From Tragulus kanchil (Eukaryota; Chordata; Mammalia; Artiodactyla; Tragulidae), in NCBI GenBank assembly GCA_022376925.1, contig JAIOJX010000025.1, positions 186,185,801 to 186,249,800 on the forward strand: a stretch of DNA of 64,000 nt, in the 5' to 3' direction. Position 1 is the first letter of the stretch; each line of letters starts with the position of its first letter. A program made the translations under genes and the position numbers. Below the pieces are notes generated by a model. That model was given only the letters and a program-made list of their open reading frames with translations, did no database searches and was not told the DNA's origin. Shown here one piece after another: positions 1 through 64,000 of this stretch.

Positions 1-574
1 CACGGGAATGATGCAGCGTGGCGTCCTGGGTGCCGGGGGACAGGGCACGTCACCCTCACGCCTGCTGGGTTCACGGGAGGGAAACGAGACCAGACACAAC
101 TGGCCCCCCACATGCGTGGGAGAACTGGGGTGAGGACCCCGGCTCGGGCTCCAGCCGCAGGCCGTGCTGGGAGGGACGCAGGTGCACCGGCATCCAGGGC
201 CACACCCCGGGTAGCGGCCCCCAGAGCCTCCTCTAAAGCCCCCTGCTTCCCCTTCGCATCAGCAAAGGCGTCAGGGCCAGCCCTGCAGCCCGCTGCGGTC
301 AGCCTTCCCAGCCCCTTCCACCCCCCGAGGGACATGGGCCCCGGTCCCCCGAGGGAGGTCGTCGCCTGGCACTCCTCTCCCGGACCGGCTTCCTGCGCAG
401 GCCAGGGCTGGCCAGGGCGGCCCTCGCGGACGAGGCGGCCCAGGCTGTGGCCGGCACAGTCCCGAAGGCGGGACTGGGCAGGACCGGGCGGGCCGCGGGT
501 AGCAGCTGGCCCCACAGGCCCGGCTCGCTGGGAGCGGTTGGGGCCGCTCCCTCGGCAGCTGGCCACGCCTCCTG
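1..574. other. GC-rich single-copy DNA
   Basis: No interspersed repeat, exon or RNA gene is recognisable. Open frames exist on both strands, but they have proline/arginine/glycine-rich translations typical of random GC-rich sequence. Confidence 0.6.
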
Positions 575-710
575 CCGGTCCAGGGGTGATAATTAAGACT
601 TGGGTTTCCACTGAAGAGCTTTGTTGCCGGGAGGGGCTGTAAATCAATAGACAACGTTTCTATCGCAGAAGGAAAATTACTTATTTGGTGTCAAACATGT
701 TTGTGCTCAC
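575..710. promoter_or_regulatory. AT-rich island, candidate conserved non-coding element
   Basis: An abrupt AT-rich block in a GC-rich background, not matching any repeat I recognise. It holds homeodomain-like cores (gataattaag, aaatcaatag) and gaaaattacttattt. Sharp composition change without a repeat is typical of conserved enhancers. Function is inference; conservation was not tested. Confidence 0.35.
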
Positions 711-1265
711 TTCCCTGCGGGCAGGGCCAGCTCAGAGGTGGCCTCGCGGGGCCCTCGAGGGGCATGCAGGGAGACCGAGGCCAGGGGGGACGGGTTTGGG
801 GGCTGCCCTGGGCGCAGAAAAGCCGCCAGTCATGGGGGGCTGGGCCCCATCGGGTCACTCCTGGGCTCCTTTCCCCCTGCTTTGCTCCGTCATCCCCACG
901 GTCCTGTGGCCAGGGCTCGGCCGCCCGCCTTGCTGGGGGTCGATGCATGAGATGGCGGCAGTTGTACCCTTCTGAAGGTGCGAGGTGCGGGAGACGAGGG
1001 GTTCCGCCTGGGTCGGGGGACGGTCCTTCGTCCACGGAGGACCCCTGTCGTCATCCCTTCCCTGGGCCCCGTGCAGGCCTCCGGCCGCCCACCGGGCCCG
1101 CTATCCCCAGTCCTTCCAGCGGCCACCGCCCCAGGTGCAGAGCCGCCTGGAGATGTGAAGCGACCCGCTGCAGAGCCCGGAGGGAGCCAGCCCGGAGAGC
1201 CACAGCGGGGCAAGGGTTGGGCCCCCTGAGACGTGGGAGTGTCCCATCAAGCCCTGGGGCTTGTG
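711..1265. other. GC-rich single-copy DNA
   Basis: Nothing recognisable beyond high GC. The open frames on both strands overlap each other and lack any domain. Confidence 0.55.
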
Positions 1266-1294
1266 CGTTCATTCACTCGTTCATTCATTCGTTC
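1266..1294. repeat. (TTCA)n-type short microsatellite
   Basis: About seven imperfect TTCA/TTCG units (gttcattcactcgttcattc and following). It is short and interrupted. Confidence 0.7.
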
Positions 1295-1410
1295 CTGCCT
1301 TCCCACACTCGGTCCAACAGGGAAGCAGGTCGTGGCGTGCCCCCGGGCGGGGTGGGAGCAGGGGCTGACGGCGTCCAGGGCCGGGGCCGGCCGCCCGCTG
1401 AAGCTCTCGG

Positions 1411-1612
1411 TGCTGTTGCTCGGTCGCTGGGTCGCGTCTGACTCCCTGCGCCCCCGTGGACGGCAGCACCCGGCCTCCCTGACCCTCGCCCTCTCCTGGA
1501 GTTTGCTCAGACTCACGTCCGCCGAGTCGGCGATGCCAGCCCACCCTCTCGTCCCCGCCGGCGTCCCCGCGCTCTCGATCCTCTCCGCTCCAGCCCCGCC
1601 CTCCCCAGGCCG
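1411..1612 (-). mobile_element. BovB LINE 3'-end fragment
   Basis: On the minus strand this matches the terminal part of the ruminant BovB LINE. The plus strand shows the reverse complement of the familiar end: tgctgttgctcggtcgctg, then a 'gactccctgcgcccccgtgg' segment and gtttgctcagactcacgtcc. It is heavily mutated toward GC. Only about 200 bases remain, so it codes for nothing. Confidence 0.75.
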
Positions 1613-1967
1613 TGGCCTCTGCTGGCCTTCCTCAGGGCCAGCTCTCACGCCCTCACCGCCTTCCAGACGACGTCCACTCTCCGGGGCGTTTGGCGGGTGC
1701 TGGGCTGGCCCTGCTGCCCGTGGGCCGCCTCTCACCACCCTGCACCTGCCTCTCCGTGCACGCCGCCCCGTACGGGCCTCCCGCGGAGGCCGTGCCACCC
1801 GTGCCCTGAACCGGGGCGGGCCGATGCCCCTGCCAGCCCTCCGTGGAGATCCAGGGGCCCGCCAGCCCTCCCAGCGGCTGAAAACTTGGTCCCGAGGAGA
1901 GGAGCGTGGCCGGGAGGGGACGTCAGCCGGCGTCCCCGGTGTCCCTGTGGCCGAGGCCCCGTTCCCA
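1613..1967. other. GC-rich DNA, nothing identified
   Basis: The first bases may be a decayed continuation of the BovB fragment. The rest is C/G-rich with no recognisable feature. Confidence 0.5.
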
Positions 1968-2340
1968 TCAGATATTAATATTTCCAACACTGATATTTAC
2001 AAAGATCCCCAGAGGCTGCGCTGATGGAATATTGGCGATCACGCTCAGCTAAAAAGAGTGTATTGATTGGGGTAAAAAGGGAGGTCACTTTTTTTTTTAA
2101 CCCGAACCTATAAAACACTGAAATCCATACACACCGAGTTCCCGGCCTACGGAGTGACATCCAAGCCGGGCTGCGGTCTCCACGGCCTGGTCAATGCAGC
2201 TGCATTAGGGGCCTCTGCCCGGCCCCGCCCCGTCCAGGCCCCGCGGCTGTCCAGATTAATACACGCCTCGCGTTTAATTCTGCGTCCATTAGTGTCACAT
2301 TGCCAGCTGATCAGCTCGGCTATCGATCCCGCGGAAGGCC
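1968..2340. promoter_or_regulatory. AT-rich islands, candidate conserved non-coding element
   Basis: Two AT-rich blocks (1968-2145 and about 2190-2340) separated by a short GC stretch. Visible motifs include a forkhead-like tgatatttacaaag, attgattgg, homeodomain-like ccagattaatac and gtttaatt, and ccagctgatcagctcgg with an E-box. No repeat family is recognised. Regulatory function is inferred from composition and motif density only. Confidence 0.4.
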
Positions 2341-4406
2341 CATTCAGGGGCCCGTGCCCCGGGGAGGTCACTGGGGGCAGGGGACAGCTCTGCGGGCCTG
2401 TGGGCAGAGGCCAGCAGCTTTCCCAGAGTCTGTCCTCTGCGCAGAATCTGGCGCTGAAGATGGGCCGTGGGAGCGGGTGGAGGGCACCCAGGCCCTCCTT
2501 GGTGGTCTCACTCAGGGGCACCTCCCGGGCCTCGGTCAGCACCGGCCCGGGTATGTCGGCCCAGGCCGTGGGGCCCGGGGAGGAGGAGGAGGCCACATGT
2601 GAACTGGGCACCTTCTCCTACCAAGCCCGCTGCAGGCCTCCAAGAGAGGGCCTGGCCAGACCTTGGCCAGCCCGAAGCCCCGGGGCAGCGAGGACCAGCA
2701 GCGGGAATGCCTTCTGGGAGGAGGCGGGGTGCGTGACTGCGGCTCCTGGGGCTTCCGGTGCGGGGGAAGGGAGGAAGGGGACCCGGAGGACCCACTGGGA
2801 TACCCAGAGCCAACTCGGCAGAGCCTGGCTGCTGGCCTGGGAGCTGGCAGAGACGGGCGACTGGGCAGAACCTGCTCTGGACAGCCTGGGAGGACCGCAG
2901 GCAGGCTCCCCAGCAGGGGAAGAGCATCCCCGGAGGCCAGCCTCGCCCGCTCGTGGCCACGGGGGCAGCATTTGGAGCCCAACGCCCTTGGGAGGCGCCG
3001 CCTCGGCCTGCAAGAGCCCTCCGCCAGGGCGGGGCCTGGACCAGGGCCGGCCCCATGGCCAGCACCTCTGTGCCCAGAGCTCTGAGTCAGCACCGAGAAG
3101 GACTCCCACACGCCTCACGAGCTGCCGACCCACGTCCAGAGTCCACGTCCAACAGTGACCCGTGGTCAGTCAGGACGCCAGGCCTAGCCACCTCCTCACG
3201 GCCGGCTCAGAGCTCAGAGCGGCTGAGACCCCCGAGTGGGGGAAGGTAGAGGGTGCTGGGCAGGACGGAGGCCGACACGGCCGCTGACAGCCTGGCCGCA
3301 AGGACGAGCTCTCTCGCGGCGCAGGGCCCCCGCGCGCCCGCAGCCGGTCGACCCTGCCCCTTCAGGAGTCCCAAGGCATCACCCAGGGCGCTGACCGCCC
3401 CTGAGACGGTTATCTACCCGGGCCCTGCTCGGTTCCTGGAGCAGGGGCTGCGGGAACTCGGAGAATCAGGAGCGTTCCTGCCCCAGGGAGCTCCCAGCTC
3501 CTGGATGAGACCCGGTGGCGGGGTGGGGCAGTTAGGGGGTGGACGGGGCTGCTGCTGGAGCACCCAGTGTGAGAGAGGCTCAGCGAACAAGAGTGATCTC
3601 CTGAAAGCTGGTCCCCGGCTGTGGGGAGACCGGTTGGCCAGGCGGGCAGGCGGCCCCTCCCCGGGGCTACGGCGTCCTCTGCTTGTCGGCAGTCCTGGCA
3701 GCCGCCTCCTCTGCGCGGCTCTGGACTCCCAACGCCGCTCTGCACTCGGGAGGGAGGAGAGCGTCCCTCTCCTCTCGGGCCAGCCTGAGCTGCCCCCCAC
3801 CCCATCCCTGCAACTTGGTGCTGTGGCTGCAGGCAGCCGAGGGCTGGGAGCTGAGCTGCGGTCCTCATTGAGTCAGAGAGTCCCTTGCTGCTAAAGGAAG
3901 GTGAACAGGCTGAGGACCAGTCGGGGCGGCTGCCACTGCCGGTCGCCAAGACCCTAAACAGACCCAGAAGGGCCCGGCTCAGGCTCCGCCCACCGCCTCC
4001 GTCAGCTAGGAGCCCGGCCGCAGCCCAAGGGGCCTCGGGGCCACACGTAACAGCTGCGGCATCCACCCAGCCAAGGACCCACAGTGCAGGGTCACCCCAG
4101 GGCCTGGGCGCCCCCTCCACCCGGGGTCTGTAGTCTAGAGTCACAGCCTTTCACGTACAGAATGAGCGAGCCCAGGTGGGGACAGCCAAGCTGACCCTGT
4201 CCTCTCCCACGTGAGGGTTCTGGGTGGCCGTGAGCCGATGACCGCAGCCAAAGCCCGCACCGGAGCTGCTGAGGGGTGCCGTCGGGGGCCCCGCGGAGCC
4301 CGGAGGAGCCCGAACCGTGGCCACGCCCCACATCGACCCCGTCAGCCCTGTGAACCCCTGACGTGGGTGATGGAAGGGCCCAGAGACGGGAGGGAAGGGC
4401 CGCGCT
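2341..4406. other. GC-rich single-copy DNA
   Basis: About 2 kb with no recognised repeat or exon. The longest open frame (334 codons, 2154-3158 +) overlaps several frames of similar length on the other strand and shows no domain, so I do not call it a gene. Confidence 0.55.
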
Positions 4407-4618
4407 GGGCTTCCTGCAGGGGCGCTGGCGGTGAAGAGCCTGCCTGCCAGGCAGGAGACAGACGAGAGGCGGGGGCTGTCCTGGGTGGGCACGACCCCCT
4501 GGAGGAGGACGTGGCAGCCGCCCCCAGTACTCTTGCCTGGAGAACTCCACGGAGAAAGAGCCTGGCGGGCTCCCGTCCACAGGGTCGCAGAGAGCTGGAC
4601 ATGAGCGAAGCAACGTAG
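4407..4618 (+). mobile_element. Bov-tA SINE
   Basis: Decayed tRNA-like head (gggcttcctgcagg, then ggtgaagagcctgcctgcca) followed by the Bov-A body: cccctggaggaggacgtggc, ctcttgcctggagaactcca and agcctggcgggctcccgtcc. It ends in ctggacatgagcgaagcaac. The whole element is present, but diverged. Confidence 0.85.
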
Positions 4619-5254
4619 CCCACGGGCGTGATGGGCACGCTAACTGTGAGTGGGCCTAACGCCGCCAAACTCCACGCTTAAAAGACAGCTAAACAGGCGA
4701 ACTCTGCAGTCTAAACATCCAAGCGCACACCATAAAGAGAAGCGCAGGGGCGCGTGGCTGGCGCGTGGCACCCAGCCCCTCGGGAAAGGGCCCGTGGGAA
4801 GGGGTGGGGCACCCGGAGGGGGCCAGGCGTCCTCGGGATGGAGGCGCCCGTGGCTCAGGAAGGTGGCCGGGGCGGGCCGGGAGCTGGGAGGGAGTGGCCA
4901 GATCTGAGGGGCTGCTCGGGGCAGAAAGGAAGGCAAGGAGCCGGGCGGCAAGGCGGGGTGGCTCTGTGCCCAACGGACCCCCAGCACAGTCCACACCCGG
5001 CTCCACCCCGAGCCCAGCGCCTCCTCCCCGGGAGCGGGGGTCACCTCGGCGGCCCGGGGCGTCCCCGCAGGGCAGCGCTTACTCTCTGCACCTAAACGGC
5101 TTCTTGCAAGTTTCTTCGGTAAACCGAGATCAGACTGCCTCTCGGAGAGAGCGAACGGGACAATGCCGCACCTCTGGCCTCTGAGCCAGGCTGCCCGGGT
5201 GCCCAGGCGGGTCTCCAGCCGACAGACTGCCCAACAGCTGAGAGCCCCGCCCGG
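4619..5254. other. GC-rich single-copy DNA
   Basis: No repeat or gene identified. A short less GC-rich patch (about 4640-4740) may be an older repeat I cannot name. Confidence 0.5.
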
Positions 5255-5345
5255 TCCCTGCCATGTGTCTTCGGTGGATCAATAAGTCACGGAGGTTGTC
5301 CCCTCTCCGGCTGCAGAATTAATAGGCGGGTTGTTGTTGGTGCTG
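5255..5345. promoter_or_regulatory. Small AT-rich island, possible conserved element
   Basis: Contains tggatcaataagtcacgg and gcagaattaataggcggg. No repeat family fits. It is small, so the call is weak. Confidence 0.22.
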
Positions 5346-5748
5346 TGACAGCCGTGTGGCCCGGCTCTGGTTACACGAGGCTGACATCAGGGTCAGGACC
5401 GAGAGCCTGCCGCGCTGCAGGGCCGGGCGCCGGCGGCCACCCACGGGGGCCCTGGTCTGGGCCAAGGCATGTGGCGACAGCAGGGTCCCCTCGCTTCCCC
5501 CAGGGACTGGGGTGTGGAGGCTGAGGGCCGCTGAGCTGCCCGGGCCCAGCCTGGGCTCCGCTTGCAGAGGGGAAGCCCACGGGCGAGAGGTTTGCTTGAA
5601 CCAAGCGCGTGGCTGGTATGGTCGCGCTAAGAGTGACCACAGACTGCTTGGTGGTGCTCTGAGCTGCTCGAGGCGCCCTGGCTTTTTATCCAGGAGGGTT
5701 TCCTACCTGTTTGCGATACCGAGTACCTGCTCCTCATCCGCGTAATCT

Positions 5749-5952
5749 GGCTTCCCTGGTGGCTCAGACGGTAAAGAAGCCACCGCAGTGGAGACGGGGT
5801 TTCGGCCCCTGGTGGGGAAGCTCCCCCGGAGGAGGGCATGGCAGCCCACCCCAGCACGCGTGCCTGGAGCTTCCCACCGGCAGAGGAGCCTGGCGGGCTG
5901 CAGTCCACGGGGTCTCACAGAGGCAGGCACGACTGAGCGACTTGCACACACG
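5749..5952 (+). mobile_element. Bov-tA SINE
   Basis: Full-length. It begins ggcttccctggtggctcaga (tRNA-like box A region), contains gaggagggcatggcagccca and gcctggcgggctgcagtcca, and ends cacgactgagcgacttgc. Short CA-rich tail sequence follows. Confidence 0.92.
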
Positions 5953-6744
5953 GCAGGTGACACGAAGCAGGGACTTTCACACACAGCAGGTGACTAAGCC
6001 ATCAGTTTCGTGAACGTTTTCTCAGCATTGTTAGAATTCCTGGTCTTACCACATACGGTCTCTCCCAAGAGAGCCCAGGTTCCCAGCCCCCAGGGATGCC
6101 TAACGACACACACACACTTGTGCACGCAGAGCCTTCATTCTACAGGTGAAACTCAGTTCCCGGGGCCATGCCCTCTCGTGCCACAGGGCCATTGCACAAG
6201 CCGTTCTCTGGGCCTGGAGCCCGCTTTCCACTCCCTGCCTTGGCTCAGACGATCTCTCCCCCTTCCCAAAACCCAGCTGGAAGCCAATCCCGCCCCAGGA
6301 ACAACCTCCTCGCCCCTGCGTTGGGCTGGGGCCTCATCCACCCCTGCACCTGTAACCCCGAGTGGTGACCACCTGTCGCCGCCACGAAGCTCTGATGCTC
6401 GAGAGGCCGGGTTCTGGCTCCTCCTTGGTACCCATCCTCAGCTGTCCTGGTGCCAAGGGCCGAGGAGGAGCTTGAGCAAAACCTACTGGACGCTCGAACG
6501 TCTCCGCGTTCCCCCCGTGAAGCGGTGCTGCGGCCCAGAGACGCTGGCCCTGCCCGCAGGCCCTGTTGCTGCCTGGGACCCCACTCAGAGCCTGGCGCCG
6601 GGGGCCGCCCGCGGCCCGAGCAGAGATGCTGGCCAGTGGTCAGCTACGAGATTCCCACCCTCAGAGGTCGTTCTGAGCCCCCAGCCCCAGCATGCTGGAG
6701 TGGTCCACACTGGTGTGTGGTCACCGCACCAGGGTCCCGCACGC
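5953..6744. other. Single-copy DNA, nothing identified
   Basis: Moderately GC-rich with short ACAC runs near 6108-6116. The 514-codon open frame running through 6010-7554 includes a SINE and has no domain, so it is not a gene. Confidence 0.5.
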
Positions 6745-6955
6745 GCGTGTGTGTGTGCTCAGTTGCTCAGTTGTGTCCAGCACTTTGCGACCCCGTGGAC
6801 TGTGGCCCACCAGACTCCTCTGTCCGTAGGACTCTCCAGGCAAGAACACTGGAGTGGTTGCCGTGCCCTCCTCCCGGGTACCTTCCCAGCTCACGGATGG
6901 AACCTGCATCTTCTCACATCTTCTGCACTCACCGGCAGGTTCTTTACCACTGCGT
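6745..6955 (-). mobile_element. Bov-tA SINE
   Basis: Plus strand reads the reverse complement of Bov-tA: ctcagttgctcagttgtgtc, ctttgcgaccccgtggactg and ccaggcaagaacactggagt, ending in the head complement ggcaggttctttaccactg. Confidence 0.9.
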
Positions 6956-8397
6956 CGTGGCCAGTGTCCCAGGGAGGCCTCTGCGGGCCGCAGCTGGAGG
7001 AGGGCATGTGTCTCCTCTCCAGTCCTGGAGGCCGGGAGCGAGGTCACGGGGTGGGCGGGGCCGGGGCCTCCGAGGCGAGTCTGGTCCGGCCCCTCTCCCG
7101 GCTTCCAGGCGTCTGGGGACCTGCGGCTGCCTCGGTCTGTAGGAGCACGCCCTGCCTCTCCGCCCCTGTCCCCACGCAGTGTTCTGTGTCTCCACAGGGC
7201 GGCCTCCTCCGGGGACCTGGGTCCCCGCTTCTCATGAGGACGCCCATCACAGGAGACTGGGGCCACCCTGCGCCAGGAGGGCTCATCCTAACCACAGCCT
7301 CACGACATCCCCAAGGCCCTGGGTCCAAACAGGGTCACGGTCAGAAGGCCAGGTCGGGCTGCGGACGCGGTCAGCCCTTGGGGAGGCACTGTGCACCCAC
7401 AGCCAGGCTCACCTTAGGCTGTAAAAGCCGGGGCATCAGGGAGGAGCACAGGGCCTCTAGCCAACCCGGGGGCACCAGGGGAGACAAGGGCACGGGAGGA
7501 GGACCCCGAGGGAGACATGGGGGCGCATCAGAGAGGGAAGAGGACCATCAGTGAGGATAACCGAGGAGAGGCTGGCGCTTCCCGGAGGAAGGCGGCCGGG
7601 CACTGCTTCCGACGTCTCCTGAGGCAGAGCCTGAGCCACGTCCTGGCGCTCCGCAACCAGGAGGCCGCGGCCTCGGCGGGAGCCAGGGGCAGCCTGCAGG
7701 GGGAGGGGCGCAGGTAAGAGCCATGAGCTGGCCGGAGTGGTACCCACACTGCCCGGGGACTGGCTGGAAAGGGCCGATCCAGGCGGAGGGCAGTGGGGAG
7801 GGGAATCGGGCTGAGGAGGGGACCTGGGGCTTTAGATCACGCTGCAGACACCCTGGGGTCTCGGGCTGAGCCCCAGAGTGTGAGCGGAGGGCACAGAGGG
7901 TGAGGGTGCCCGGACCCGGAGACAGTGCGGGCCGGGCAGGTGCAGCCAGGAGCCCGGTCCAGCCTGTGGCTCCTCACTCCTCCGTCAGCAGGAGGGAGGA
8001 GGAGCCCTGGGCACAGGGAGGAGGGGCCCCGAATCGCTGTGAGGGGGGGACCCCCTCAGAGGAGCGAGGACCCGCAGTAGTTAAAGGCCTGGCACACACA
8101 GGTGCCCAAATGGCATCTGTCCTGACCTCTTTGGTCCTCATCCTCACAGCCGCTGGCGGGTGCCCCGGGCGTCACGGGTCTCCCCTCTTCCCGCCCCCAC
8201 CCTGCCGCCCCAAGCCACGGCCCTTTCTGCTCTAGAGCACAGAGGTCCTCAGGATGGCCCACCCCCAAACAGCAGCCAGAGGGGTCGGTAAAAAGCATAA
8301 ATCATCGTTGAAAGGCAGCCTGACTTCAACCTATTGTCTGGGAGGAAGTGTTTGCAACATGCATGACGGAGGAAGGATTTTTGTACAAATAGACAGA
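6956..8397. other. GC-rich single-copy DNA
   Basis: No repeat, exon or RNA gene recognised. There are purine-rich (GAGG) patches around 7470-7720 and 7780-8060. Confidence 0.5.
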
Positions 8398-8527
8398 GTC
8401 CCCTGGAGGGGGGCATGGCACCCCCTCCAGTCCTCCTGCCTGGAGAATCCCGTGGACAGAGGGACCTGGTGGGCTGCAGTCCATGGGGTCGCAGACGGTC
8501 CAACACGGTTGAAGGAACTTAGCACAC
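8398..8527 (+). mobile_element. Bov-A2 type SINE fragment
   Basis: Body and tail only: cccctggaggggggcatggc, tcctgcctggagaatcccgt and gtgggctgcagtccatgggg, ending ttgaaggaacttagcacac. The tRNA-like head is missing. Confidence 0.85.
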
Positions 8528-8565
8528 AAACGCTCATAGAGTCCCTACAAACCAACAAGAAAACA

Positions 8566-8805
8566 AAAAAAAATTTTGGCCACTTCTATTGATCTTTCAT
8601 CTATTTATCTTTGTTCTTTGGCCCCTGTGGGCCTCCCATCGCGGTGGCCTCTCTCGTCGCAGAACGCCGACTCTGGGTGTATGCAATCCAGAGCTCCAGC
8701 TCGGTAATTGGACACATTGGTCCAGCTGCTCCGCGGCACGTGGGATCCTCCCAGGCCAGGGATCGAACCGGCGCCCCTTGCACGGGAAGGACAGAGTCAC
8801 CCCAC
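8566..8805 (-). mobile_element. CHR-type tRNA-derived SINE (variant with 'ggccaaaatt' tail)
   Basis: Plus strand shows the reverse-complement tail (ttggccacttctattgatct), body (ggcctcccatcgcggtggcc) and box-B region (gatcgaaccggcgccccttg). The head end is eroded. The same subfamily recurs at 9340, 11524, 21120, 23258, 43234 and 45610. Confidence 0.85.
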
Positions 8806-9339
8806 CCCCGCCGAGCGTGAGAGGGAACTGGCCAAAGGATGGAGGGGACCCCAGGTTTCCTCCGGACCGGGGGGCTTGCCAGGGCCCAGGGCGTCCAGCG
8901 CCAGAACGCACGGCAGTCCCGGCCCCCAGCCTGACAGCAGGCCTGGCCCGGGCGCCTGCGAGAACGGGGCAAGCGGGGGGCAGAGGCAAGGCGCATGACG
9001 CTCGGCTGGGCGGACGCGTCCCCGCCACAGCGCGGAGCGCGAGCTGGGCGCCGCTGCGTCTCGAGCCCCGGTGGCCGGCGCTCCACGGGGCAGCGCGGAG
9101 GCGGGGCGGCAGGGCCTCTGGCTGCCGCGCCCTGGCTCCCGGCCCTCGGCCAGTCCCAGGCGCGCCCGGGCCCCTCCGCGGGGCTCTCGCCGGGCGTTCC
9201 CGGGCCGGCCACTGGCTCTTCCGCACTCGCCTGTTGCCCGTGTGACAGCCTTCGTTTAGGGCCCCCGGGTCTGGGACAGAAGACTCCTTACAGCGCTGTG
9301 TCCTTCAGCGCTCACAGAGCCCTGCAAAGGGTAGCTGCT
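8806..9339. other. CpG-rich stretch with a small CpG island (8985-9245)
   Basis: 8985-9245 is very dense in CG dinucleotides (for example ggacgcgtccccgccacagc, cagcgcggagcgcgagctgg). There is no clear exon and no splice-site arrangement that I can defend. It could be an isolated promoter or just CpG-rich sequence. Confidence 0.45.
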
Positions 9340-9632
9340 TTTTTTTTTTAATACATTTTTTTTTTTAAATTTTGGCCTCTTTTTATTGGTCCTTCATTTA
9401 TTTGTTTTCATCCATCTTTATTCTTTGGCCGGTGTGGGCTTCCCGTCACGGTGGCCTCTCTCGCGGCAGAGCACCGGCTGTGGGCGCATGCGCTCCAGAG
9501 CGCTGGCTCACAACCGGACACACCGGTCCAGCCGTTCCGCGGCACACGGGATCTTTCTGCGCCACGGATCGAACCGGTGCCCCCTGCACTGCAAGGCGGC
9601 CTCTTTACCGACTGGACCACCAGTGGGTAAAG
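9340..9632 (-). mobile_element. CHR-type tRNA-derived SINE
   Basis: T-run (the A-tail complement), then ttttggcctctttttattgg. The body has gcatgcgctccagagcgctg, the box-B complement is gatcgaaccggtgccccctg, and the head end is gactggaccaccagtgggta. Essentially full length. Confidence 0.9.
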
Positions 9633-9649
9633 CCCTGGAAGCCCAGGGT

Positions 9650-9725
9650 GGGAGCTTTTAATCCCATTTTACAGATAAGAAAACTGAGACCAAAGAGGTG
9701 GCATCAGGGTCCTAAAGCTACACTG
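9650..9725 (-). mobile_element. MIR fragment
   Basis: cccattttacagataagaaaactgag-like segment, the complement of the conserved MIR core. Followed by decayed sequence. Confidence 0.7.
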
Positions 9726-9944
9726 GGCCGGAGAGCCCGAGGCCCCCGTCCTTCCAACTTCCGAGGGCCTTTCCCTCTCGGCAGCATCCCCCTCAGTGAA
9801 AGGGGAGGGGGTTCCAATGGCCGCCTTGCTCCCCAAGACATCCAGACTCCCGGCCCAGGCCCCAGACCCAAGGGGCGCCCTGTCCCCGGCTGGAGGCGCT
9901 GCCGGCATTCCGCCCGCAGCTGCCCGGACAAGACGGGTCATCAG

Positions 9945-10225
9945 TGTGAAACCCTCGGCATCAGCAGGCCTGGCCGCCGGCCTCCCATTATCAACAAATG
10001 AATGACTCCGTTTAGAGAAGTCGTTTGGGGCGCTATCCCAGACAATGACTCCTGTCAAAAGATTTACCAAGCTCATGGGCGATGCGGCGGGAGGCCCCGT
10101 GGGCCTGGCCTCCCCGTTTATCCTGCAGAAAACAAAGATTGCAGCGTGGACCATTTTGCCGCTGAAATTCATGCCTTTTGACCCCAAAGGGAGAGCTAAT
10201 CCCCGGGCTTGTTTCCACTTGAGCC
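9945..10225. promoter_or_regulatory. Candidate conserved non-coding element
   Basis: About 280 bases of balanced composition in GC-rich surroundings and not repeat-like. They include cccattatcaacaaatgaat, cagacaatgactcctgtcaa, gaaaacaaagattgcagcg (SOX/TCF-like acaaag) and ttcatgccttttgacccc. This is one of the strongest enhancer-like stretches here by eye. Function is inference. Confidence 0.42.
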
Positions 10226-11523
10226 TGGAGAGGCTGTGAACAGCGGGCTCTGAGGCAGGGCCTCGCGCTGGCCTCGGGTGCAAAGCTGACGGCGAAGCCA
10301 CGGCAGAAGGACGCGGCCCGCCCGTGGGTTCCTTCGGGCCCTTCCCTAGGGAGCACCCCCAGAGGGTTTGGTTCCTGTTTGGGTGCTGGGGAGGGCTCTG
10401 GCGGGAGGAGGGGTGATGTGCTTCCTAAGGTCCCACAGTGAGGACGGTCAGCTCCGTCACAAAGGACTGTCCCCCTGGCTGCCGGGAGACTCGGAGGCCG
10501 GGAGGAAGCCCCAGTGTCAGCAGCGTCGGTCCTGAGTCGTGTAGCCGGTGCATTCTCTTCGGTGTCAGCGCTGGGCCCCCGTTTGGATGTCATGAAGTTT
10601 GTGCAGCCTGCCTCGTGTTGCAAGACGCTTCAGATCCGCTGTTGAAAGAGGGGGGTAGTGTGAATCAAATAAACTAACAAAGCAGACTGGGGAGGGGGAG
10701 CCAGGAGGCTTGGGTCTGTGGCCTGCTTCTGGCCGGGACAGCTGAAGGACCCCTGGCCCTTTGACGCAGAGGCCGTGCGTGTCTCTGGTCCTAGAGCAGC
10801 CGCAGTCTTCCCTGACCGGGCGTCTGCCCCTGAATGGTCTGGATTCTCCACCGGGGCCGCGTCCGTCAGTTCTGCCCGGTGACAAGCGCCCTTGGCTTCA
10901 GCACACGCCGCTTCCTCACTCCAGCCCGCTGGTGGCTCAGCCGCGCCTGTCTTTCTGCCCCAGGAACGAGGCTGAAGGCAGAGACCACGGGGGACGCGCT
11001 GTTCTCACGGCAGAGTGAAAAGGGGGCGGGGGAGGGCCTGACGCGCCCCGCAGCCCCTGCTCCAGGGCAGCCCTGCCCCACGCCACCAGCCGCGGGCGGG
11101 ACGCGGGCGCCGCCCCGGGGAAGCACAGCGGCCGCGGGTCGGGGCCGCAGAGGCCTGGGCGGCAGCCTCCAGGAGGGCCGAGTGAAGAGCCCAGGCACCA
11201 GCACACGTCACACACGGTTCCTCTGCCCCTTCGCTCCCCGAGCCCCTCCTGGCACAGCCCTCGCCCGGCCCGGCGGCAGCCCCTGGCGCCCTCTTGCTGG
11301 CCCCAGCCAGGGTCACCCAGACTCGCCCGGGGTCCCCGCCCCAGTCCCGCCAGCCTCTCTGGCGCTCAGTCCTCCTCCCGCGGCCTGGGCCCTGCTCGGG
11401 GCTCCTCGGTGCTTCGCCCAGCGCCGTGGTCCATCCTGGCTTGTGTCTCCATCTCCCAGCTCGCCCGCCCTCACCAGCGCACCGGCTCCACGCCCGAGCA
11501 GGCTGGGGTCTGGTCCTTGTTTT
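10226..11523. other. GC-rich single-copy DNA
   Basis: No repeat family recognised. A short AT-rich piece at 10640-10690 (gtgtgaatcaaataaactaa) could be the end of an old retroposon, but I cannot assign it. The rest is GC-rich. Confidence 0.45.
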
Positions 11524-11775
11524 TTTATTTTAAAAATTTTTAATTTTGGCCTCTTATTAGTTTTCTATTTATTTCTTTTAATCCATCGTTGTTCTTTGGC
11601 CTGTGTGGGCCTCCCATTGCGGTGGCCTCTCTCGCTCCAGAGCTCCGACTCGGTCATTGGACACATCGGTCCAGCCGCTCCGCGGCACGTGGGATCTTCC
11701 CGGGCCGGGGATGGAACCGGCGCCCCTTGCACTGCAAGGCGGACTCTCTACCCACTGGACCACCAGGGAAGCCCT
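11524..11775 (-). mobile_element. CHR-type tRNA-derived SINE
   Basis: Starts in the A-tail complement, then aattttggcctcttattag. It carries ggcctcccattgcggtggcc and gaaccggcgccccttgcact and ends precisely at the head complement ctggaccaccagggaagccc. A short internal deletion replaces part of the body seen at 9340. Confidence 0.9.
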
Positions 11776-11954
11776 GGTCCTTGGTTTTGGCCCTGGCTCA
11801 CCCAGTGTCCAGCGCAGGGAACGTGCTCGAGGAGTCCGAGCTGAACGAGTGAATGGAGCGCCTGCGGGTCGGCCGGGCCTCCCCGCCCCCGTGCCTGCTG
11901 GGTCTGGCGCTGCCGTGAGCCCTGCCCAGCCGACGCTTCTTGCCAGGTGGCGGA

Positions 11955-14212
11955 CAAGGCCTGCCCTTCCGGGTCCGGCTGGGGTTGCTAAGTGTGCAGG
12001 CCCCGGGTGCTCCCAAAGGCCCCACATCGGTCTCGGTCCCCGTCCTGGCCGCCGGCTCTGAGCGCTGAGTCGGTGTCTCTGAGGCGCGGCCTCTGGTCCG
12101 CATGGCGGCGGAGGTGGTGAGCCCGCGGGGCGAGAGGTGCTCCCCGCCGCCCGCGCCTCCTCCCCGGCACTGAGACGGACCTGCGACCGAGCTCTCTCCG
12201 CTCCTCCCCACCTCACCGCCCCCCACAGAGGAGGAGCTGGGGCTCCGGGGAGCGGCGGCCGTCCACGCGGCGGGCAGGGTCAGGGTCAGGGTCTGGACGT
12301 GGGTCCGTGTGGCTGGGTGGCTCAGCCTGGACAGGGTCAGGGGTCTCTGCTGGGGACCTGATCCGGCCCCACAGGTCGCACTTCCTGTCTCCGGTGCTGG
12401 GAGCAGAGGAGGGAGTGCGCTCCCAGCACGAGGGAGCTGTCCCGGCATGGGGACTGGCTCCCTGCCGGGCGCACAGGAGGTGCACAGGTAGCTGAGGGGA
12501 CAGAGTCACAGCTCTGCGGTGAGGGTCGGCCGTCTCGTTACCTGAGCAGAGTACGCGGCCCTCCGGGGAGCCCGCCCAGCGTCACGGGGTGAGGACCCCT
12601 CCCGGGCCGACAACAAGGGCCTGCAGTGCATAGTGTGCCGCACGAGGACGCCCCGGGTCAGCGCTTCCCGCGGGCTCCGGACGCGCAGCGAGGCAGCCCC
12701 AGGCCACCCCGTCTGCCCCCTCTCCCCACGCGCGTCCCCGAGGCAGCGCCTCTGAGCCGTCACTCACGGTAACCCGATCAGCGCAGGACAAGGATCTGAG
12801 GCACCGAGACAAGAGACGTCTTAATTAGCGGCTTTTCCGGAGCAGCCGGAGCCCCAGACGTCTCTTTACTCGTCTGAGCCGGAAACCCAGGCTTCTCGGC
12901 GGGGCTGCCGGGCGCTGGCTCCTCGCCGTGCGGCCCACCACGCGTGTGCAGGCATGGCCGTGGCCCGCGGGGCCGAGGGCTCGTGTCTGGTGTCCACCTG
13001 GCCCGGGACACGCATCGCCTGCTTTCTGCAGGTGCAGCGTGAGCTCCCAGCTGCAGGGGCGGTCCCACGGGGAGCCATGGCTGGGTCCGTGCAAGGCCTG
13101 CCCTTCCGGGTCCGGCTGGGGTTGCTAAGTGTGCAGGCCCCGGGTGCTCCCAAAGGCCCCACATCGGTCTCGGTCCCCGTCCTGGCCGCCGGCTCTGAGC
13201 GCTGAGTCGGTGTCTCTGAGGCGCGGCCTCTGGTCCGCATGGCGGCGGAGGTGGTGAGCCCGCGGGGCGAGAGGTGCTCCCCGCCGCCCGCGCCTCCTCC
13301 CCGGCACTGAGACGGACCTGCGACCGAGCTCTCTCCGCTCCTCCCCACCTCACCGCCCCCCACAGAGGAGGAGCTGGGGCTCCGGGGAGCGGCGGCCGTC
13401 CACGCGGCGGGCAGGGTCAGGGTCAGGGTCTGGACGTGGGTCCGTGTGGCTGGGTGGCTCAGCCTGGACAGGGTCAGGGGTCTCTGCTGGGGACCTGATC
13501 CGGCCCCACAGGTCGCACTTCCTGTCTCCGGTGCTGGGAGCAGAGGAGGGAGTGCGCTCCCAGCACGAGGGAGCTGTCCCGGCATGGGGACTGGCTCCCT
13601 GCCGGGCGCACAGGAGGTGCACAGGTAGCTGAGGGGACAGAGTCACAGCTCTGCGGTGAGGGTCGGCCGTCTCGTTACCTGAGCAGAGTACGCGGCCCTC
13701 CGGGGAGCCCGCCCAGCGTCACGGGGTGAGGACCCCTCCCGGGCCGACAACAAGGGCCTGCAGTGCATAGTGTGCCGCACGAGGACGCCCCGGGTCAGCG
13801 CTTCCCGCGGGCTCCGGACGCGCAGCGAGGCAGCCCCAGGCCACCCCGTCTGCCCCCTCTCCCCACGCGCGTCCCCGAGGCAGCGCCTCTGAGCCGTCAC
13901 TCACGGTAACCCGATCAGCGCAGGACAAGGATCTGAGGCACCGAGACAAGAGACGTCTTAATTAGCGGCTTTTCCGGAGCAGCCGGAGCCCCAGACGTCT
14001 CTTTACTCGTCTGAGCCGGAAACCCAGGCTTCTCGGCGGGGCTGCCGGGCGCTGGCTCCTCGCCGTGCGGCCCACCACGCGTGTGCAGGCATGGCCGTGG
14101 CCCGCGGGGCCGAGGGCTCGTGTCTGGTGTCCACCTGGCCCGGGACACGCATCGCCTGCTTTCTGCAGGTGCAGCGTGAGCTCCCAGCTGCAGGGGCGGT
14201 CCCACGGGGAGC
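11955..14212. repeat. Direct duplication 1 (two ~1121-bp copies)
   Basis: Copy A 11955-13075 and copy B 13092-14212 have a period of 1137 and look identical throughout; 16 bases (13076-13091) lie between them. Content is GC-rich single-copy DNA with frequent CpG, no recognised repeat or exon. Boundaries carry no target-site duplication or element terminus. Most likely an unmerged contig overlap; a real tandem duplication is the alternative. Confidence 0.95.
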
Positions 14213-15657
14213 GCGGTCCGGGGCAGCAAGGTTGGCCGGTGCTGTGGACCGTCCAGCAGTGATTCCAGACCTGCGGTCAGAGCCCGCGGAGCCTGCCGCG
14301 GGAGGGGCAGGCCGTGCCTGGGTTCCTGGGGAGCGCTGCTGGTCCTCAGCTGGTGACGGACCCGGAGAAGTCACCCCCGCGCCCCCGGTAGCCCAGAGCC
14401 GACGCGCCTGGCAGGGGCTCCCGACGGGCCTTGGAGACGGAGGAGGTCCGAGGCAGGCGAGCCGAAGAGGAGGTCCGAGCAGGAACGGGACAGAGCAGGC
14501 GAGGCCCAGCCGCGTGCGGGCCCAGCAGGAGAAGTCCACACCCCTCCACGCCCGCGGCAGACGCCTGACCGCGCACAGCCCGTCCAGCCCGATGGCCGAC
14601 ACCGACTCGGCCCAGCCCTGTCTTAAGAGGAGCCCAAGGCCGGGCGGAAAGCGCTACGGGAAAGGGCTGAACACGGCTCAAGCGTTTGCTCATGCTGCAA
14701 ACACCCAGGGCAGTAACACCCACTGTCCACACTGCGTCCACATGAGCGGACGTGGTCCAGGCCTGGACGGGTGCCCTTGGCAGGCGGGTGGCTGGGCGGG
14801 AGGGAGGACCCCTGCTCCGACTTGAAGTCTGGTTCCTGAAAGACCACACAAGTCTGAGCCCCTAACAGCCTCGGGGGTGATGACGAGAACACGGCTGGCC
14901 ACGGGAAGACCCAGGGGAGGCGCGCCACTCAGGCCCGACGCGGGACAGGAGGCCGCGACGCGGGCCCGCTGGGCTTCCTCTCCAGCCGCCGCGTCCACGC
15001 CGGACTCCCAGGGCCTGGGCTGGCGGCTTCCTCTCTGGGGTTCTAGGGCCAGCTCCCGAGGCCTGAGGCCATGTCCAGGGTGGGAGTGTCCACACAACAG
15101 CATCACCCGGGGACCCCCGAGCTGGGGCTGGGAGCATCGCTGGCCATGCCCACGCCCCGCGGAGGGCCCGGGCGAGGCCCGCACAGGCAGCGGGCGGCCA
15201 CGACGGGCGGCGGGCGCGGTCGCCGGGCTCAGCAGGAGGTCACGCCTGAAGGCCGGGGGGCGGCTGGGGAGGGGATGAGCCCCCCACAGAGACATGCTGG
15301 CCGTGCCTAAGGCTGCTGTGGAAGAGGCCTCCCGTGGGCGGGGCGGGGCAGGGGCGGAGGGCTTAGAGAGGACGCTGCTCCCTCGGAGCCTAGGACAGGT
15401 CCCGGGGCCCCTCCTGGCCCCGAGGACGCCATCTGTGCTCCCGTGCACCGACCGCTGCACCCAGGGTCCGGGCGGGACCTCTCGAGAGCGGCTGAGGTCA
15501 CGCCCTCTGCCCTGTCCAGATGGGCCGGGCTGACCCCGTCCGCGGCAGGAGAGGACAATGGCCGCTGTTGTCAGCCGGTCGCCCTCGGCCACATTCTCCA
15601 GGGGCCTAGTGACCCTGAACAGGGGCCGGGAAGAGGTCCCTGCTGACTCAGCGCGAT
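14213..15657. other. GC-rich single-copy DNA
   Basis: No recognised repeat. The 575-codon minus-strand open frame spanning 14690-16417 reads across into duplication 2 and has no domain, so it is not supported as a gene. Confidence 0.5.
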
Positions 15658-17842
15658 GTCCACTCGCTAATGAAGGGCCGTTGGAAAGGGCATTGACCTT
15701 GGTCAGCAGGCAGGAGCCCTCCATCCAGGGGGCCGCCGCAGGAGAGAGGAAGGGTGACGCGGTCTTACCTGCCCCCGGCCAGAGCACTCGCCCTGCCACT
15801 CTGGAGGCCACCGCCCCGGGCAGCCAATGTGCACATCCGCCGGGGAGACAGGGCCGGGACGGGGAAGCAGGCTCAGAGTCAAGGCGCTCTCCCCAGTGAT
15901 GAGGAAAGAGGCCGCACAATGACAGTGACCACAGCCGGGTGGTGGGAGGACGGCGTGGCCTTAACCCAACCTGGAGGTCAAGGAGGGCTGCCTGGAGGAG
16001 GCGGCGCAGAGCCAGGTCTCCAAGGATGGATGGGATTGGAAAGACGCCGCAGAAGAAGAAAGGGCTTCCAGATAGGAAGCCGCGTGGACGATGGTCTGGG
16101 GCAGAGAAAGCACGGCAGGTAGTCTGCCATGGCGGCACTGGCTGCCGGGGACTGAGGGAGCCGGCCGGGCGGCACCGAGGGACGGAGCCAGAGAGAGCGT
16201 CATACGTGTGAAAAACACCTGCTCTGGGTTGGAGAGAGGAGAGCGGCTTCCAGGAAGCCCGTGGGGCGTGGCGGAGGGGCCTGGAGAGAGGCGACGCGGG
16301 CGAGGTCTTCGGGGAGGACGGCACAGGAGCCAGAGTGGGTAAAGGCGTGGGCCTGGCGACCGTCCAGGTGGAGGGGCTCCCGGGGACTCGGGATCCGCGG
16401 GCATTAGAGCAGCGCAAGACCGGCCTGGCAGAACCGTGGGGGAGGCCGCCCCAGCTGGAGCCGGAACCCGGGGGCAGGGAGACACACAGCGCAGAGGCAT
16501 GAAATCAGCGGACCGTTCCTCAGGCCGTGGGACACGTGTGAGGCGGGACCCAGACGGGAGGCCGAGGGGCCGTGGGGAGACGCGGCCCCGAGCCGGCGCT
16601 CCAGGCTCCTCAGAGGGAGGGAGGCTGGAGGGGCCCCCTGGAAGGACGGAGGGTCTGGGGTCTGCAGACGTGAGACTGTGCAGCAGGCGAACAGTCTCTG
16701 TGACCTCTGGGGCCCCACAACCAGGGCCAGGGCCTTCCTGCTCAAGCTTGGTCCACTCGCTAATGAAGGGCCGTTGGAAAGGGCATTGACCTTGGTCAGC
16801 AGGCAGGAGCCCTCCATCCAGGGGGCCGCCGCAGGAGAGAGGAAGGGTGACGCGGTCTTACCTACCCCCGGCCAGAGCACTCGCCCTGCCACTCTGGAGG
16901 CCACCGCCCCGGGCAGCCAATGTGCACATCCGCCGGGGAGACAGGGCCGGGACGGGGAAGCAGGCTCAGAGTCAAGGCGCTCTCCCCAGTGATGAGGAAA
17001 GAGGCCGTGACCGCACAATGACAGTGACCACAGCCGGGTGGTGGGAGGACGGCGTGGCCTTAACCCAACCTGGAGGTCAAGGAGGGCTGCCTGGAGGAGG
17101 CGGCGCAGAGCCAGGTCTCCAAGGATGGATGGGATTGGAAAGACGCCGCAGAAGAAGAAAGGGCTTCCAGATAGGAAGCCGCGTGGACGATGGTCTGGGG
17201 CAGAGAAAGCACGGCAGGTAGTCTGCCATGGCGGCACTGGCTGCCGGGGACTGAGGGAGCCGGCCGGGCGGCACCGAGGGACGGAGCCAGAGAGAGCGTC
17301 ATACGTGTGAAAAACACCTGCTCTGGGTTGGAGAGGAGAGCGGCTTCCAGGAAGCCCGTGGGGCGTGGCGGAGGGGCCTGGAGAGAGGCGACGCGGGCGA
17401 GGTCTTCGGGGAGGACGGCACAGGAGCCAGAGTGGGTAAAGGCGTGGGCCTGGCGACCGTCCAGGTGGAGGGGCTCCCGGGGACTCGGGATCCGCGGGCA
17501 TTAGAGCAGCGCAAGACCGGCCTGGCAGAACCGTGGGGGAGGCCGCCCCAGCTGGAGCCGGAACCCGGGGGCAGGGAGACACACAGCGCAGAGGCATGAA
17601 ATCAGCGGACCGTTCCTCAGGCCGTGGGACACGTGTGAGGCGGGACCCAGACGGGAGGCCGAGGGGCCGTGGGGAGACGCGGCCCCGAGCCGGCGCTCCA
17701 GGCTCCTCAGAGGGAGGGAGGCTGGAGGGGCCCCCTGGAAGGACGGAGGGTCTGGGGTCTGCAGACGTGAGACTGTGCAGCAGGCGAACAGTCTCTGTGA
17801 CCTCTGCCCACACCAGGGCCAGGGCCTCCTGCTCAAGCTTGG
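15658..17842. repeat. Direct duplication 2 (two ~1.09-kb copies)
   Basis: Copy A 15658-16750 and copy B 16751-about 17842 abut directly. Differences include a 6-base gain in B near 17008, a 2-base loss near 17330, and several indels in the last ~45 bases of copy A (16705-16750) against B. The excess of differences at the junction end of A is what low-quality contig ends would give. Confidence 0.95.
15960..16085 (-). mobile_element. L2 LINE fragment
   Basis: gtcaaggagggctgcctgga, then gagccaggtctccaaggatg, matches the complement of the well-known L2 3' segment (lagging 'ggcttcctggaggaggt...cttgaaggatg' pattern). A second copy sits at about 17060-17185 through duplication 2. Confidence 0.6.
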
Positions 17843-17954
17843 GCAAAGCCCGAACGCCATGCCACGCAACTGGACACGGTTCTTTTCAGCTCCTATCAAG
17901 GCAGCCCTGCGGGCACTGGCCGGAAAGAGTGACACTCCTCCTTGGTCCCCCGGC

Positions 17955-18035
17955 ACCTGGGAGCTGTGTGACTGCAGACACGTTGCTCTCCCTCTCTGAG
18001 CTCCAGTCCCTTGCCTGTAAGACGTGTTATCTGAC
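17955..18035 (+). mobile_element. MIR fragment
   Basis: ggagctgtgtgactgcagac and cctctctgagctccagtccc follow the MIR core order (tagctgtgtgacc, then cctctctgagcctcagtttcc). Lies in 17843-18167, otherwise featureless. Confidence 0.75.
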
Positions 18036-18167
18036 CTCTGCCCTGCTGGCCTCCCAGGGCCTTTGGGAGTCACGCCTAAAGACACAAACATGCCTTGTGC
18101 TGCCCAGGGATGGCCCCCGTGGTGGCCCGCCCTCCTGCCGGGGGTTTCAAGCTCAGGGAAAGTGTGG

Positions 18168-18342
18168 ATGTTAGTCACTCAGTCGTGTCTGACCTCTTCG
18201 CAACCCGTGGACTGCACCCACCAGGCTCCTCTGTCCGGGGGATTTCCCAGGCAAGAATGCTGGAAGGGAAGCCACTCCCTTCTCCAGGGGAGCTTCCCGA
18301 TCCCGGGACGGAGCCCGAGCCTCCCGCCCTGCAGGCAGGTCT
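18168..18342 (-). mobile_element. Bov-tA SINE
   Basis: Complement of Bov-A: gttagtcactcagtcgtgtc, tggactgcacccaccaggct, ggcaagaatgctggaaggga. It runs to the head complement cctgcaggcagg, which is truncated. Confidence 0.88.
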
Positions 18343-18683
18343 GAGGCACCGGGGAGATCCCACAGGGAGGACAGTTTACAAAACCTGACCACCTGCAGGT
18401 CAAAAAAGGAACCTCAACAAGTTTACGTGGGGAAGCTTCCTACAGACTGTGTCCTCTGACCACAGTGCAGTTTATCAGCAATAAAAGCAGTTTAATAAAC
18501 GTACAGATAAGTCTGCTCATGGGGTCGCGAGAGTCGGACGTACCTTATCGACTGAGCAACAACAGCATGTAAGTCTGTGAACTTCAGAGGCAGTCCTGAG
18601 AATCGTATGTGCTAAAGAGGAAAATACAGATTACTTAACGTTGAATGGACACAAGGGTAGGACGTAGAAGCTTTCTGGGTGGT

Positions 18684-19016
18684 ACTTCCCTGGTGGTCCA
18701 GTGGAGAAGAATCCGCCTGCCAGCGCAGGGGACGTGCGCTCCATCCCTGGCCTGGGAATTCCACACACCCTGGAGCAACTAAGCCCATGTGCCACACCGA
18801 CGGGAGCCCACACCCCAAACTCCTGGTGCCCGATCCCCCAAGGACCGCGAGCGGCCACTACCGAAGCCTGCGTGTGAAGAGCCCGTGCTCTGAAACCAGA
18901 AGCCACCACCGTGGGATGGCCGTGCCTCCCAGAACGAAGCCCAGGTCCTACTCACGCCGCTAGAGAAAGCCTGTACACGGCAGTGAAGACCCGGCAGAGC
19001 TGATAAATAAATAGCA
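18684..19016 (+). mobile_element. CHR-type SINE inserted in the L1
   Basis: Begins acttccctggtggtccagtg and shows gaatccgcctgccagcgcag and gcaactaagcccatgtgcca (long CHR-2-like body). The end is gctgataaataaatagc. About 330 bases, near full length. Confidence 0.9.
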
Positions 19017-19776
19017 AAGAAAAGAAAACAAATGTTTCCCAGTGTGTACCTAAACTGGTCTTTGGAGGTGTATTTACAAACTATGTATTATCACAAAACA
19101 AGAAAACCTAAAAATACATAAGCAGCCTGTTAAACTAAAGGAAATAACAGGAGAATGATAATAACTGCAAAGAATACTCAAGAAAAAAAGCCAATCTGAG
19201 TAGAAACTGATTAAAAGGCAATGGAGAAAAACAGAAAAGATCAACAAGAGCCAACCGTGGTTCCCTGAGGAAGTAAGAGAGGAAAGTCGCTAGTAAAACC
19301 AGACAGGAAGAAGGCGCTACAGAGAAGCAGCCCCAGAATGAAGAAGGGAACGTGACAGAGGTGCACACGCGTTCACAGGTTGTAGAAGAATACTGCGATC
19401 AGCTTTGTGCCAATCCATTTCATGTGGAAGTAAGTGGGCAATTTTGGCGGGGTTGGAGCAGCAGAAAATTACAAAACCTGACCACCTGCAGGTCAAAAAG
19501 GGAAGCTCAACAAGGTTACGTGGGGGAGCTTCCTACAGACTGTGTCCTCTGACCACAGTGCAGTTTATCAGCAATAAAAGCAGTTTAATAAACGTACAGA
19601 TAAGTCTGCTCATGGGGTCGCGAGAGTCGGACGTACCTTATCGACTGAGCAACAACAGCATGTAAGTCTGTGAACTTCAGAGGCAGTCCTGAGAATCGTA
19701 TGTGCTAAAGAGGAAAATACAGATTACTTAACGTTGAATGGACACAAGGGTAGGACGTAGAAGCTTTCTGGGTGGT

Positions 19777-20109
19777 ACTTCCCTGGTGGTCCAGTGGAGA
19801 AGAATCCGCCTGCCAGCGCAGGGGACGTGCGCTCCATCCCTGGCCTGGGAATTCCACACACCCTGGAGCAACTAAGCCCATGTGCCACACCGACGGGAGC
19901 CCACACCCCAAACTCCTGGTGCCCGATCCCCCAAGGACCGCGAGCGGCCACTACCGAAGCCTGCGTGTGAAGAGCCCGTGCTCTGAAACCAGAAGCCACC
20001 ACCGTGGGATGGCCGTGCCTCCCAGAACGAAGCCCAGGTCCTACTCACGCCGCTAGAGAAAGCCTGTACACGGCAGTGAAGACCCGGCAGAGCTGATAAA
20101 TAAATAGCA
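19777..20109 (+). mobile_element. CHR-type SINE, copy within duplication 3
   Basis: Same element as at 18684, repeated base for base through duplication 3. It is not an independent insertion. Confidence 0.9.
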
Positions 20110-20831
20110 AAGAAAAGAAAACAAATGTTTCCCAGTGTGTACCTAAACTGGTCTTTGGAGGTGTATTTACAAACTATGTATTATCACAAAACAAGAAAAC
20201 CTAAAAATACATAAGCAGCCTGTTAAACTAAAGGAAATAACAGGAGAATGATAATAACTGCAAAGAATACTCAAGAAAAAAAGCCAATCTGAGTAGAAAC
20301 TGATTAAAAGGCAATGGAGAAAAACAGAAAAGATCAACAAGAGCCAACCGTGGTTCCCTGAGGAAGTAAGAGAGGAAAGTCGCTAGTAAAACCAGACAGG
20401 AAGAAGGCGCTACAGAGAAGCAGCCCCAGAATGAAGAAGGGAACGTGACAGAGGTGCACACGCGTTCACAGGTTGTAGAAGAATACTGCGATCAGCTTTG
20501 TGCCAATCCATTTCATGTGGAAGTAAGTGGGCAATTTTCTTGAAAATACATCAATTACCAAAATTAAGTCACAGTGAAAGAGACGATATGGGCAAGCCAC
20601 GCAGGAGGCGGACTGATTAGCAAAACTGTGCGCCTCCCAACAGCAAAGAGCTACCGGCTCACAAAGCATCACAGCCAGGCATCCGACCTTCAGGGACCAG
20701 CCCAGCCCCGGCGTGCGCCCTCTGCTTCATCGAGCGTGGCAGGAGGCGGGGAGCAAACGGAAAATCAATTCACTGTCTGAGACTGGGGTAACCTAAGGCC
20801 CAACGCTCAGCGACAACTCATAAACAGACGT

Positions 20832-21119
20832 GGGCTTCCCCGGTGGTCCAGTGGTCAGGAATCCACCTGCCAGTGCAGGGGACACAGGTTCCGTCCTTCG
20901 TCTGAGAAGGTCCCACACGCTCGGGGGGACTAAGTGCAGGCACCACGAGCACTGACGCCTGCGTGCCGAGAGCCCCTGAGCAGCAGCAGGAGAAGCCACG
21001 GCAGCAAGAAGCCCGAGCATGGCAACCGGAGCACCCCGCTCACCACAGCGGGAGGACGCCAGCACTCCGCAGCGCAAACTGCGTGCAGCCAATAATGAAT
21101 CAATAGATAATGATTTTCA
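20832..21119 (+). mobile_element. CHR-type SINE
   Basis: gggcttccccggtggtccag head, gaatccacctgccagtgcag, and a long CHR-2-like body with repeated 'aagcc' motifs. It ends directly against a second SINE. Repeated at 21916-22203. Confidence 0.88.
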
Positions 21120-21412
21120 GGGCTTCCCTGGTGGTCCAGTGGGTAAGGACACTGCCTTGCAGTGCAAGGGGCGCTGGTTCGATCCCTGGCCCAGGAATAT
21201 CCCACGTGCCACGGAGCAGCTGGACTGGTGTGTCCAACTACCGAGCTGGAGTTCTGGAGCGCATGCGCCCAGGGCTGGTGCTCTGCGACGAGAGAGGTCA
21301 CTGTGATGGGAGGCCCACACAGTCCAAAGAACAAAGATGGACGAAAATAGATAAATGAAAGACCAATAAAAGAGGCCAAAATTAAAAAAAAAAACTAATA
21401 AATAAATAATGA
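21120..21412 (+). mobile_element. CHR-type SINE (variant with 'ggccaaaatt' tail)
   Basis: Well-preserved: ggcttccctggtggtccagt, box-B region ggttcgatccctggcccagg, body ggagcgcatgcgcccagggc, end gaccaataaaagaggccaaa and A-rich tail. It sits head-to-tail behind the previous SINE. Confidence 0.93.
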
Positions 21413-21915
21413 TTTAAAAAAATAAACAAAAGACATTATACCGACTTTAATTGTAAACATAGGCGCAAAAAAAAAGAAACTAAAGGGGAAGACTTGCAAA
21501 TCAAATCTAGCAATGTGGTAAGAGAACTTCCAGTTGTTTAGTTCATCCCATACGTGCAAGGAGAGTTCTCAATCCAGTGATAAGCAATGGCACATGGAGA
21601 GATGAAAGTAGGAGGGATGTAAAAAATCCATTAGGTCATTTTAAGAGATGTCAAACTAGTATTCAATAGAATTCATTCACTGGTTGCTTCATTTTCAAAA
21701 TAAGTAACTATGAATAGAATGAAAATTCCCCATTAGGATATAGTTAGACAAAGTCTAGGTTGAGCAGCCAAACAAAGGGACCAGCCCAGCCCCGGCGTGC
21801 GCCCTCTGCTTCATCGAGCGTGGCAGGAGGCGGGGAGCAAACGGAAAATCAATTCACTGTCTGAGACTGGGGTAACCTAAGGCCCAACGCTCAGCGACAA
21901 CTCATAAACAGACGT

Positions 21916-22203
21916 GGGCTTCCCCGGTGGTCCAGTGGTCAGGAATCCACCTGCCAGTGCAGGGGACACAGGTTCCGTCCTTCGTCTGAGAAGGTCCCAC
22001 ACGCTCGGGGGGACTAAGTGCAGGCACCACGAGCACTGACGCCTGCGTGCCGAGAGCCCCTGAGCAGCAGCAGGAGAAGCCACGGCAGCAAGAAGCCCGA
22101 GCATGGCAACCGGAGCACCCCGCTCACCACAGCGGGAGGACGCCAGCACTCGGCAGCGCAAACTGCGTGCAGCCAATAATGAATCAATAGATAATGATTT
22201 TCA
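21916..22203 (+). mobile_element. CHR-type SINE, copy within duplication 4
   Basis: Second copy of the element at 20832, generated by duplication 4. Confidence 0.88.
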
Positions 22204-22496
22204 GGGCTTCCCTGGTGGTCCAGTGGGTAAGGACACTGCCTTGCAGTGCAAGGGGCGCTGGTTCGATCCCTGGCCCAGGAATATCCCACGTGCCACGGAG
22301 CAGCTGGACTGGTGTGTCCAACTACCGAGCTGGAGCTCTGGAGCGCATGCGCCCAGGGCTGGTGCTCTGCGACGAGAGAGGTCACTGTGATGGGAGGCCC
22401 ACACAGTCCAAAGAACAAAGATGGACGAAAATAGATAAATGAAAGACCAATAAAAGAGGCCAAAATTAAAAAAAAAAACTAATAAATAAATAATGA
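22204..22496 (+). mobile_element. CHR-type SINE (variant), copy within duplication 4
   Basis: Second copy of the element at 21120, with one or two substitutions. Confidence 0.92.
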
Positions 22497-22866
22497 TTTA
22501 AAAAAATAAACAAAAGACATTATACCGACTTTAATTGTAAACATAGGCGCAAAAAAAAAGAAACTAAAGGGGAAGACTTGCAAATCAAATCTAGCAATGT
22601 GGTAAGAGAACTTCCAGTTGTTTAGTTCATCCCATACGTGCAAGGAGAGTTCTCAATCCAGTGATAAGCAATGGCACATGGAGAGATGAAAGTAGGAGGG
22701 ATGTAAAAAATCCATTAGGTCATTTTAAGAGATGTCAAACTAGTATTCAATAGAATTCATTCACTGGTTGCTTCATTTTCAAAATAAGTAACTATGAATA
22801 GAATGAAAATTCCCCATTAGGATATAGTTAGACAAAGTCTAGGTTGAGCAGCCAAACAAAGGGACC

Positions 22867-23257
22867 CAAAGGCATCAGGACGAGATGGAGTCTGTCCCTG
22901 TGACAGGAAACAGTGCAGAGAGAGCAGGGTGACTGGTCAGACAGGCGGCTCTGCTCGCCCAGCTCAGCCGGGGACGCGGGCTCCCACGGGCTGTGGTCCT
23001 TGCCCATCCAGTCCACGCGGGCTCACCAGTACCATCACCATTTCCACAGAGAAGGAAAATGACACAAAGCTTGTACATATCGCTTCTTGGGCATGGGGTC
23101 CACCAACACTGGAAAATATACTTCCCATCTGACATCTGCAAGCCCTGCCAAAGTAGTTCTACTACCAGAAGGAAAAGTTAAGGGAGAACGGGTCGCCAGG
23201 GGCAATGTGCAGGCTCTACTATAGCCAATAAAAGTTATCTACCAAAAATATAGAGCA
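22867..23257. other. Unassigned stretch between L1 pieces
   Basis: Mixed composition. The last part (tatagccaataaaagttatc) could be L1; the GC-richer first half (22870-23030) is not recognised. Confidence 0.4.
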
Positions 23258-23532
23258 GGGCTTCCCTGGTGGTCCAGTGGGCGGAGAGTCCGCCTTGCAG
23301 TGCAAGGGGCACCAGTTCGACCCCTGGTCTGGGCGGCTCCCACGTGCCGTGGAGCAGCTGGCCCGGCGTGTCCCATTGCGAGCCAGTGCTCTAGAGCACA
23401 TGCGCCCGGAGCCAGTGCTCTGCGGCGAGAGGGGCCGCTGCAGTGGGAGGCCCACACAGGCCAAAAGAATCAAGGATAGATGCAAATAAATAAATGAAGA
23501 ACCAATAAAAGAGGCCAAAGTTAAAAATATAG
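23258..23532 (+). mobile_element. CHR-type SINE (variant with 'ggccaaagtt' tail)
   Basis: gggcttccctggtggtccag, ccttgcagtgcaaggggcac, body gagcacatgcgcccggagcc, end aaccaataaaagaggccaaa. Full length. Confidence 0.93.
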
Positions 23533-24159
23533 AGAGTGCAGACACCATGCTGAGTCATGACATTTTTCATGTATTTCATCAAAGTCGGGATCGAGGCAGG
23601 GATGTCCTCCTCCTCGTTTATGCCCAGCATCACGCTGGTGGACCTAGACAATGCAACAGGACAAGAAGCACATCAAAGAGGCGAGTGCTGGAAAATACTA
23701 TGACTGTTCGCAGAAAACCCCACGTAATTAACAAGCAGATACAAGCAATACAAACAATTACACAGGAGTAGCTCAGCATCAGCCACGGCTGGATGCAAAT
23801 CCTGCAGACTTCCGAGACGCCACCAGGGAGCAATAACAAAATCAGGAGAGGAAAGATCCCCATCTTAAGCAATTCAAACGATCATCTTTAGAACTACAAA
23901 GAAGTTATGAACGATAACGCATACGTGGATATAGAGGCTCAGGTCCTAAGACGCCAGTACTCCTATTTGAGCCTATAGAGTCAGTGAACCCATGAGATTT
24001 GGAAAACCAGTATATAAAAGAAATAGAAGGGCTAAGGATCAAAATAACCTTAAAAATTTTAGAAAATGAAAATTTTTATAAAGGATCACTTTAAAATTGT
24101 TACAATTAAGAAAGCACGGGAGTGAGTCGGGACAGAGAGAGCAAACTGGAAACCTCAGA

Positions 24160-24272
24160 GCTACCAAGAGACGGCTGCAGGACATCACCAGCTCGATGGA
24201 CACGGGCTTGAGCCTGATGTGTTGCAATCCACGGCGTCACCAAGAGTTGGACGTGGCTTAGCAACCGAATGG
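24160..24272 (+). mobile_element. Bov-A / BovB tail fragment
   Basis: gacatcaccagctcgatgga, then gttgcaatccacggcgtcac and gagttggacgtggcttagca, match the tail shared by BovB and Bov-A elements. Short and diverged; lies within the L1 region. Confidence 0.65.
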
Positions 24273-24555
24273 CATCAACGACGCAAACGTGGCTTCTGAC
24301 GAAGAAAGGCACACAGCTCTCCAGGGCCGGGCAGAGCAGGGTCTGGCTGGGACTGGGGGGCTCTCCACAGGAACCCCTGAACCTCTGCCTCACACCGTAC
24401 ACAAAAATCAGTTTCCAATGGACGAAAGACCTAAAGGTGAAGGGACTACACAACTTTTAGAAGAAAACAGAAGACAGAATCTTTACGACAGAGCAGGGGG
24501 GAACGTTTCAATAGAACACAACAAAACACAGGCCGTAAAGGAAATACCAGCAACT

Positions 24556-24841
24556 CGGACTAAAGTTCGCACTGCCTCCTGAGGCCTCTCTGGGAACTGG
24601 AGAGCCGCCATTTCTGCCGCATCCTATTGGCCGAAGCTGACTTCACCTGCAGAGGGGGGACCTACAAAGTCACGACGAAGACGCAGAGAGACGCAGAGTG
24701 GGCTGGGGAGCTCGAGTCATTTGTGGGACTGGGGGTCTTCCACACCCAGCCCTGGCGGCCAAGGAGGCGCCGGAGCGAGGCAACGGGGAGAAGAGGAAGC
24801 GGGCGAAAGCCCGGGAGAGAGGGGCCCCGGGTGCTCAGGCT
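24556..24841. other. Single-copy DNA
   Basis: No feature recognised; purine-rich toward 24760-24830. Confidence 0.45.
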
Positions 24842-25027
24842 CAGAGGGGAAGCATCCACCTGCCACTGCAGGAGACCCAGGTTCGCTCCCTGGGTTGGGA
24901 AGATTCCTGGGAGAAGGAAATGCAGCCCACTCCAGTATTCTTGACTGGAAAATTCCAGGGACTGAAGAGCCTGGCAGGCTACAGTCCATGGGGTCACAAA
25001 GCTTTGATCACGACTGAGCAATGGAAC
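24842..25027 (+). mobile_element. Bov-tA SINE
   Basis: Head partly lost. ccacctgccactgcaggaga, gttcgctccctgggttggga, ccactccagtattcttgact and ggcaggctacagtccatggg are clear; ends atcacgactgagcaatgg. Confidence 0.9.
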
Positions 25028-26621
25028 ACGTATGTGTACGTTGGCTCCAGGAGGGCCGGTGAGGTGTCCACCTGACACCAGAGAAGAGGACAGGCTGGAC
25101 ACCCGGGCTGGACACGGACCACCGCGGCCCCAGTTTGGAAACCTGAGCTTGGAAGCCAAGGTCAAAAGGAGCCTCGGAGGAGCCCGTCTCGCGTCGGCCT
25201 GCAGAGCTGACCCACCCAAGAGCTCTGAGGACGGAGTGCTCATTAATCATTCCCTTCAACAGGGCCGCCGGGCGTGGGACGCAGCCAGCCCAGGTGTGGG
25301 GCTCAGCCCACCGTCCACAGAGCCCCACCTACACTGACGAGAGCCTGGAGGGGTGCAGGGGGCAGCAGGGGCCCTGGGGTGCAGGGCCTCTGGCTGCAAA
25401 CGTCCAAAGGGCTTTCCTTCCGGAAGCAGCCGCGGGGCGGGGGAACGTGCGCAGTGTGCATCCTGACTTCCGTAAGACTGTGCACGGGCCTCAGAGGTCA
25501 CTGGGGGCTGCAGAGAATCCGATGGCCCCAGAGACGTGTTCCTGCAGCATCCACGGTGGCTCCGTCTGGTCACCCAGACCAGGAACGCAGATGTCACTCC
25601 TGCCCACCCGCCCGCCCGCCAGGCCTCGGGCCTTCCAGAACCACCTGGCCCCCCTCGCCCACCTGCTCCCCGAGGTGGCCGCCTGCGGTGACCACCACGC
25701 AGGCCCCTGGCGCCTGGAGGACCTCCTCGCTGCTCACCTGCTCCAGACTGGCGCCGGCCGTGCCCCACCTGCTGCCAGGGTGCTGCCCGCCAGGGTCGAC
25801 GCTCCTCCCTCCACTGCACAGATCCCTGCCCGCGTCCCCACGGCCTGCTGCACGAGGTCCCCTTCCCGAACCAGGCACTCGAGGCCCACCCCTAGACCCA
25901 CCTCTGCCATGTGCCCTGGCCCGAGGGTCCCCGAGGGCCCCACCAGCTTGGCATTCCTTGTGCCCATTGCTCCCGGGACCTTGTCCCTCTAGCAAGTTCC
26001 AGCGGACCTTCAAGAATCTCTGAGTGAGAGCACCTCTAGAAAGCCTCCCGGGAGCTGCCAGGCGCAGCTGACCCCCGACCCCTGCTGCAGCCGGCAGCAA
26101 CGGGCCCCGCTCGGCAGGGAGCGACTCCCCGGCTCTTTGGGGACAGGACTGGCGCCCACGTAACTCCCACAGCCCCAGCGCCCAGAGCACGAGGATGGCT
26201 GAGAAGCTCCCCGGCGGGGCTCTGGTGAGAGCTGGCGGAGGGAGGGCTGGCCCCACCCTGGCTCAGTTCGGACCTGACCACCTGCGAGAGGCCAGGCTAT
26301 GCAGGGCCTTCAGCCCGGGAAGGGCGCGCTTCCCAAATGGAAAACTCCAGGGGTGCCAGCTGCTCTCCCCGGGGCCCTGTGGCCTCCGTGAGCTATTCTG
26401 AGCCCCATGGGAGGGGACACATCTGCTGGGGGCCACTGAGACCTGGACACGGCTCTCAGGACACGGAGAAGCTGGGCAGGCTGGCGGGGAGCAGGTGTTC
26501 TCTCTGTCAAAGACCCCGGCAGAGGCAAGGCACCGAGCCACGCACGGGAGTCCACCCGTCATGGCCAGGGATGGTCCCCAAGGGCCCCAGCCCAGCGCTC
26601 TTTCCCCAGCCTCTGGTTTAA
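25028..26621. other. GC-rich single-copy DNA
   Basis: No repeat or exon recognised. Long C-rich open frames on both strands (for example 249 codons + and 220 codons -) overlap and have no domain. Confidence 0.5.
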
Positions 26622-26880
26622 ATGAAAGTGAAAGTCACACAGTCGTGTCTGACTCTTTGCAACCCGCTGAACTATAGCCCGCCAGGCCCCTCTGTCCATG
26701 GAATTCTCCCGGCAAGAATTCTGGCATGGGTTGCCATGCCCTGCTCTAGGGAATCTTCCTGAAGAAGACATTCTGGGTGGTCTATTCCTTCTGCAGGGGG
26801 TCTTTCCAACCCAGGAATCGAACCGGGGTCTCCTGTGCTGCAGGCAGGTTCTTTACCAGCTGAGCCACCGGGGAAGTCAA
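26622..26880 (-). mobile_element. Bov-tA SINE
   Basis: Complement of a full Bov-tA: aaagtcacacagtcgtgtct, ctctttgcaacccgctgaac, ggaattctcccggcaagaat, aggaatcgaaccggggtctc, ggttctttaccagctgagcc. A short extra stretch around 26765-26800 enlarges it. Confidence 0.92.
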
Positions 26881-27599
26881 ATCAGAGGCACATGGAACAG
26901 GGCCCCACGTCCCCTTGGCGTGCCTCCTTCCACCGCTTCCCGCCCCGCCGTTTCTGTCTCTGCCCGCAGAGCGGACGCCCAGGGCGCTGCCTCCCCGACC
27001 GCGGGAGGACACCGCGGCCGGACAGGCAGGCAGGGGGGTGAACCCTGACCCCGTTCTCTCCGAGAGCCGTGGCACTGGGAGATGAGCGTCTGGGGTAGAG
27101 AAAGGGCCCAGGAAGCAAGCTGAGCAAAGACGCGCTGTCTTGGGCGTGGACGTCGAGGAGAAGGACGACCTCCTCCGGCTCCCTGCAGATCACCGCCTTC
27201 CCCAGCAGGCACCGGGGGGCCATTCCTGCTCCGCCATCCCATCCTGAAGGCCAGCGCTGGGCCTGCAGGTACGGTGCTGCCCGAGGCCGGGACCGAGGCC
27301 ACGGGTCCTGGGAGCTTCTGCTCCGCCTTGCCTGCCCCTCGGCTGCGGGGTCGGGGGGGTGGGGAGGCCGACCCCCGCCCTCCCAGAGGGCTGAGGTGCT
27401 GCTCTAGCCGCACCCCGTCACGTGACCCCGTTGCCACCCCCTGGCCTGCCCGCCCGGCTGAGCTCTCCTGGGGCCGCCGTGGGCGTCTAGACCCCTCCTC
27501 TGCGGAGCCGGGGCTGAGGAGCTGGGCACACGCTGCCCAGCGCACCCTGTTTTCCTTACCCGTCTGTCTTGTCTGGGACGCCCTTAAACCCAGCTTACA
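26881..27599. other. GC-rich single-copy DNA
   Basis: Nothing recognised. CpG is moderately frequent at 26930-27020 and 27270-27540. Confidence 0.5.
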
Positions 27600-27920
27600 G
27601 TTAGAGAAACGCGATCAGAAAATTAGCTGATGTGTGAGGCCTGGGTCTCAGGACAGCTACGAGAGGCAGGACTTGTGCACACTGATTAGCCCACTCAGCC
27701 TGCCGCGAGGTTAAGCGGAAGACCGCCCGGATTAATCCAGATTGACAATTACGACCATTTTTTCTCTGGCATTGCGGGTTCTCTCGTGGCTCCCTGCCGG
27801 GAAGGTATTGTGTTCCGAGACGAAAATACTTCTCATTTTTTTACAATTTCCGTTTAAAAAGTTCCAAATGTTCAGCCATATGATGTGAAACTGAACTTCA
27901 AGAAAATCCTACGGGGGTTT
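27600..27920. promoter_or_regulatory. Candidate conserved non-coding element
   Basis: AT-rich, non-repetitive block with homeodomain-like sites (aaaattagctgatg, ggattaatccagattgac, ctgattagcccac) and long T/A stretches (27755-27870). The palindromic ggattaatcc is a typical paired/bicoid-class (TAATCC) site. Function is inference. Confidence 0.42.
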
Positions 27921-28224
27921 TGACGGTGGAGAAAGCGTGGGGGTCTGCTCCCCTGACCCCCAGCCGACAGAGGATACGGTTTCAGCCTTTCTTCTCTGCT
28001 CACCCCCACCACCCGAAGGAGACAAGCAAGCCGGATCCTCGCGAAAGACGGGAGCCTTGGGGGGGTGGGGGCTGGGGGTGGAATCCACCAAGATGCTCCC
28101 GCCTTGGAAACCAGCCCCAACGTGTGGGGGTTTCCAGGGCCAAGCCCTGCCATCGGGGAGCAAGGAGACTGGGGTTCCAAGCTCAGCCTCTGCTCGCCTC
28201 GGTTTCCTTGGCCCAATCTAGCTC

Positions 28225-28395
28225 CGAACAGCGTCATGCTGGGCTGTCTTCCAAAAGCATAATTAACTCATTTAATTCCCTTGAAATCTCATAAGGCAAA
28301 GGTTCTTATTTCCACTTTGCAGATGGGTAAGCCGAGGGCTTAACAACAACTTGTTCGGGGCCCAAACAAGCCAGTCAGGTCTGAATTCAACTCTG
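28225..28395 (-). mobile_element. MIR fragment
   Basis: tttaattcccttgaaatctcataaggc, then ccactttgcagatgggtaag and caagccagtcaggtctgaat, follow the complement of MIR including its 3' end. Confidence 0.72.
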
Positions 28396-28724
28396 AGGCG
28401 TGGTTCCAGTGCCTTGACGGGCCAGGCGCGGGCAGGTGTCAGAGGTCGCTGCAGACGTCCGCAGCCCCAGCTGCCTGTCTCTGGAACTAAGCCACCTGAA
28501 TTCCAAAGAGAGGAGGAAAAGCTGGGCAGCCGGGGGCCAGCCAGGGCCTTGGAGGGTCAGCCGCCCGTCCTGGTGGGCCCACCCTCTGGGCGCCTCCGGG
28601 ACACGCCTGGTGAGGTCTCCTCCGCATGTCCAGCCCCTGGCCCAGCACCGGGCACGGAGGGATTGTCCACCTGGCTAGAATCCGGGTCTTACGGAATCAC
28701 AGTGACCTGTAGAGATGTCCAGAT
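28396..28724. other. GC-rich single-copy DNA
   Basis: No feature recognised. Confidence 0.45.
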
Positions 28725-29292
28725 GGTGGTCCGTAAAGTCACTGCAGATGGAGACTGCAGCCGCGAAATTCAAAAACATCTGCTCCTTGGGAGAAGAGCC
28801 ACGGCAAACCTGGACAGCGCATTCCAAACCAGAGACCTCGCTTTGCCAGCAGAGGTGCACACGGTCGAAGCTCTGGTATTTGCAGTGGTCGTGGACGGAT
28901 GTGAGAGGCAGACCGTGAAGAAGGCTGAGCAGCAACGAAAGGATGCTCTTGAACTGCGGTGCCGAGGAAGACGCCTGAGAGTCCCTTGGACGGCGAGATC
29001 AAACTCGCGAGTCCTCAAGGAAATCAACCCGGACTCTTCGCTGGAAGGGCTGGGGCTGACACTGAAGCTGCAGCCCTTGGCCACCTGACGCGAAGAGCCG
29101 ACTCGTTGGAAAGGACTTGACGCTGGAAAGACGGAGCGCGGGAGGAGACGGGGCGACGGAGGACGAGACGGCTGGGTGGCATCACTGAGCCAACGGACGT
29201 GCGTTTGAGCAGGCTCTGGGAGATGGCGGAGGACGGGGACGGCTGGCGGGCTGCCGTCCATGGGGCCGCAGGGCCTGAGTACCAGCAGTAAC
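28725..29292 (+). mobile_element. BovB LINE 3' fragment
   Basis: Relic of the C-terminal part of BovB reverse transcriptase plus its 3' end. Recognisable blocks: gtaaagtcactgcagatgga, gtggtcgtggacggatgtga, gagagtcccttggacggcga, cgaagagccgactcgttgga and ggctgccgtccatggggccg. Stops and frame changes are present (an early frame ends at 29088). About 570 bases survive; it is dead. Confidence 0.88.
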
Positions 29293-30929
29293 GAAGGTGC
29301 GTGTGCGTATTGTCAGGTCTTTTAAGTGGGCCGGACAAGGCACCCACGGCTACAAACCGTGCAGAGAGGGTCGACGGGACGCGGATCTAGCAGGTAACGC
29401 AGGGACTGGGGAGAGACCCAGCAAGCTCACCAGCTGCGACGCCTTATCAAGTATTTCAGGCTGACCCGTGCTGGAGCGTGTCCATGCGTGTCAGGAAGTG
29501 TGCCTGGCTCAGAGGAGCGCTCCGTGTCTGCTGAGTGCACGGACGAAGGCTCCCTCGTGCCTTCACCCCTAGGACCTCCGGGTCCGCAGGGCGCCCCCGG
29601 CCCCCTGGCCAGCCTCTAAGGTCCCCAGGGCCCGGCACCTCCACGCGTCACCTGGGCCTCTGTGCTTCCGTCTGTGGGCAGTGCTGGAGAATGCAAAGGG
29701 GCAGGAAGTGACGGCAGCACGGAGCCCCTCGGGCAGGCGCCCGAGGACACCCGGCTGAGTCCGCAGGGCTGCGGGAGCGCCCCCCGGCCGGGCGCGGCCT
29801 TGGCTGCCCCTCCCAGGCAGCGGCCAGGCTGGGGGCCCTTGCCCGAGACGCCTCCCTCTGGAAGCGGGAGCTGGGGGCCCAGCACGGCACAGGGAAGGCA
29901 GGGAGACTCGGGGAAGTCCGAGGACCGCCTGCAGGGACGGAGGCAGTGCCCGCACCCCAGCCGGGACCCCAGAGCTCAGACGGGCCTCCGTCGCCGCGGC
30001 GTGGCGCGGGCACTCTGACGGCCCGTGGCTGGGTTTCCTCGTGGCTCCTCCTCCCCCGGGCTTGCCCTGAAGGATCGCGCCCGTGGTGCCCCCACAGGCA
30101 CGAGCCGCCCCTCGGTAAGACTCTCACAGGGCACCCCAGTCCCCAGCGCCCCGCGAGTCAGGGCAGAACCGTCTCGGCTTTCACACCAGCCCGAGCCCCG
30201 GGGACGCGGCTTCTCTGCTCCCACCAGGGCTCGGGTCACCACTCGGCGGATCACTCGGGCTGAAGCCAGAATATCCCCCTGAATGTCCCACTAATTCAGA
30301 CCAGGCCTGAGCTGCGGCGCGCTGCCCGGGGAGCCCCGCGGAGGCCGGGATGCGATGCATCAAACGAGAGCCCCGAACAGACAACTGGAATTCTAGACTC
30401 TCTGGGGTGGAAAGGTCTGAAAAGGCTTCCTATCCAGCCGTCCCGCCCCCGCACCGTCCAGGGCTCGCCGTCCACACCAGCAGTGTCCGGGGCTCGGAGC
30501 GCCCCCCGTGTTGGAGAACACCTAGCACCGACCCTCAGCCTCTTGCACGCCCCCAGGGACGGAGAGCTCACCACAGCACAGAGCACCCCGCTTCCACCGT
30601 CAGCGTGTGAGACACCCCCTTGCCGTCCTCGCCTGGCCCTCGGTGTGCCCCGCCCCCCCGCCCAGCCACAGTGCAGCCAGGTCCCAAAGCCCTGAGGTGA
30701 CAAGACCCGGCTGCTAATGTGGCCTCGCGCTGCACCCTGGGGCACCCCAGGCATGGTCTAATCACCCTCAACCTCTGAGTAACTTGGGTACCTATAAATG
30801 GCCCCTCAGTGGGCCACACGCCTGACCCGACCGTGACCCTGGCCCAGCGACGGCACGCGGCGCGTGGAGGTGCTCTCAGAAACGCCCCTGCCGGGGGCTG
30901 GCGCTCTAGCCCCGGGGGCTGGGCTGAGC
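29293..30929. other. GC-rich single-copy DNA
   Basis: No repeat or exon recognised. A short less GC-rich patch at 30280-30440 could be a decayed element. Confidence 0.5.
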
Positions 30930-31045
30930 CCCACGACCGACCTGGCGTGAGGACTGTTCCCCCGGAGAGGAAACCGGGGCTCGGAGGCAGACAGAGATCT
31001 GCCCCAGGCCACACAGCCGCGGGTGACAGACCCACGTCGGCCAGC
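30930..31045 (-). mobile_element. MIR fragment
   Basis: ggagaggaaaccggggctcg, then gccccaggccacacagccgc, match the complement of the MIR core. Confidence 0.7.
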
Positions 31046-31613
31046 TCTTGATGGAAGGGTGGGCTGAGCTGTGTTCCCTCTGTAGCAGTGGCCCGGTGCC
31101 CCCGCCGCCCACTGCCAGCCGCCGTGCCCCTCTGCCCGGGCACTCTCTCACGCCGCCCCATCTTCTCTGCCCACCAGAAGTGCTAGGGGACCCATCGCCG
31201 CCCCGGCCTCACGGCGCCCCCAGCAGCCCTCTAGCCAGCCAGCCTCGGCGGGTCATCAGCCCGGCCGCCCGCTCAGGGGCCCGCCTGATGGCCTCGTGCG
31301 TACCAGTTGCTCCCCCAACACTTCCGGGACCCCGGCCCAGGAAGGACTTGTCCGCAGTCTCTGTCTCTGAGACCCTGAACCAAGACGCCAAGGCCTGAGA
31401 GGGAAGACTCGAAGGCACCCTACCAGGCGCGCCCGTCGTCTGAACCTCGTGTGCTGCTTCTGCTGGCTTTCTGTGAGTCCGTCCTCCGGATCGCCGGGTC
31501 GAAGCTCCGGGGGCTCGCCCGGCTTCCGGAAGTGAAAAGGACTCTGTCAAGAAGAAGAAGTCTGGGCTGAAAGTGACAGGGGGGTGGTGGGGGTCCTCAA
31601 GTTCACCTTAGAG
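31046..31613. other. GC-rich single-copy DNA
   Basis: Nothing recognised. Confidence 0.45.
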
Positions 31614-33848
31614 GTAGCACTGGGACTTCGTGGCGGGCCAGTGTTGGGAATCCACCTGCCACAGCGGAGGACAGCAGCTCAGCTCCTGGTCGGGGAAGAT
31701 GCCAGGTGCCCAGGGCCACTGAGGGCGACGCAGTCCGGGCACCGCAGCTACTGAGCCTGCGCGCTGGAGCCCGTGCCCCGAGGCGGAGGAGGCCGCCACG
31801 GTGAGGACCCAGCGCAGCCCAGCGCTGATGCATGACTTATTTTTAAAAAGTGACAATGGAGCGAAGCCCTCGGTGTCAGCACCGGTGGCTCGGCGTGCCC
31901 GCGTCACGCCCGGACGCGCCCTGTTCGGGGCTCTCCCAACAGGGACGAGTCCGCCGCGGGCTGGGGCGGGGCCCGGCTTCCAGCAGCTCCGGGACCCGGC
32001 CTCGGAGACTGGACGGGAGCCCCGTGGGGCCACGTGGACGCACGTGCCACGGAGGTGCGCAGGGGGTCACCCGGACGCCAGGCCCTGCTCAGCCGGCGCC
32101 CGCAGGGACCGCCACAGGCCACCGGCCCTTCCCGAGGCGCAAGCTCCTTCTACATCGCCACGAGGATGAGACGAGCCTCTCGGCATCTGGCGTCTAAACT
32201 GGGAGAGGACCCAAGGGAGCCCAGAGGAGCGCACGGGCGAGTGAGGCCGATGAGGGTGGGCTGGAAGCCTCTGGGCCCCCCGGAGCGGCCCGTCTGCAGA
32301 GAGGGGCCGGAGCGGGGCAGCGCCGCGCCCCTGGACCTCGAGCAGCGGACGGCGCTGACGGGCGGGGAGCCGCGGTCCCGCTGTCATGCATCGGCTTCCC
32401 GCGGGCGCCCTCGCCGGCTCCCCTCCGAAGCACCTACTACGCGCCGGGCACGGTGCCCGCCGCGCAGCCACGCTCCCTCAGCTGACACTTCCCTGGGAGC
32501 ACCTGCCAGAAGGGATTAAGAAGTTGCTGGGGAAGGCCTGGCTTTGTTTGGGAACTTTCCCCCAGCTGAGAAGGAGAGGCCGGCGGAGGAAAGAATGACC
32601 AATTATGCGCTGGGCTGTCTTCAGATGAAAGGCCCTTTCTGTGCCGCGGCCCCGTCTCCTGTTTGGGCTGTCAGCAGTAATTTGGCGTGGAATGTTGCTC
32701 GGCCTGACCTGTTTTTTCAAGACGGTAACCTATATTGTGTAGCACTGGGACCCAGGGGCCACCTGCCACAGCGGAGGACAGCAGCTCAGCTCCTGGTCGG
32801 GGAAGATGCCAGGTGCCCAGGGCCACTGAGGGCGACGCAGTCCGGGCACCGCAGCTACTGAGCCTGCGCGCTGGAGCCCGTGCCCCGAGGCGGAGGAGGC
32901 CGCCACGGTGAGGACCCAGCGCAGCCCAGCGCTGATGCATGACTTATTTTTAAAAAGTGACAATGGAGCGAAGCCCTCGGTGTCAGCACCGGTGGCTCGG
33001 CGTGCCCGCGTCACGCCCGGACGCGCCCTGTTCGGGGCTCTCCCAACAGGGACGAGTCCGCCGCGGGCTGGGGCGGGGCCCGGCTTCCAGCAGCTCCGGG
33101 ACCCGGCCTCGGAGACTGGACGGGAGCCCCGTGGGGCCACGTGGACGCACGTGCCACGGAGGTGCGCAGGGGGTCACCCGGACGCCAGGCCCTGCTCAGC
33201 CGGCGCCCGCAGGGACCGCCACAGGCCACCGGCCCTTCCCGAGGCGCAAGCTCCTTCTACATCGCCACGAGGATGAGACGAGCCTCTCGGCATCTGGCGT
33301 CTAAACTGGGAGAGGACCCAAGGGAGCCCAGAGGAGCGCACGGGCGAGTGAGGCCGATGAGGGTGGGCTGGAAGCCTCTGGGCCCCCCGGAGCGGCCCGT
33401 CTGCAGAGAGGGGCCGGAGCGGGGCAGCGCCGCGCCCCTGGACCTCGAGCAGCGGACGGCGCTGACGGGCGGGGAGCCGCGGTCCCGCTGTCATGCATCG
33501 GCTTCCCGCGGGCGCCCTCGCCGGCTCCCCTCCGAAGCACCTACTACGCGCCGGGCACGGTGCCCGCCGCGCAGCCACGCTCCCTCAGCTGACACTTCCC
33601 TGGGAGCACCTGCCAGAAGGGATTAAGAAGTTGCTGGGGAAGGCCTGGCTTTGTTTGGGAACTTTCCCCCAGCTGAGAAGGAGAGGCCGGCGGAGGAAAG
33701 AATGACCAATTATGCGCTGGGCTGTCTTCAGATGAAAGGCCCTTTCTGTGCCGCGGCCCCGTCTCCTGTTTGGGCTGTCAGCAGTAATTTGGCGTGGAAT
33801 GTTGCTCGGCCTGACCTGTTTTTTCAAGACGGTAACCTATATTGTGTA
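31614..33848. repeat. Direct duplication 5 (two ~1.11-1.13-kb copies)
   Basis: Copy A 31614-32738 and copy B 32739-33848. The copies start with the same gtagcactgggac, then B lacks 18 bases present in A (around 31627-31650); from there they align with offset 1107 and look identical. The only structural difference is next to the junction. The unit holds a decayed CHR SINE and the 5' part of an AT-rich candidate element. Confidence 0.95.
31618..31840 (+). mobile_element. Decayed CHR-type SINE
   Basis: gacttcgtggcgggccagtg, gaatccacctgccacagcgg, cagctactgagcctgcgcgc and gtgaggacccagcgcagccc preserve the CHR-2 order. Copy B at about 32743-32947 has lost part of the head. Confidence 0.75.
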
Positions 33849-34330
33849 TCATCTCTGCCCAAGAGATAATCAGCCAGCACCCTCCCTCACACGGTCCCCG
33901 CCGGTTGAACTTCAACTTCTAAAACCAGGAAAATTGATTGGAAAAAATTGCAGGGAAATCTCCCACTAATGATATTTTGAGTCCGGGAGCAGGGGGGTGG
34001 CCAGGGGAATTAAAGTGGCTTTAATCTGATTCTCCCAACATGGATTTCAGTGCTGAATGGTCAATTGTTACTAAATTCTAATTGGTTCTGGGTCACTCCC
34101 TTTGAAATACTGGCTGCGTTCTGTTCATTTTTTCAATTAAATCTTAACAATTCACATCTGACAAAACTCAAAAATCTTGTCAAAAATTGTTCCGATTTGT
34201 GTAGCGAGAATGTGCAAGAAGCACGGTGGAGCCGGGACCAGAGGACACTTCCACACCGAGGAACAATTTAAGGGCTAATTACAAGAACGCTGATTTTATT
34301 GTTTCCAGACTCACCTCCTTCTACAGCACA
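33587..34330. promoter_or_regulatory. Large AT-rich candidate conserved element
   Basis: About 740 bases of low-GC non-repeat sequence in GC-rich DNA, the most enhancer-like stretch of the window. Motifs: gaccaattatgcgctgg, cagcagtaatttggcg, aattgattggaaaaaatt, gagataatcagccagc, ggaattaaagtggctttaat, gtcaattgttactaaattct, gggctaattacaagaacgc, gattttattgtttcc. Its first ~260 bases are repeated upstream (32480-32740) by duplication 5. Conservation not tested. Confidence 0.48.
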
Positions 34331-34639
34331 GAACGCGTCTTTCTCATCAACTCACCGAAAAAAATAGTTCGGAGGAAACCGTAAAAGGCCACAAATGCCT
34401 GTGCCTACGTGATGATGGTTCTCTGGATATAGAAATTCAAGCCCTTTTCGCATTTCATCTCTCGTCGTGAGAAAGGTTTTCTCGGATTTCCCAAGGTAGC
34501 ACGGCCGTCGGCTCGGTGTAGAAACACAAGGGCTCGTAGCAAGCAGCGGACTCAGGTCCAACGCTGGCTCGGCTCTGCTGAAAAGCTCGGGGAAAATTTT
34601 CCACAGAAGAGCTCTCCGCTCCCGGCCTCCGTTTCCTCA
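34331..34639. other. Mixed-composition single-copy DNA
   Basis: No repeat recognised. It may be a continuation of the preceding conserved-like block (for example gtgatgatggttctctggat). Confidence 0.4.
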
Positions 34640-34845
34640 CGCTTCCCAGGTGGCGCAGTGGTAAAGAGTCTGCCTGCCAAGGCAAGAGATGCAGCAGACG
34701 GGGGTTCGATCCCCGGGTCGGGAAGATCCCCTGGAGGAGGACACGGCAGTCAACACGGCATTCCCGCCTGGAGAGGCCCGTGGACAGAGGAGTTGGCAGC
34801 CTACAGTCCGTGGGTGACGCAGAGCTGAAGACGCCTGAGCGTCCC
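34640..34845 (+). mobile_element. Bov-tA SINE
   Basis: cgcttcccaggtggcgcagt head, gtctgcctgccaaggcaaga, box-B gggttcgatccccgggtcgg, cctggagaggcccgtggaca, end gctgaagacgcctgagcg. Confidence 0.92.
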
Positions 34846-34983
34846 AGAGTGGGAACAGCGTTTTCTAGTTTGTGGTCAGGGTGAGCGTCCCTGACACGGG
34901 GGAGGTGCCACAAAACCAGAGGCCGCCCTCCTTGTCGTTCGACGTGCCCAGTTCTCCCAGCTTAGTCCGAGTCCCGCTTTTCA

Positions 34984-35075
34984 TACCGAGAGACGGAAGA
35001 CCAGAGAGGATCAACAACTTTCCCAAAGTCACACAGCCAATTTGGGAGCCAGCAAAAGAAGTCAGAGGTTCTGTC
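34984..35075 (-). mobile_element. MIR fragment
   Basis: gaggatcaacaactttccca, then aagtcacacagccaatttgg, is the complement of the MIR core. Confidence 0.78.
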
Positions 35076-35134
35076 AGGGTTGCTCCTAGAGGGCAGCATT
35101 CTGGAATGTGTGTGCAGCTGTCTGGAACCCACAG

Positions 35135-35265
35135 CTGAATGCGACTCCTCGCTCTCCACGTGAGGGCCCTGCTCAGGAGCGGACCAAGAATGCAGAGTCT
35201 CAGGCCCCACCCCAGGCCCCTTGAATCAGAACCTGCATTTTAACAAGATCCCAGCTGGTTCCAGA
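35135..35265. mobile_element. MER5A-like hAT MITE fragment
   Basis: gcagagtctcaggccccacc, then gaatcagaacctgcatttta and acaagatcccagctggttcc, closely follow MER5A. Non-autonomous and ancient. Confidence 0.78.
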
Positions 35266-36197
35266 AGAGGTGAGACGTGCCGGCTCGTGGCATTTCACCA
35301 GACTCTGGTGGCCTGAAAAGGGGAGCCCAGCCAGCGGGGGCGAGTGATCCGTTAGGAGCTTGGGATTAACACACACAGACTGCTGTGAGTAAAGTGGATA
35401 AACAGCGAGGACCCGCTGTACGGCACAGGCAACTCCGCTCAGTGTCCTGTAACAGCTCTAGGGGGAGAGTCCGGAAACGACTGAAGATACGCATATGTGT
35501 AGCTGGTTCACCGAGCGTGTGCCTGAAACCCCGCAGCGTTACGGATCAACTAGACTTCCATAAAGTCTAAAATAACAATAATAAAGAAATCAGCTCTGAG
35601 AAGGCCTGGGCCCCTCTGACCCCGGTGGGGCCTGGTCCCGGTGCGGAAGGGCTGGGCCGCCCCGGAGAGGCTGGGGAAAGGGCGCTGGGTCCGCAGGCGA
35701 GCTGGGCAGTCCCTCCTCCCTCTCGGGTGCCCCCGTCTGCTCCGCGCCCCCGGCTGCTGCTTCCCGCCCCCACCGCCCCGGCCCGCCTTGTCACCCCGTC
35801 CTGCCCTGGCCTCTGGCCTCAGCGCTTCCCGGCTGGCGGCCACTGGCCTGTCCTCAGGCATCTCTCTGCCGGGCGGGGCGGGCGTGGGGAGGGAGTCAAC
35901 GGCCCCTCCAGAGGCCCTCAGCCGAGGACTGGGGGCAAGGGTCCGACGAGGGCTCCCTGGCCCCTCGGGAGGTGACTCCAGGATGGCAGGAGGCTCCTTG
36001 CCCGGGGGTTCCTGGCGTCCCCGCCCCTCCTGCCTCTCCTCTCCCCCGCTGCGGCTGTGTGCCCTGCGTCCCCACGTCAGCCTTTCCACCTGGATGCTCC
36101 TGGGGAGCCCCGCTTTTGGCCGTCCTTCCCCTCCCGGCTGCAGAGGGCAGAAGGGCAGGCAGGTAGGTCCTGGGGGCTTTTCCGGACGTAAGAATAG
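35266..36197. other. Single-copy DNA, AT-richer to 35600 then GC-rich
   Basis: 35330-35600 is moderately AT-rich and ends with an A-rich tract (taaaataacaataataaag), resembling the tail of a retroposon I cannot name. 35600-36197 is GC-rich with no recognised feature. Confidence 0.45.
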
Positions 36198-36345
36198 GGC
36201 ATGGCCAGGCTTCAGCCCTGGGTCAGAAAGATCCCTGGGGAAGCGCGCGGCGCCCCACGCCCGTATGCTCGCCTGGGAGGCCCGTGGACGGAGGGGCCTG
36301 GCGGGCTGCACTCACGGGGCTGTGAGAGCCGGGGGAGACTGAGAG
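36198..36345 (+). mobile_element. Bov-tA SINE fragment
   Basis: cagccctgggtcagaaagat, ctcgcctgggaggcccgtgg and gcctggcgggctgcactcac; the head is missing. Confidence 0.8.
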
Positions 36346-36889
36346 ACGCGGCCCGCGGGCCCGGGGCCGTGGAGGCTCAGGGGGGCAGGTCCGGGTCTGG
36401 AGGTCTCTGGCCGTCACGCGGAGGGCTGAGGACGGGGGGCGAGGGTGGAGAGGGTCGGGGGAGGCAGGGAGGGGCCACGGCGGCCTGCCGGGGGGCGGGG
36501 TGGAGGAGGGGCCGGAGGGCGCCGCCCGTCCAGCAGCCCGTCACCCGGGGGGCTCAGGGGCTCCCGGGATGTGGAGCAGGAGCGGCCCGCGGAGCACGGG
36601 GGCGCCTAGGGCCGCGGGCTGACTGTGGCGCCGTGTGAGGCTAGGCGGACGCCCGCCGTGGAGCCCCTGTCCGGGCTCCTAGTCTGGGCACAGTGGACGC
36701 CCGCGGACACTGTGCCTTTGGCTGATAATGACGCGTCGTGTGGGCTCGTCAGGGGAAACAGGGCAGCCCCCCGGGGAGGGCTGGAGGGGAGGGCAGAGGC
36801 GGGGAGCCGGTGTCCCAGGAGCGGGGTCTGTGGGTGTGGAGGGGACGCCGGGCGGCCTGCCCCGTGGCTCTGTAAGCCTGGCAACAGTG
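36346..36889. other. G-rich single-copy DNA
   Basis: Dense G runs at 36430-36500 and 36760-36860 could form G-quadruplexes. No exon or repeat recognised. Confidence 0.45.
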
Positions 36890-36972
36890 CAGTGTGCTCG
36901 TCCCTCTATCATGTCCGACTCTGTGCGGCCCCGTGGACGGTAGCCCACCAGCCTCCTCGGTCCGTGGAATTG
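36890..36972 (-). mobile_element. Bov-A SINE fragment, cut by duplication 6
   Basis: atcatgtccgactctgtgcg, then gtggacggtagcccaccagc and ccgtggaattgctct, match the complement of Bov-A. Duplication 6 begins inside it at 36950. Confidence 0.75.
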
Positions 36973-39215
36973 CTCTAAAACTGCTCCAAAAGTAAAATCT
37001 TAATTTTTTTTTTTTTAAAACAACCCCGTTGGTTGCCACAGAGCGGCTGCAGAAGGAGACCAGAGCCGGAAGCAGCCCAGCGCGCTGCCCAGGGCCCGGC
37101 TCTGCCCAGGAGCCCGTGGCGCCGGGCCCGTGGCGCCGGGCCCGTGGAGGAGTCCCGCCCAGCTGGGGCGGGCCGGGGTGGGCAGCGACCTGAGGCCTGG
37201 GGCGCTGAGGAAGAGGGGGAGGCCAGTGACACAGGCCCCTGGGCTCTCTGGGCCGGGGACAGGGACGTGAGGGGGTGAGGCCCAGAGACCAGCAGGGACA
37301 GAGCTGCAAGGCTTCCCAGAGGAGGGGTACTTTGGCTGAAACTTGCGGGTCAGGAAGGAGGCTCCCTGCCCTCAGGCCAGTCCAGAGAGCTGATGTGGTC
37401 CCACCCAAGGTCCAGCCGTCTGTGCCTCCTCCCCACCCCCTCCCGGCGCAGGCCGGGCCCGGGACTTGCCCCTCACCCGGGACTCTCCGCACCCCCGCCA
37501 AGCCCCTAGGCACAACCACCCACAGACCCACAGGCCACGCTGCCGCTGCCGTGCACACAGCCTTTCCGGGGCGCCCCGCTGCCCGCAGGAGAAAGCCCAG
37601 CACCCGGCCTGCCTTCCCGCCCCAAAGACCAGCCCTGCCCCCTGCACCGCCCCCCAGGACCCAGCCAGGGGCGCGGCAGCTGGACCAAGACGCAGGCTCC
37701 TCCCCAGGGAGGCCAGGAGCTGCCCCGGGCGGCAGGCTCTGCCCCGGGAGTGTTCAGGGCGCGGACCCCTCGCCTCCCTGCAGGGACCCAAGGAGGCCGC
37801 TGCGCCCCGAGCCCTGCAGAGGAGGGGGCCAGGGTCTTTACTGGGTCCTGCCTGACCTCGTGCTTCCTGCAGGGAGGGGCTTATAGCCCCGGAGCTCAGC
37901 CCACGCGTAAGGAGGACGGACCCCCAACACCCGGCTGAGGGCCTGGGCCTCGGGGACACCACTTCCCCAGCCCAGGCTGTGGCCAGGCAAGTGCAGTGCC
38001 ATCTTAGTCCTGGGCATGGCTGGGGACAGTGTGGGCAGGAGTGGTGCAGCGTGGGGTCCTGGGAGAGGGGCGTGTCCGGAGCCTCCTCGGTCCGTGGAAT
38101 TGCTCTAAAACTGCTCCAAAAGTAAAATCTTAATTTTTTTTTTTTTAAAACAACCCCGTTGGTTGCCACAGAGCGGCTGCAGAAGGAGACCAGAGCCGGA
38201 AACAGCCCAGCGCGCTGCCCAGGGCCCGGCTCTGCCCAGGAGCCCGTGGCGCCGGGCCCGTGGCGCAGGGCCCGTGGAGGAGTCCCGCCCAGCTGGGGCG
38301 GGCCGGGGTGGGCAGCGACCTGAGGCCTGGGGCGCTGAGGAAGAGGGGGAGGCCAGTGACACAGGCCCCTGGGCTCTCTGGGCCGGGGACAGGGACGTGA
38401 GGGGGTGAGGCCCAGAGACCAGCAGGGACAGAGCTGCAAGGCTTCCCAGAGGAGGGGTACTTTGGCTGAAACTTGCGGGTCAGGAAGGAGGCTCCCTGCC
38501 CTCAGGCCAGTCCAGAGAGCTGATGTGGTCCCACCCAAGGTCCAGCCGTCTGTGCCTCCTCCCCACCCCCTCCCGGCGCAGGCAGGCCGGGCCCGGGACT
38601 TGCCCCTCACCCGGGACTCTCCGCACCCCCGCCAAGCCCCTCGGCACAACCACCCACAGACCCGCCGGCCACGCTGCCACTGCCGTGCACACAGCCTTTC
38701 CGGGGCGCCCCGCTGCCCGCAGGAGAAAGCCCAGCACCCGGCCTGCCTTCCCGCCCCAAAGACCAGCCCTGCCCCCTGCACCGCCCCCCAGGACCCAGCC
38801 AGGGGCGCGGCAGCTGGACCAAGACACAGGCTCCTCCCCAGGGAGGCCAGGAGCTGCCCCGGGCGGCAAGCTCTGCCCCGGGAGCGTTCAGGCCGCAGAC
38901 CCCTCGCCTCCCTGCAGGGACCCAAGGAGGCCGCTGCGCCCCGAGCCCTGCAGAGGAGGGGGCCAGGGTCTTTACTGGGTCCTGCCTGACCTCGTGCTTC
39001 CTGCAGGGAGGGGCTTATAGCCCCGGAGCTCAGCCCACGCGTAAGGAGGACGGACCCCCAACACCCGGCTGAGGGCCTGGGCCTCGGGGACACCACTTCC
39101 CCAGCCCAGGCTGTGGCCAGGCAAGTGCAGTGCCATCTTAGTCCTGGGCATGGCTGGGGACAGTGTGGGCAGGAGTGGTGCAGCGTGGGGTCCTGGGAGA
39201 GGGGCGTGTCCGGAG
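36950..39215. repeat. Direct duplication 6 (two ~1.13-kb copies)
   Basis: Copy A 36950-38079 and copy B 38080-39215, abutting, starting agcctcctcgg. Roughly a dozen scattered substitutions and one 4-base gain in B (near 38584) give about 1% divergence, spread evenly rather than at the junction. The unit starts inside a SINE, has a 12-base T run, and is otherwise GC-rich with no recognised exon. Two serialised haplotypes or an older real duplication both fit. Confidence 0.95.
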
Positions 39216-39747
39216 AACTTGGCCTTGACCCTGGGGGGTGGAGGCCCCTCTGCCGTGGCCGCGCCCCTCTGCTAATCCGTCCCTGAGCACCTCAGCTGGC
39301 CACCAGGCCGTTCGCACGAGGCCTCCATCCTGACACCTAATTGCACTAATTGATGGGGTCACCGGTCCTGCCCAACCCGCTGCCTCATCCAGGACGGCGT
39401 CATGCCCGGGAGCCAGGCCTCCGGCCTCCCTCTCAGGGCGCTCTGGAGCCGCCCTGCCTGGAGCTCTGGCGAGGACCTGACTCCAGCGGTCCCTCCCTTC
39501 CTCTCAACCCTGATACCTGTGCTCTGTCACGTCTCTGGGACGCGTCAGGGGACATGGCTAAGAGCAAAGGCAGAGGTGGGCAGGCCCGAGTCAAGATTCC
39601 AGGAGGCACTGGGCAGGGAGGGGGCCGGGAGCCTCCGGCCTCAGGAGAACCGCCCAGCAGCTCAGACGACTCACCGGGTGGGAGACGCGAGGCCCAGAGC
39701 CCCAGCCACGGCCCGAGGGGGACTCGGCAGCCACCCGCAGCCGCAAC
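39216..39747. other. GC-rich single-copy DNA
   Basis: Mostly unique. A small AT-richer patch at 39330-39360 (cctaattgcactaattgatg) carries two homeodomain-like TAATT sites. Confidence 0.45.
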
Positions 39748-40285
39748 CATGATGGTGATGATGGTGATGGTGGTGATGATGATAGTGATGATGGTGGTGA
39801 TGGTGGTGATGATGATGGTGATGGTGATAATGATGGTGACGATGGTGATGATAACGATGGTGATGATGGTGGTGATGGTGGTGATGATGGTGATAATGAT
39901 GGTGACGATGGTGATGATAACGATGGTGATGATGGTGGTGGTGATGATGATGATGGTGATGGTGGTGATGATGATAGTGATGATGGTGGTGATGGTGGTG
40001 ATGATGACGGTGATGGTGATGATGATGGTGATGGTGATAATGATGGTGACGATGGTGATGATAACGATGGTGGTGATGACGATGATGATGGTGATGATAA
40101 CGATGGTGGTGATGGTGGTGATGGTGGTGATGATGGTGACGATGGTGATGATAACGATGGTGATGATGGTGATGATGATGGTGGTGATGGTGATGATGAT
40201 GGTGATGATGATGATGATGGTGATGATGGTGGTGATGGTGATGGTGATGATGATGGTGATGAGGATGATGAGAGAGAGTATGATG
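39748..40285. repeat. TGATGG/TGGTGA trinucleotide array
   Basis: About 540 bases built almost only from GAT, GGT and variant (AAC, GAC, AAT) triplets. Larger internal repetition is visible: gataatgatggtgacgatgg starts at 39826, 39892 and 40036, and gatgatgatagtgatgatgg at 39775 and 39967 (192 bases apart). Because triplets contain no stops, long open frames run through on both strands; these are compositional, not genes. Probably length-polymorphic. Confidence 0.95.
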
Positions 40286-40481
40286 ACCCTGTTGAGGCTA
40301 AGGGATGGGGATGGTGGTGAAGGGGATGGTGACAATGGGGAGATGAGGACAGTGATGGTGGTGATGGTGGTGCTGATGAGAGCATCATAAGAATGATGGG
40401 GATGGGGATGTGATGAGGAGGAAGTTGGTGATGATGAGAATGGTAATGAAAGGGAGGGTGGAGATGCTCTTTCTCTGCCCG
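40286..40481. other. Degenerate flank of the triplet array
   Basis: Imperfect GATG-rich sequence decaying away from the array. Confidence 0.6.
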
Positions 40482-40519
40482 TGGTAAAGGCTATGGTGCA
40501 GAGCCAGTACTAAGCAGGG

Positions 40520-40720
40520 GTGAAAAGCTGGACTCTGGACAGAGCTAGCGTATTAAGCTTCTGCCTCTGTCATGCTGTGGCCTCACGACGTTGAGCCTTT
40601 CTCTTGGTCACTCTGTGCCTCTGTTTCCCCAGCTGTATCTGGAGGACCACGGCAGTTGTCACCTCACTGGCTGGTGTAGGCTGGGGTCAATGGGTACACC
40701 GCTATGGCACGCGGCAGTCA
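40520..40720 (+). mobile_element. MIR-like fragment
   Basis: gctggactctggacagagct, then ctctgtgcctctgtttcccc, resemble the MIR order. A second copy lies at about 41665-41865 through duplication 7. Confidence 0.6.
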
Positions 40721-40740
40721 CAACTCTTGTTTATTATCTT

Positions 40741-41570
40741 AGATGCAAAAACCTCCTTCAGAGTTTAAAGATCTTGGCTACAAAGGACTCCATCAAGGAA
40801 GTAAAGAGACAACACCGAGAATGGAAGAAAATGTTTGCAGGACATTTCTATCCCAAGAGACATATATCCAGAATATGTAAGTGTCCTTGCAACTCGAGAA
40901 TAAAAAAGACGGGTAACCCAAATTAAAAAAAGCCAAATGGTTGCACACAGACATTTCTCCAGAGAAGAGATGCACCCCTAACAGACACACACGAAGACGT
41001 TCCATACCATTCGTCCTCGGGGAAATGCAAATCAAAACCAATGTGATGTCACTTCACATCCACTAGGCAGGCGACTAATAGAATCAAGAAGACAAGTAAT
41101 GTTCAGTGTCGGTGAATTGTAGAGAAATGGAACCCTCATGCACTGCTGAAAGTAAAAGGATGCAGTCTTTCTGGAAAAGACGAGCAGTGACTCAAGCACG
41201 TGAGAACTGACAGATAAGGCAGCGACCCCCCTCTGAGGTGTGCACCCAGGTGAACTGAAAACACACACTCACGCAGAAGCAGCGACAGCCATAACAGCTC
41301 AAACGCGGAAAGCACCCAAATGTGCATATATTGCTTGCGGAACAAACAAAATGGCAGCTCCAGCAACAGGACACGATTCGCCACAAGAACGAATGACGTT
41401 CTGATCCTGCCACAGCATGAATGACCTTGAAAACATTATGCTAGGTGACAGAAACCAGATACAAAAGGCCGTACATCGTATGATTCATGTAGATGACATG
41501 TCCAGAATTAGCAAACATGTGGAAACCGAAACAGATTCGTGGCTTTGGGGGCTGGGGGCGCGGTGAGCGG
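40741..41570 (+). mobile_element. L1 3' fragment (end of ORF2)
   Basis: catttctatcccaagagaca, gacatttctccagagaagag, gaaatgcaaatcaaaaccaa, ctcatgcactgctgaaagta, gaccttgaaaacattatgct and aggtgacagaaaccagatac are colinear with the C-terminal end of mammalian L1 ORF2. Frames are broken. Confidence 0.88.
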
Positions 41571-41885
41571 AGCGCTGGGTCCCTTTTGCTGCTCGGTCAC
41601 CGGGCCGTGGCCGACTCTCTGCGACCCTGGTAAAGGCTATGGTGCAGAGCCAGTACTAAGCAGGGGTGAAAAGCTGGACTCTGGACAGAGCTAGCGATTA
41701 AGCTTCTGCCTCTGTCATGCTGTGGCCTCACGACGTTGAGCCTTTCTCTTGGTCACTCTGTGCCTCTGTTTCCCCAGCTGTATCTGGAGGACCACGGCAG
41801 TTGTCACCTCACTGGCTGGTGTAGGCTGGGGTCAATGGGTACACCGCTATGGCACGCGGCAGTCACAACTCTTGTTTATTATCTT

Positions 41886-42715
41886 AGATGCAAAAACCTC
41901 CTTCAGAGTTTAAAGATCTTGGCTACAAAGGACTCCATCAAGGAAGTAAAGAGACAACACCGAGAATGGAAGAAAATGTTTGCAGGACATTTCTATCCCA
42001 AGAGACATATATCCAGAATATGTAAGTGTCCTTGCAACTCGAGAATAAAAAAGACGGGTAACCCAAATTAAAAACAGCCAAATGGTTGCACACAGACATT
42101 TCTCCAGAGAAGAGATGCACCCCTAACAGACACACACGAAGACGTTCCATACCATTCGTCCTCGGGGAAATGCAAATCAAAACCAATGTGATGTCACTTC
42201 ACATCCACTAGGCAGGCGACTAATAGAATCAAGAAGACAAGTAATGTTCAGTGTCGGTGAATTGTAGAGAAATGGAACCCTCATGCACTGCTGAAAGTAA
42301 AAGGATGCAGTCTTTCTGGAAAAGACGAGCAGTGACTCAAGCACGTGAGAACTGACAGATAAGGCAGCGACCCCCCTCTGAGGTGTGCACCCAGGTGAAC
42401 TGAAAACACACACTCACGCAGAAGCAGCGACAGCCATAACAGCTCAAACGCGGAAAGCACCCAAATGTGCATATATTGCTTGCGGAACAAACAAAATGGT
42501 AGCTCCAGCAACAGGACACGATTCGCCACAAGAACGAATGACGTTCTGATCCTGCCACAGCATGAATGACCTTGAAAACATTATGCTAGGTGACAGAAAC
42601 CAGATACAAAAGGCCGTACATCGTATGATTCATGTAGATGACATGTCCAGAATTAGCAAACATGTGGAAACCGAAACAGATTCGTGGCTTTGGGGGCTGG
42701 GGGCGCGGTGAGCGG
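41886..42715 (+). mobile_element. L1 3' fragment, copy within duplication 7
   Basis: Same element as at 40741, repeated by duplication 7. Confidence 0.88.
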
Positions 42716-42727
42716 AGCGCTGGGTCC

Positions 42728-43135
42728 CTTTTGCTGCTCGGTCACCGGGCCGTGGCCGACTCTCTGCGACCCCGTGGACGGCAGCGCGCCAGGCCCCCCT
42801 GTCCACCACCATCTCCCAGTTTGCTCAGACTCATGCCCACTGAGTCAGCGATGCCGTCCAGCCGTCTCCTCCTCTGTCGCCCTTTTTCCTCCCGCCCTCC
42901 GTCTCTCCCAGAATCAGGGTCTTTCCCAGAGGGTTGGCTCTTCCCATCAGGTGGCCACAGGACTGGAGCTTCAGCGCCAGCATCCGTCCTTCCAGTGAAT
43001 ACTCAGGCTTGATTTCCTCCAGGATGGACTGGTTGGATCTCCTTGCTGTCCCGGGGACTCTCGCGGGTCTTCTCCAGCGCCTCAGTTCAAAGGCATCCGT
43101 TTTTTGGTGCTCGGCCTCCTGTACATGGGGTTCTT
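42728..43135 (-). mobile_element. BovB LINE 3' fragment
   Basis: Complement of the BovB end: tctctgcgaccccgtggacg, tttgctcagactcatgccca, ggatggactggttggatctc, ctcagttcaaaggcatccgt. It retains the last part of the reverse transcriptase frame in degraded form. A truncated start of it (41582-41627) precedes the junction of duplication 7. Confidence 0.9.
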
Positions 43136-43233
43136 TTAGAGATAAGAAAAATGTTCTGAAATTAGATGATGACAGTTTCCTAATCTTAAATACACTAACA
43201 ACCACGTAACTATACACTTTAAAATGGGGGGGA

Positions 43234-43512
43234 TTAGGCTTCCCTGGTGGTCCAGTGGGTAGAGAGTCCGTCTTGCAGTGCAAGGGGCACCGGTTTGATC
43301 CCCGGCCCGGGAAGATCGCACATGCCACGGAGCCGCTAGACCAGTGTGCCCAATTATGAGCCGGCGCTCTGGAGCGCGTGTGACCAGAGCCAGTGCTCTG
43401 AAACGAGAGAGGCCACTGCATCGGGAGCCCCACACAAGACAAAAGAATAGAGATGGATGAAAATAAGTAAATCAAAAAACAATAAAAGAGGCCAAATTTT
43501 TTTTAAAAGAGC
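43234..43512 (+). mobile_element. CHR-type SINE (variant with 'ggccaaattt' tail)
   Basis: ggcttccctggtggtccagt, gtcttgcagtgcaaggggca, ctggagcgcgtgtgaccaga, end acaataaaagaggccaaatt. Full length. Confidence 0.93.
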
Positions 43513-44344
43513 AGAGGTAGATTATGATATGTGAATTGTATCTCAATAGAGGTGTTACTTTAGAAAAGCTTCCCCAATAAATCTTGACAGATGAAGTGGG
43601 AGAAAATTTTGTCACGTGGGAGACGAGGGGTCAGTGTGATTCTATGCTGTGACCCCTGCGGCTGGCTGGCCCTGGAGCCTCCACGCTGCCCGACGGTCCG
43701 GGCTGGACCCTCACGACGGCGCCCCTCTTGGGGCTCTGAGGCCAGGGACTGACGAGCACGGCGGGTGGGAAGGCACTGGAGGGAAGCGTCCTGTGGTGGA
43801 GACCCCGGCTCCACAGAGTGCCTCCCTCCTCCTGGGGTCTCAAGGAACACTCCCTGGGCATCAGCAAATCCTGTCCAGGAGGAGACAAGCATCCGGAAAC
43901 TGCCGTCTACCAGGTTTTTCTTCTCCACAGCCCCACCTCACCCCCTCTATCTACCTGCTAGAGGTGCCCCAGGTCCAAAGTGCGCAGTCCCCCCCCACGC
44001 CCTCCTCAAACCCGTGCGGCTGCCAGCGTCTCTGCTCCCCTCGGTGACAGGCGGAGCCTCCCTCGACGGCTGTCCGTGCGGCGCACCCTCAGAGACGCCG
44101 GGCCAAGCGGGTGGCCGAGGCTGAAGCCCAGCTCGCTCTCTGCGCCCTCTCACCCAGCCAAGCAGCCCAGAGCGCAGAGCCCGCCATCACTCTCAGGAGA
44201 GTGACCGGCAGGTCAGCCACCAGCCTGGAGGGAGGGAGCGGGGGAGGGGCTGTGAACCGCCATCGCTCACAGTCGGTGCTCACAGGCACTGTTAAATGTG
44301 ACCACTAGAGCCATTGGAAACGGACGGATGTGTGAATGTCGTAA

Positions 44345-44520
44345 CAGGCTACGTCGTGTGCAAGCTGCTCAGTCACGTCCAGCTCTTTGCGACCCATGGG
44401 ACACGCCACGGAATTCTCCGAGCAAGAATCCTGGCGCGAGTAGCCTGTCCCTTTTCCAGGGGGTCATTCCGAGTCAGAAATCAAACCGAGGTCTTCTGCA
44501 TTCCAGGCTAATTCTTTTTC
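44345..44520 (-). mobile_element. Bov-tA SINE fragment
   Basis: ctgctcagtcacgtccagct, ctctttgcgacccatgggac, gaattctccgagcaagaatc, caaaccgaggtcttctgcat. Complement of Bov-tA, diverged. Repeated at 45431-45606. Confidence 0.85.
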
Positions 44521-44523
44521 ACT

Positions 44524-44613
44524 GGTTTCTTTGGCCACTTCTATTGGTCTTTCATTTATTCATTTCCATCCATCCTTGTTCTCTGGCCCGTGTGGGCCTC
44601 CCATCGCAGTGGC
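44524..44613 (-). mobile_element. CHR-type SINE cut by the junction of duplication 8
   Basis: ttctttggccacttctattg to ccatcgcagtggc, then abrupt change to the start of copy B. The missing part is present in the equivalent element at 45610. Confidence 0.9.
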
Positions 44614-45430
44614 TATGTGAATTGTATCTCAATAGAGGTGTTACTTTAGAAAAACTTCCCCAATAAATCTTGACAGATGAAGTGGGAGAAAATTTTGTCA
44701 CGTGGGAGACGAGGGGTCAGTGTGATTCTATGCTGTGACCCCTGCGGCTGGCTGGCCCTGGAGCCTCCACGCTGCCCAACGGTCCGGGCTGGACCCTCAC
44801 GACGGCGCCCCTCTTGGGGCTCTGAGGCCAGGGACTGACGAGCACGGCGGGTGGGAAGGCACTGGAGGGAAGCGTCCTGTGGTGGAGACCCCGGCTCCAC
44901 AGAGTGCCTCCCTCCTCCTGGGGTCTCAAGGAACACTCCCTGGGCATCAGCAAATCCTGTCCAGGAGGAGACAAGCATCCGGAAACTGCCGTCTACCAGG
45001 TTTTTCTTCTCCACAGCCCCACCTCACCCCCTCTATCTACCTGCTAGAGGTGCCCCAGGTCCAAAGTGCGCAGTCCCCCCCCACGCCCTCCGCAAACCCG
45101 TGCGGCTGCCAGCGTCTCTGCTCCCCTCGGTGACAGGCGGAGCCTCCCTCGACGGCTGTCCATGCGGCGCCCCCTCAGAGACGCCGGGCCAAGCGGGTGG
45201 CCGAGGCTGAAGCCCAGCTCGCTCTCTGCGCCCTCTCACCCAGCCAAGCAGCCCAGAGCGCAGAGCCTGTCATCATTCTCAGGAGAGTGACCGGCAGGTC
45301 AGCCACCAGCCTGGAGGGAGGGAGGGGGGAGGGGCTGTGAACCCGCGATCGCTCACAGTCGGTGCTCACAGGCACTGTTAAATGTGACCACTAGAGCCAT
45401 TGGAAACGGACGGATGTGTGAATGTCGTAA

Positions 45431-45606
45431 CAGGCTACGTCGTGTGCAAGCTGCTCAGTCACGTCCAGCTCTTTGCGACCCATGGGACACGCCACGGAAT
45501 TCTCCAAGCAAGAATCCTGGCGCGAGTAGCCTGTCCCTTTTCCAGGGGGTCATTCCGAGTCAGAAATCAAACCGAGGTCTTCTGCTTTCCAGGCTAATTC
45601 TTTTTC
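45431..45606 (-). mobile_element. Bov-tA SINE fragment, copy within duplication 8
   Basis: Second copy of the element at 44345. Confidence 0.85.
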
Positions 45607-45609
45607 ACT

Positions 45610-45876
45610 GGTTTCTTTGGCCACTTCTATTGGTCTTTGATTTATTCATTTCCATCCATCCTTGTTCTCTGGCCCGTGTGGGCCTCCCATCGCAGTGGCC
45701 TCCTCTGCAGAGCATCGGCTCTGGGCGCATGCGCTCCAGAGTGGCTGCTCGGTAGTTGGACACATCCGTCCAGCTGCTCCACGGCACGCGGGGTCTTCCC
45801 AGGCCAGGGATTGAACCGGCGCCCCTTGCCCTGCAAGGCGGTGTCCTCACCCACTGGACCACCAGGGAAGCCCTGC
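45610..45876 (-). mobile_element. CHR-type SINE, complete version
   Basis: tttggccacttctattggtc, ggcgcatgcgctccagagtg, gattgaaccggcgccccttg, ctggaccaccagggaagccc. Continues from copy B of duplication 8 into unique flank, showing that copy B carries the true right-hand context. Confidence 0.93.
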
Positions 45877-45915
45877 AGGCAGATTCTTTACCAGCTGAGC
45901 CACCAGGGAAGCCCC
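45877..45915 (-). mobile_element. Bov-tA head fragment
   Basis: caggcagattctttaccagc, then tgagccaccagggaagccc: only the tRNA-like head complement, next to the CHR SINE. Confidence 0.85.
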
Positions 45916-46657
45916 GGCTGAGGTACACAGCGACGACCAACAGGCAGGTCAGCACCACGAAGGTCTGTCTCTGACGCGTGCCGCCTGGCCCACGTGGGGA
46001 CCCCGCTCCAGGCAGGCGTCCGGGGCCCAGGCCGATGGTGGCCCCACCGCCCTGCAGCTGCTCCAGCCGGCACCTGCCGGCTCTCCGGCCTCCAGAGCCG
46101 GGGAAGAGAGGTCGGAGCACCGTCCGGAATCTCCCACCACTCCACTCCTCTCACTTTGTAGCGGTCAGGACCAGTCGCCTGCTGCCCCCGCGGCACGGCG
46201 GAAACCCAGTGGTCTACGTGCCTGTGGGGAGAAAGCCAGACGCGGGCCCGGGAGTCCCCTGGGAACGTGTCAACACGCCGGTCCCAGGCTGGGGAGCCCG
46301 GGTTAACAAGCTCTCAGGAAGTCCGTGCAGGACCCCAACGGGCAGCACCGGCCACGCAGTGCAGCGTGACCGCAGCAGCGCGTGTCCAGGCAGCCTCGCA
46401 CACTCCCCTGCCGGCACCGCACGGCCCACGTCAGGCCCTGGGCCACGCGCAGAGCGCCTGTGGGTCTTCGGCACGCCCTTCCAGGCGCCGGAAGTCCCTT
46501 CCCACCCCTTACCCTGTTCTTTGTGGGCTTCCCCTTCAGGCGCCTTTCAGACGCCACCTCCTACCGGCAGTCCTCCGTGATCCTCTGACTGGAGGATCGG
46601 ACCCTTCCTAGGAGGCTCAGCATATCTTTGTTGTAGCTCCTTTCTTTGACCTAATTT
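45916..46657. other. GC-rich single-copy DNA with a possible L2 piece
   Basis: Mostly unrecognised. 46525-46590 (aggcgcctttcagacgccac) weakly resembles the L2 3' region on +. Confidence 0.4.
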
Positions 46658-46927
46658 TAACAATTTATTTTTGGCTGTGCCAGGTCTTCATGGCTGTGAG
46701 GGCTGTCTCTAGCTCCCGTGAGTGGGGGCTGCTCTCTAGTCGTGCTGGGCTTCTCACTGCAACGGCTTCTCTTGTTGCAGAGCACGGGCTCCAGGGCACA
46801 GGCTCCGTAGCCGTGGCACATGGACTCAACAGCCCCGCAGCATGCGGGATCTTGCCGGAGCAGGGATCCAGCCGCCGTTTCCTGCTCTGGCAAGTGGATT
46901 CATAACCACTGGGCCACCAAGGAAGTC
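46658..46927 (-). mobile_element. CHR-type SINE (CHR-2-like)
   Basis: tttatttttggctgtgccag, gtcgtgctgggcttctcact, acagccccgcagcatgcggg, ataaccactgggccaccaag. Near full length. Confidence 0.92.
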
Positions 46928-47216
46928 CTTCAGCCAGACTTTCATTGGTAACCATTAGTCTCTGCCAAGTGCCCACTGCAGACAGGGTCCACCTGGGGTC
47001 CCCTCCGTGCCAAAGTGACCCGGAGACACAGGGAGAAACGAGACCCAGCCCTCGCCTCGGAATGCCAGGCCCAGGGCTCTCCGTGAGCTGCCCGAATGCG
47101 GATTCCCTACCTCAGCTACTTACGATTCTCATGGCAACATCAAAGGTCCTGAGAAGTCCTGCAATCAAAGCAAAAACTGCTGAGGTTCATTGGACCAGAC
47201 ATCTCCCGAGAAGGAG
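46928..47216. other. Single-copy DNA
   Basis: No feature recognised. Confidence 0.45.
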
Positions 47217-47415
47217 GCTTCCCGGGTGGCGCGAATGGTAAAGAACCTGCCAGCAAGAGAGTTAAGAAACCTGGGTTTGATCCCGGGTCGGGGAGATCCC
47301 TGGAGGAGGGCACGGCAGCCCGCTCCAGTGTTCCTGCCTGGAGAATCCCGTGGACCGAGGAGCCTGGCGGGCAACAGTCCACGGGCTCCCAAGGAGTTGG
47401 ACACGATTGAGGTGG
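47217..47415 (+). mobile_element. Bov-tA SINE
   Basis: ggcttcccgggtggcgcgaa, ggtaaagaacctgccagcaa, gggtttgatcccgggtcggg, cctgcctggagaatcccgtg, end gttggacacgattgagg. Full length. Confidence 0.93.
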
Positions 47416-47994
47416 TTTCGCACACCCCTCCAAGAAAACCTGATTCCCGCATCTGTGACTGGAGAAGCACCTGTTCGCACGTGAGGAACGAGGGCTGGGA
47501 AGGTCCCGGGGGAGCCCACGGGGAGCCGCTGGCGGAGGGAAGCCCCAAGCCCGCGTCCTTCCGGAGGCGCTGTTCCGAGAGGCAGGGCCGGGCCGCCCGC
47601 CAAGGGCCCCAGGGAAGACGCAGCATCTAAGTTGAGATGCGCTGTAAGTGTGAAACGACTGTCAGATTTCAAAACAGGAACTGGTCTCCAATCTTCACCT
47701 TCATTGTATGCTAAAATGATAATGCGCTTGAACACATTAGATGAAATTATTGTTCAATTATCTGCACCTATTCCTCTTTATTTCTTTAGTGCAGCTACCA
47801 GAAAATTTAACTTGCCTACATTGCTTCATTATACTTTCTGTTGGACAGTCTTACCTGTGATATTTTAATAAAATGGAAATAAAAGGGTTCTCTTCAATCC
47901 CTCTTCCAGCGTCTGTGCTGGAAGCTCTCTCTCTGTCCTCTTTCCTTAATAAACCTTTATTTCACGAAAAAAAGATGGGAATACAGAATTTACT
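47416..47994. other. Unassigned stretch with AT-rich block 47690-47975
   Basis: The AT-rich part holds ctaccagaaaatttaacttg and tctgttggacagtc, resembling an old DNA-transposon type repeat. It also has two AATAAA signals (near 47865 and 47950), the second followed by tttatttcacgaaaaaaag, as at the end of a retroposed transcript or an LTR. I could not name either. Confidence 0.35.
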
Positions 47995-48158
47995 TAGTTG
48001 CTCAGTCATGTCTGTGTCCGTGGAATTCTCCAGGCAGGAATACTGGGGTGGGTTGCCATTCCCTTCTCCAAGGGAGTCTTCCCAATCCAGGGGTCCAACC
48101 TGGGTCTCCTGCACTGCAGGTGGATTTTTTTTTACCATCTGAGCCACCAGGGAAGCTG
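47995..48158 (-). mobile_element. Bov-tA SINE
   Basis: ttgctcagtcatgtctgtgt, ggaattctccaggcaggaat, gggttgccattcccttctcc, gtctcctgcactgcaggtgg, catctgagccaccagggaag. Part of the body is deleted near 48015. Confidence 0.92.
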
Positions 48159-48229
48159 AAAGAGTCTGTAGAAAACTACAGTTCCTTTTGGCAGATATGG
48201 AGAGGGTCCTTGGAATGCCCTAGGTCAAT

Positions 48230-48325
48230 GCCATTGTTTTACAAATGAGAAAATGCAAGCCCAGAGAGGGCAAGTCCGTTTCTGGGGATCACACAGCATG
48301 CTGTGGATGGAGCCAGGCCCAGAGC
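48230..48325 (-). mobile_element. MIR fragment
   Basis: attgttttacaaatgagaaa, then cccagagagggcaagtccgt and gatcacacagcatgctg, match the MIR core complement. Confidence 0.75.
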
Positions 48326-51201
48326 TTAGCACTTGCTCCAGACAGATTTGGAGGGGTCCACCATGCTGAGACAGACCCAGGCTGGGCTCCCCACACACCC
48401 CGGGGGACTCGGATCTGCAGGCCACTAGGAGTAAGGCAAGGATGACATGCGACCCTGGTCAAAAGATGACCCCAAGGCAGGCGGGAGCCATCATCCAGGC
48501 GTTTCCCCGCCCTGCAGACCAAAGCTGGCTGCCCAGAGCGGGGGCCCAGACCTCACCACCGGCCATCTGGCACGTGGCCCCACCTTCTTGGTGAACAGCA
48601 GGAGATCTCTGACTACAAAGAGAAAAATGTTCCCTCTGTCAGAAAGAGAGCTGCTTCCAAACCTGGCTCTCCTGAGCAGCTCGAGTTACACCAAGGCAGG
48701 AATTCCTATCCACTGTGTGCGGGGCGCGGGGTGCAGGGCCTGGAGGCAGGTGGGGCGGCCAGCGAGTCCCCGAGGAGGCTGCCCCTCCTCCCTCCTCCCG
48801 CTGCCCGGGGGATCCCCAGAGCCTTGGTCCTCCTGCCTCTAAGCGGGAGCACCGGTGAGCGGACGGAGCCGGGAGCCTTGCAAGGGAGCAGGGCCCTCCC
48901 AACACCTGGACCTCAGACTCTGGGCCACAGGACTGTGAGAGATGAAGCCCCAGGACACTCACATGGGAGAGCTGTGGCCCCCAGGCCACCCGGAGCCCCC
49001 AACGCAACCTCGCCAGGCCCGTGTCTGCCGCCCCACGGCTTCCTCCAGTCCCGCCCCGCCGGCCGGCCGGGGCAGGAGGAAGCGGAGACCCAGGAGGCGC
49101 TCTGAGGGGGGCACCCCTTTCCTAGAGGCAGCGCTAGGTGGATTCAGTTTAGTCCCCCTGTGATCACGGCTTGTCCCTTGACCCCGCTGGCCACGCCATG
49201 GGTCAGACAGGGGCCTCAGCCCTTGCTGCCGGCCAGGCGGGCCCGGGTGGAGGGGAGGGGGGCAACAAAGCGTGTGATGTGGGGGTGACCCTGGGCCTGG
49301 CCCGACTCCTGGTCTCTCTGGGCCTCCTTGGCCCATGGCCCTCACTCCAGCCGCCCCCAGCCCACCCGCGTTCCTGAGACCACTTGGGGAGGGGCCCCCG
49401 GGGTTGGCACCCAGGGGCCGAGCCGCGAGAGTCTCAAATGCGTGAGCAAGTGGGCTCCTGCCGACGGCGCGGCTGCGTGAGCGGCTCGAAGGGCGCCCGC
49501 CACGGGTGTGGAGGGACGGGTCCGGCGTGGAGGGAACAGGGCCCCTAACAGCAGGCGCTGCTCCTGGGGCGGGGACAGGCGGGGTCTCAGTGGGGGTCCC
49601 AAGCTGACCTGAGCACTCACTCCACGCTCCGGGCCCCGGACCCCTGTCCCCGACCTGCGGGAGCCTCTGCGTGACCTGGGGAGTCCCGGACACCTCCTGG
49701 GGTGCTCAGCCCTGTCCTCTGACACGCCCTCTAACTTTGGAACTATTTTACCTCCTGGTATTCTCCATCCAGCGGCCCTGCTGACCGCCATGGCAGCCCC
49801 TCGAGGCCACAGAGGTTCCCACCCCGCGCTGCCCCTCCCCGACTCTCAGGAGGCCCGGGCTCCCACCAGGCACCAAGGCGGCGCTCTCCTCCAGGCCCGG
49901 CCGCTGCCCCCCACCAGGCACCACCCCACCCCACCCCGCACACCCCCGACCCCCACCCAGCCCACCGCTCCGCCAGAAGCCTTGCACCAGCTAGCTGCCC
50001 TGGAGCTCCGGAAGCTCCCACGCATGCTCGGTGCTGGCGCCACCTGCCCAGGAGCCCCCGCCCCGCCCAGCGTCAGTGCGGGCACTGCCACGTGGCGCCC
50101 TCTGCGCGCCTCCCCTCCCTGGGGGGCCTGAGGCGCCCGCGGGGCCCCTGGGCCGGGCGGACGCCCAGGAAGGCGCATGGCCCGGTGAGGGGGTGGCAGC
50201 CTCTGGGCTCCTCCGCCTCCTCAGCAGGACCAGGGGCCCCTGAGTCCACGCCAGCCCTGGTGCCAGGCACAGGGTCCCACGGCGCGCACTCGGAGATCGG
50301 GAAGCCTGCAGACCCGGGAGCAGCAGGCAGGAACGGTCGGCCACCTGCCCTGGGAGACGGGGCCTACGTGTCCCTCTGGGTGGGAAGGACGGGTGAGACA
50401 GGGGCTCTGGGTCTTTATGGCACAAGAGAAGACCCGCGGGCGGCAGGGATCTGAGTCTCCCACAGAGCCTGGACTGGGGGGCAGCGTGGCGCCCCCGGCC
50501 CAGGGAGGATGGCCCTGCAGCTCCGTTCCGCATGTGACTCGCCTGCCGGCACATCCCCACCTCCTGGGAATCCACACGAAAGCGGCCCTCTCCGGCCTGT
50601 CTGCGGGGGGCAGCACCTCGCCACCCGCGGCTCTCCCGCAGAGGCAGGGCCCCCAGGCTCAGAGTCAGGCTTCGGCAAGACCCCAGGTACCCAGCCTGCG
50701 GGTTGGGGGTCCCAAGGCCAGGCCAGTGGGTTTGATCACAAGCCAGGCAGACCCTCGACCCCAGGCCCTGTCTCCAGGGGCACACACAGGAGGCCTGGTC
50801 TGCGACGGCTTGGGGGAACAGGCAGGCTCCTTAGACGGCCGGTCCCCGGCCCTGGAAGGGAGAGCCTCGCGCCCCCGTGGGAGCTCTCGGGCGAGCAGTG
50901 TGGAGGGTGCCTGGGCGTGCGGGCCATCACTCAGGTCAGTCTGAGCAACTGGCTGTGGGTTAAGCCAATTGAGTGATTTGTATGAAAATAACAGATGGGC
51001 TCACTCAGGAGGCAGACTTCCAGCCACACAGCCCAGGGGCGGAGGGGGACAGGCCAGGAGGCTGGAGAGCCAGCGCGGTCTCAGCATTTCCTCCTTGTGT
51101 TCGGCCAAAGGGCGGGGGGCGGGGGGGATGCCACGACGGTTTCCTGTGCACCTACTCTGCCCCAGTGGTGGGGAGGGGTTGGCACAGCCTCCTTTCCTGT
51201 G
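48326..51201. other. GC-rich single-copy DNA
   Basis: Nearly 2.9 kb without a recognised repeat. A C-run segment at 49915-49965 could form a G-quadruplex on the opposite strand. Several 200+ codon open frames overlap on both strands without domains. This is a reasonable place for unrecognised exons, but none is supported. Confidence 0.45.
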
Positions 51202-53418
51202 ACCCCCTCAAACCCCTGGGGAGCAAGAGCCACGGGAGGAAGTGGCAGCTCAGAGAGGTCGAGGGCTTTGCCCAACGCCACACAGCCAGAGCGCGGCGTG
51301 CCGCCTCCTGCCGGTCTGTCTGGCAGCCTGGACCGTCTCAAAGGCGGCTGCACGCCCTCGGCACACGCGAGAGCTTCCGCCTGGCCTGGGTGTGGGGACC
51401 GAACACGCCTCCCCCCACTGGCTGAGTTCAGCGGAGCTGCTGGGGGCTGAGGTCAGGCGAGCGCTGAGGAGGTTGGTTCCAACCGAAGGGCTTGTCTTGC
51501 TGCTGATTTGCAGCTCCGGGCAGGGCCTCCGCGCTGCCTCCCAAGACCTGCTCCCCCGTCTGCTTTAGTAACAAAACTCTCTCTGGAATGCAGGGGTGGC
51601 GAGCCCGCTAGGAATTCCTAAAAGAGAGGAAGAGGCCCCTTTCCCTATTGCCTTTGCCCTTCTTCCTGAAAGGAACGACGATGTGAGGGCCGGAGCTTCA
51701 GCGGCTGTCCCGTGGCCTGGAGGAGGCAGCACGTGGGTTAGGAGGGCAGACGGAACGGCACGGGCTCCTGGGCCCCTGGTGTGGTCCCGGAGCACCACGC
51801 CAGCCCGCCGCGTCCAGCTCGGCTGCCTGCAGCTGGGCCCAGCCGCGGTCGGCAGCGGCCAAACACAAATGCCCACCAGCCCGCCGAGACAGGGAGCCCA
51901 CTTGTATTAGTTAGTGCACTGACTCAGTTTCCTAAGTAGCTACCAAGTCACAGGGGCTTTTGCAGGACAGAAGGTCTCATCTCACGTGACGACGCACGGT
52001 GGTAAGGGGTCCGGTGGTGGCAGCTCTGTTCTGCTCCGAGTGATGCCATCCCAGACAGCCAGGAAGGGGAGAGAAGGCTGCCAAGTTCTGCCCAACTCCT
52101 CGCGAAGAGAAAGGCCTGGAGCGGCAGCCAGCACTGGTGAGAACCTTGTCCTGAAGCCAGGTGAGGCGCTTGGGGTGCCCGGGAGCCACGGCCTCTGGCT
52201 GAGGGGCCCGTGACACTCGGCCGAAGGCAGGGGAGGGCACGCACAGCTCTCTCGCCTGGGGCCAGGAAACCTTGAGCATTTTCTGTCTTTTATGTTGCAC
52301 TTGCCCGTGAACCCCCTCAAACCCCTGGGGAGCAAGAGCCACGGGAGGAAGTGGCAGCTCAGAGGTCGAGGGCTTTGCCCAACGCCACACAGCCAGAGCG
52401 CGGCGTGCCGCCTCCTGCCGGTCTGTCTGGCAGCCTGGACCGTCTCAAAGGCGGCTGCACGCCCTCGGCACACGCGAGAGCTTCCGCCTGGCCTGGGTGT
52501 GGGGACCGAACACGCCTCCCCCCACTGGCTGAGTTCAGCGGAGCTGCTGGGGGCTGAGGTCAGGCGAGCGCTGAGGAGGTTGGTTCCAACCGAAGGGCTT
52601 GTCTTGCTGCTGATTTGCAGCTCCGGGCAGGGCCTCCGCGCTGCCTCCCAAGACCTGCTCCCCCGTCTGCTTTAGTAACAAAACTCTCTCTGGAATGCAG
52701 GGGTGGCGAGCCCGCTAGGAATTCCTAAAAGAGAGGAAGAGGCCCCTTTCCCTATTGCCTTTGCCCTTCTTCCTGAAAGGAACGACGATGTGAGGGCCGG
52801 AGCTTCAGCGGCTGTCCCGTGGCCTGGAGGAGGCAGCACGTGGGTTAGGAGGGCAGACGGGAACGGCACGAGCTCCTGGGCCCCTGGTGTCGTCACGGAG
52901 CACCACGCCAGCCCGCCGCCTCCAGCTCGGCTTCCTGCTGCTGTGCCCAGGCGCGGTCAGCAGCAGCCAAACACAAATGCCCACCAGCCCCGCCGAGAAA
53001 GGGAGCCCACTTGTATTAGTTAGTGCACTGACTCAGTTTCCTAAGTAGCTACCAAGTCACAGGGGCTTTTGCAGGACAGAAGGTCTCATCTCACGTGACG
53101 ACGCACGGTGGTAAGGGGTCCGGTGGTGGCAGCTCTGTTCTGCTCCGAGTGATGCCATCCCAGACAGCCAGGAAGGGGAGAGAAGGCTGCCAAGTTCTGC
53201 CCAACTCCTCGCGAAGAGAAAGGCCTGGAGCGGCAGCCAGCACTGGTGAGAACCTTGTCCTGAAGCCAGGTGAGGCGCTTGGGGTGCCCGGGAGCCACGG
53301 CCTCTGGCTGAGGGGCCCGTGACACTCGGCCGAAGGCAGGGGAGGGCACGCACAGCTCTCCTCGCCTGGGGCCAGGGAAACCTTACGAGCATTTTCTGTC
53401 TTTTTTATGTTGCACTTG
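51202..53418. repeat. Direct duplication 9 (two ~1.1-kb copies)
   Basis: Copy A 51202-52304 and copy B 52311-53418. Copy A lacks single bases in homopolymers near its end (52245-52295 against 53350-53410: ctctctcg/ctctcctcg, gaaacc/ggaaacc, cttttatg/cttttttatg). A dense patch of mostly transversions lies at 51780-51870 against 52890-52980. Both look like low-quality read ends. The unit starts in a MIR-like piece and is otherwise unassigned. Confidence 0.94.
51225..51300 (-). mobile_element. MIR fragment
   Basis: gtggcagctcagagaggtcg, then gcccaacgccacacagccag. Complement of MIR core; repeated near 52334-52407. Confidence 0.72.
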
Positions 53419-53446
53419 TATCTTGAGTTGACCTGAGATAAATGAA

Positions 53447-53650
53447 ACTTCCCAGGTGGCTCAGTGGTTAAGAACCCGCCTGCCAAGGCCCAATCCCGTG
53501 GCAGGTTCAATCCCTGGGTCAGGAAGATGCCTGGAGGAGGACACGGCGACCCCCTCCGGGATTCTTGCCTGAGAAATCGCACGGACAGAGGCGCCTGGCA
53601 GGCTGCACTCCATGGCTGTCAAAAGGGTCCGAAACGACTCAGTGACTAAA
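53447..53650 (+). mobile_element. Bov-tA SINE
   Basis: acttcccaggtggctcagtg, aagaacccgcctgccaaggc, ggttcaatccctgggtcagg, gcctggcaggctgcactcca, end cgaaacgactcagtgac. It has an extra ~8-base stretch in the head. Confidence 0.92.
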
Positions 53651-54124
53651 CCACCGCAAAACACACTCGTGGGCCCGTCCCGTGGCCCCTCCCTCCCTCC
53701 TGCCCCACCCACAGCCGCCATCCGGACGGTGTTGGAGAAACCGACCCCTCACACACACGCACGGCCGCCTCTCCCGGTACTGGCCCAGCCTTCGGTGGGT
53801 CCTGGGGACCCAGGTGTGATGGACACACGTCCCCGCCAGCCAGCCAGCCTGTGACAGACGTGCTGCAGCTGCCCCTGCGGTGTGAAGGCCGCCCCACTCC
53901 CCCAGGGACAGAGCCTTGAGCCCGGAGGAGCCTGAGTGGGCTGAAGGGCCCCAGGCCCAGAGCGGCTGCTCAGATCCGTCCACACGCGCTTATCACGCCA
54001 GGGAAAACGGCAGCGCTGCGGGGAGCTTTCCTTTCCTCATGTGGAAGGAGGACATCAGAATTCAGATGTAGCCTGAACACCCGAGAAGGTGAAGGTCAGG
54101 CATCAACGGGGCTCACAGCCTAGA
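53651..54124. other. Single-copy DNA
   Basis: GC-rich to 53970, then mixed; 54040-54124 may belong to the LTR-like element that follows. Confidence 0.4.
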
Positions 54125-54244
54125 TGTCACGGTGAAGGCCTTTTTTAGACGAGATTCACACCTAAATCAACAGATTCCAACGGAGGCAGACTACCTGCCA
54201 CAGTGTGGGTGGGCCGCCTCCAATCGGCTGAAGGCCTTTAGAGC

Positions 54245-54752
54245 AAAGAGCAGAGTATTAAAAAGTAGAGACCCCACTCCACTGACAAAGTTCCATATGG
54301 TCAAAGCGATGGCGTCTCCAGTCGTCGTGGACAGGTGTGAGAGCTGGACCATGAAGAAGCTTGAGTCCTTAAGAACTGGTGCTTTTGACCTGTGGTGTTG
54401 GAGACTCTTGAGAATCCTTTGGACAGCAAGGAGATCAAACCAGTCCATCCTAAAGGAAATCGACCCTGAATATTCACTGGAAGGACTGACGTTGAAGCTG
54501 AAGCTTGAACACTTTGGCCACCTGATGGGAAGAGCCCACTCGTTGCAAAAGACCCTGACGCTGGGAAAGGCTGAGGGCAGGAGGAGAAGGGGGAGACCGA
54601 GGGTGAAATGGTTGGATGGCATCATAAACTCAACGGGCGTGAACCTGCGCCATCTCCAGGAGAGGGTGAAGGACAGAGAAGCCTGGCGTGCTTCCGTCCA
54701 CGGAGTCGCAAAGAGTCAGACACGACTCAGCAACTGGGCAACACCAGCAAAG
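54245..54752 (+). mobile_element. BovB LINE 3' fragment with reverse-transcriptase C-terminus
   Basis: Best-preserved BovB piece here. An open frame from 54132 crosses it and encodes the end of BovB ORF2, including CESWTMKKLESLRTGAFDLW, LEHFGHLMGRAHSL, GRPRVKWLDGI and WRASVHGVAKSQTRL. The catalytic reverse-transcriptase motifs lie upstream and are absent, so it is inactive. It is 5'-truncated as usual for LINE insertions and ends cacgactcagcaactggg. Confidence 0.93.
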
Positions 54753-54956
54753 GGCAAAGACGGAGGGTCCCTACGCAGAAGGAATTCTTCTCAGATTGCG
54801 TCCCAGAGACACTGCCTGGGGCTACGGGACCGGGCTCACACCGCACTGCTGTCCAGAGCCGCAGCCGCAGCCGCCCTACGGAGCTCAGAGGGGCCGCCGG
54901 CCCCACCGCCACGCGCACCGACTTTGCTAAAATAAATTCCCTCTGTCCACCCTCTC

Positions 54957-55012
54957 TCATAGACAGACAGACAGATAAATACACAGACAGACAGACAGAC
55001 AGGTAGGTAGAT
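54957..55012. repeat. (GACA)n/(GGTA)n microsatellite
   Basis: agacagacagacagataaat, then acacagacagacagacagac and aggtaggtagat: about a dozen tetranucleotide units, inside the LTR-like element. Confidence 0.9.
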
Positions 55013-55111
55013 ACCCTATATTTTTCTATATGTACACACAGATGACCATTTTCTTCTATGGATTTTGTTTCTCTGGAGAACTCCAACACGAGACCTAAGA
55101 ACAACATGAGA

Positions 55112-55415
55112 GTTTCTGTTGTAGCTCATCTGGTGCAGAACCGACCTGCAACGCAGGAGATCCGGTTCGATGCCTGGGTCAGGAAGAGCCCCAGGAGGAA
55201 GAAACAGCTGCCCACTCCGGGGTTCCTGAGCTTCCCAGGCTCAGACAGTGAAGAATCCACCTGCGATGATGACGTGAGAGACCTCTGTTTGATCCCTGGG
55301 TGGGGAGGATCCCCGGAGGAGGGAAAGGCCGCCCACTCCAGTCTTCTTGCCCGGAGAATGCCACGGCTCGTCCACGGATAGCAAAGAGTCAGACATGACT
55401 GAGTAATTTTCACAT
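55112..55415 (+). mobile_element. Two Bov-tA SINEs in tandem, the first truncated
   Basis: First: gttgtagctcatctggtgca head, gagatccggttcgatgcctg, cagctgcccactccggggtt, stopping near 55228. Second: gagcttcccaggctcagaca head, gaatccacctgcgatgatga, ctgtttgatccctgggtggg, to agtcagacatgactgagtaa. The second inserted into, or replaced the tail of, the first. Confidence 0.85.
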
Positions 55416-55838
55416 ACAAGAACAATACGAAGAAAAATATGTATTACTTCTCATCCCAAGTTAAAAAAAAAAAAGAAAAAACCACAGGGTATAAGGAAAC
55501 AGAAATAACTGTAAGTCCATCCAGCAAACTTCAAACCCTCCCTGTAGACATAACCACAGTAAGAAAGGTATTTTACATCCTGAAATGAATCTACAAATGC
55601 ACAAGTGGGAAGAACCATTTCAGTCTACAACGCTGATCCTAACAGCTGAGAAGCACCAGGCTGCCTTTTCCGCATCACCTTTATTATGCACAGAACACAC
55701 GTGTGCAGGGCACTGATACCCAGCTAATGCCCACCGTGGAGAGCTGGCCGGTGCCCATACCCCACGCCTGGGCTTTGTCCAGCACCCCTGAGCGCCTTTA
55801 CTCTGCGATGCAGCACAGATACATTTGCCAATCTCCAC
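55416..55838. other. AT-rich then mixed single-copy DNA
   Basis: Starts with A-rich tail-like sequence (55440-55490). No repeat family or exon recognised after that. Confidence 0.4.
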
Positions 55839-56010
55839 TGGCTCATCACAAACCTGAAGAACCAATACAGTTAGATTTGCTTTACAGATTTGGATTCATT
55901 CCCCAGCTAGCTGGCCACGCAGCCTCCATCCACATCACGTGGCTGATACGAGAATTAAAACCACGATCTCATTCACTATTTATCCAGCTGTTGATTAAGC
56001 GCCCACTGGG
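55839..56010. promoter_or_regulatory. Possible conserved non-coding element
   Basis: Balanced, non-repetitive: acagttagatttgctttaca, gatttggattcattccccag, gagaattaaaaccacgatct, ccagctgttgattaagcgcc. Enhancer-like by eye only; may also be an old repeat. Confidence 0.28.
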
Positions 56011-56971
56011 GACCGCCGCTAACCTGCTTGATGGGATGGCAGAGCCCCAAAGCGCTCACGGCCTCCCCAGGAGTCAGATGAGTAGAGCAGGGACCGCAGA
56101 GACGAAGCGATGCCGCGTGATGGGAGGCGTCCCTGACCAGGGGGCGAGGTGGGCCGGGGTGGGGGAGCCAGGGTAGGCTCACTGCAGGGTGGACCTCGGT
56201 TGAAGGAGTCCCCCCGGAGATAGAGAACGTTTGCTTTCCCTGACACTGAGTGCCTGGCATCCTCATTAAACAGTGTTTCCGGGGAGGCCAGCAGAGAAGT
56301 CAGTCACCCTGGAGGCACCAGCCCAGCAAGGGGTCATGTTCCCGCGAGACCCTTCAAAACTGAGAGCCCACGTTGGGTCAACCACCTGCTCCTGGCGGGA
56401 ACCAACGTGGAACGTGCCCCCCGCCCCCAGAAATCGCAGCAGGTATTCCAAAGCCTTTGGGAAGGATGCACCCGGCCCGCTTCACGCAGTCCTGGAAGGG
56501 TGTCTGGAGCAGGGGAGAGGCGGGAGCAGGAGCAGCCGGGGGGCCTGCCGAGCTGCAGACAGTCTTGGGGGCTGCTGGCCTTGGGGAGCGGGAGCCCGGT
56601 GGGACTGGAAACAGGAGGCTCCTGGGCAGCAGCCTGCGTCCCACTGTCCCCCTCCTCCCGCCCAAGGGACGGGCAGCTCTGGCCACGTCAGCCTCCTAGA
56701 AGGGACTCGTCCTCTGGAAGGGACTTTGGAGACAGATGAACGGCAAATATAGAGCAAGCCCAGGGGAAAATCTCGTCTAAAAGAAACGATGGATCCCAGC
56801 TCACGCCCAGCGGTGGGGGGCACTCGGCATGGCAGCCCTGGGAGCTCTGGTCCCTGCCTCCCCAGAGCCGACCAGGGGGCGGGACTTGGAGGAGGGCCTG
56901 CGAAAGGGCTGTGGGCACTTCACTGACTTGTGAGCAAGTAACTTCCAGACAGGAGGGCATAGCCGCTGGAT
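56011..56971. other. GC-rich single-copy DNA
   Basis: No repeat or exon recognised. Confidence 0.45.
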
Positions 56972-57128
56972 TTCTTTTCTTTCTTTCTTTCTTTTTTATA
57001 TATTTTTTATTCAGCTGTGCCAGGTCTTAGTTGCAGCATGTGGGATTCAGTTCTCTGATCAGGAACCAAACTCTGACCCCAGCACTGGGAGCTTGGAGTC
57101 CCACCCACTGGACCACCAGGGAAGTCCC
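56972..57128 (-). mobile_element. CHR-type SINE with (CTTT)n tail complement
   Basis: A short tttctttctttc run (56974-56995), then tattcagctgtgccaggtct, gcagcatgtgggattcagtt, accactggaccaccagggaa-like head end at 57105-57128. Body partly deleted. Confidence 0.9.
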
Positions 57129-57502
57129 TAGATTTCCTTTTTTAAATGGAATCTACAAACAGTCTAAAGTGCTGTTTAGAAATCGGAGCAGGTGGAAGCG
57201 GAAAGGGCCGGTAGCATTCACAGCTTGCCTCCTGGTCCCTGGTGGGGGCTGGTGTTTTTTATTCCCTCTGTGGAAATAAAAGGATATTTGAAATGGCGTG
57301 CACGAGTCACTTTGGCAAATTTTAAAAAGAAAGAGACCAGTAGTTCTCTCCATGCAAACCCCCTAGACGTGTGTGTGTGTGTGTGTGTGTGTTCCTTTCT
57401 TTATAAAGAAAGGATTCAGATGATGGTAAACGAGCGTGTACTTTTGTCCAGGCTCCTTGAACTGCCCTCTGAAGATGCGTGCTCTCCTCCATCGGGAAAT
57501 GC
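57129..57502. other. Mixed single-copy DNA with a GT repeat
   Basis: AT-richer than surroundings (57135-57350), with gcaaattttaaaaagaaaga and ttttttattccctctgtgg. No family recognised. A (GT)12 microsatellite is at 57369-57392. Confidence 0.45.
57369..57392. repeat. (GT)12 microsatellite
   Basis: Uninterrupted GT dinucleotides; likely polymorphic. Confidence 0.95.
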
Positions 57503-57561
57503 TCATTTTTACAAAGGTTGGGGGACGGGGGAGTCCACCTACAGTATACTCGATTACACCC

Positions 57562-57765
57562 AGGGTCTTCCCAGGGCGTGATAAAGAAGCCGCCTACCAA
57601 TGCAGGAGACGCCAGTTCGATGCCGGGGTGGGGGAGATCCGCTGGAGGGGGCCACGGCCACCCCCTGGGGATTCCTGCCTAGGAGAGCCCAAGGACAGAG
57701 GAGCCTGGCGGGCTGCAGGCCGGGGGTCGCGCAGAGTGGCACAGGACTAAGCACGCATGCACAAT
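57562..57765 (+). mobile_element. Bov-tA SINE
   Basis: cttcccagggcgtgataaag head, gccgcctaccaatgcaggag, agttcgatgccggggtgggg, gcctggcgggctgcaggccg, end ggactaagcacgcatgcac. Confidence 0.9.
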
Positions 57766-57899
57766 GTATTTCCTAGTCTAAAAATAAATAAATTAGAGAA
57801 AAAAATCAAAATCATTGAAAACTATTTCTGGGATACCCTGAGTGTTCTTTTTGGCTATACATTCTGAAATTTCTACAACGAACGAACCAGAAATGCAGG

Positions 57900-58612
57900 G
57901 CTTGTCCTCGTGAAGTCGGACGCGGTCCTGCCCCGAGGCTTCAGGGCGGCTCACGCTGCGCGCTCCTGGCGCAGGGCTGGCACCACGGGCGGCGGCCTCG
58001 CCCTGGGAAGGTCGGGTCCATGGGCATCGACCCCGCGAGAAGGCGGGGATCCTCCCCAGTCCCGGGAAGGAAGCGGAGGAGCGAGCCCAGGTGGGCGCCG
58101 GCAGAGCGGCCTCCCTTTCTCCAGGCCTGGCGCTTCCTTGGCTTTGCGCTCAGGCCCAGCTCCGTTCCCGGGTGACAGCTGGCCCGGAGCCCTGGGCCTC
58201 GGCCTGGCCTCTCCGCGGCTGTAAGGGGCAGCTTAGGCACCGGAGGGCCCTTCCCCGAGGATGCAGGACTTCCCAGTTTCTGGATCCTTCTGCGATTCCT
58301 CTCAGGTCTGGGTCTGGAAGGTCGAGGATCGTACATCTCCAGGTGGCAGCAATCGAAGCTCCGCATTTGACCCGGGAGGGAGCGCAACGTCCCCAAGGGT
58401 CCCAAACCGCCGCAGGCCCCCCGCCCACCCCGCCCTCACCCCTGCCCACTGGGAGCGCGCGTCTCCGGTGGCATCTTCGCGCTGGGCAGCGAGCGGACCC
58501 AGGTGGCCTGAGCCGCGTCTCTGCCGGGCAAGAAAGCGGTGGTGGGCGGGCGCGCCGCGGGGGGCCAGCGGGCTGCGGAGGCACAGGAGGGATGAGGGCC
58601 GGAGGGGCCGGG
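57900..58612. other. CpG-rich block
   Basis: High CpG (gaagtcggacgcggtcctgc, gaaggcggggatcctcccca, gcgcgccgcggggggccagc). It could be a CpG island, but I see no exon/intron structure I can support. Repeated at 59007-59715 by duplication 10. Confidence 0.45.
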
Positions 58613-58668
58613 TCATTTTACAAAGGTTGGGGACGGGGAGTCCACTACAGTATACTCGATTACACCCA

Positions 58669-58870
58669 GGGGCTTCCCAGGGCGTGATAAAGAAGCCGCC
58701 TACCAATGCAGGAGACGCCAGTTCGATGCCGGGGTAGGGGAGATCCGCTGGAGGGGGCCACGGCCACCCCCTGGGGATTCCTGCCTAGGAGAGCCCAAGG
58801 ACAGAGGAGCCTGGCGGGCTGCAGGCCGGGGGTCGCGCAGAGTGGCACAGGACTAAGCACGCATGCACAA
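58669..58870 (+). mobile_element. Bov-tA SINE, copy within duplication 10
   Basis: Second copy of the element at 57562. Confidence 0.9.
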
Positions 58871-59718
58871 TGTATTTCCTAGTCTAAAAATAAATAAATT
58901 AGAGAAAAAAATCAAAATCATTGAAAACTATTTCTGGGATACCCTGAGTGTTCTTTTTGGCTATACATTCTGAAATTTCTACAACGAACGAACCAGAAAC
59001 GCAGGGCTTGTCCTCGTGAAGTCGGACGCGGTCCTGCCCCGAGGCTTCAGGGCGGCTCACGCTGCGCGCTCCTGGCGCAGGGCTGGCACCACGGGCGGCG
59101 GCCTCGCCCTGGGAAGGTCGGGTCCATGGGCATCGACCCCGCGAGAAGGCGGGGATCCTCCCCAGTCCCGGGAAGGAAGCGGAGGAGCGAGCCCAGGTGG
59201 GCGCCGGCCGCGTGGCCTCCCTTTCTCCAGGCCTGGCGCTTCCTTGGCTTTGCGCTCAGGCCCAGCTCCGTTCCCGGGTGACAGCTGACCCGGAGCCCTG
59301 GGCCTCGGCCTGGCCTCTCCGCGGCTGTAAGGGGCAGCTTAGGCACCGGAGGGCCCTTCCCCGAGGATGCGGGACTTCCCAGTTTCTGGATCCTTCTGCG
59401 ATTCCTCTCAGGTCTGGGTCTGGAAGGTCGAGGATCGTACATCTCCAGGTGGCAGCAATCGAAGCTCCGCATTTGACCCGGGAGGGAGCGCAACGTCCCC
59501 AAGGGTCCCAAACCGCCGCAGGCCCCCCGCCCACCCCGCCCTCACCCCTGCCCACTGGGAGCGCGCGTCTCCGGTGGCATCTTCGCGCTGGGCAGCGAGC
59601 GGACCCAGGTGGCCTGAGCCGCGTCTCTGCCGGGCAAGAAAGCGGTGGTGGGCGGGCGCGCCGCGGGGGGCCAGCGGGCTGCGGAGGCACAGGAGGGATG
59701 AGGGCCGAGGGGCGGCTT

Positions 59719-62084
59719 TTAACGAAAAAGTTGAATCATCAGCTAAACCATTAGGGCTAATGTGTTGTACACACGCTTCGGAATCGATGCCAGGCCTCGG
59801 GGGTCGGGTGGGTGGGGAGGGGGCAGTGGGGCCAGCCGCCCCTTGACGACTCGAGAGGCTCAGCTCCCGCCCATTTGGGGAAATGGATTTTCACGATTTA
59901 AGAAAACTCAAAACCAAAGTGAGCGAGGCCCGGATGTGCTGATGCTTCGGTTCCGGGAGCTGGAGCCCCAAGAGCGGCTCCGGGAACGGGGGAGGTGAGA
60001 GGCCGCGATGCAGAGATGGGGGATGGGGGAACCAGAGAGGCGCAGAGTCACCTTGGAGCCCCGAGAGCGCACGGCCGAGGCCGAGGAGCGGGGACTGGGG
60101 GATGGGGGAACAGGAGAGCCGCGCACTCACCCTGGGCTGAACGAAGTGGGCGGTGAGACGGAGGCTGCGCTTCTGGGCCGGGGTCGGTGGGCCTTGGGCA
60201 ATCCCTGGGCCCCAGTGTCCGGGGCTGGCTCGAGCCCCTGTGCACCCGGGAGTAGCCAGGCCTGTGCAAGGCCGCGAGGCCCTGCGCCCACCTTGGGCAG
60301 CCCCCTGGCGCAGCAGCCTTAAGACTGGGGAGGCTCAGCAGGATGCACCCTGAGTTCACCGCTTCCTCAGCCTGTGGGCTCAAGCCTCGCCCCCTGAGGC
60401 TGGGAGAGGTCAGCAGACAGGACACCCCGCCCCACCCCAATCTCCCCGTCCAGCCCCCAGCCCCACCCAGGTCTCATTCAGCCCTCGGAGCCCCGGCCTT
60501 GGACAACTGGCTGGGGACCTGGGGCCCCGTACCTGCCCACTCCAGGTCCTGCGGGAGCATCAGACTGCCAGTGGAGAGACCTGGGACATCCCCGAGGAGA
60601 CGGCGCGATCAGAGAGCACCCGCGCGGGCCACGGGCTTCCTGAGACTCGCTTTCCACCAGGGCCTCCCATTAGCCCCCTCCTGGGAAGGGGCCGACCCGT
60701 GGGCGCTGGAGGGAGGCAGGGCCTCGACTCCTGGACTGCTCGTCTCTGCCTCTCTCGGGGGCACGTTGGGTTTATCTGCGAAATGGGCACAGGGCACGAG
60801 CCTGAGGCTGGCAAGGACCCTGGGGTTTTCTGGGGCAGCGACCCAGAGGCTGTCATCCCCCCCCAACCCCCCCCACACACGAAAGAATGGAATGTATTTG
60901 AGGGCCCCTGTCCACATAAACGATTCCCATCGTCAAGAATGTGTCAGCCTCAGCCTGTCAGCCCAGCCTCCCCAGCCCTCAGCTGGCCAGGCTGTCTGGG
61001 GAGTCCTCACCCACACGGTCTCCCAGGCTTTGGGGCTCTGTTCTCAGACCTCACTAAGCCCTGGGGGGTCCCAGCCATTCCACAGGGCCTTAGAAAATGC
61101 GGAGGTAGGCACTCCACATTGTGGGGCCTTCCAAGGGGCAGCCTAGGATTCAGAGGCACTGACCCTCTAGCCCACGCCTCCACCTGGGGGGCCTCAGGGA
61201 AAGGAAGCCAGACTGGAGGAGGGAGGAGAGGGCTGGGGAGAGAGAGGAAGGGGAGGAATGAAACTGGAGGCGCCTCCCTGCAGAGCTGGTGCACCCCATC
61301 CTCCTAGAGCCCTGCCCAGGCAGCGGGCACCATGGGGCTGAGCCTTCCCTGGTGCCATTTCCCTGCTGGAAAGACTGTTGGGCCCAGCTCTGCCTCCCCC
61401 CGCGCTGTGGAATTGCGCGGGGCCTGAATCCTCATTCGTTAACTGGGGCCACCACTTCCCCGACCAGGTCGCGGTGGGGGTGCACCGAGACAATGTGGGT
61501 AAGAAGCTAGATGACTCCCCAGCTCAAAAAAGGGCCCGAGGTAAGGTGGCTGCAGGGCCCAGCCACCGCAAGAAAGGCAGAGCAGGGCCGCTTGGCCCCA
61601 GGCGCTGGGCCAGGGTCTGTGTCCACCTCTGGAGGTCAGATTTCTGAGGCCAGTTGTGTAGGTAGACCGGAAGAGGCTCCATGGCCGGTGGGGGGCGTGG
61701 GGGGCACAGGCACGTGGCACAGGGGTCTCCGCTGGGAACGAGCCAAAGCTCGGGGGATCAACGGCCTGGGAGTGTGGGAGCTCGGCCCTGGAGGGGCAGG
61801 CCGTGCTGGGCTATAGGGGTGCAGCTGCAGTCCCGGGGCCTGTTGCCCGTTCGTGCGCCGGCCTGCGAGGACAAAGAGCGTGGGTGCCCTCCGTGTCCTG
61901 GAACCCCGGTGGGACCCTCACTAGGCCTGGGCTTGGGGCTGGGGTCGGCAGCAGCCTGGCTGCGGGTCGAGCCGCTGGGCGGTGGGCGGCCGGCACTGTG
62001 GTCGGTGCTGAGCGGTGTTGTGCCCAGGAGCAAGCCTTGAGCCGCGCTCTCATCCTCAGACCTCAGGAAACCTTCACCACTGCC
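59719..62084. other. GC-rich single-copy DNA
   Basis: No interspersed repeat recognised. A small AT-richer patch at 59718-59780 (tcatcagctaaaccattagg) is not assigned. C runs at 60858-60878. Open frames overlap on both strands without domains. Confidence 0.45.
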
Positions 62085-62160
62085 ACCCACCCACTTTACA
62101 GGTGGGCAAGGTGAACTCAGAAAGGGGAAATGATTTCCCCGAAGCCACGGAGACAAAGGC
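62085..62160 (-). mobile_element. MIR fragment
   Basis: cccactttacaggtgggcaa, then ctcagaaaggggaaatgatt and ccgaagccacggagac, match the MIR core complement. Confidence 0.7.
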
Positions 62161-62169
62161 AGCGCACCG

Positions 62170-63830
62170 GTGGGCAGTCTTCACTGGGCAACGCATCTTG
62201 CCGGGAGAGGAGAGCGGAGGGGGGCGCCGAGGCAAGGGCCAGCCGGCACAGAGAGGGGCGAGCTGCCCCCGCCGAGCGCAGGCACTCGAGGCAAACGCCG
62301 GGCGCCATCTGCGCGCGGCCGGCCCAGCTCCGCTCCTCTCCAGCCTGCGGGTTTGACACTGGCTCCTCCCAGAAGCCCTCGGCCCCGGGGGGCTCAGGCA
62401 CCTCCCTTCTCGCCCGGCCAGCCCCGGCCCCTGGGCTGGAGCTCGGCGTCAGAGGCGGGGGCTCGGGGCCGCGTGGGCGCGCCGCGCGGAGCCCGGGGGG
62501 GAGCGGCGGGCGGGCGGAGGGAGCGGGAAGGGGCGAGGGGAGCCGAGGGGAGCCGAGGGGCGGGGCGCGCGGGCCGAGCCAGACTCCCGGACGCCGAGGA
62601 GACGCCAGGTGAGCCGGGCGGGGCCGGAAGGACCGGGGGAGGCGCGGGCCCCCGAGGGCGGCGGGCCCGGAGGGTCTAGGACGACGCCGGCCGAGCGCTC
62701 CGACCCCCGCGGCCTGGGAGCGAAGGGGGCCGGGAGCCGCGGAGCTGGCGCCGCTGCCAGCTTCTCCCCTTTAAGCTCGGTCATCCCGGAGTCGGGGGGG
62801 ACACCCAGGCCGGGAGAGGGTCGGCCCTGAACGAGAGCCCCAGAGGGGCAGGCGCGGGATCCGGACGCGCAGCGGCGACGCCGACTTCCACCGGCCCGTT
62901 GGAGGCGACGCGGGGTCTCGGCGGGTCGGGATCCTGGCTCCGCCGCGTGCGCTCTTCGCACAGAAGTAAAGCCTTTCAAGGGGGGCCCGCCTCCCAGACT
63001 CCTCCCTGGGCCTGTTCGAAGCGGATAGGAGTCCTGTCCCGGAGACAGGGCGGTAGAGGCAAAGGCACAGCGCGACAGCGGAGAGGACGCGCGGGCCGAA
63101 TCCCGGGCTCCGAAGAAGGAAAGAGCAGAGAAGAAAGGACAGAGACGAAGGTGCAGATCGCCCAAGGCAGGCGATCAGCGAGGAGGGAAGCACGCAGCCG
63201 GGCAGGCGGGGCCCCGAGGCCCGGCCGAGGTCGTGCGGGTTGGCCTTGCCCGGGCCCCCTCCAGCGGGGTGGCGAGAGGCGTCCCGAAGCGCCCCGCGTG
63301 CACCTCGCTGGCTCCGGCGGCGGCCGGGGCTCTCCCAGCCCAGGATCCCGGGATCCGAGAGCTCGCCCCGTCTCCAGCGTTTGGAGAGCACCCTTCTGCC
63401 TGGTCTGCTCCGGAGACCGAGCTCCAGCGCGGGAGCCCCGCCCCACCCGCCCCCCGGGGACCTCGCCCCGCGCCCCCCCAGCCTCAGCCCCCTACCCCAG
63501 GTCAGTGCGAGGCTCGGCGCCCGCGGACCCAGGGACGCCGAGAGCGTCAGGGAGGCTCCGAGAAACCAGGCACGAACCCGGGACGGCAGGCGCGGCCGCA
63601 GGGCCGGGGTCGGACGCGGGCTGCCCGGGTGCGGGAGATCGCGGTCCGCGGGTGGCACCGACCGCGGGCGCCGGGAGGCGGCGCCCGCGAGCCTGCAGCG
63701 CCGGCCGGTGCCCGGGCTCTTGGAGGCCTCCCGGGCGGAGGGGACGGCGGCGCCGCGCTCGGGTCGGGGACCCAGAGGGGCGCCGGAGTCGGTGGGGGAG
63801 AGCTGGCGGCAGGAAGATTCCCGGAGAAAA
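62170..63830. promoter_or_regulatory. Large CpG island, probable promoter
   Basis: About 1.65 kb of continuous very high GC with frequent CpG, not repeat-derived and not within a duplication. GC-box-like sites (ggggcggggc type) cluster at 62450-62580. Such islands usually mark a promoter. Transcription direction is not certain; the donor-like site at 62609 suggests the plus strand. Confidence 0.7.
62450..62608 (+). other. Possible non-coding first exon with splice donor
   Basis: G-rich CpG-island sequence ending gacgccag|gtgagccggg, a close match to the vertebrate donor consensus at 62608/62609. No ATG lies in the ~100 bases before it, as in a 5' untranslated exon. The start is arbitrary. 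Donor-like strings are common by chance in such DNA, so this is tentative. Confidence 0.3.
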
Positions 63831-64000
63831 AGGAGGGTTAAGACGGAATGAAGCGTGTCTGCAAGACCGAATTAACGGGTTTTCGTGCGCACTTCTAAGT
63901 GCGCAGAGAGGAAATAAAACCGAACACGGTGTAATCTGAACCAAGGTCAGGTCGCAGTCCGATGAAAATAAACCTGTGACGAAAACGGCCCCAGGCAGAG
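63831..64000. other. AT-richer right edge
   Basis: Composition drops sharply after the CpG island. A short inverted repeat gtgcgcacttctaagtgcgc lies at 63885-63904, and AATAAA occurs near 63912 and 63967. Not a recognised repeat; possibly conserved. Confidence 0.4.

Follow-up and report, generated by a model that had tools for sequence, protein, structure and literature searches.

What gives rise to ten adjacent pairs of nearly identical repeats that hold to one length but differ in content? We examined this question in a window of 64,000 bases, the whole stretch of DNA that was analysed (62.7% GC, N count zero).

Ten direct repeats of near-constant length

Self-BLAST of the window and pairwise alignment gave ten direct repeats of ~1.1 kb, 97.9–100% identical, and in 10 of 10 pairs the two copies are adjacent and directly oriented (Table 1). 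This bears out the ten adjacent repeated pairs with ~1.1 kb periods reported in a preliminary description of this DNA. The next-best matches listed by self-BLAST reach at most 86.6% identity, and no third copy of any unit was found in the self-BLAST of the window. Chance plays no part in the origin of the pairs, because, outside the left copies, exact repeats at offsets of 800–1,400 bases are no longer than 26 bases, the longest lying between two SINEs.

The periods, entered by hand from the alignments, range from 1,084 to 1,146 bases with a mean of ~1,109 and a coefficient of variation (CV) of 0.020. The distances from junction to junction, computed from hand-entered midpoints, range from 2.3 to 11.0 kb (CV 0.56). 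When one period per pair is taken out, 52,907 bases remain, as expected for a true span near 52.9 kb. The combination of a fixed length (CV 2%) with varied content and junction spacing (CV 56%) points to a technical scale. Pairs 2, 6 and 9 contain internal indels of net length, so that the period drifts along the copy.

Content had been described as unrelated between pairs, and this holds overall, with the exception of a few repeat pieces. Only one 20-mer is common to two different units when both strands are considered (between pairs 3 and 4), and self-BLAST aligns a SINE piece of pair 4 with an oppositely oriented one of pair 8 (82 bases, 86.6% identity). An origin of the pairs as a mobile element was rejected: the ten units have no common sequence beyond such repeat pieces and no common ends by eye.

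Identities, expressed as the percentage of aligned columns, split the set into pairs 1, 3, 4, 5 and 7 (99.6–100%) and pairs 2, 6, 8, 9 and 10 (97.9–98.9%). The start of pair 7 was set at 40482, the onset of the clean match; the BLAST start at 40472 gives 99.48%. In pair 8 the left copy breaks off inside a SINE at 44613, whereas the SINE at 45616–45875 continues beyond 45699, where the right copy ends. A 14-base tandem array lies within pair 6 (37112–37147 and 38237–38277), and its repeat finder scores differ between the copies.

Table 1. Coordinates of the repeated pairs and of the dispersed repeats in the window
Feature	Left copy, or element	Spacer or overlap	Right copy	Strand	Identity and differences
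Pair 1	11955–13075	spacer 13076–13091	13092–14212	+	1121/1121 identical, 100%
Pair 2	15658–16751	overlap of 1 base	16751–17842	+	98.64%; 1 substitution, 14 gap columns
Pair 3	18376–19445	spacer 19446–19468	19469–20538	+	99.63%
Pair 4	20692–21782	junction shares 7 bases	21776–22866	+	99.82%
Pair 5	31652–32744	spacer 32745–32758 (14 bases)	32759–33851	+	99.91%
Pair 6	36950–38081	overlap of 2 bases	38080–39215	+	98.68%; 11 substitutions, one 4-base indel
Pair 7	40482–41627		41628–42772	+	99.74%
Pair 8	43528–44613		44614–45699	+	98.71%
Pair 9	51192–52303	overlap of 4 bases	52300–53418	+	97.86%; central cluster of differences, others at both ends
Pair 10	57507–58608	spacer 58609–58615	58616–59713	+	98.91%
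SINE-like repeats	21118–21388, 22202–22472, 23256–23527, 43237–43499, 45616–45875, 9340–9640, 8572–8798, 11537–11776				
Retroelement pieces	54093–54935, 42764–43120, 28850–29271, 1411–1574				

Junctions and copy boundaries

The spacers between copies run from −7 to +23 bases. The range of 0–23 bases given earlier is correct at its upper limit; pairs 2, 4, 6 and 9 overlap by 1–7 bases and fall below it. The fifth junction, placed earlier at 32738, is a 14-base spacer that begins slightly downstream (Table 1). None of the ten junctions contains N. No common boundary motif, element end or target-site duplication was seen by eye in the boundary sequences inspected, which is in line with the preliminary description.

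The 13-base sequence GTAGCACTGGGAC occurs on the + strand of the window only at 32739–32751, at the pair 5 junction, and at 31614–31626, just upstream of the left copy. This arrangement would suit a right contig of pair 5 whose start is garbled and lies ~40 bases further upstream. We compared the sequences past the mapped ends of the copies in ten upstream and ten downstream comparisons, using an anchored test with 300 shuffles each and a local test that took 2,000 real positions of the window as its reference. The anchored test gave p = 0.003 upstream of pairs 2 and 7 and p = 0.053 for pair 5, with the remaining 17 comparisons at p of at least 0.087. The local test gave p = 0.0015 for pair 5 and at least 0.14 for the other 19 (upstream of pair 2, 0.144; pair 7, 0.456). 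These comparisons thus support a continuation of the overlap beyond its mapped ends for pair 5 only.

Where the copies differ

The copies are separated by 75 difference events, which fall into ten equal bins of relative position as 14, 5, 1, 3, 3, 21, 12, 4, 2 and 10. Of the 75 events, 24 fall within the outer 100 bases, which make up 18% of the length (binomial p = 0.004), and indels account for 14 of these 24 end events versus 7 of the 51 inner events (Fisher p = 0.00017), both tests assuming independent events although the events cluster by pair. Run-length changes account for 10 of the 14 end indels and 3 of the 7 inner indels. The four differences of pair 3 all fall inside the first 60 bases, and the right copy has a G at each; pair 10 has three single-base run-length indels in its first 31 bases. 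Indels at these ends would suit contig ends, because the start of the right copy and the end of the left copy are the positions where contig ends are expected. If contig ends lose bases, the presumed contig-end copy is expected to carry the gap; 9 of the 14 end indels agree with this and 5 do not, so that the direction is only suggestive and not decisive.

The other concentration of events is central: bins 6 and 7 contain 33 of the 75, and by hand count pairs 6, 8, 9 and 10 contribute 31 of these 33. Simple errors at contig ends do not predict this cluster, which counts against an assembly artefact. GC content is higher at the centre of the overlap than at its edge by 0.056 in comparison with random window positions (p = 0.034). 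Despite this contrast, the peak local GC at the overlap centre (p = 0.50) and the mean GC of the copies (p = 0.73) are ordinary, and we do not rely on a GC-driven break in mid-overlap. GC content thus lends little support to a break at a divergent or hard site.

Repeats and reading frames in the window

The window contains a dispersed SINE-like family, of which eight sequences of 227–301 bases were aligned (seven elements, one of them doubled) together with one truncated piece. These repeats resemble ruminant Bov-tA, and the retroelement pieces in Table 1 resemble BovB of ruminants. Judged from its repeats, the window looks like ruminant nuclear DNA. A tRNA finder called two genes for tRNA-Cys. 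Both calls come from a single element of pair 4, a SINE with a tRNA-Cys-like head that is present in each copy. The cow has tRNA-like SINEs, and the ruminant family is described as derived from tRNA-Glu in the passages covered here (PMC2680898); in contrast, the finder reads Cys in this window.

The open frame at 54093–54935 has very abundant relatives in public protein predictions, at least 8,000 at E 0.001, a level reached by 8,000 of 8,000 candidates scored. Among the 120 matches listed, 117 are from ena and 3 from jgi, and one is labelled PF00078 (reverse transcriptase). The abundance of these relatives perhaps reflects host DNA in sequenced samples. Ten open frames chosen from the 52 listed, including 54093–54935, gave no Pfam family at 0.01, and no gene was identified among them; Rfam gave no match at the gathering score. 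For an independent version of the locus, the 7,991 candidates scored against a 639-aa open frame that crosses pair 6 (37372–39291, minus strand) gave no match at E 0.001, and in viral_contigs five stretches fit a pattern and none was confirmed; these negative results say little for or against. An imperfect tandem array of ATGATG / ATGATGGTG units (39749–40449) lies between pairs 6 and 7 and belongs to no pair; the repeat finder places it at 39749–40271, and self-matches reach ~40466.

Unmerged contig overlaps as the probable origin of the pairs

Taken together, the sequence features suggest, with a probability that we put at about 0.95, an assembly artefact as the source of all ten pairs, with unmerged overlapping contig ends as its most likely form. 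This figure covers assembly artefact in general, including the haplotype and gap-filling variants considered below, which are other and non-exclusive forms; the exact form is less certain. Unmerged contig overlaps had been proposed in the preliminary description, very probably rightly: the proposal is supported by the fixed length with varied content, by the absence, as judged by eye, of element ends and of a shared boundary motif, by the SINE that is cut at the pair 8 junction, by the end-concentrated indels and by published precedents, although an N gap is absent.

The draft would have been broken into contigs at ten places, with each contig reaching ~half a kilobase beyond the break, and adjacent contigs would thus have had ~1.1 kb in common. 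In a later scaffolding or gap-closing step the overlap would have gone unrecognised, and neighbouring contigs would have been strung together without N, the copies being −7 to +23 bases apart. The near-constant length would represent a technical scale, either the length of a read or corrected read or twice the reach of contig extension, so that length would be fixed while content varies. The central peak of differences could mark the point where the draft broke, at a divergent or hard site, each contig then reaching ~half a kilobase past it (2 × 0.55 kb). The pairs with their lengths, identities and junctions, and the places where the copies differ, are direct observations; the contig origin, the joining step, the software and the source of the 1.1-kb scale are what we infer in this account.

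Several further points weigh against an artefact. Junctions without N mean that a later gap-closing step, or a join made without N, must be assumed. The CV of 2% is tighter than published overlap lengths, and it is odd that a merger would miss overlaps of 98–100% identity ten times. The 7-base microhomology at the pair 4 junction is, by our estimate, above usual chance.

Comparison with published false duplications

Kelley and Salzberg (2010) described 'duplicated overlapping contigs' (DOCs), of which 1,094 of 1,366 in cow UMD1.6 were judged mis-assembled (1.09 Mb in total), with 13,159 totalling 13.7 Mb in chimpanzee and 5,698 totalling 10.8 Mb in chicken (PMC2864568). Division of these totals gives a mean DOC length of ~1.0 kb in cow UMD1.6 and chimpanzee and ~1.9 kb in chicken. 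For most contigs the passages covered here state a length merely as under 2,000 bp, and they document no CV of 2%. The pairs in the window are like DOCs in their high identity and in the ~1.0 kb mean size of the cow UMD1.6 and chimpanzee sets. They are unlike DOCs in that five of ten pairs are at least 99.6% identical, and in that DOC lengths are more variable.

Homotype false duplications, described by Rhie et al. for the Vertebrate Genomes Project, occur at contig boundaries, measure about one (corrected) read and, once scaffolded, form a tandem with 'a gap between' its two members (PMC8081667). According to Ko et al., false duplications are marked by gaps, by read pairs that are discordant and by a read depth that is halved or very low (PMC9516828). 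The pairs share with these cases the direct tandem arrangement of copies on one scaffold. They differ in having no N between copies, whereas the published copies are gapped and have low read depth (PMC8081667; PMC9516828). The published homotype length is near that of a (corrected) read (PMC8081667), a scale that the constant ~1.1 kb found here may reflect. By likeness we suggest that the pairs arise as homotype or DOC cases do, and we claim no formal membership of either class.

Alignments of at least 99.5% identity were excluded from a survey of bovine segmental duplications because they might be alleles left unmerged through local errors of assembly (PMC2796684). In the passages covered of the paper on the Bos taurus assembly (PMC2686734), no overlap length is given for comparison. 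None of the paper titles surveyed reports this ten-pair set, which is no proof that it is unreported.

Alternative origins

DOCs are put down to divergent haplotypes and have a median identity of 98.1%, with few above 99.5% (PMC2864568). A haplotype (heterotype) false duplication, in which the left and right contigs represent one parental allele each across a divergent region and the scaffolder sets them in tandem, would likewise be an artefact, driven by heterozygosity and compatible with contig overlap. We consider it a somewhat unlikely account of the set. Pairs 2, 6, 8, 9 and 10 lie near the DOC median, and the mid-overlap clusters of differences in pairs 6, 8, 9 and 10 would follow from a break at a divergent site. 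Transitions exceed half of the substitutions in pairs 6 (7 of 11), 8 (7 of 12) and 10 (5 of 8); in pair 9, however, they are just 4 of 13. The end-zone indels, mostly changes of run length, are error-like rather than allelic. Pairs 1, 3, 4, 5 and 7, one of them without differences, exceed the identity of all but a few DOCs. Because five of the ten pairs are 99.6–100% identical, haplotype divergence alone does not appear to explain the set, and may contribute to pairs 2, 6, 8, 9 and 10. On present sequence the homotype kind would be the best fit for pairs 1, 3, 4, 5 and 7, and the other five could be of the haplotype kind.

A gap filler could also have inserted a read fragment that repeats a fixed-length flank, with no two overlapping contigs involved. 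The fixed length and the absence of N suit a tool that uses fixed anchors, and the scaffolder LRScaf is described, in the passages covered here, as prone to artificial contig duplications (PMC8849508). A filler that repeats its anchors should, however, duplicate both flanks and leave two adjacent pairs per gap, and each site has one. We regard this origin as improbable.

Real tandem duplication would call for ten independent events of near-equal length, each sealed by end joining that used microhomology or added a short insertion. End-joining scars typically carry short insertions or microhomology, and the junctions, with 0–23 inserted or 1–7 shared bases, look like such scars. Nine of the ten pairs are less than 100% identical, which leaves room for some age, and the local tandem type predominates in cattle, though the blocks there are tens of kilobases long (PMC2796684). 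Set against this are the need for ten events of one ~1.1 kb length within 48 kb, regardless of sequence, the lack of a common motif by eye and of a third copy in the self-BLAST, and the gathering of indels at the junction-proximal ends, and we give real duplication very little credence. Least probable of all, in our judgement, is an unknown mutational process that would have produced, ten times within 48 kb, real tandem duplications independent of sequence and quantised at ~1.1 kb; to our knowledge, no process makes sequence-independent tandem duplications fixed near that length.

Implications

If the pairs are indeed an assembly artefact, ~11 kb of the 64 kb (17%) would be false sequence. Even where reads are not used, such scaffolds should be flagged by self-alignment and a filter for adjacent repeats whose length is nearly constant. 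False copies of this kind could pass for recent tandem duplication, gene gain or copy-number variation, and the doubling in pair 4, which duplicates a tRNA-Cys-like call, would be an example of spurious gene gain. The set is thus a warning about data quality, very probably reflecting error and not biology.
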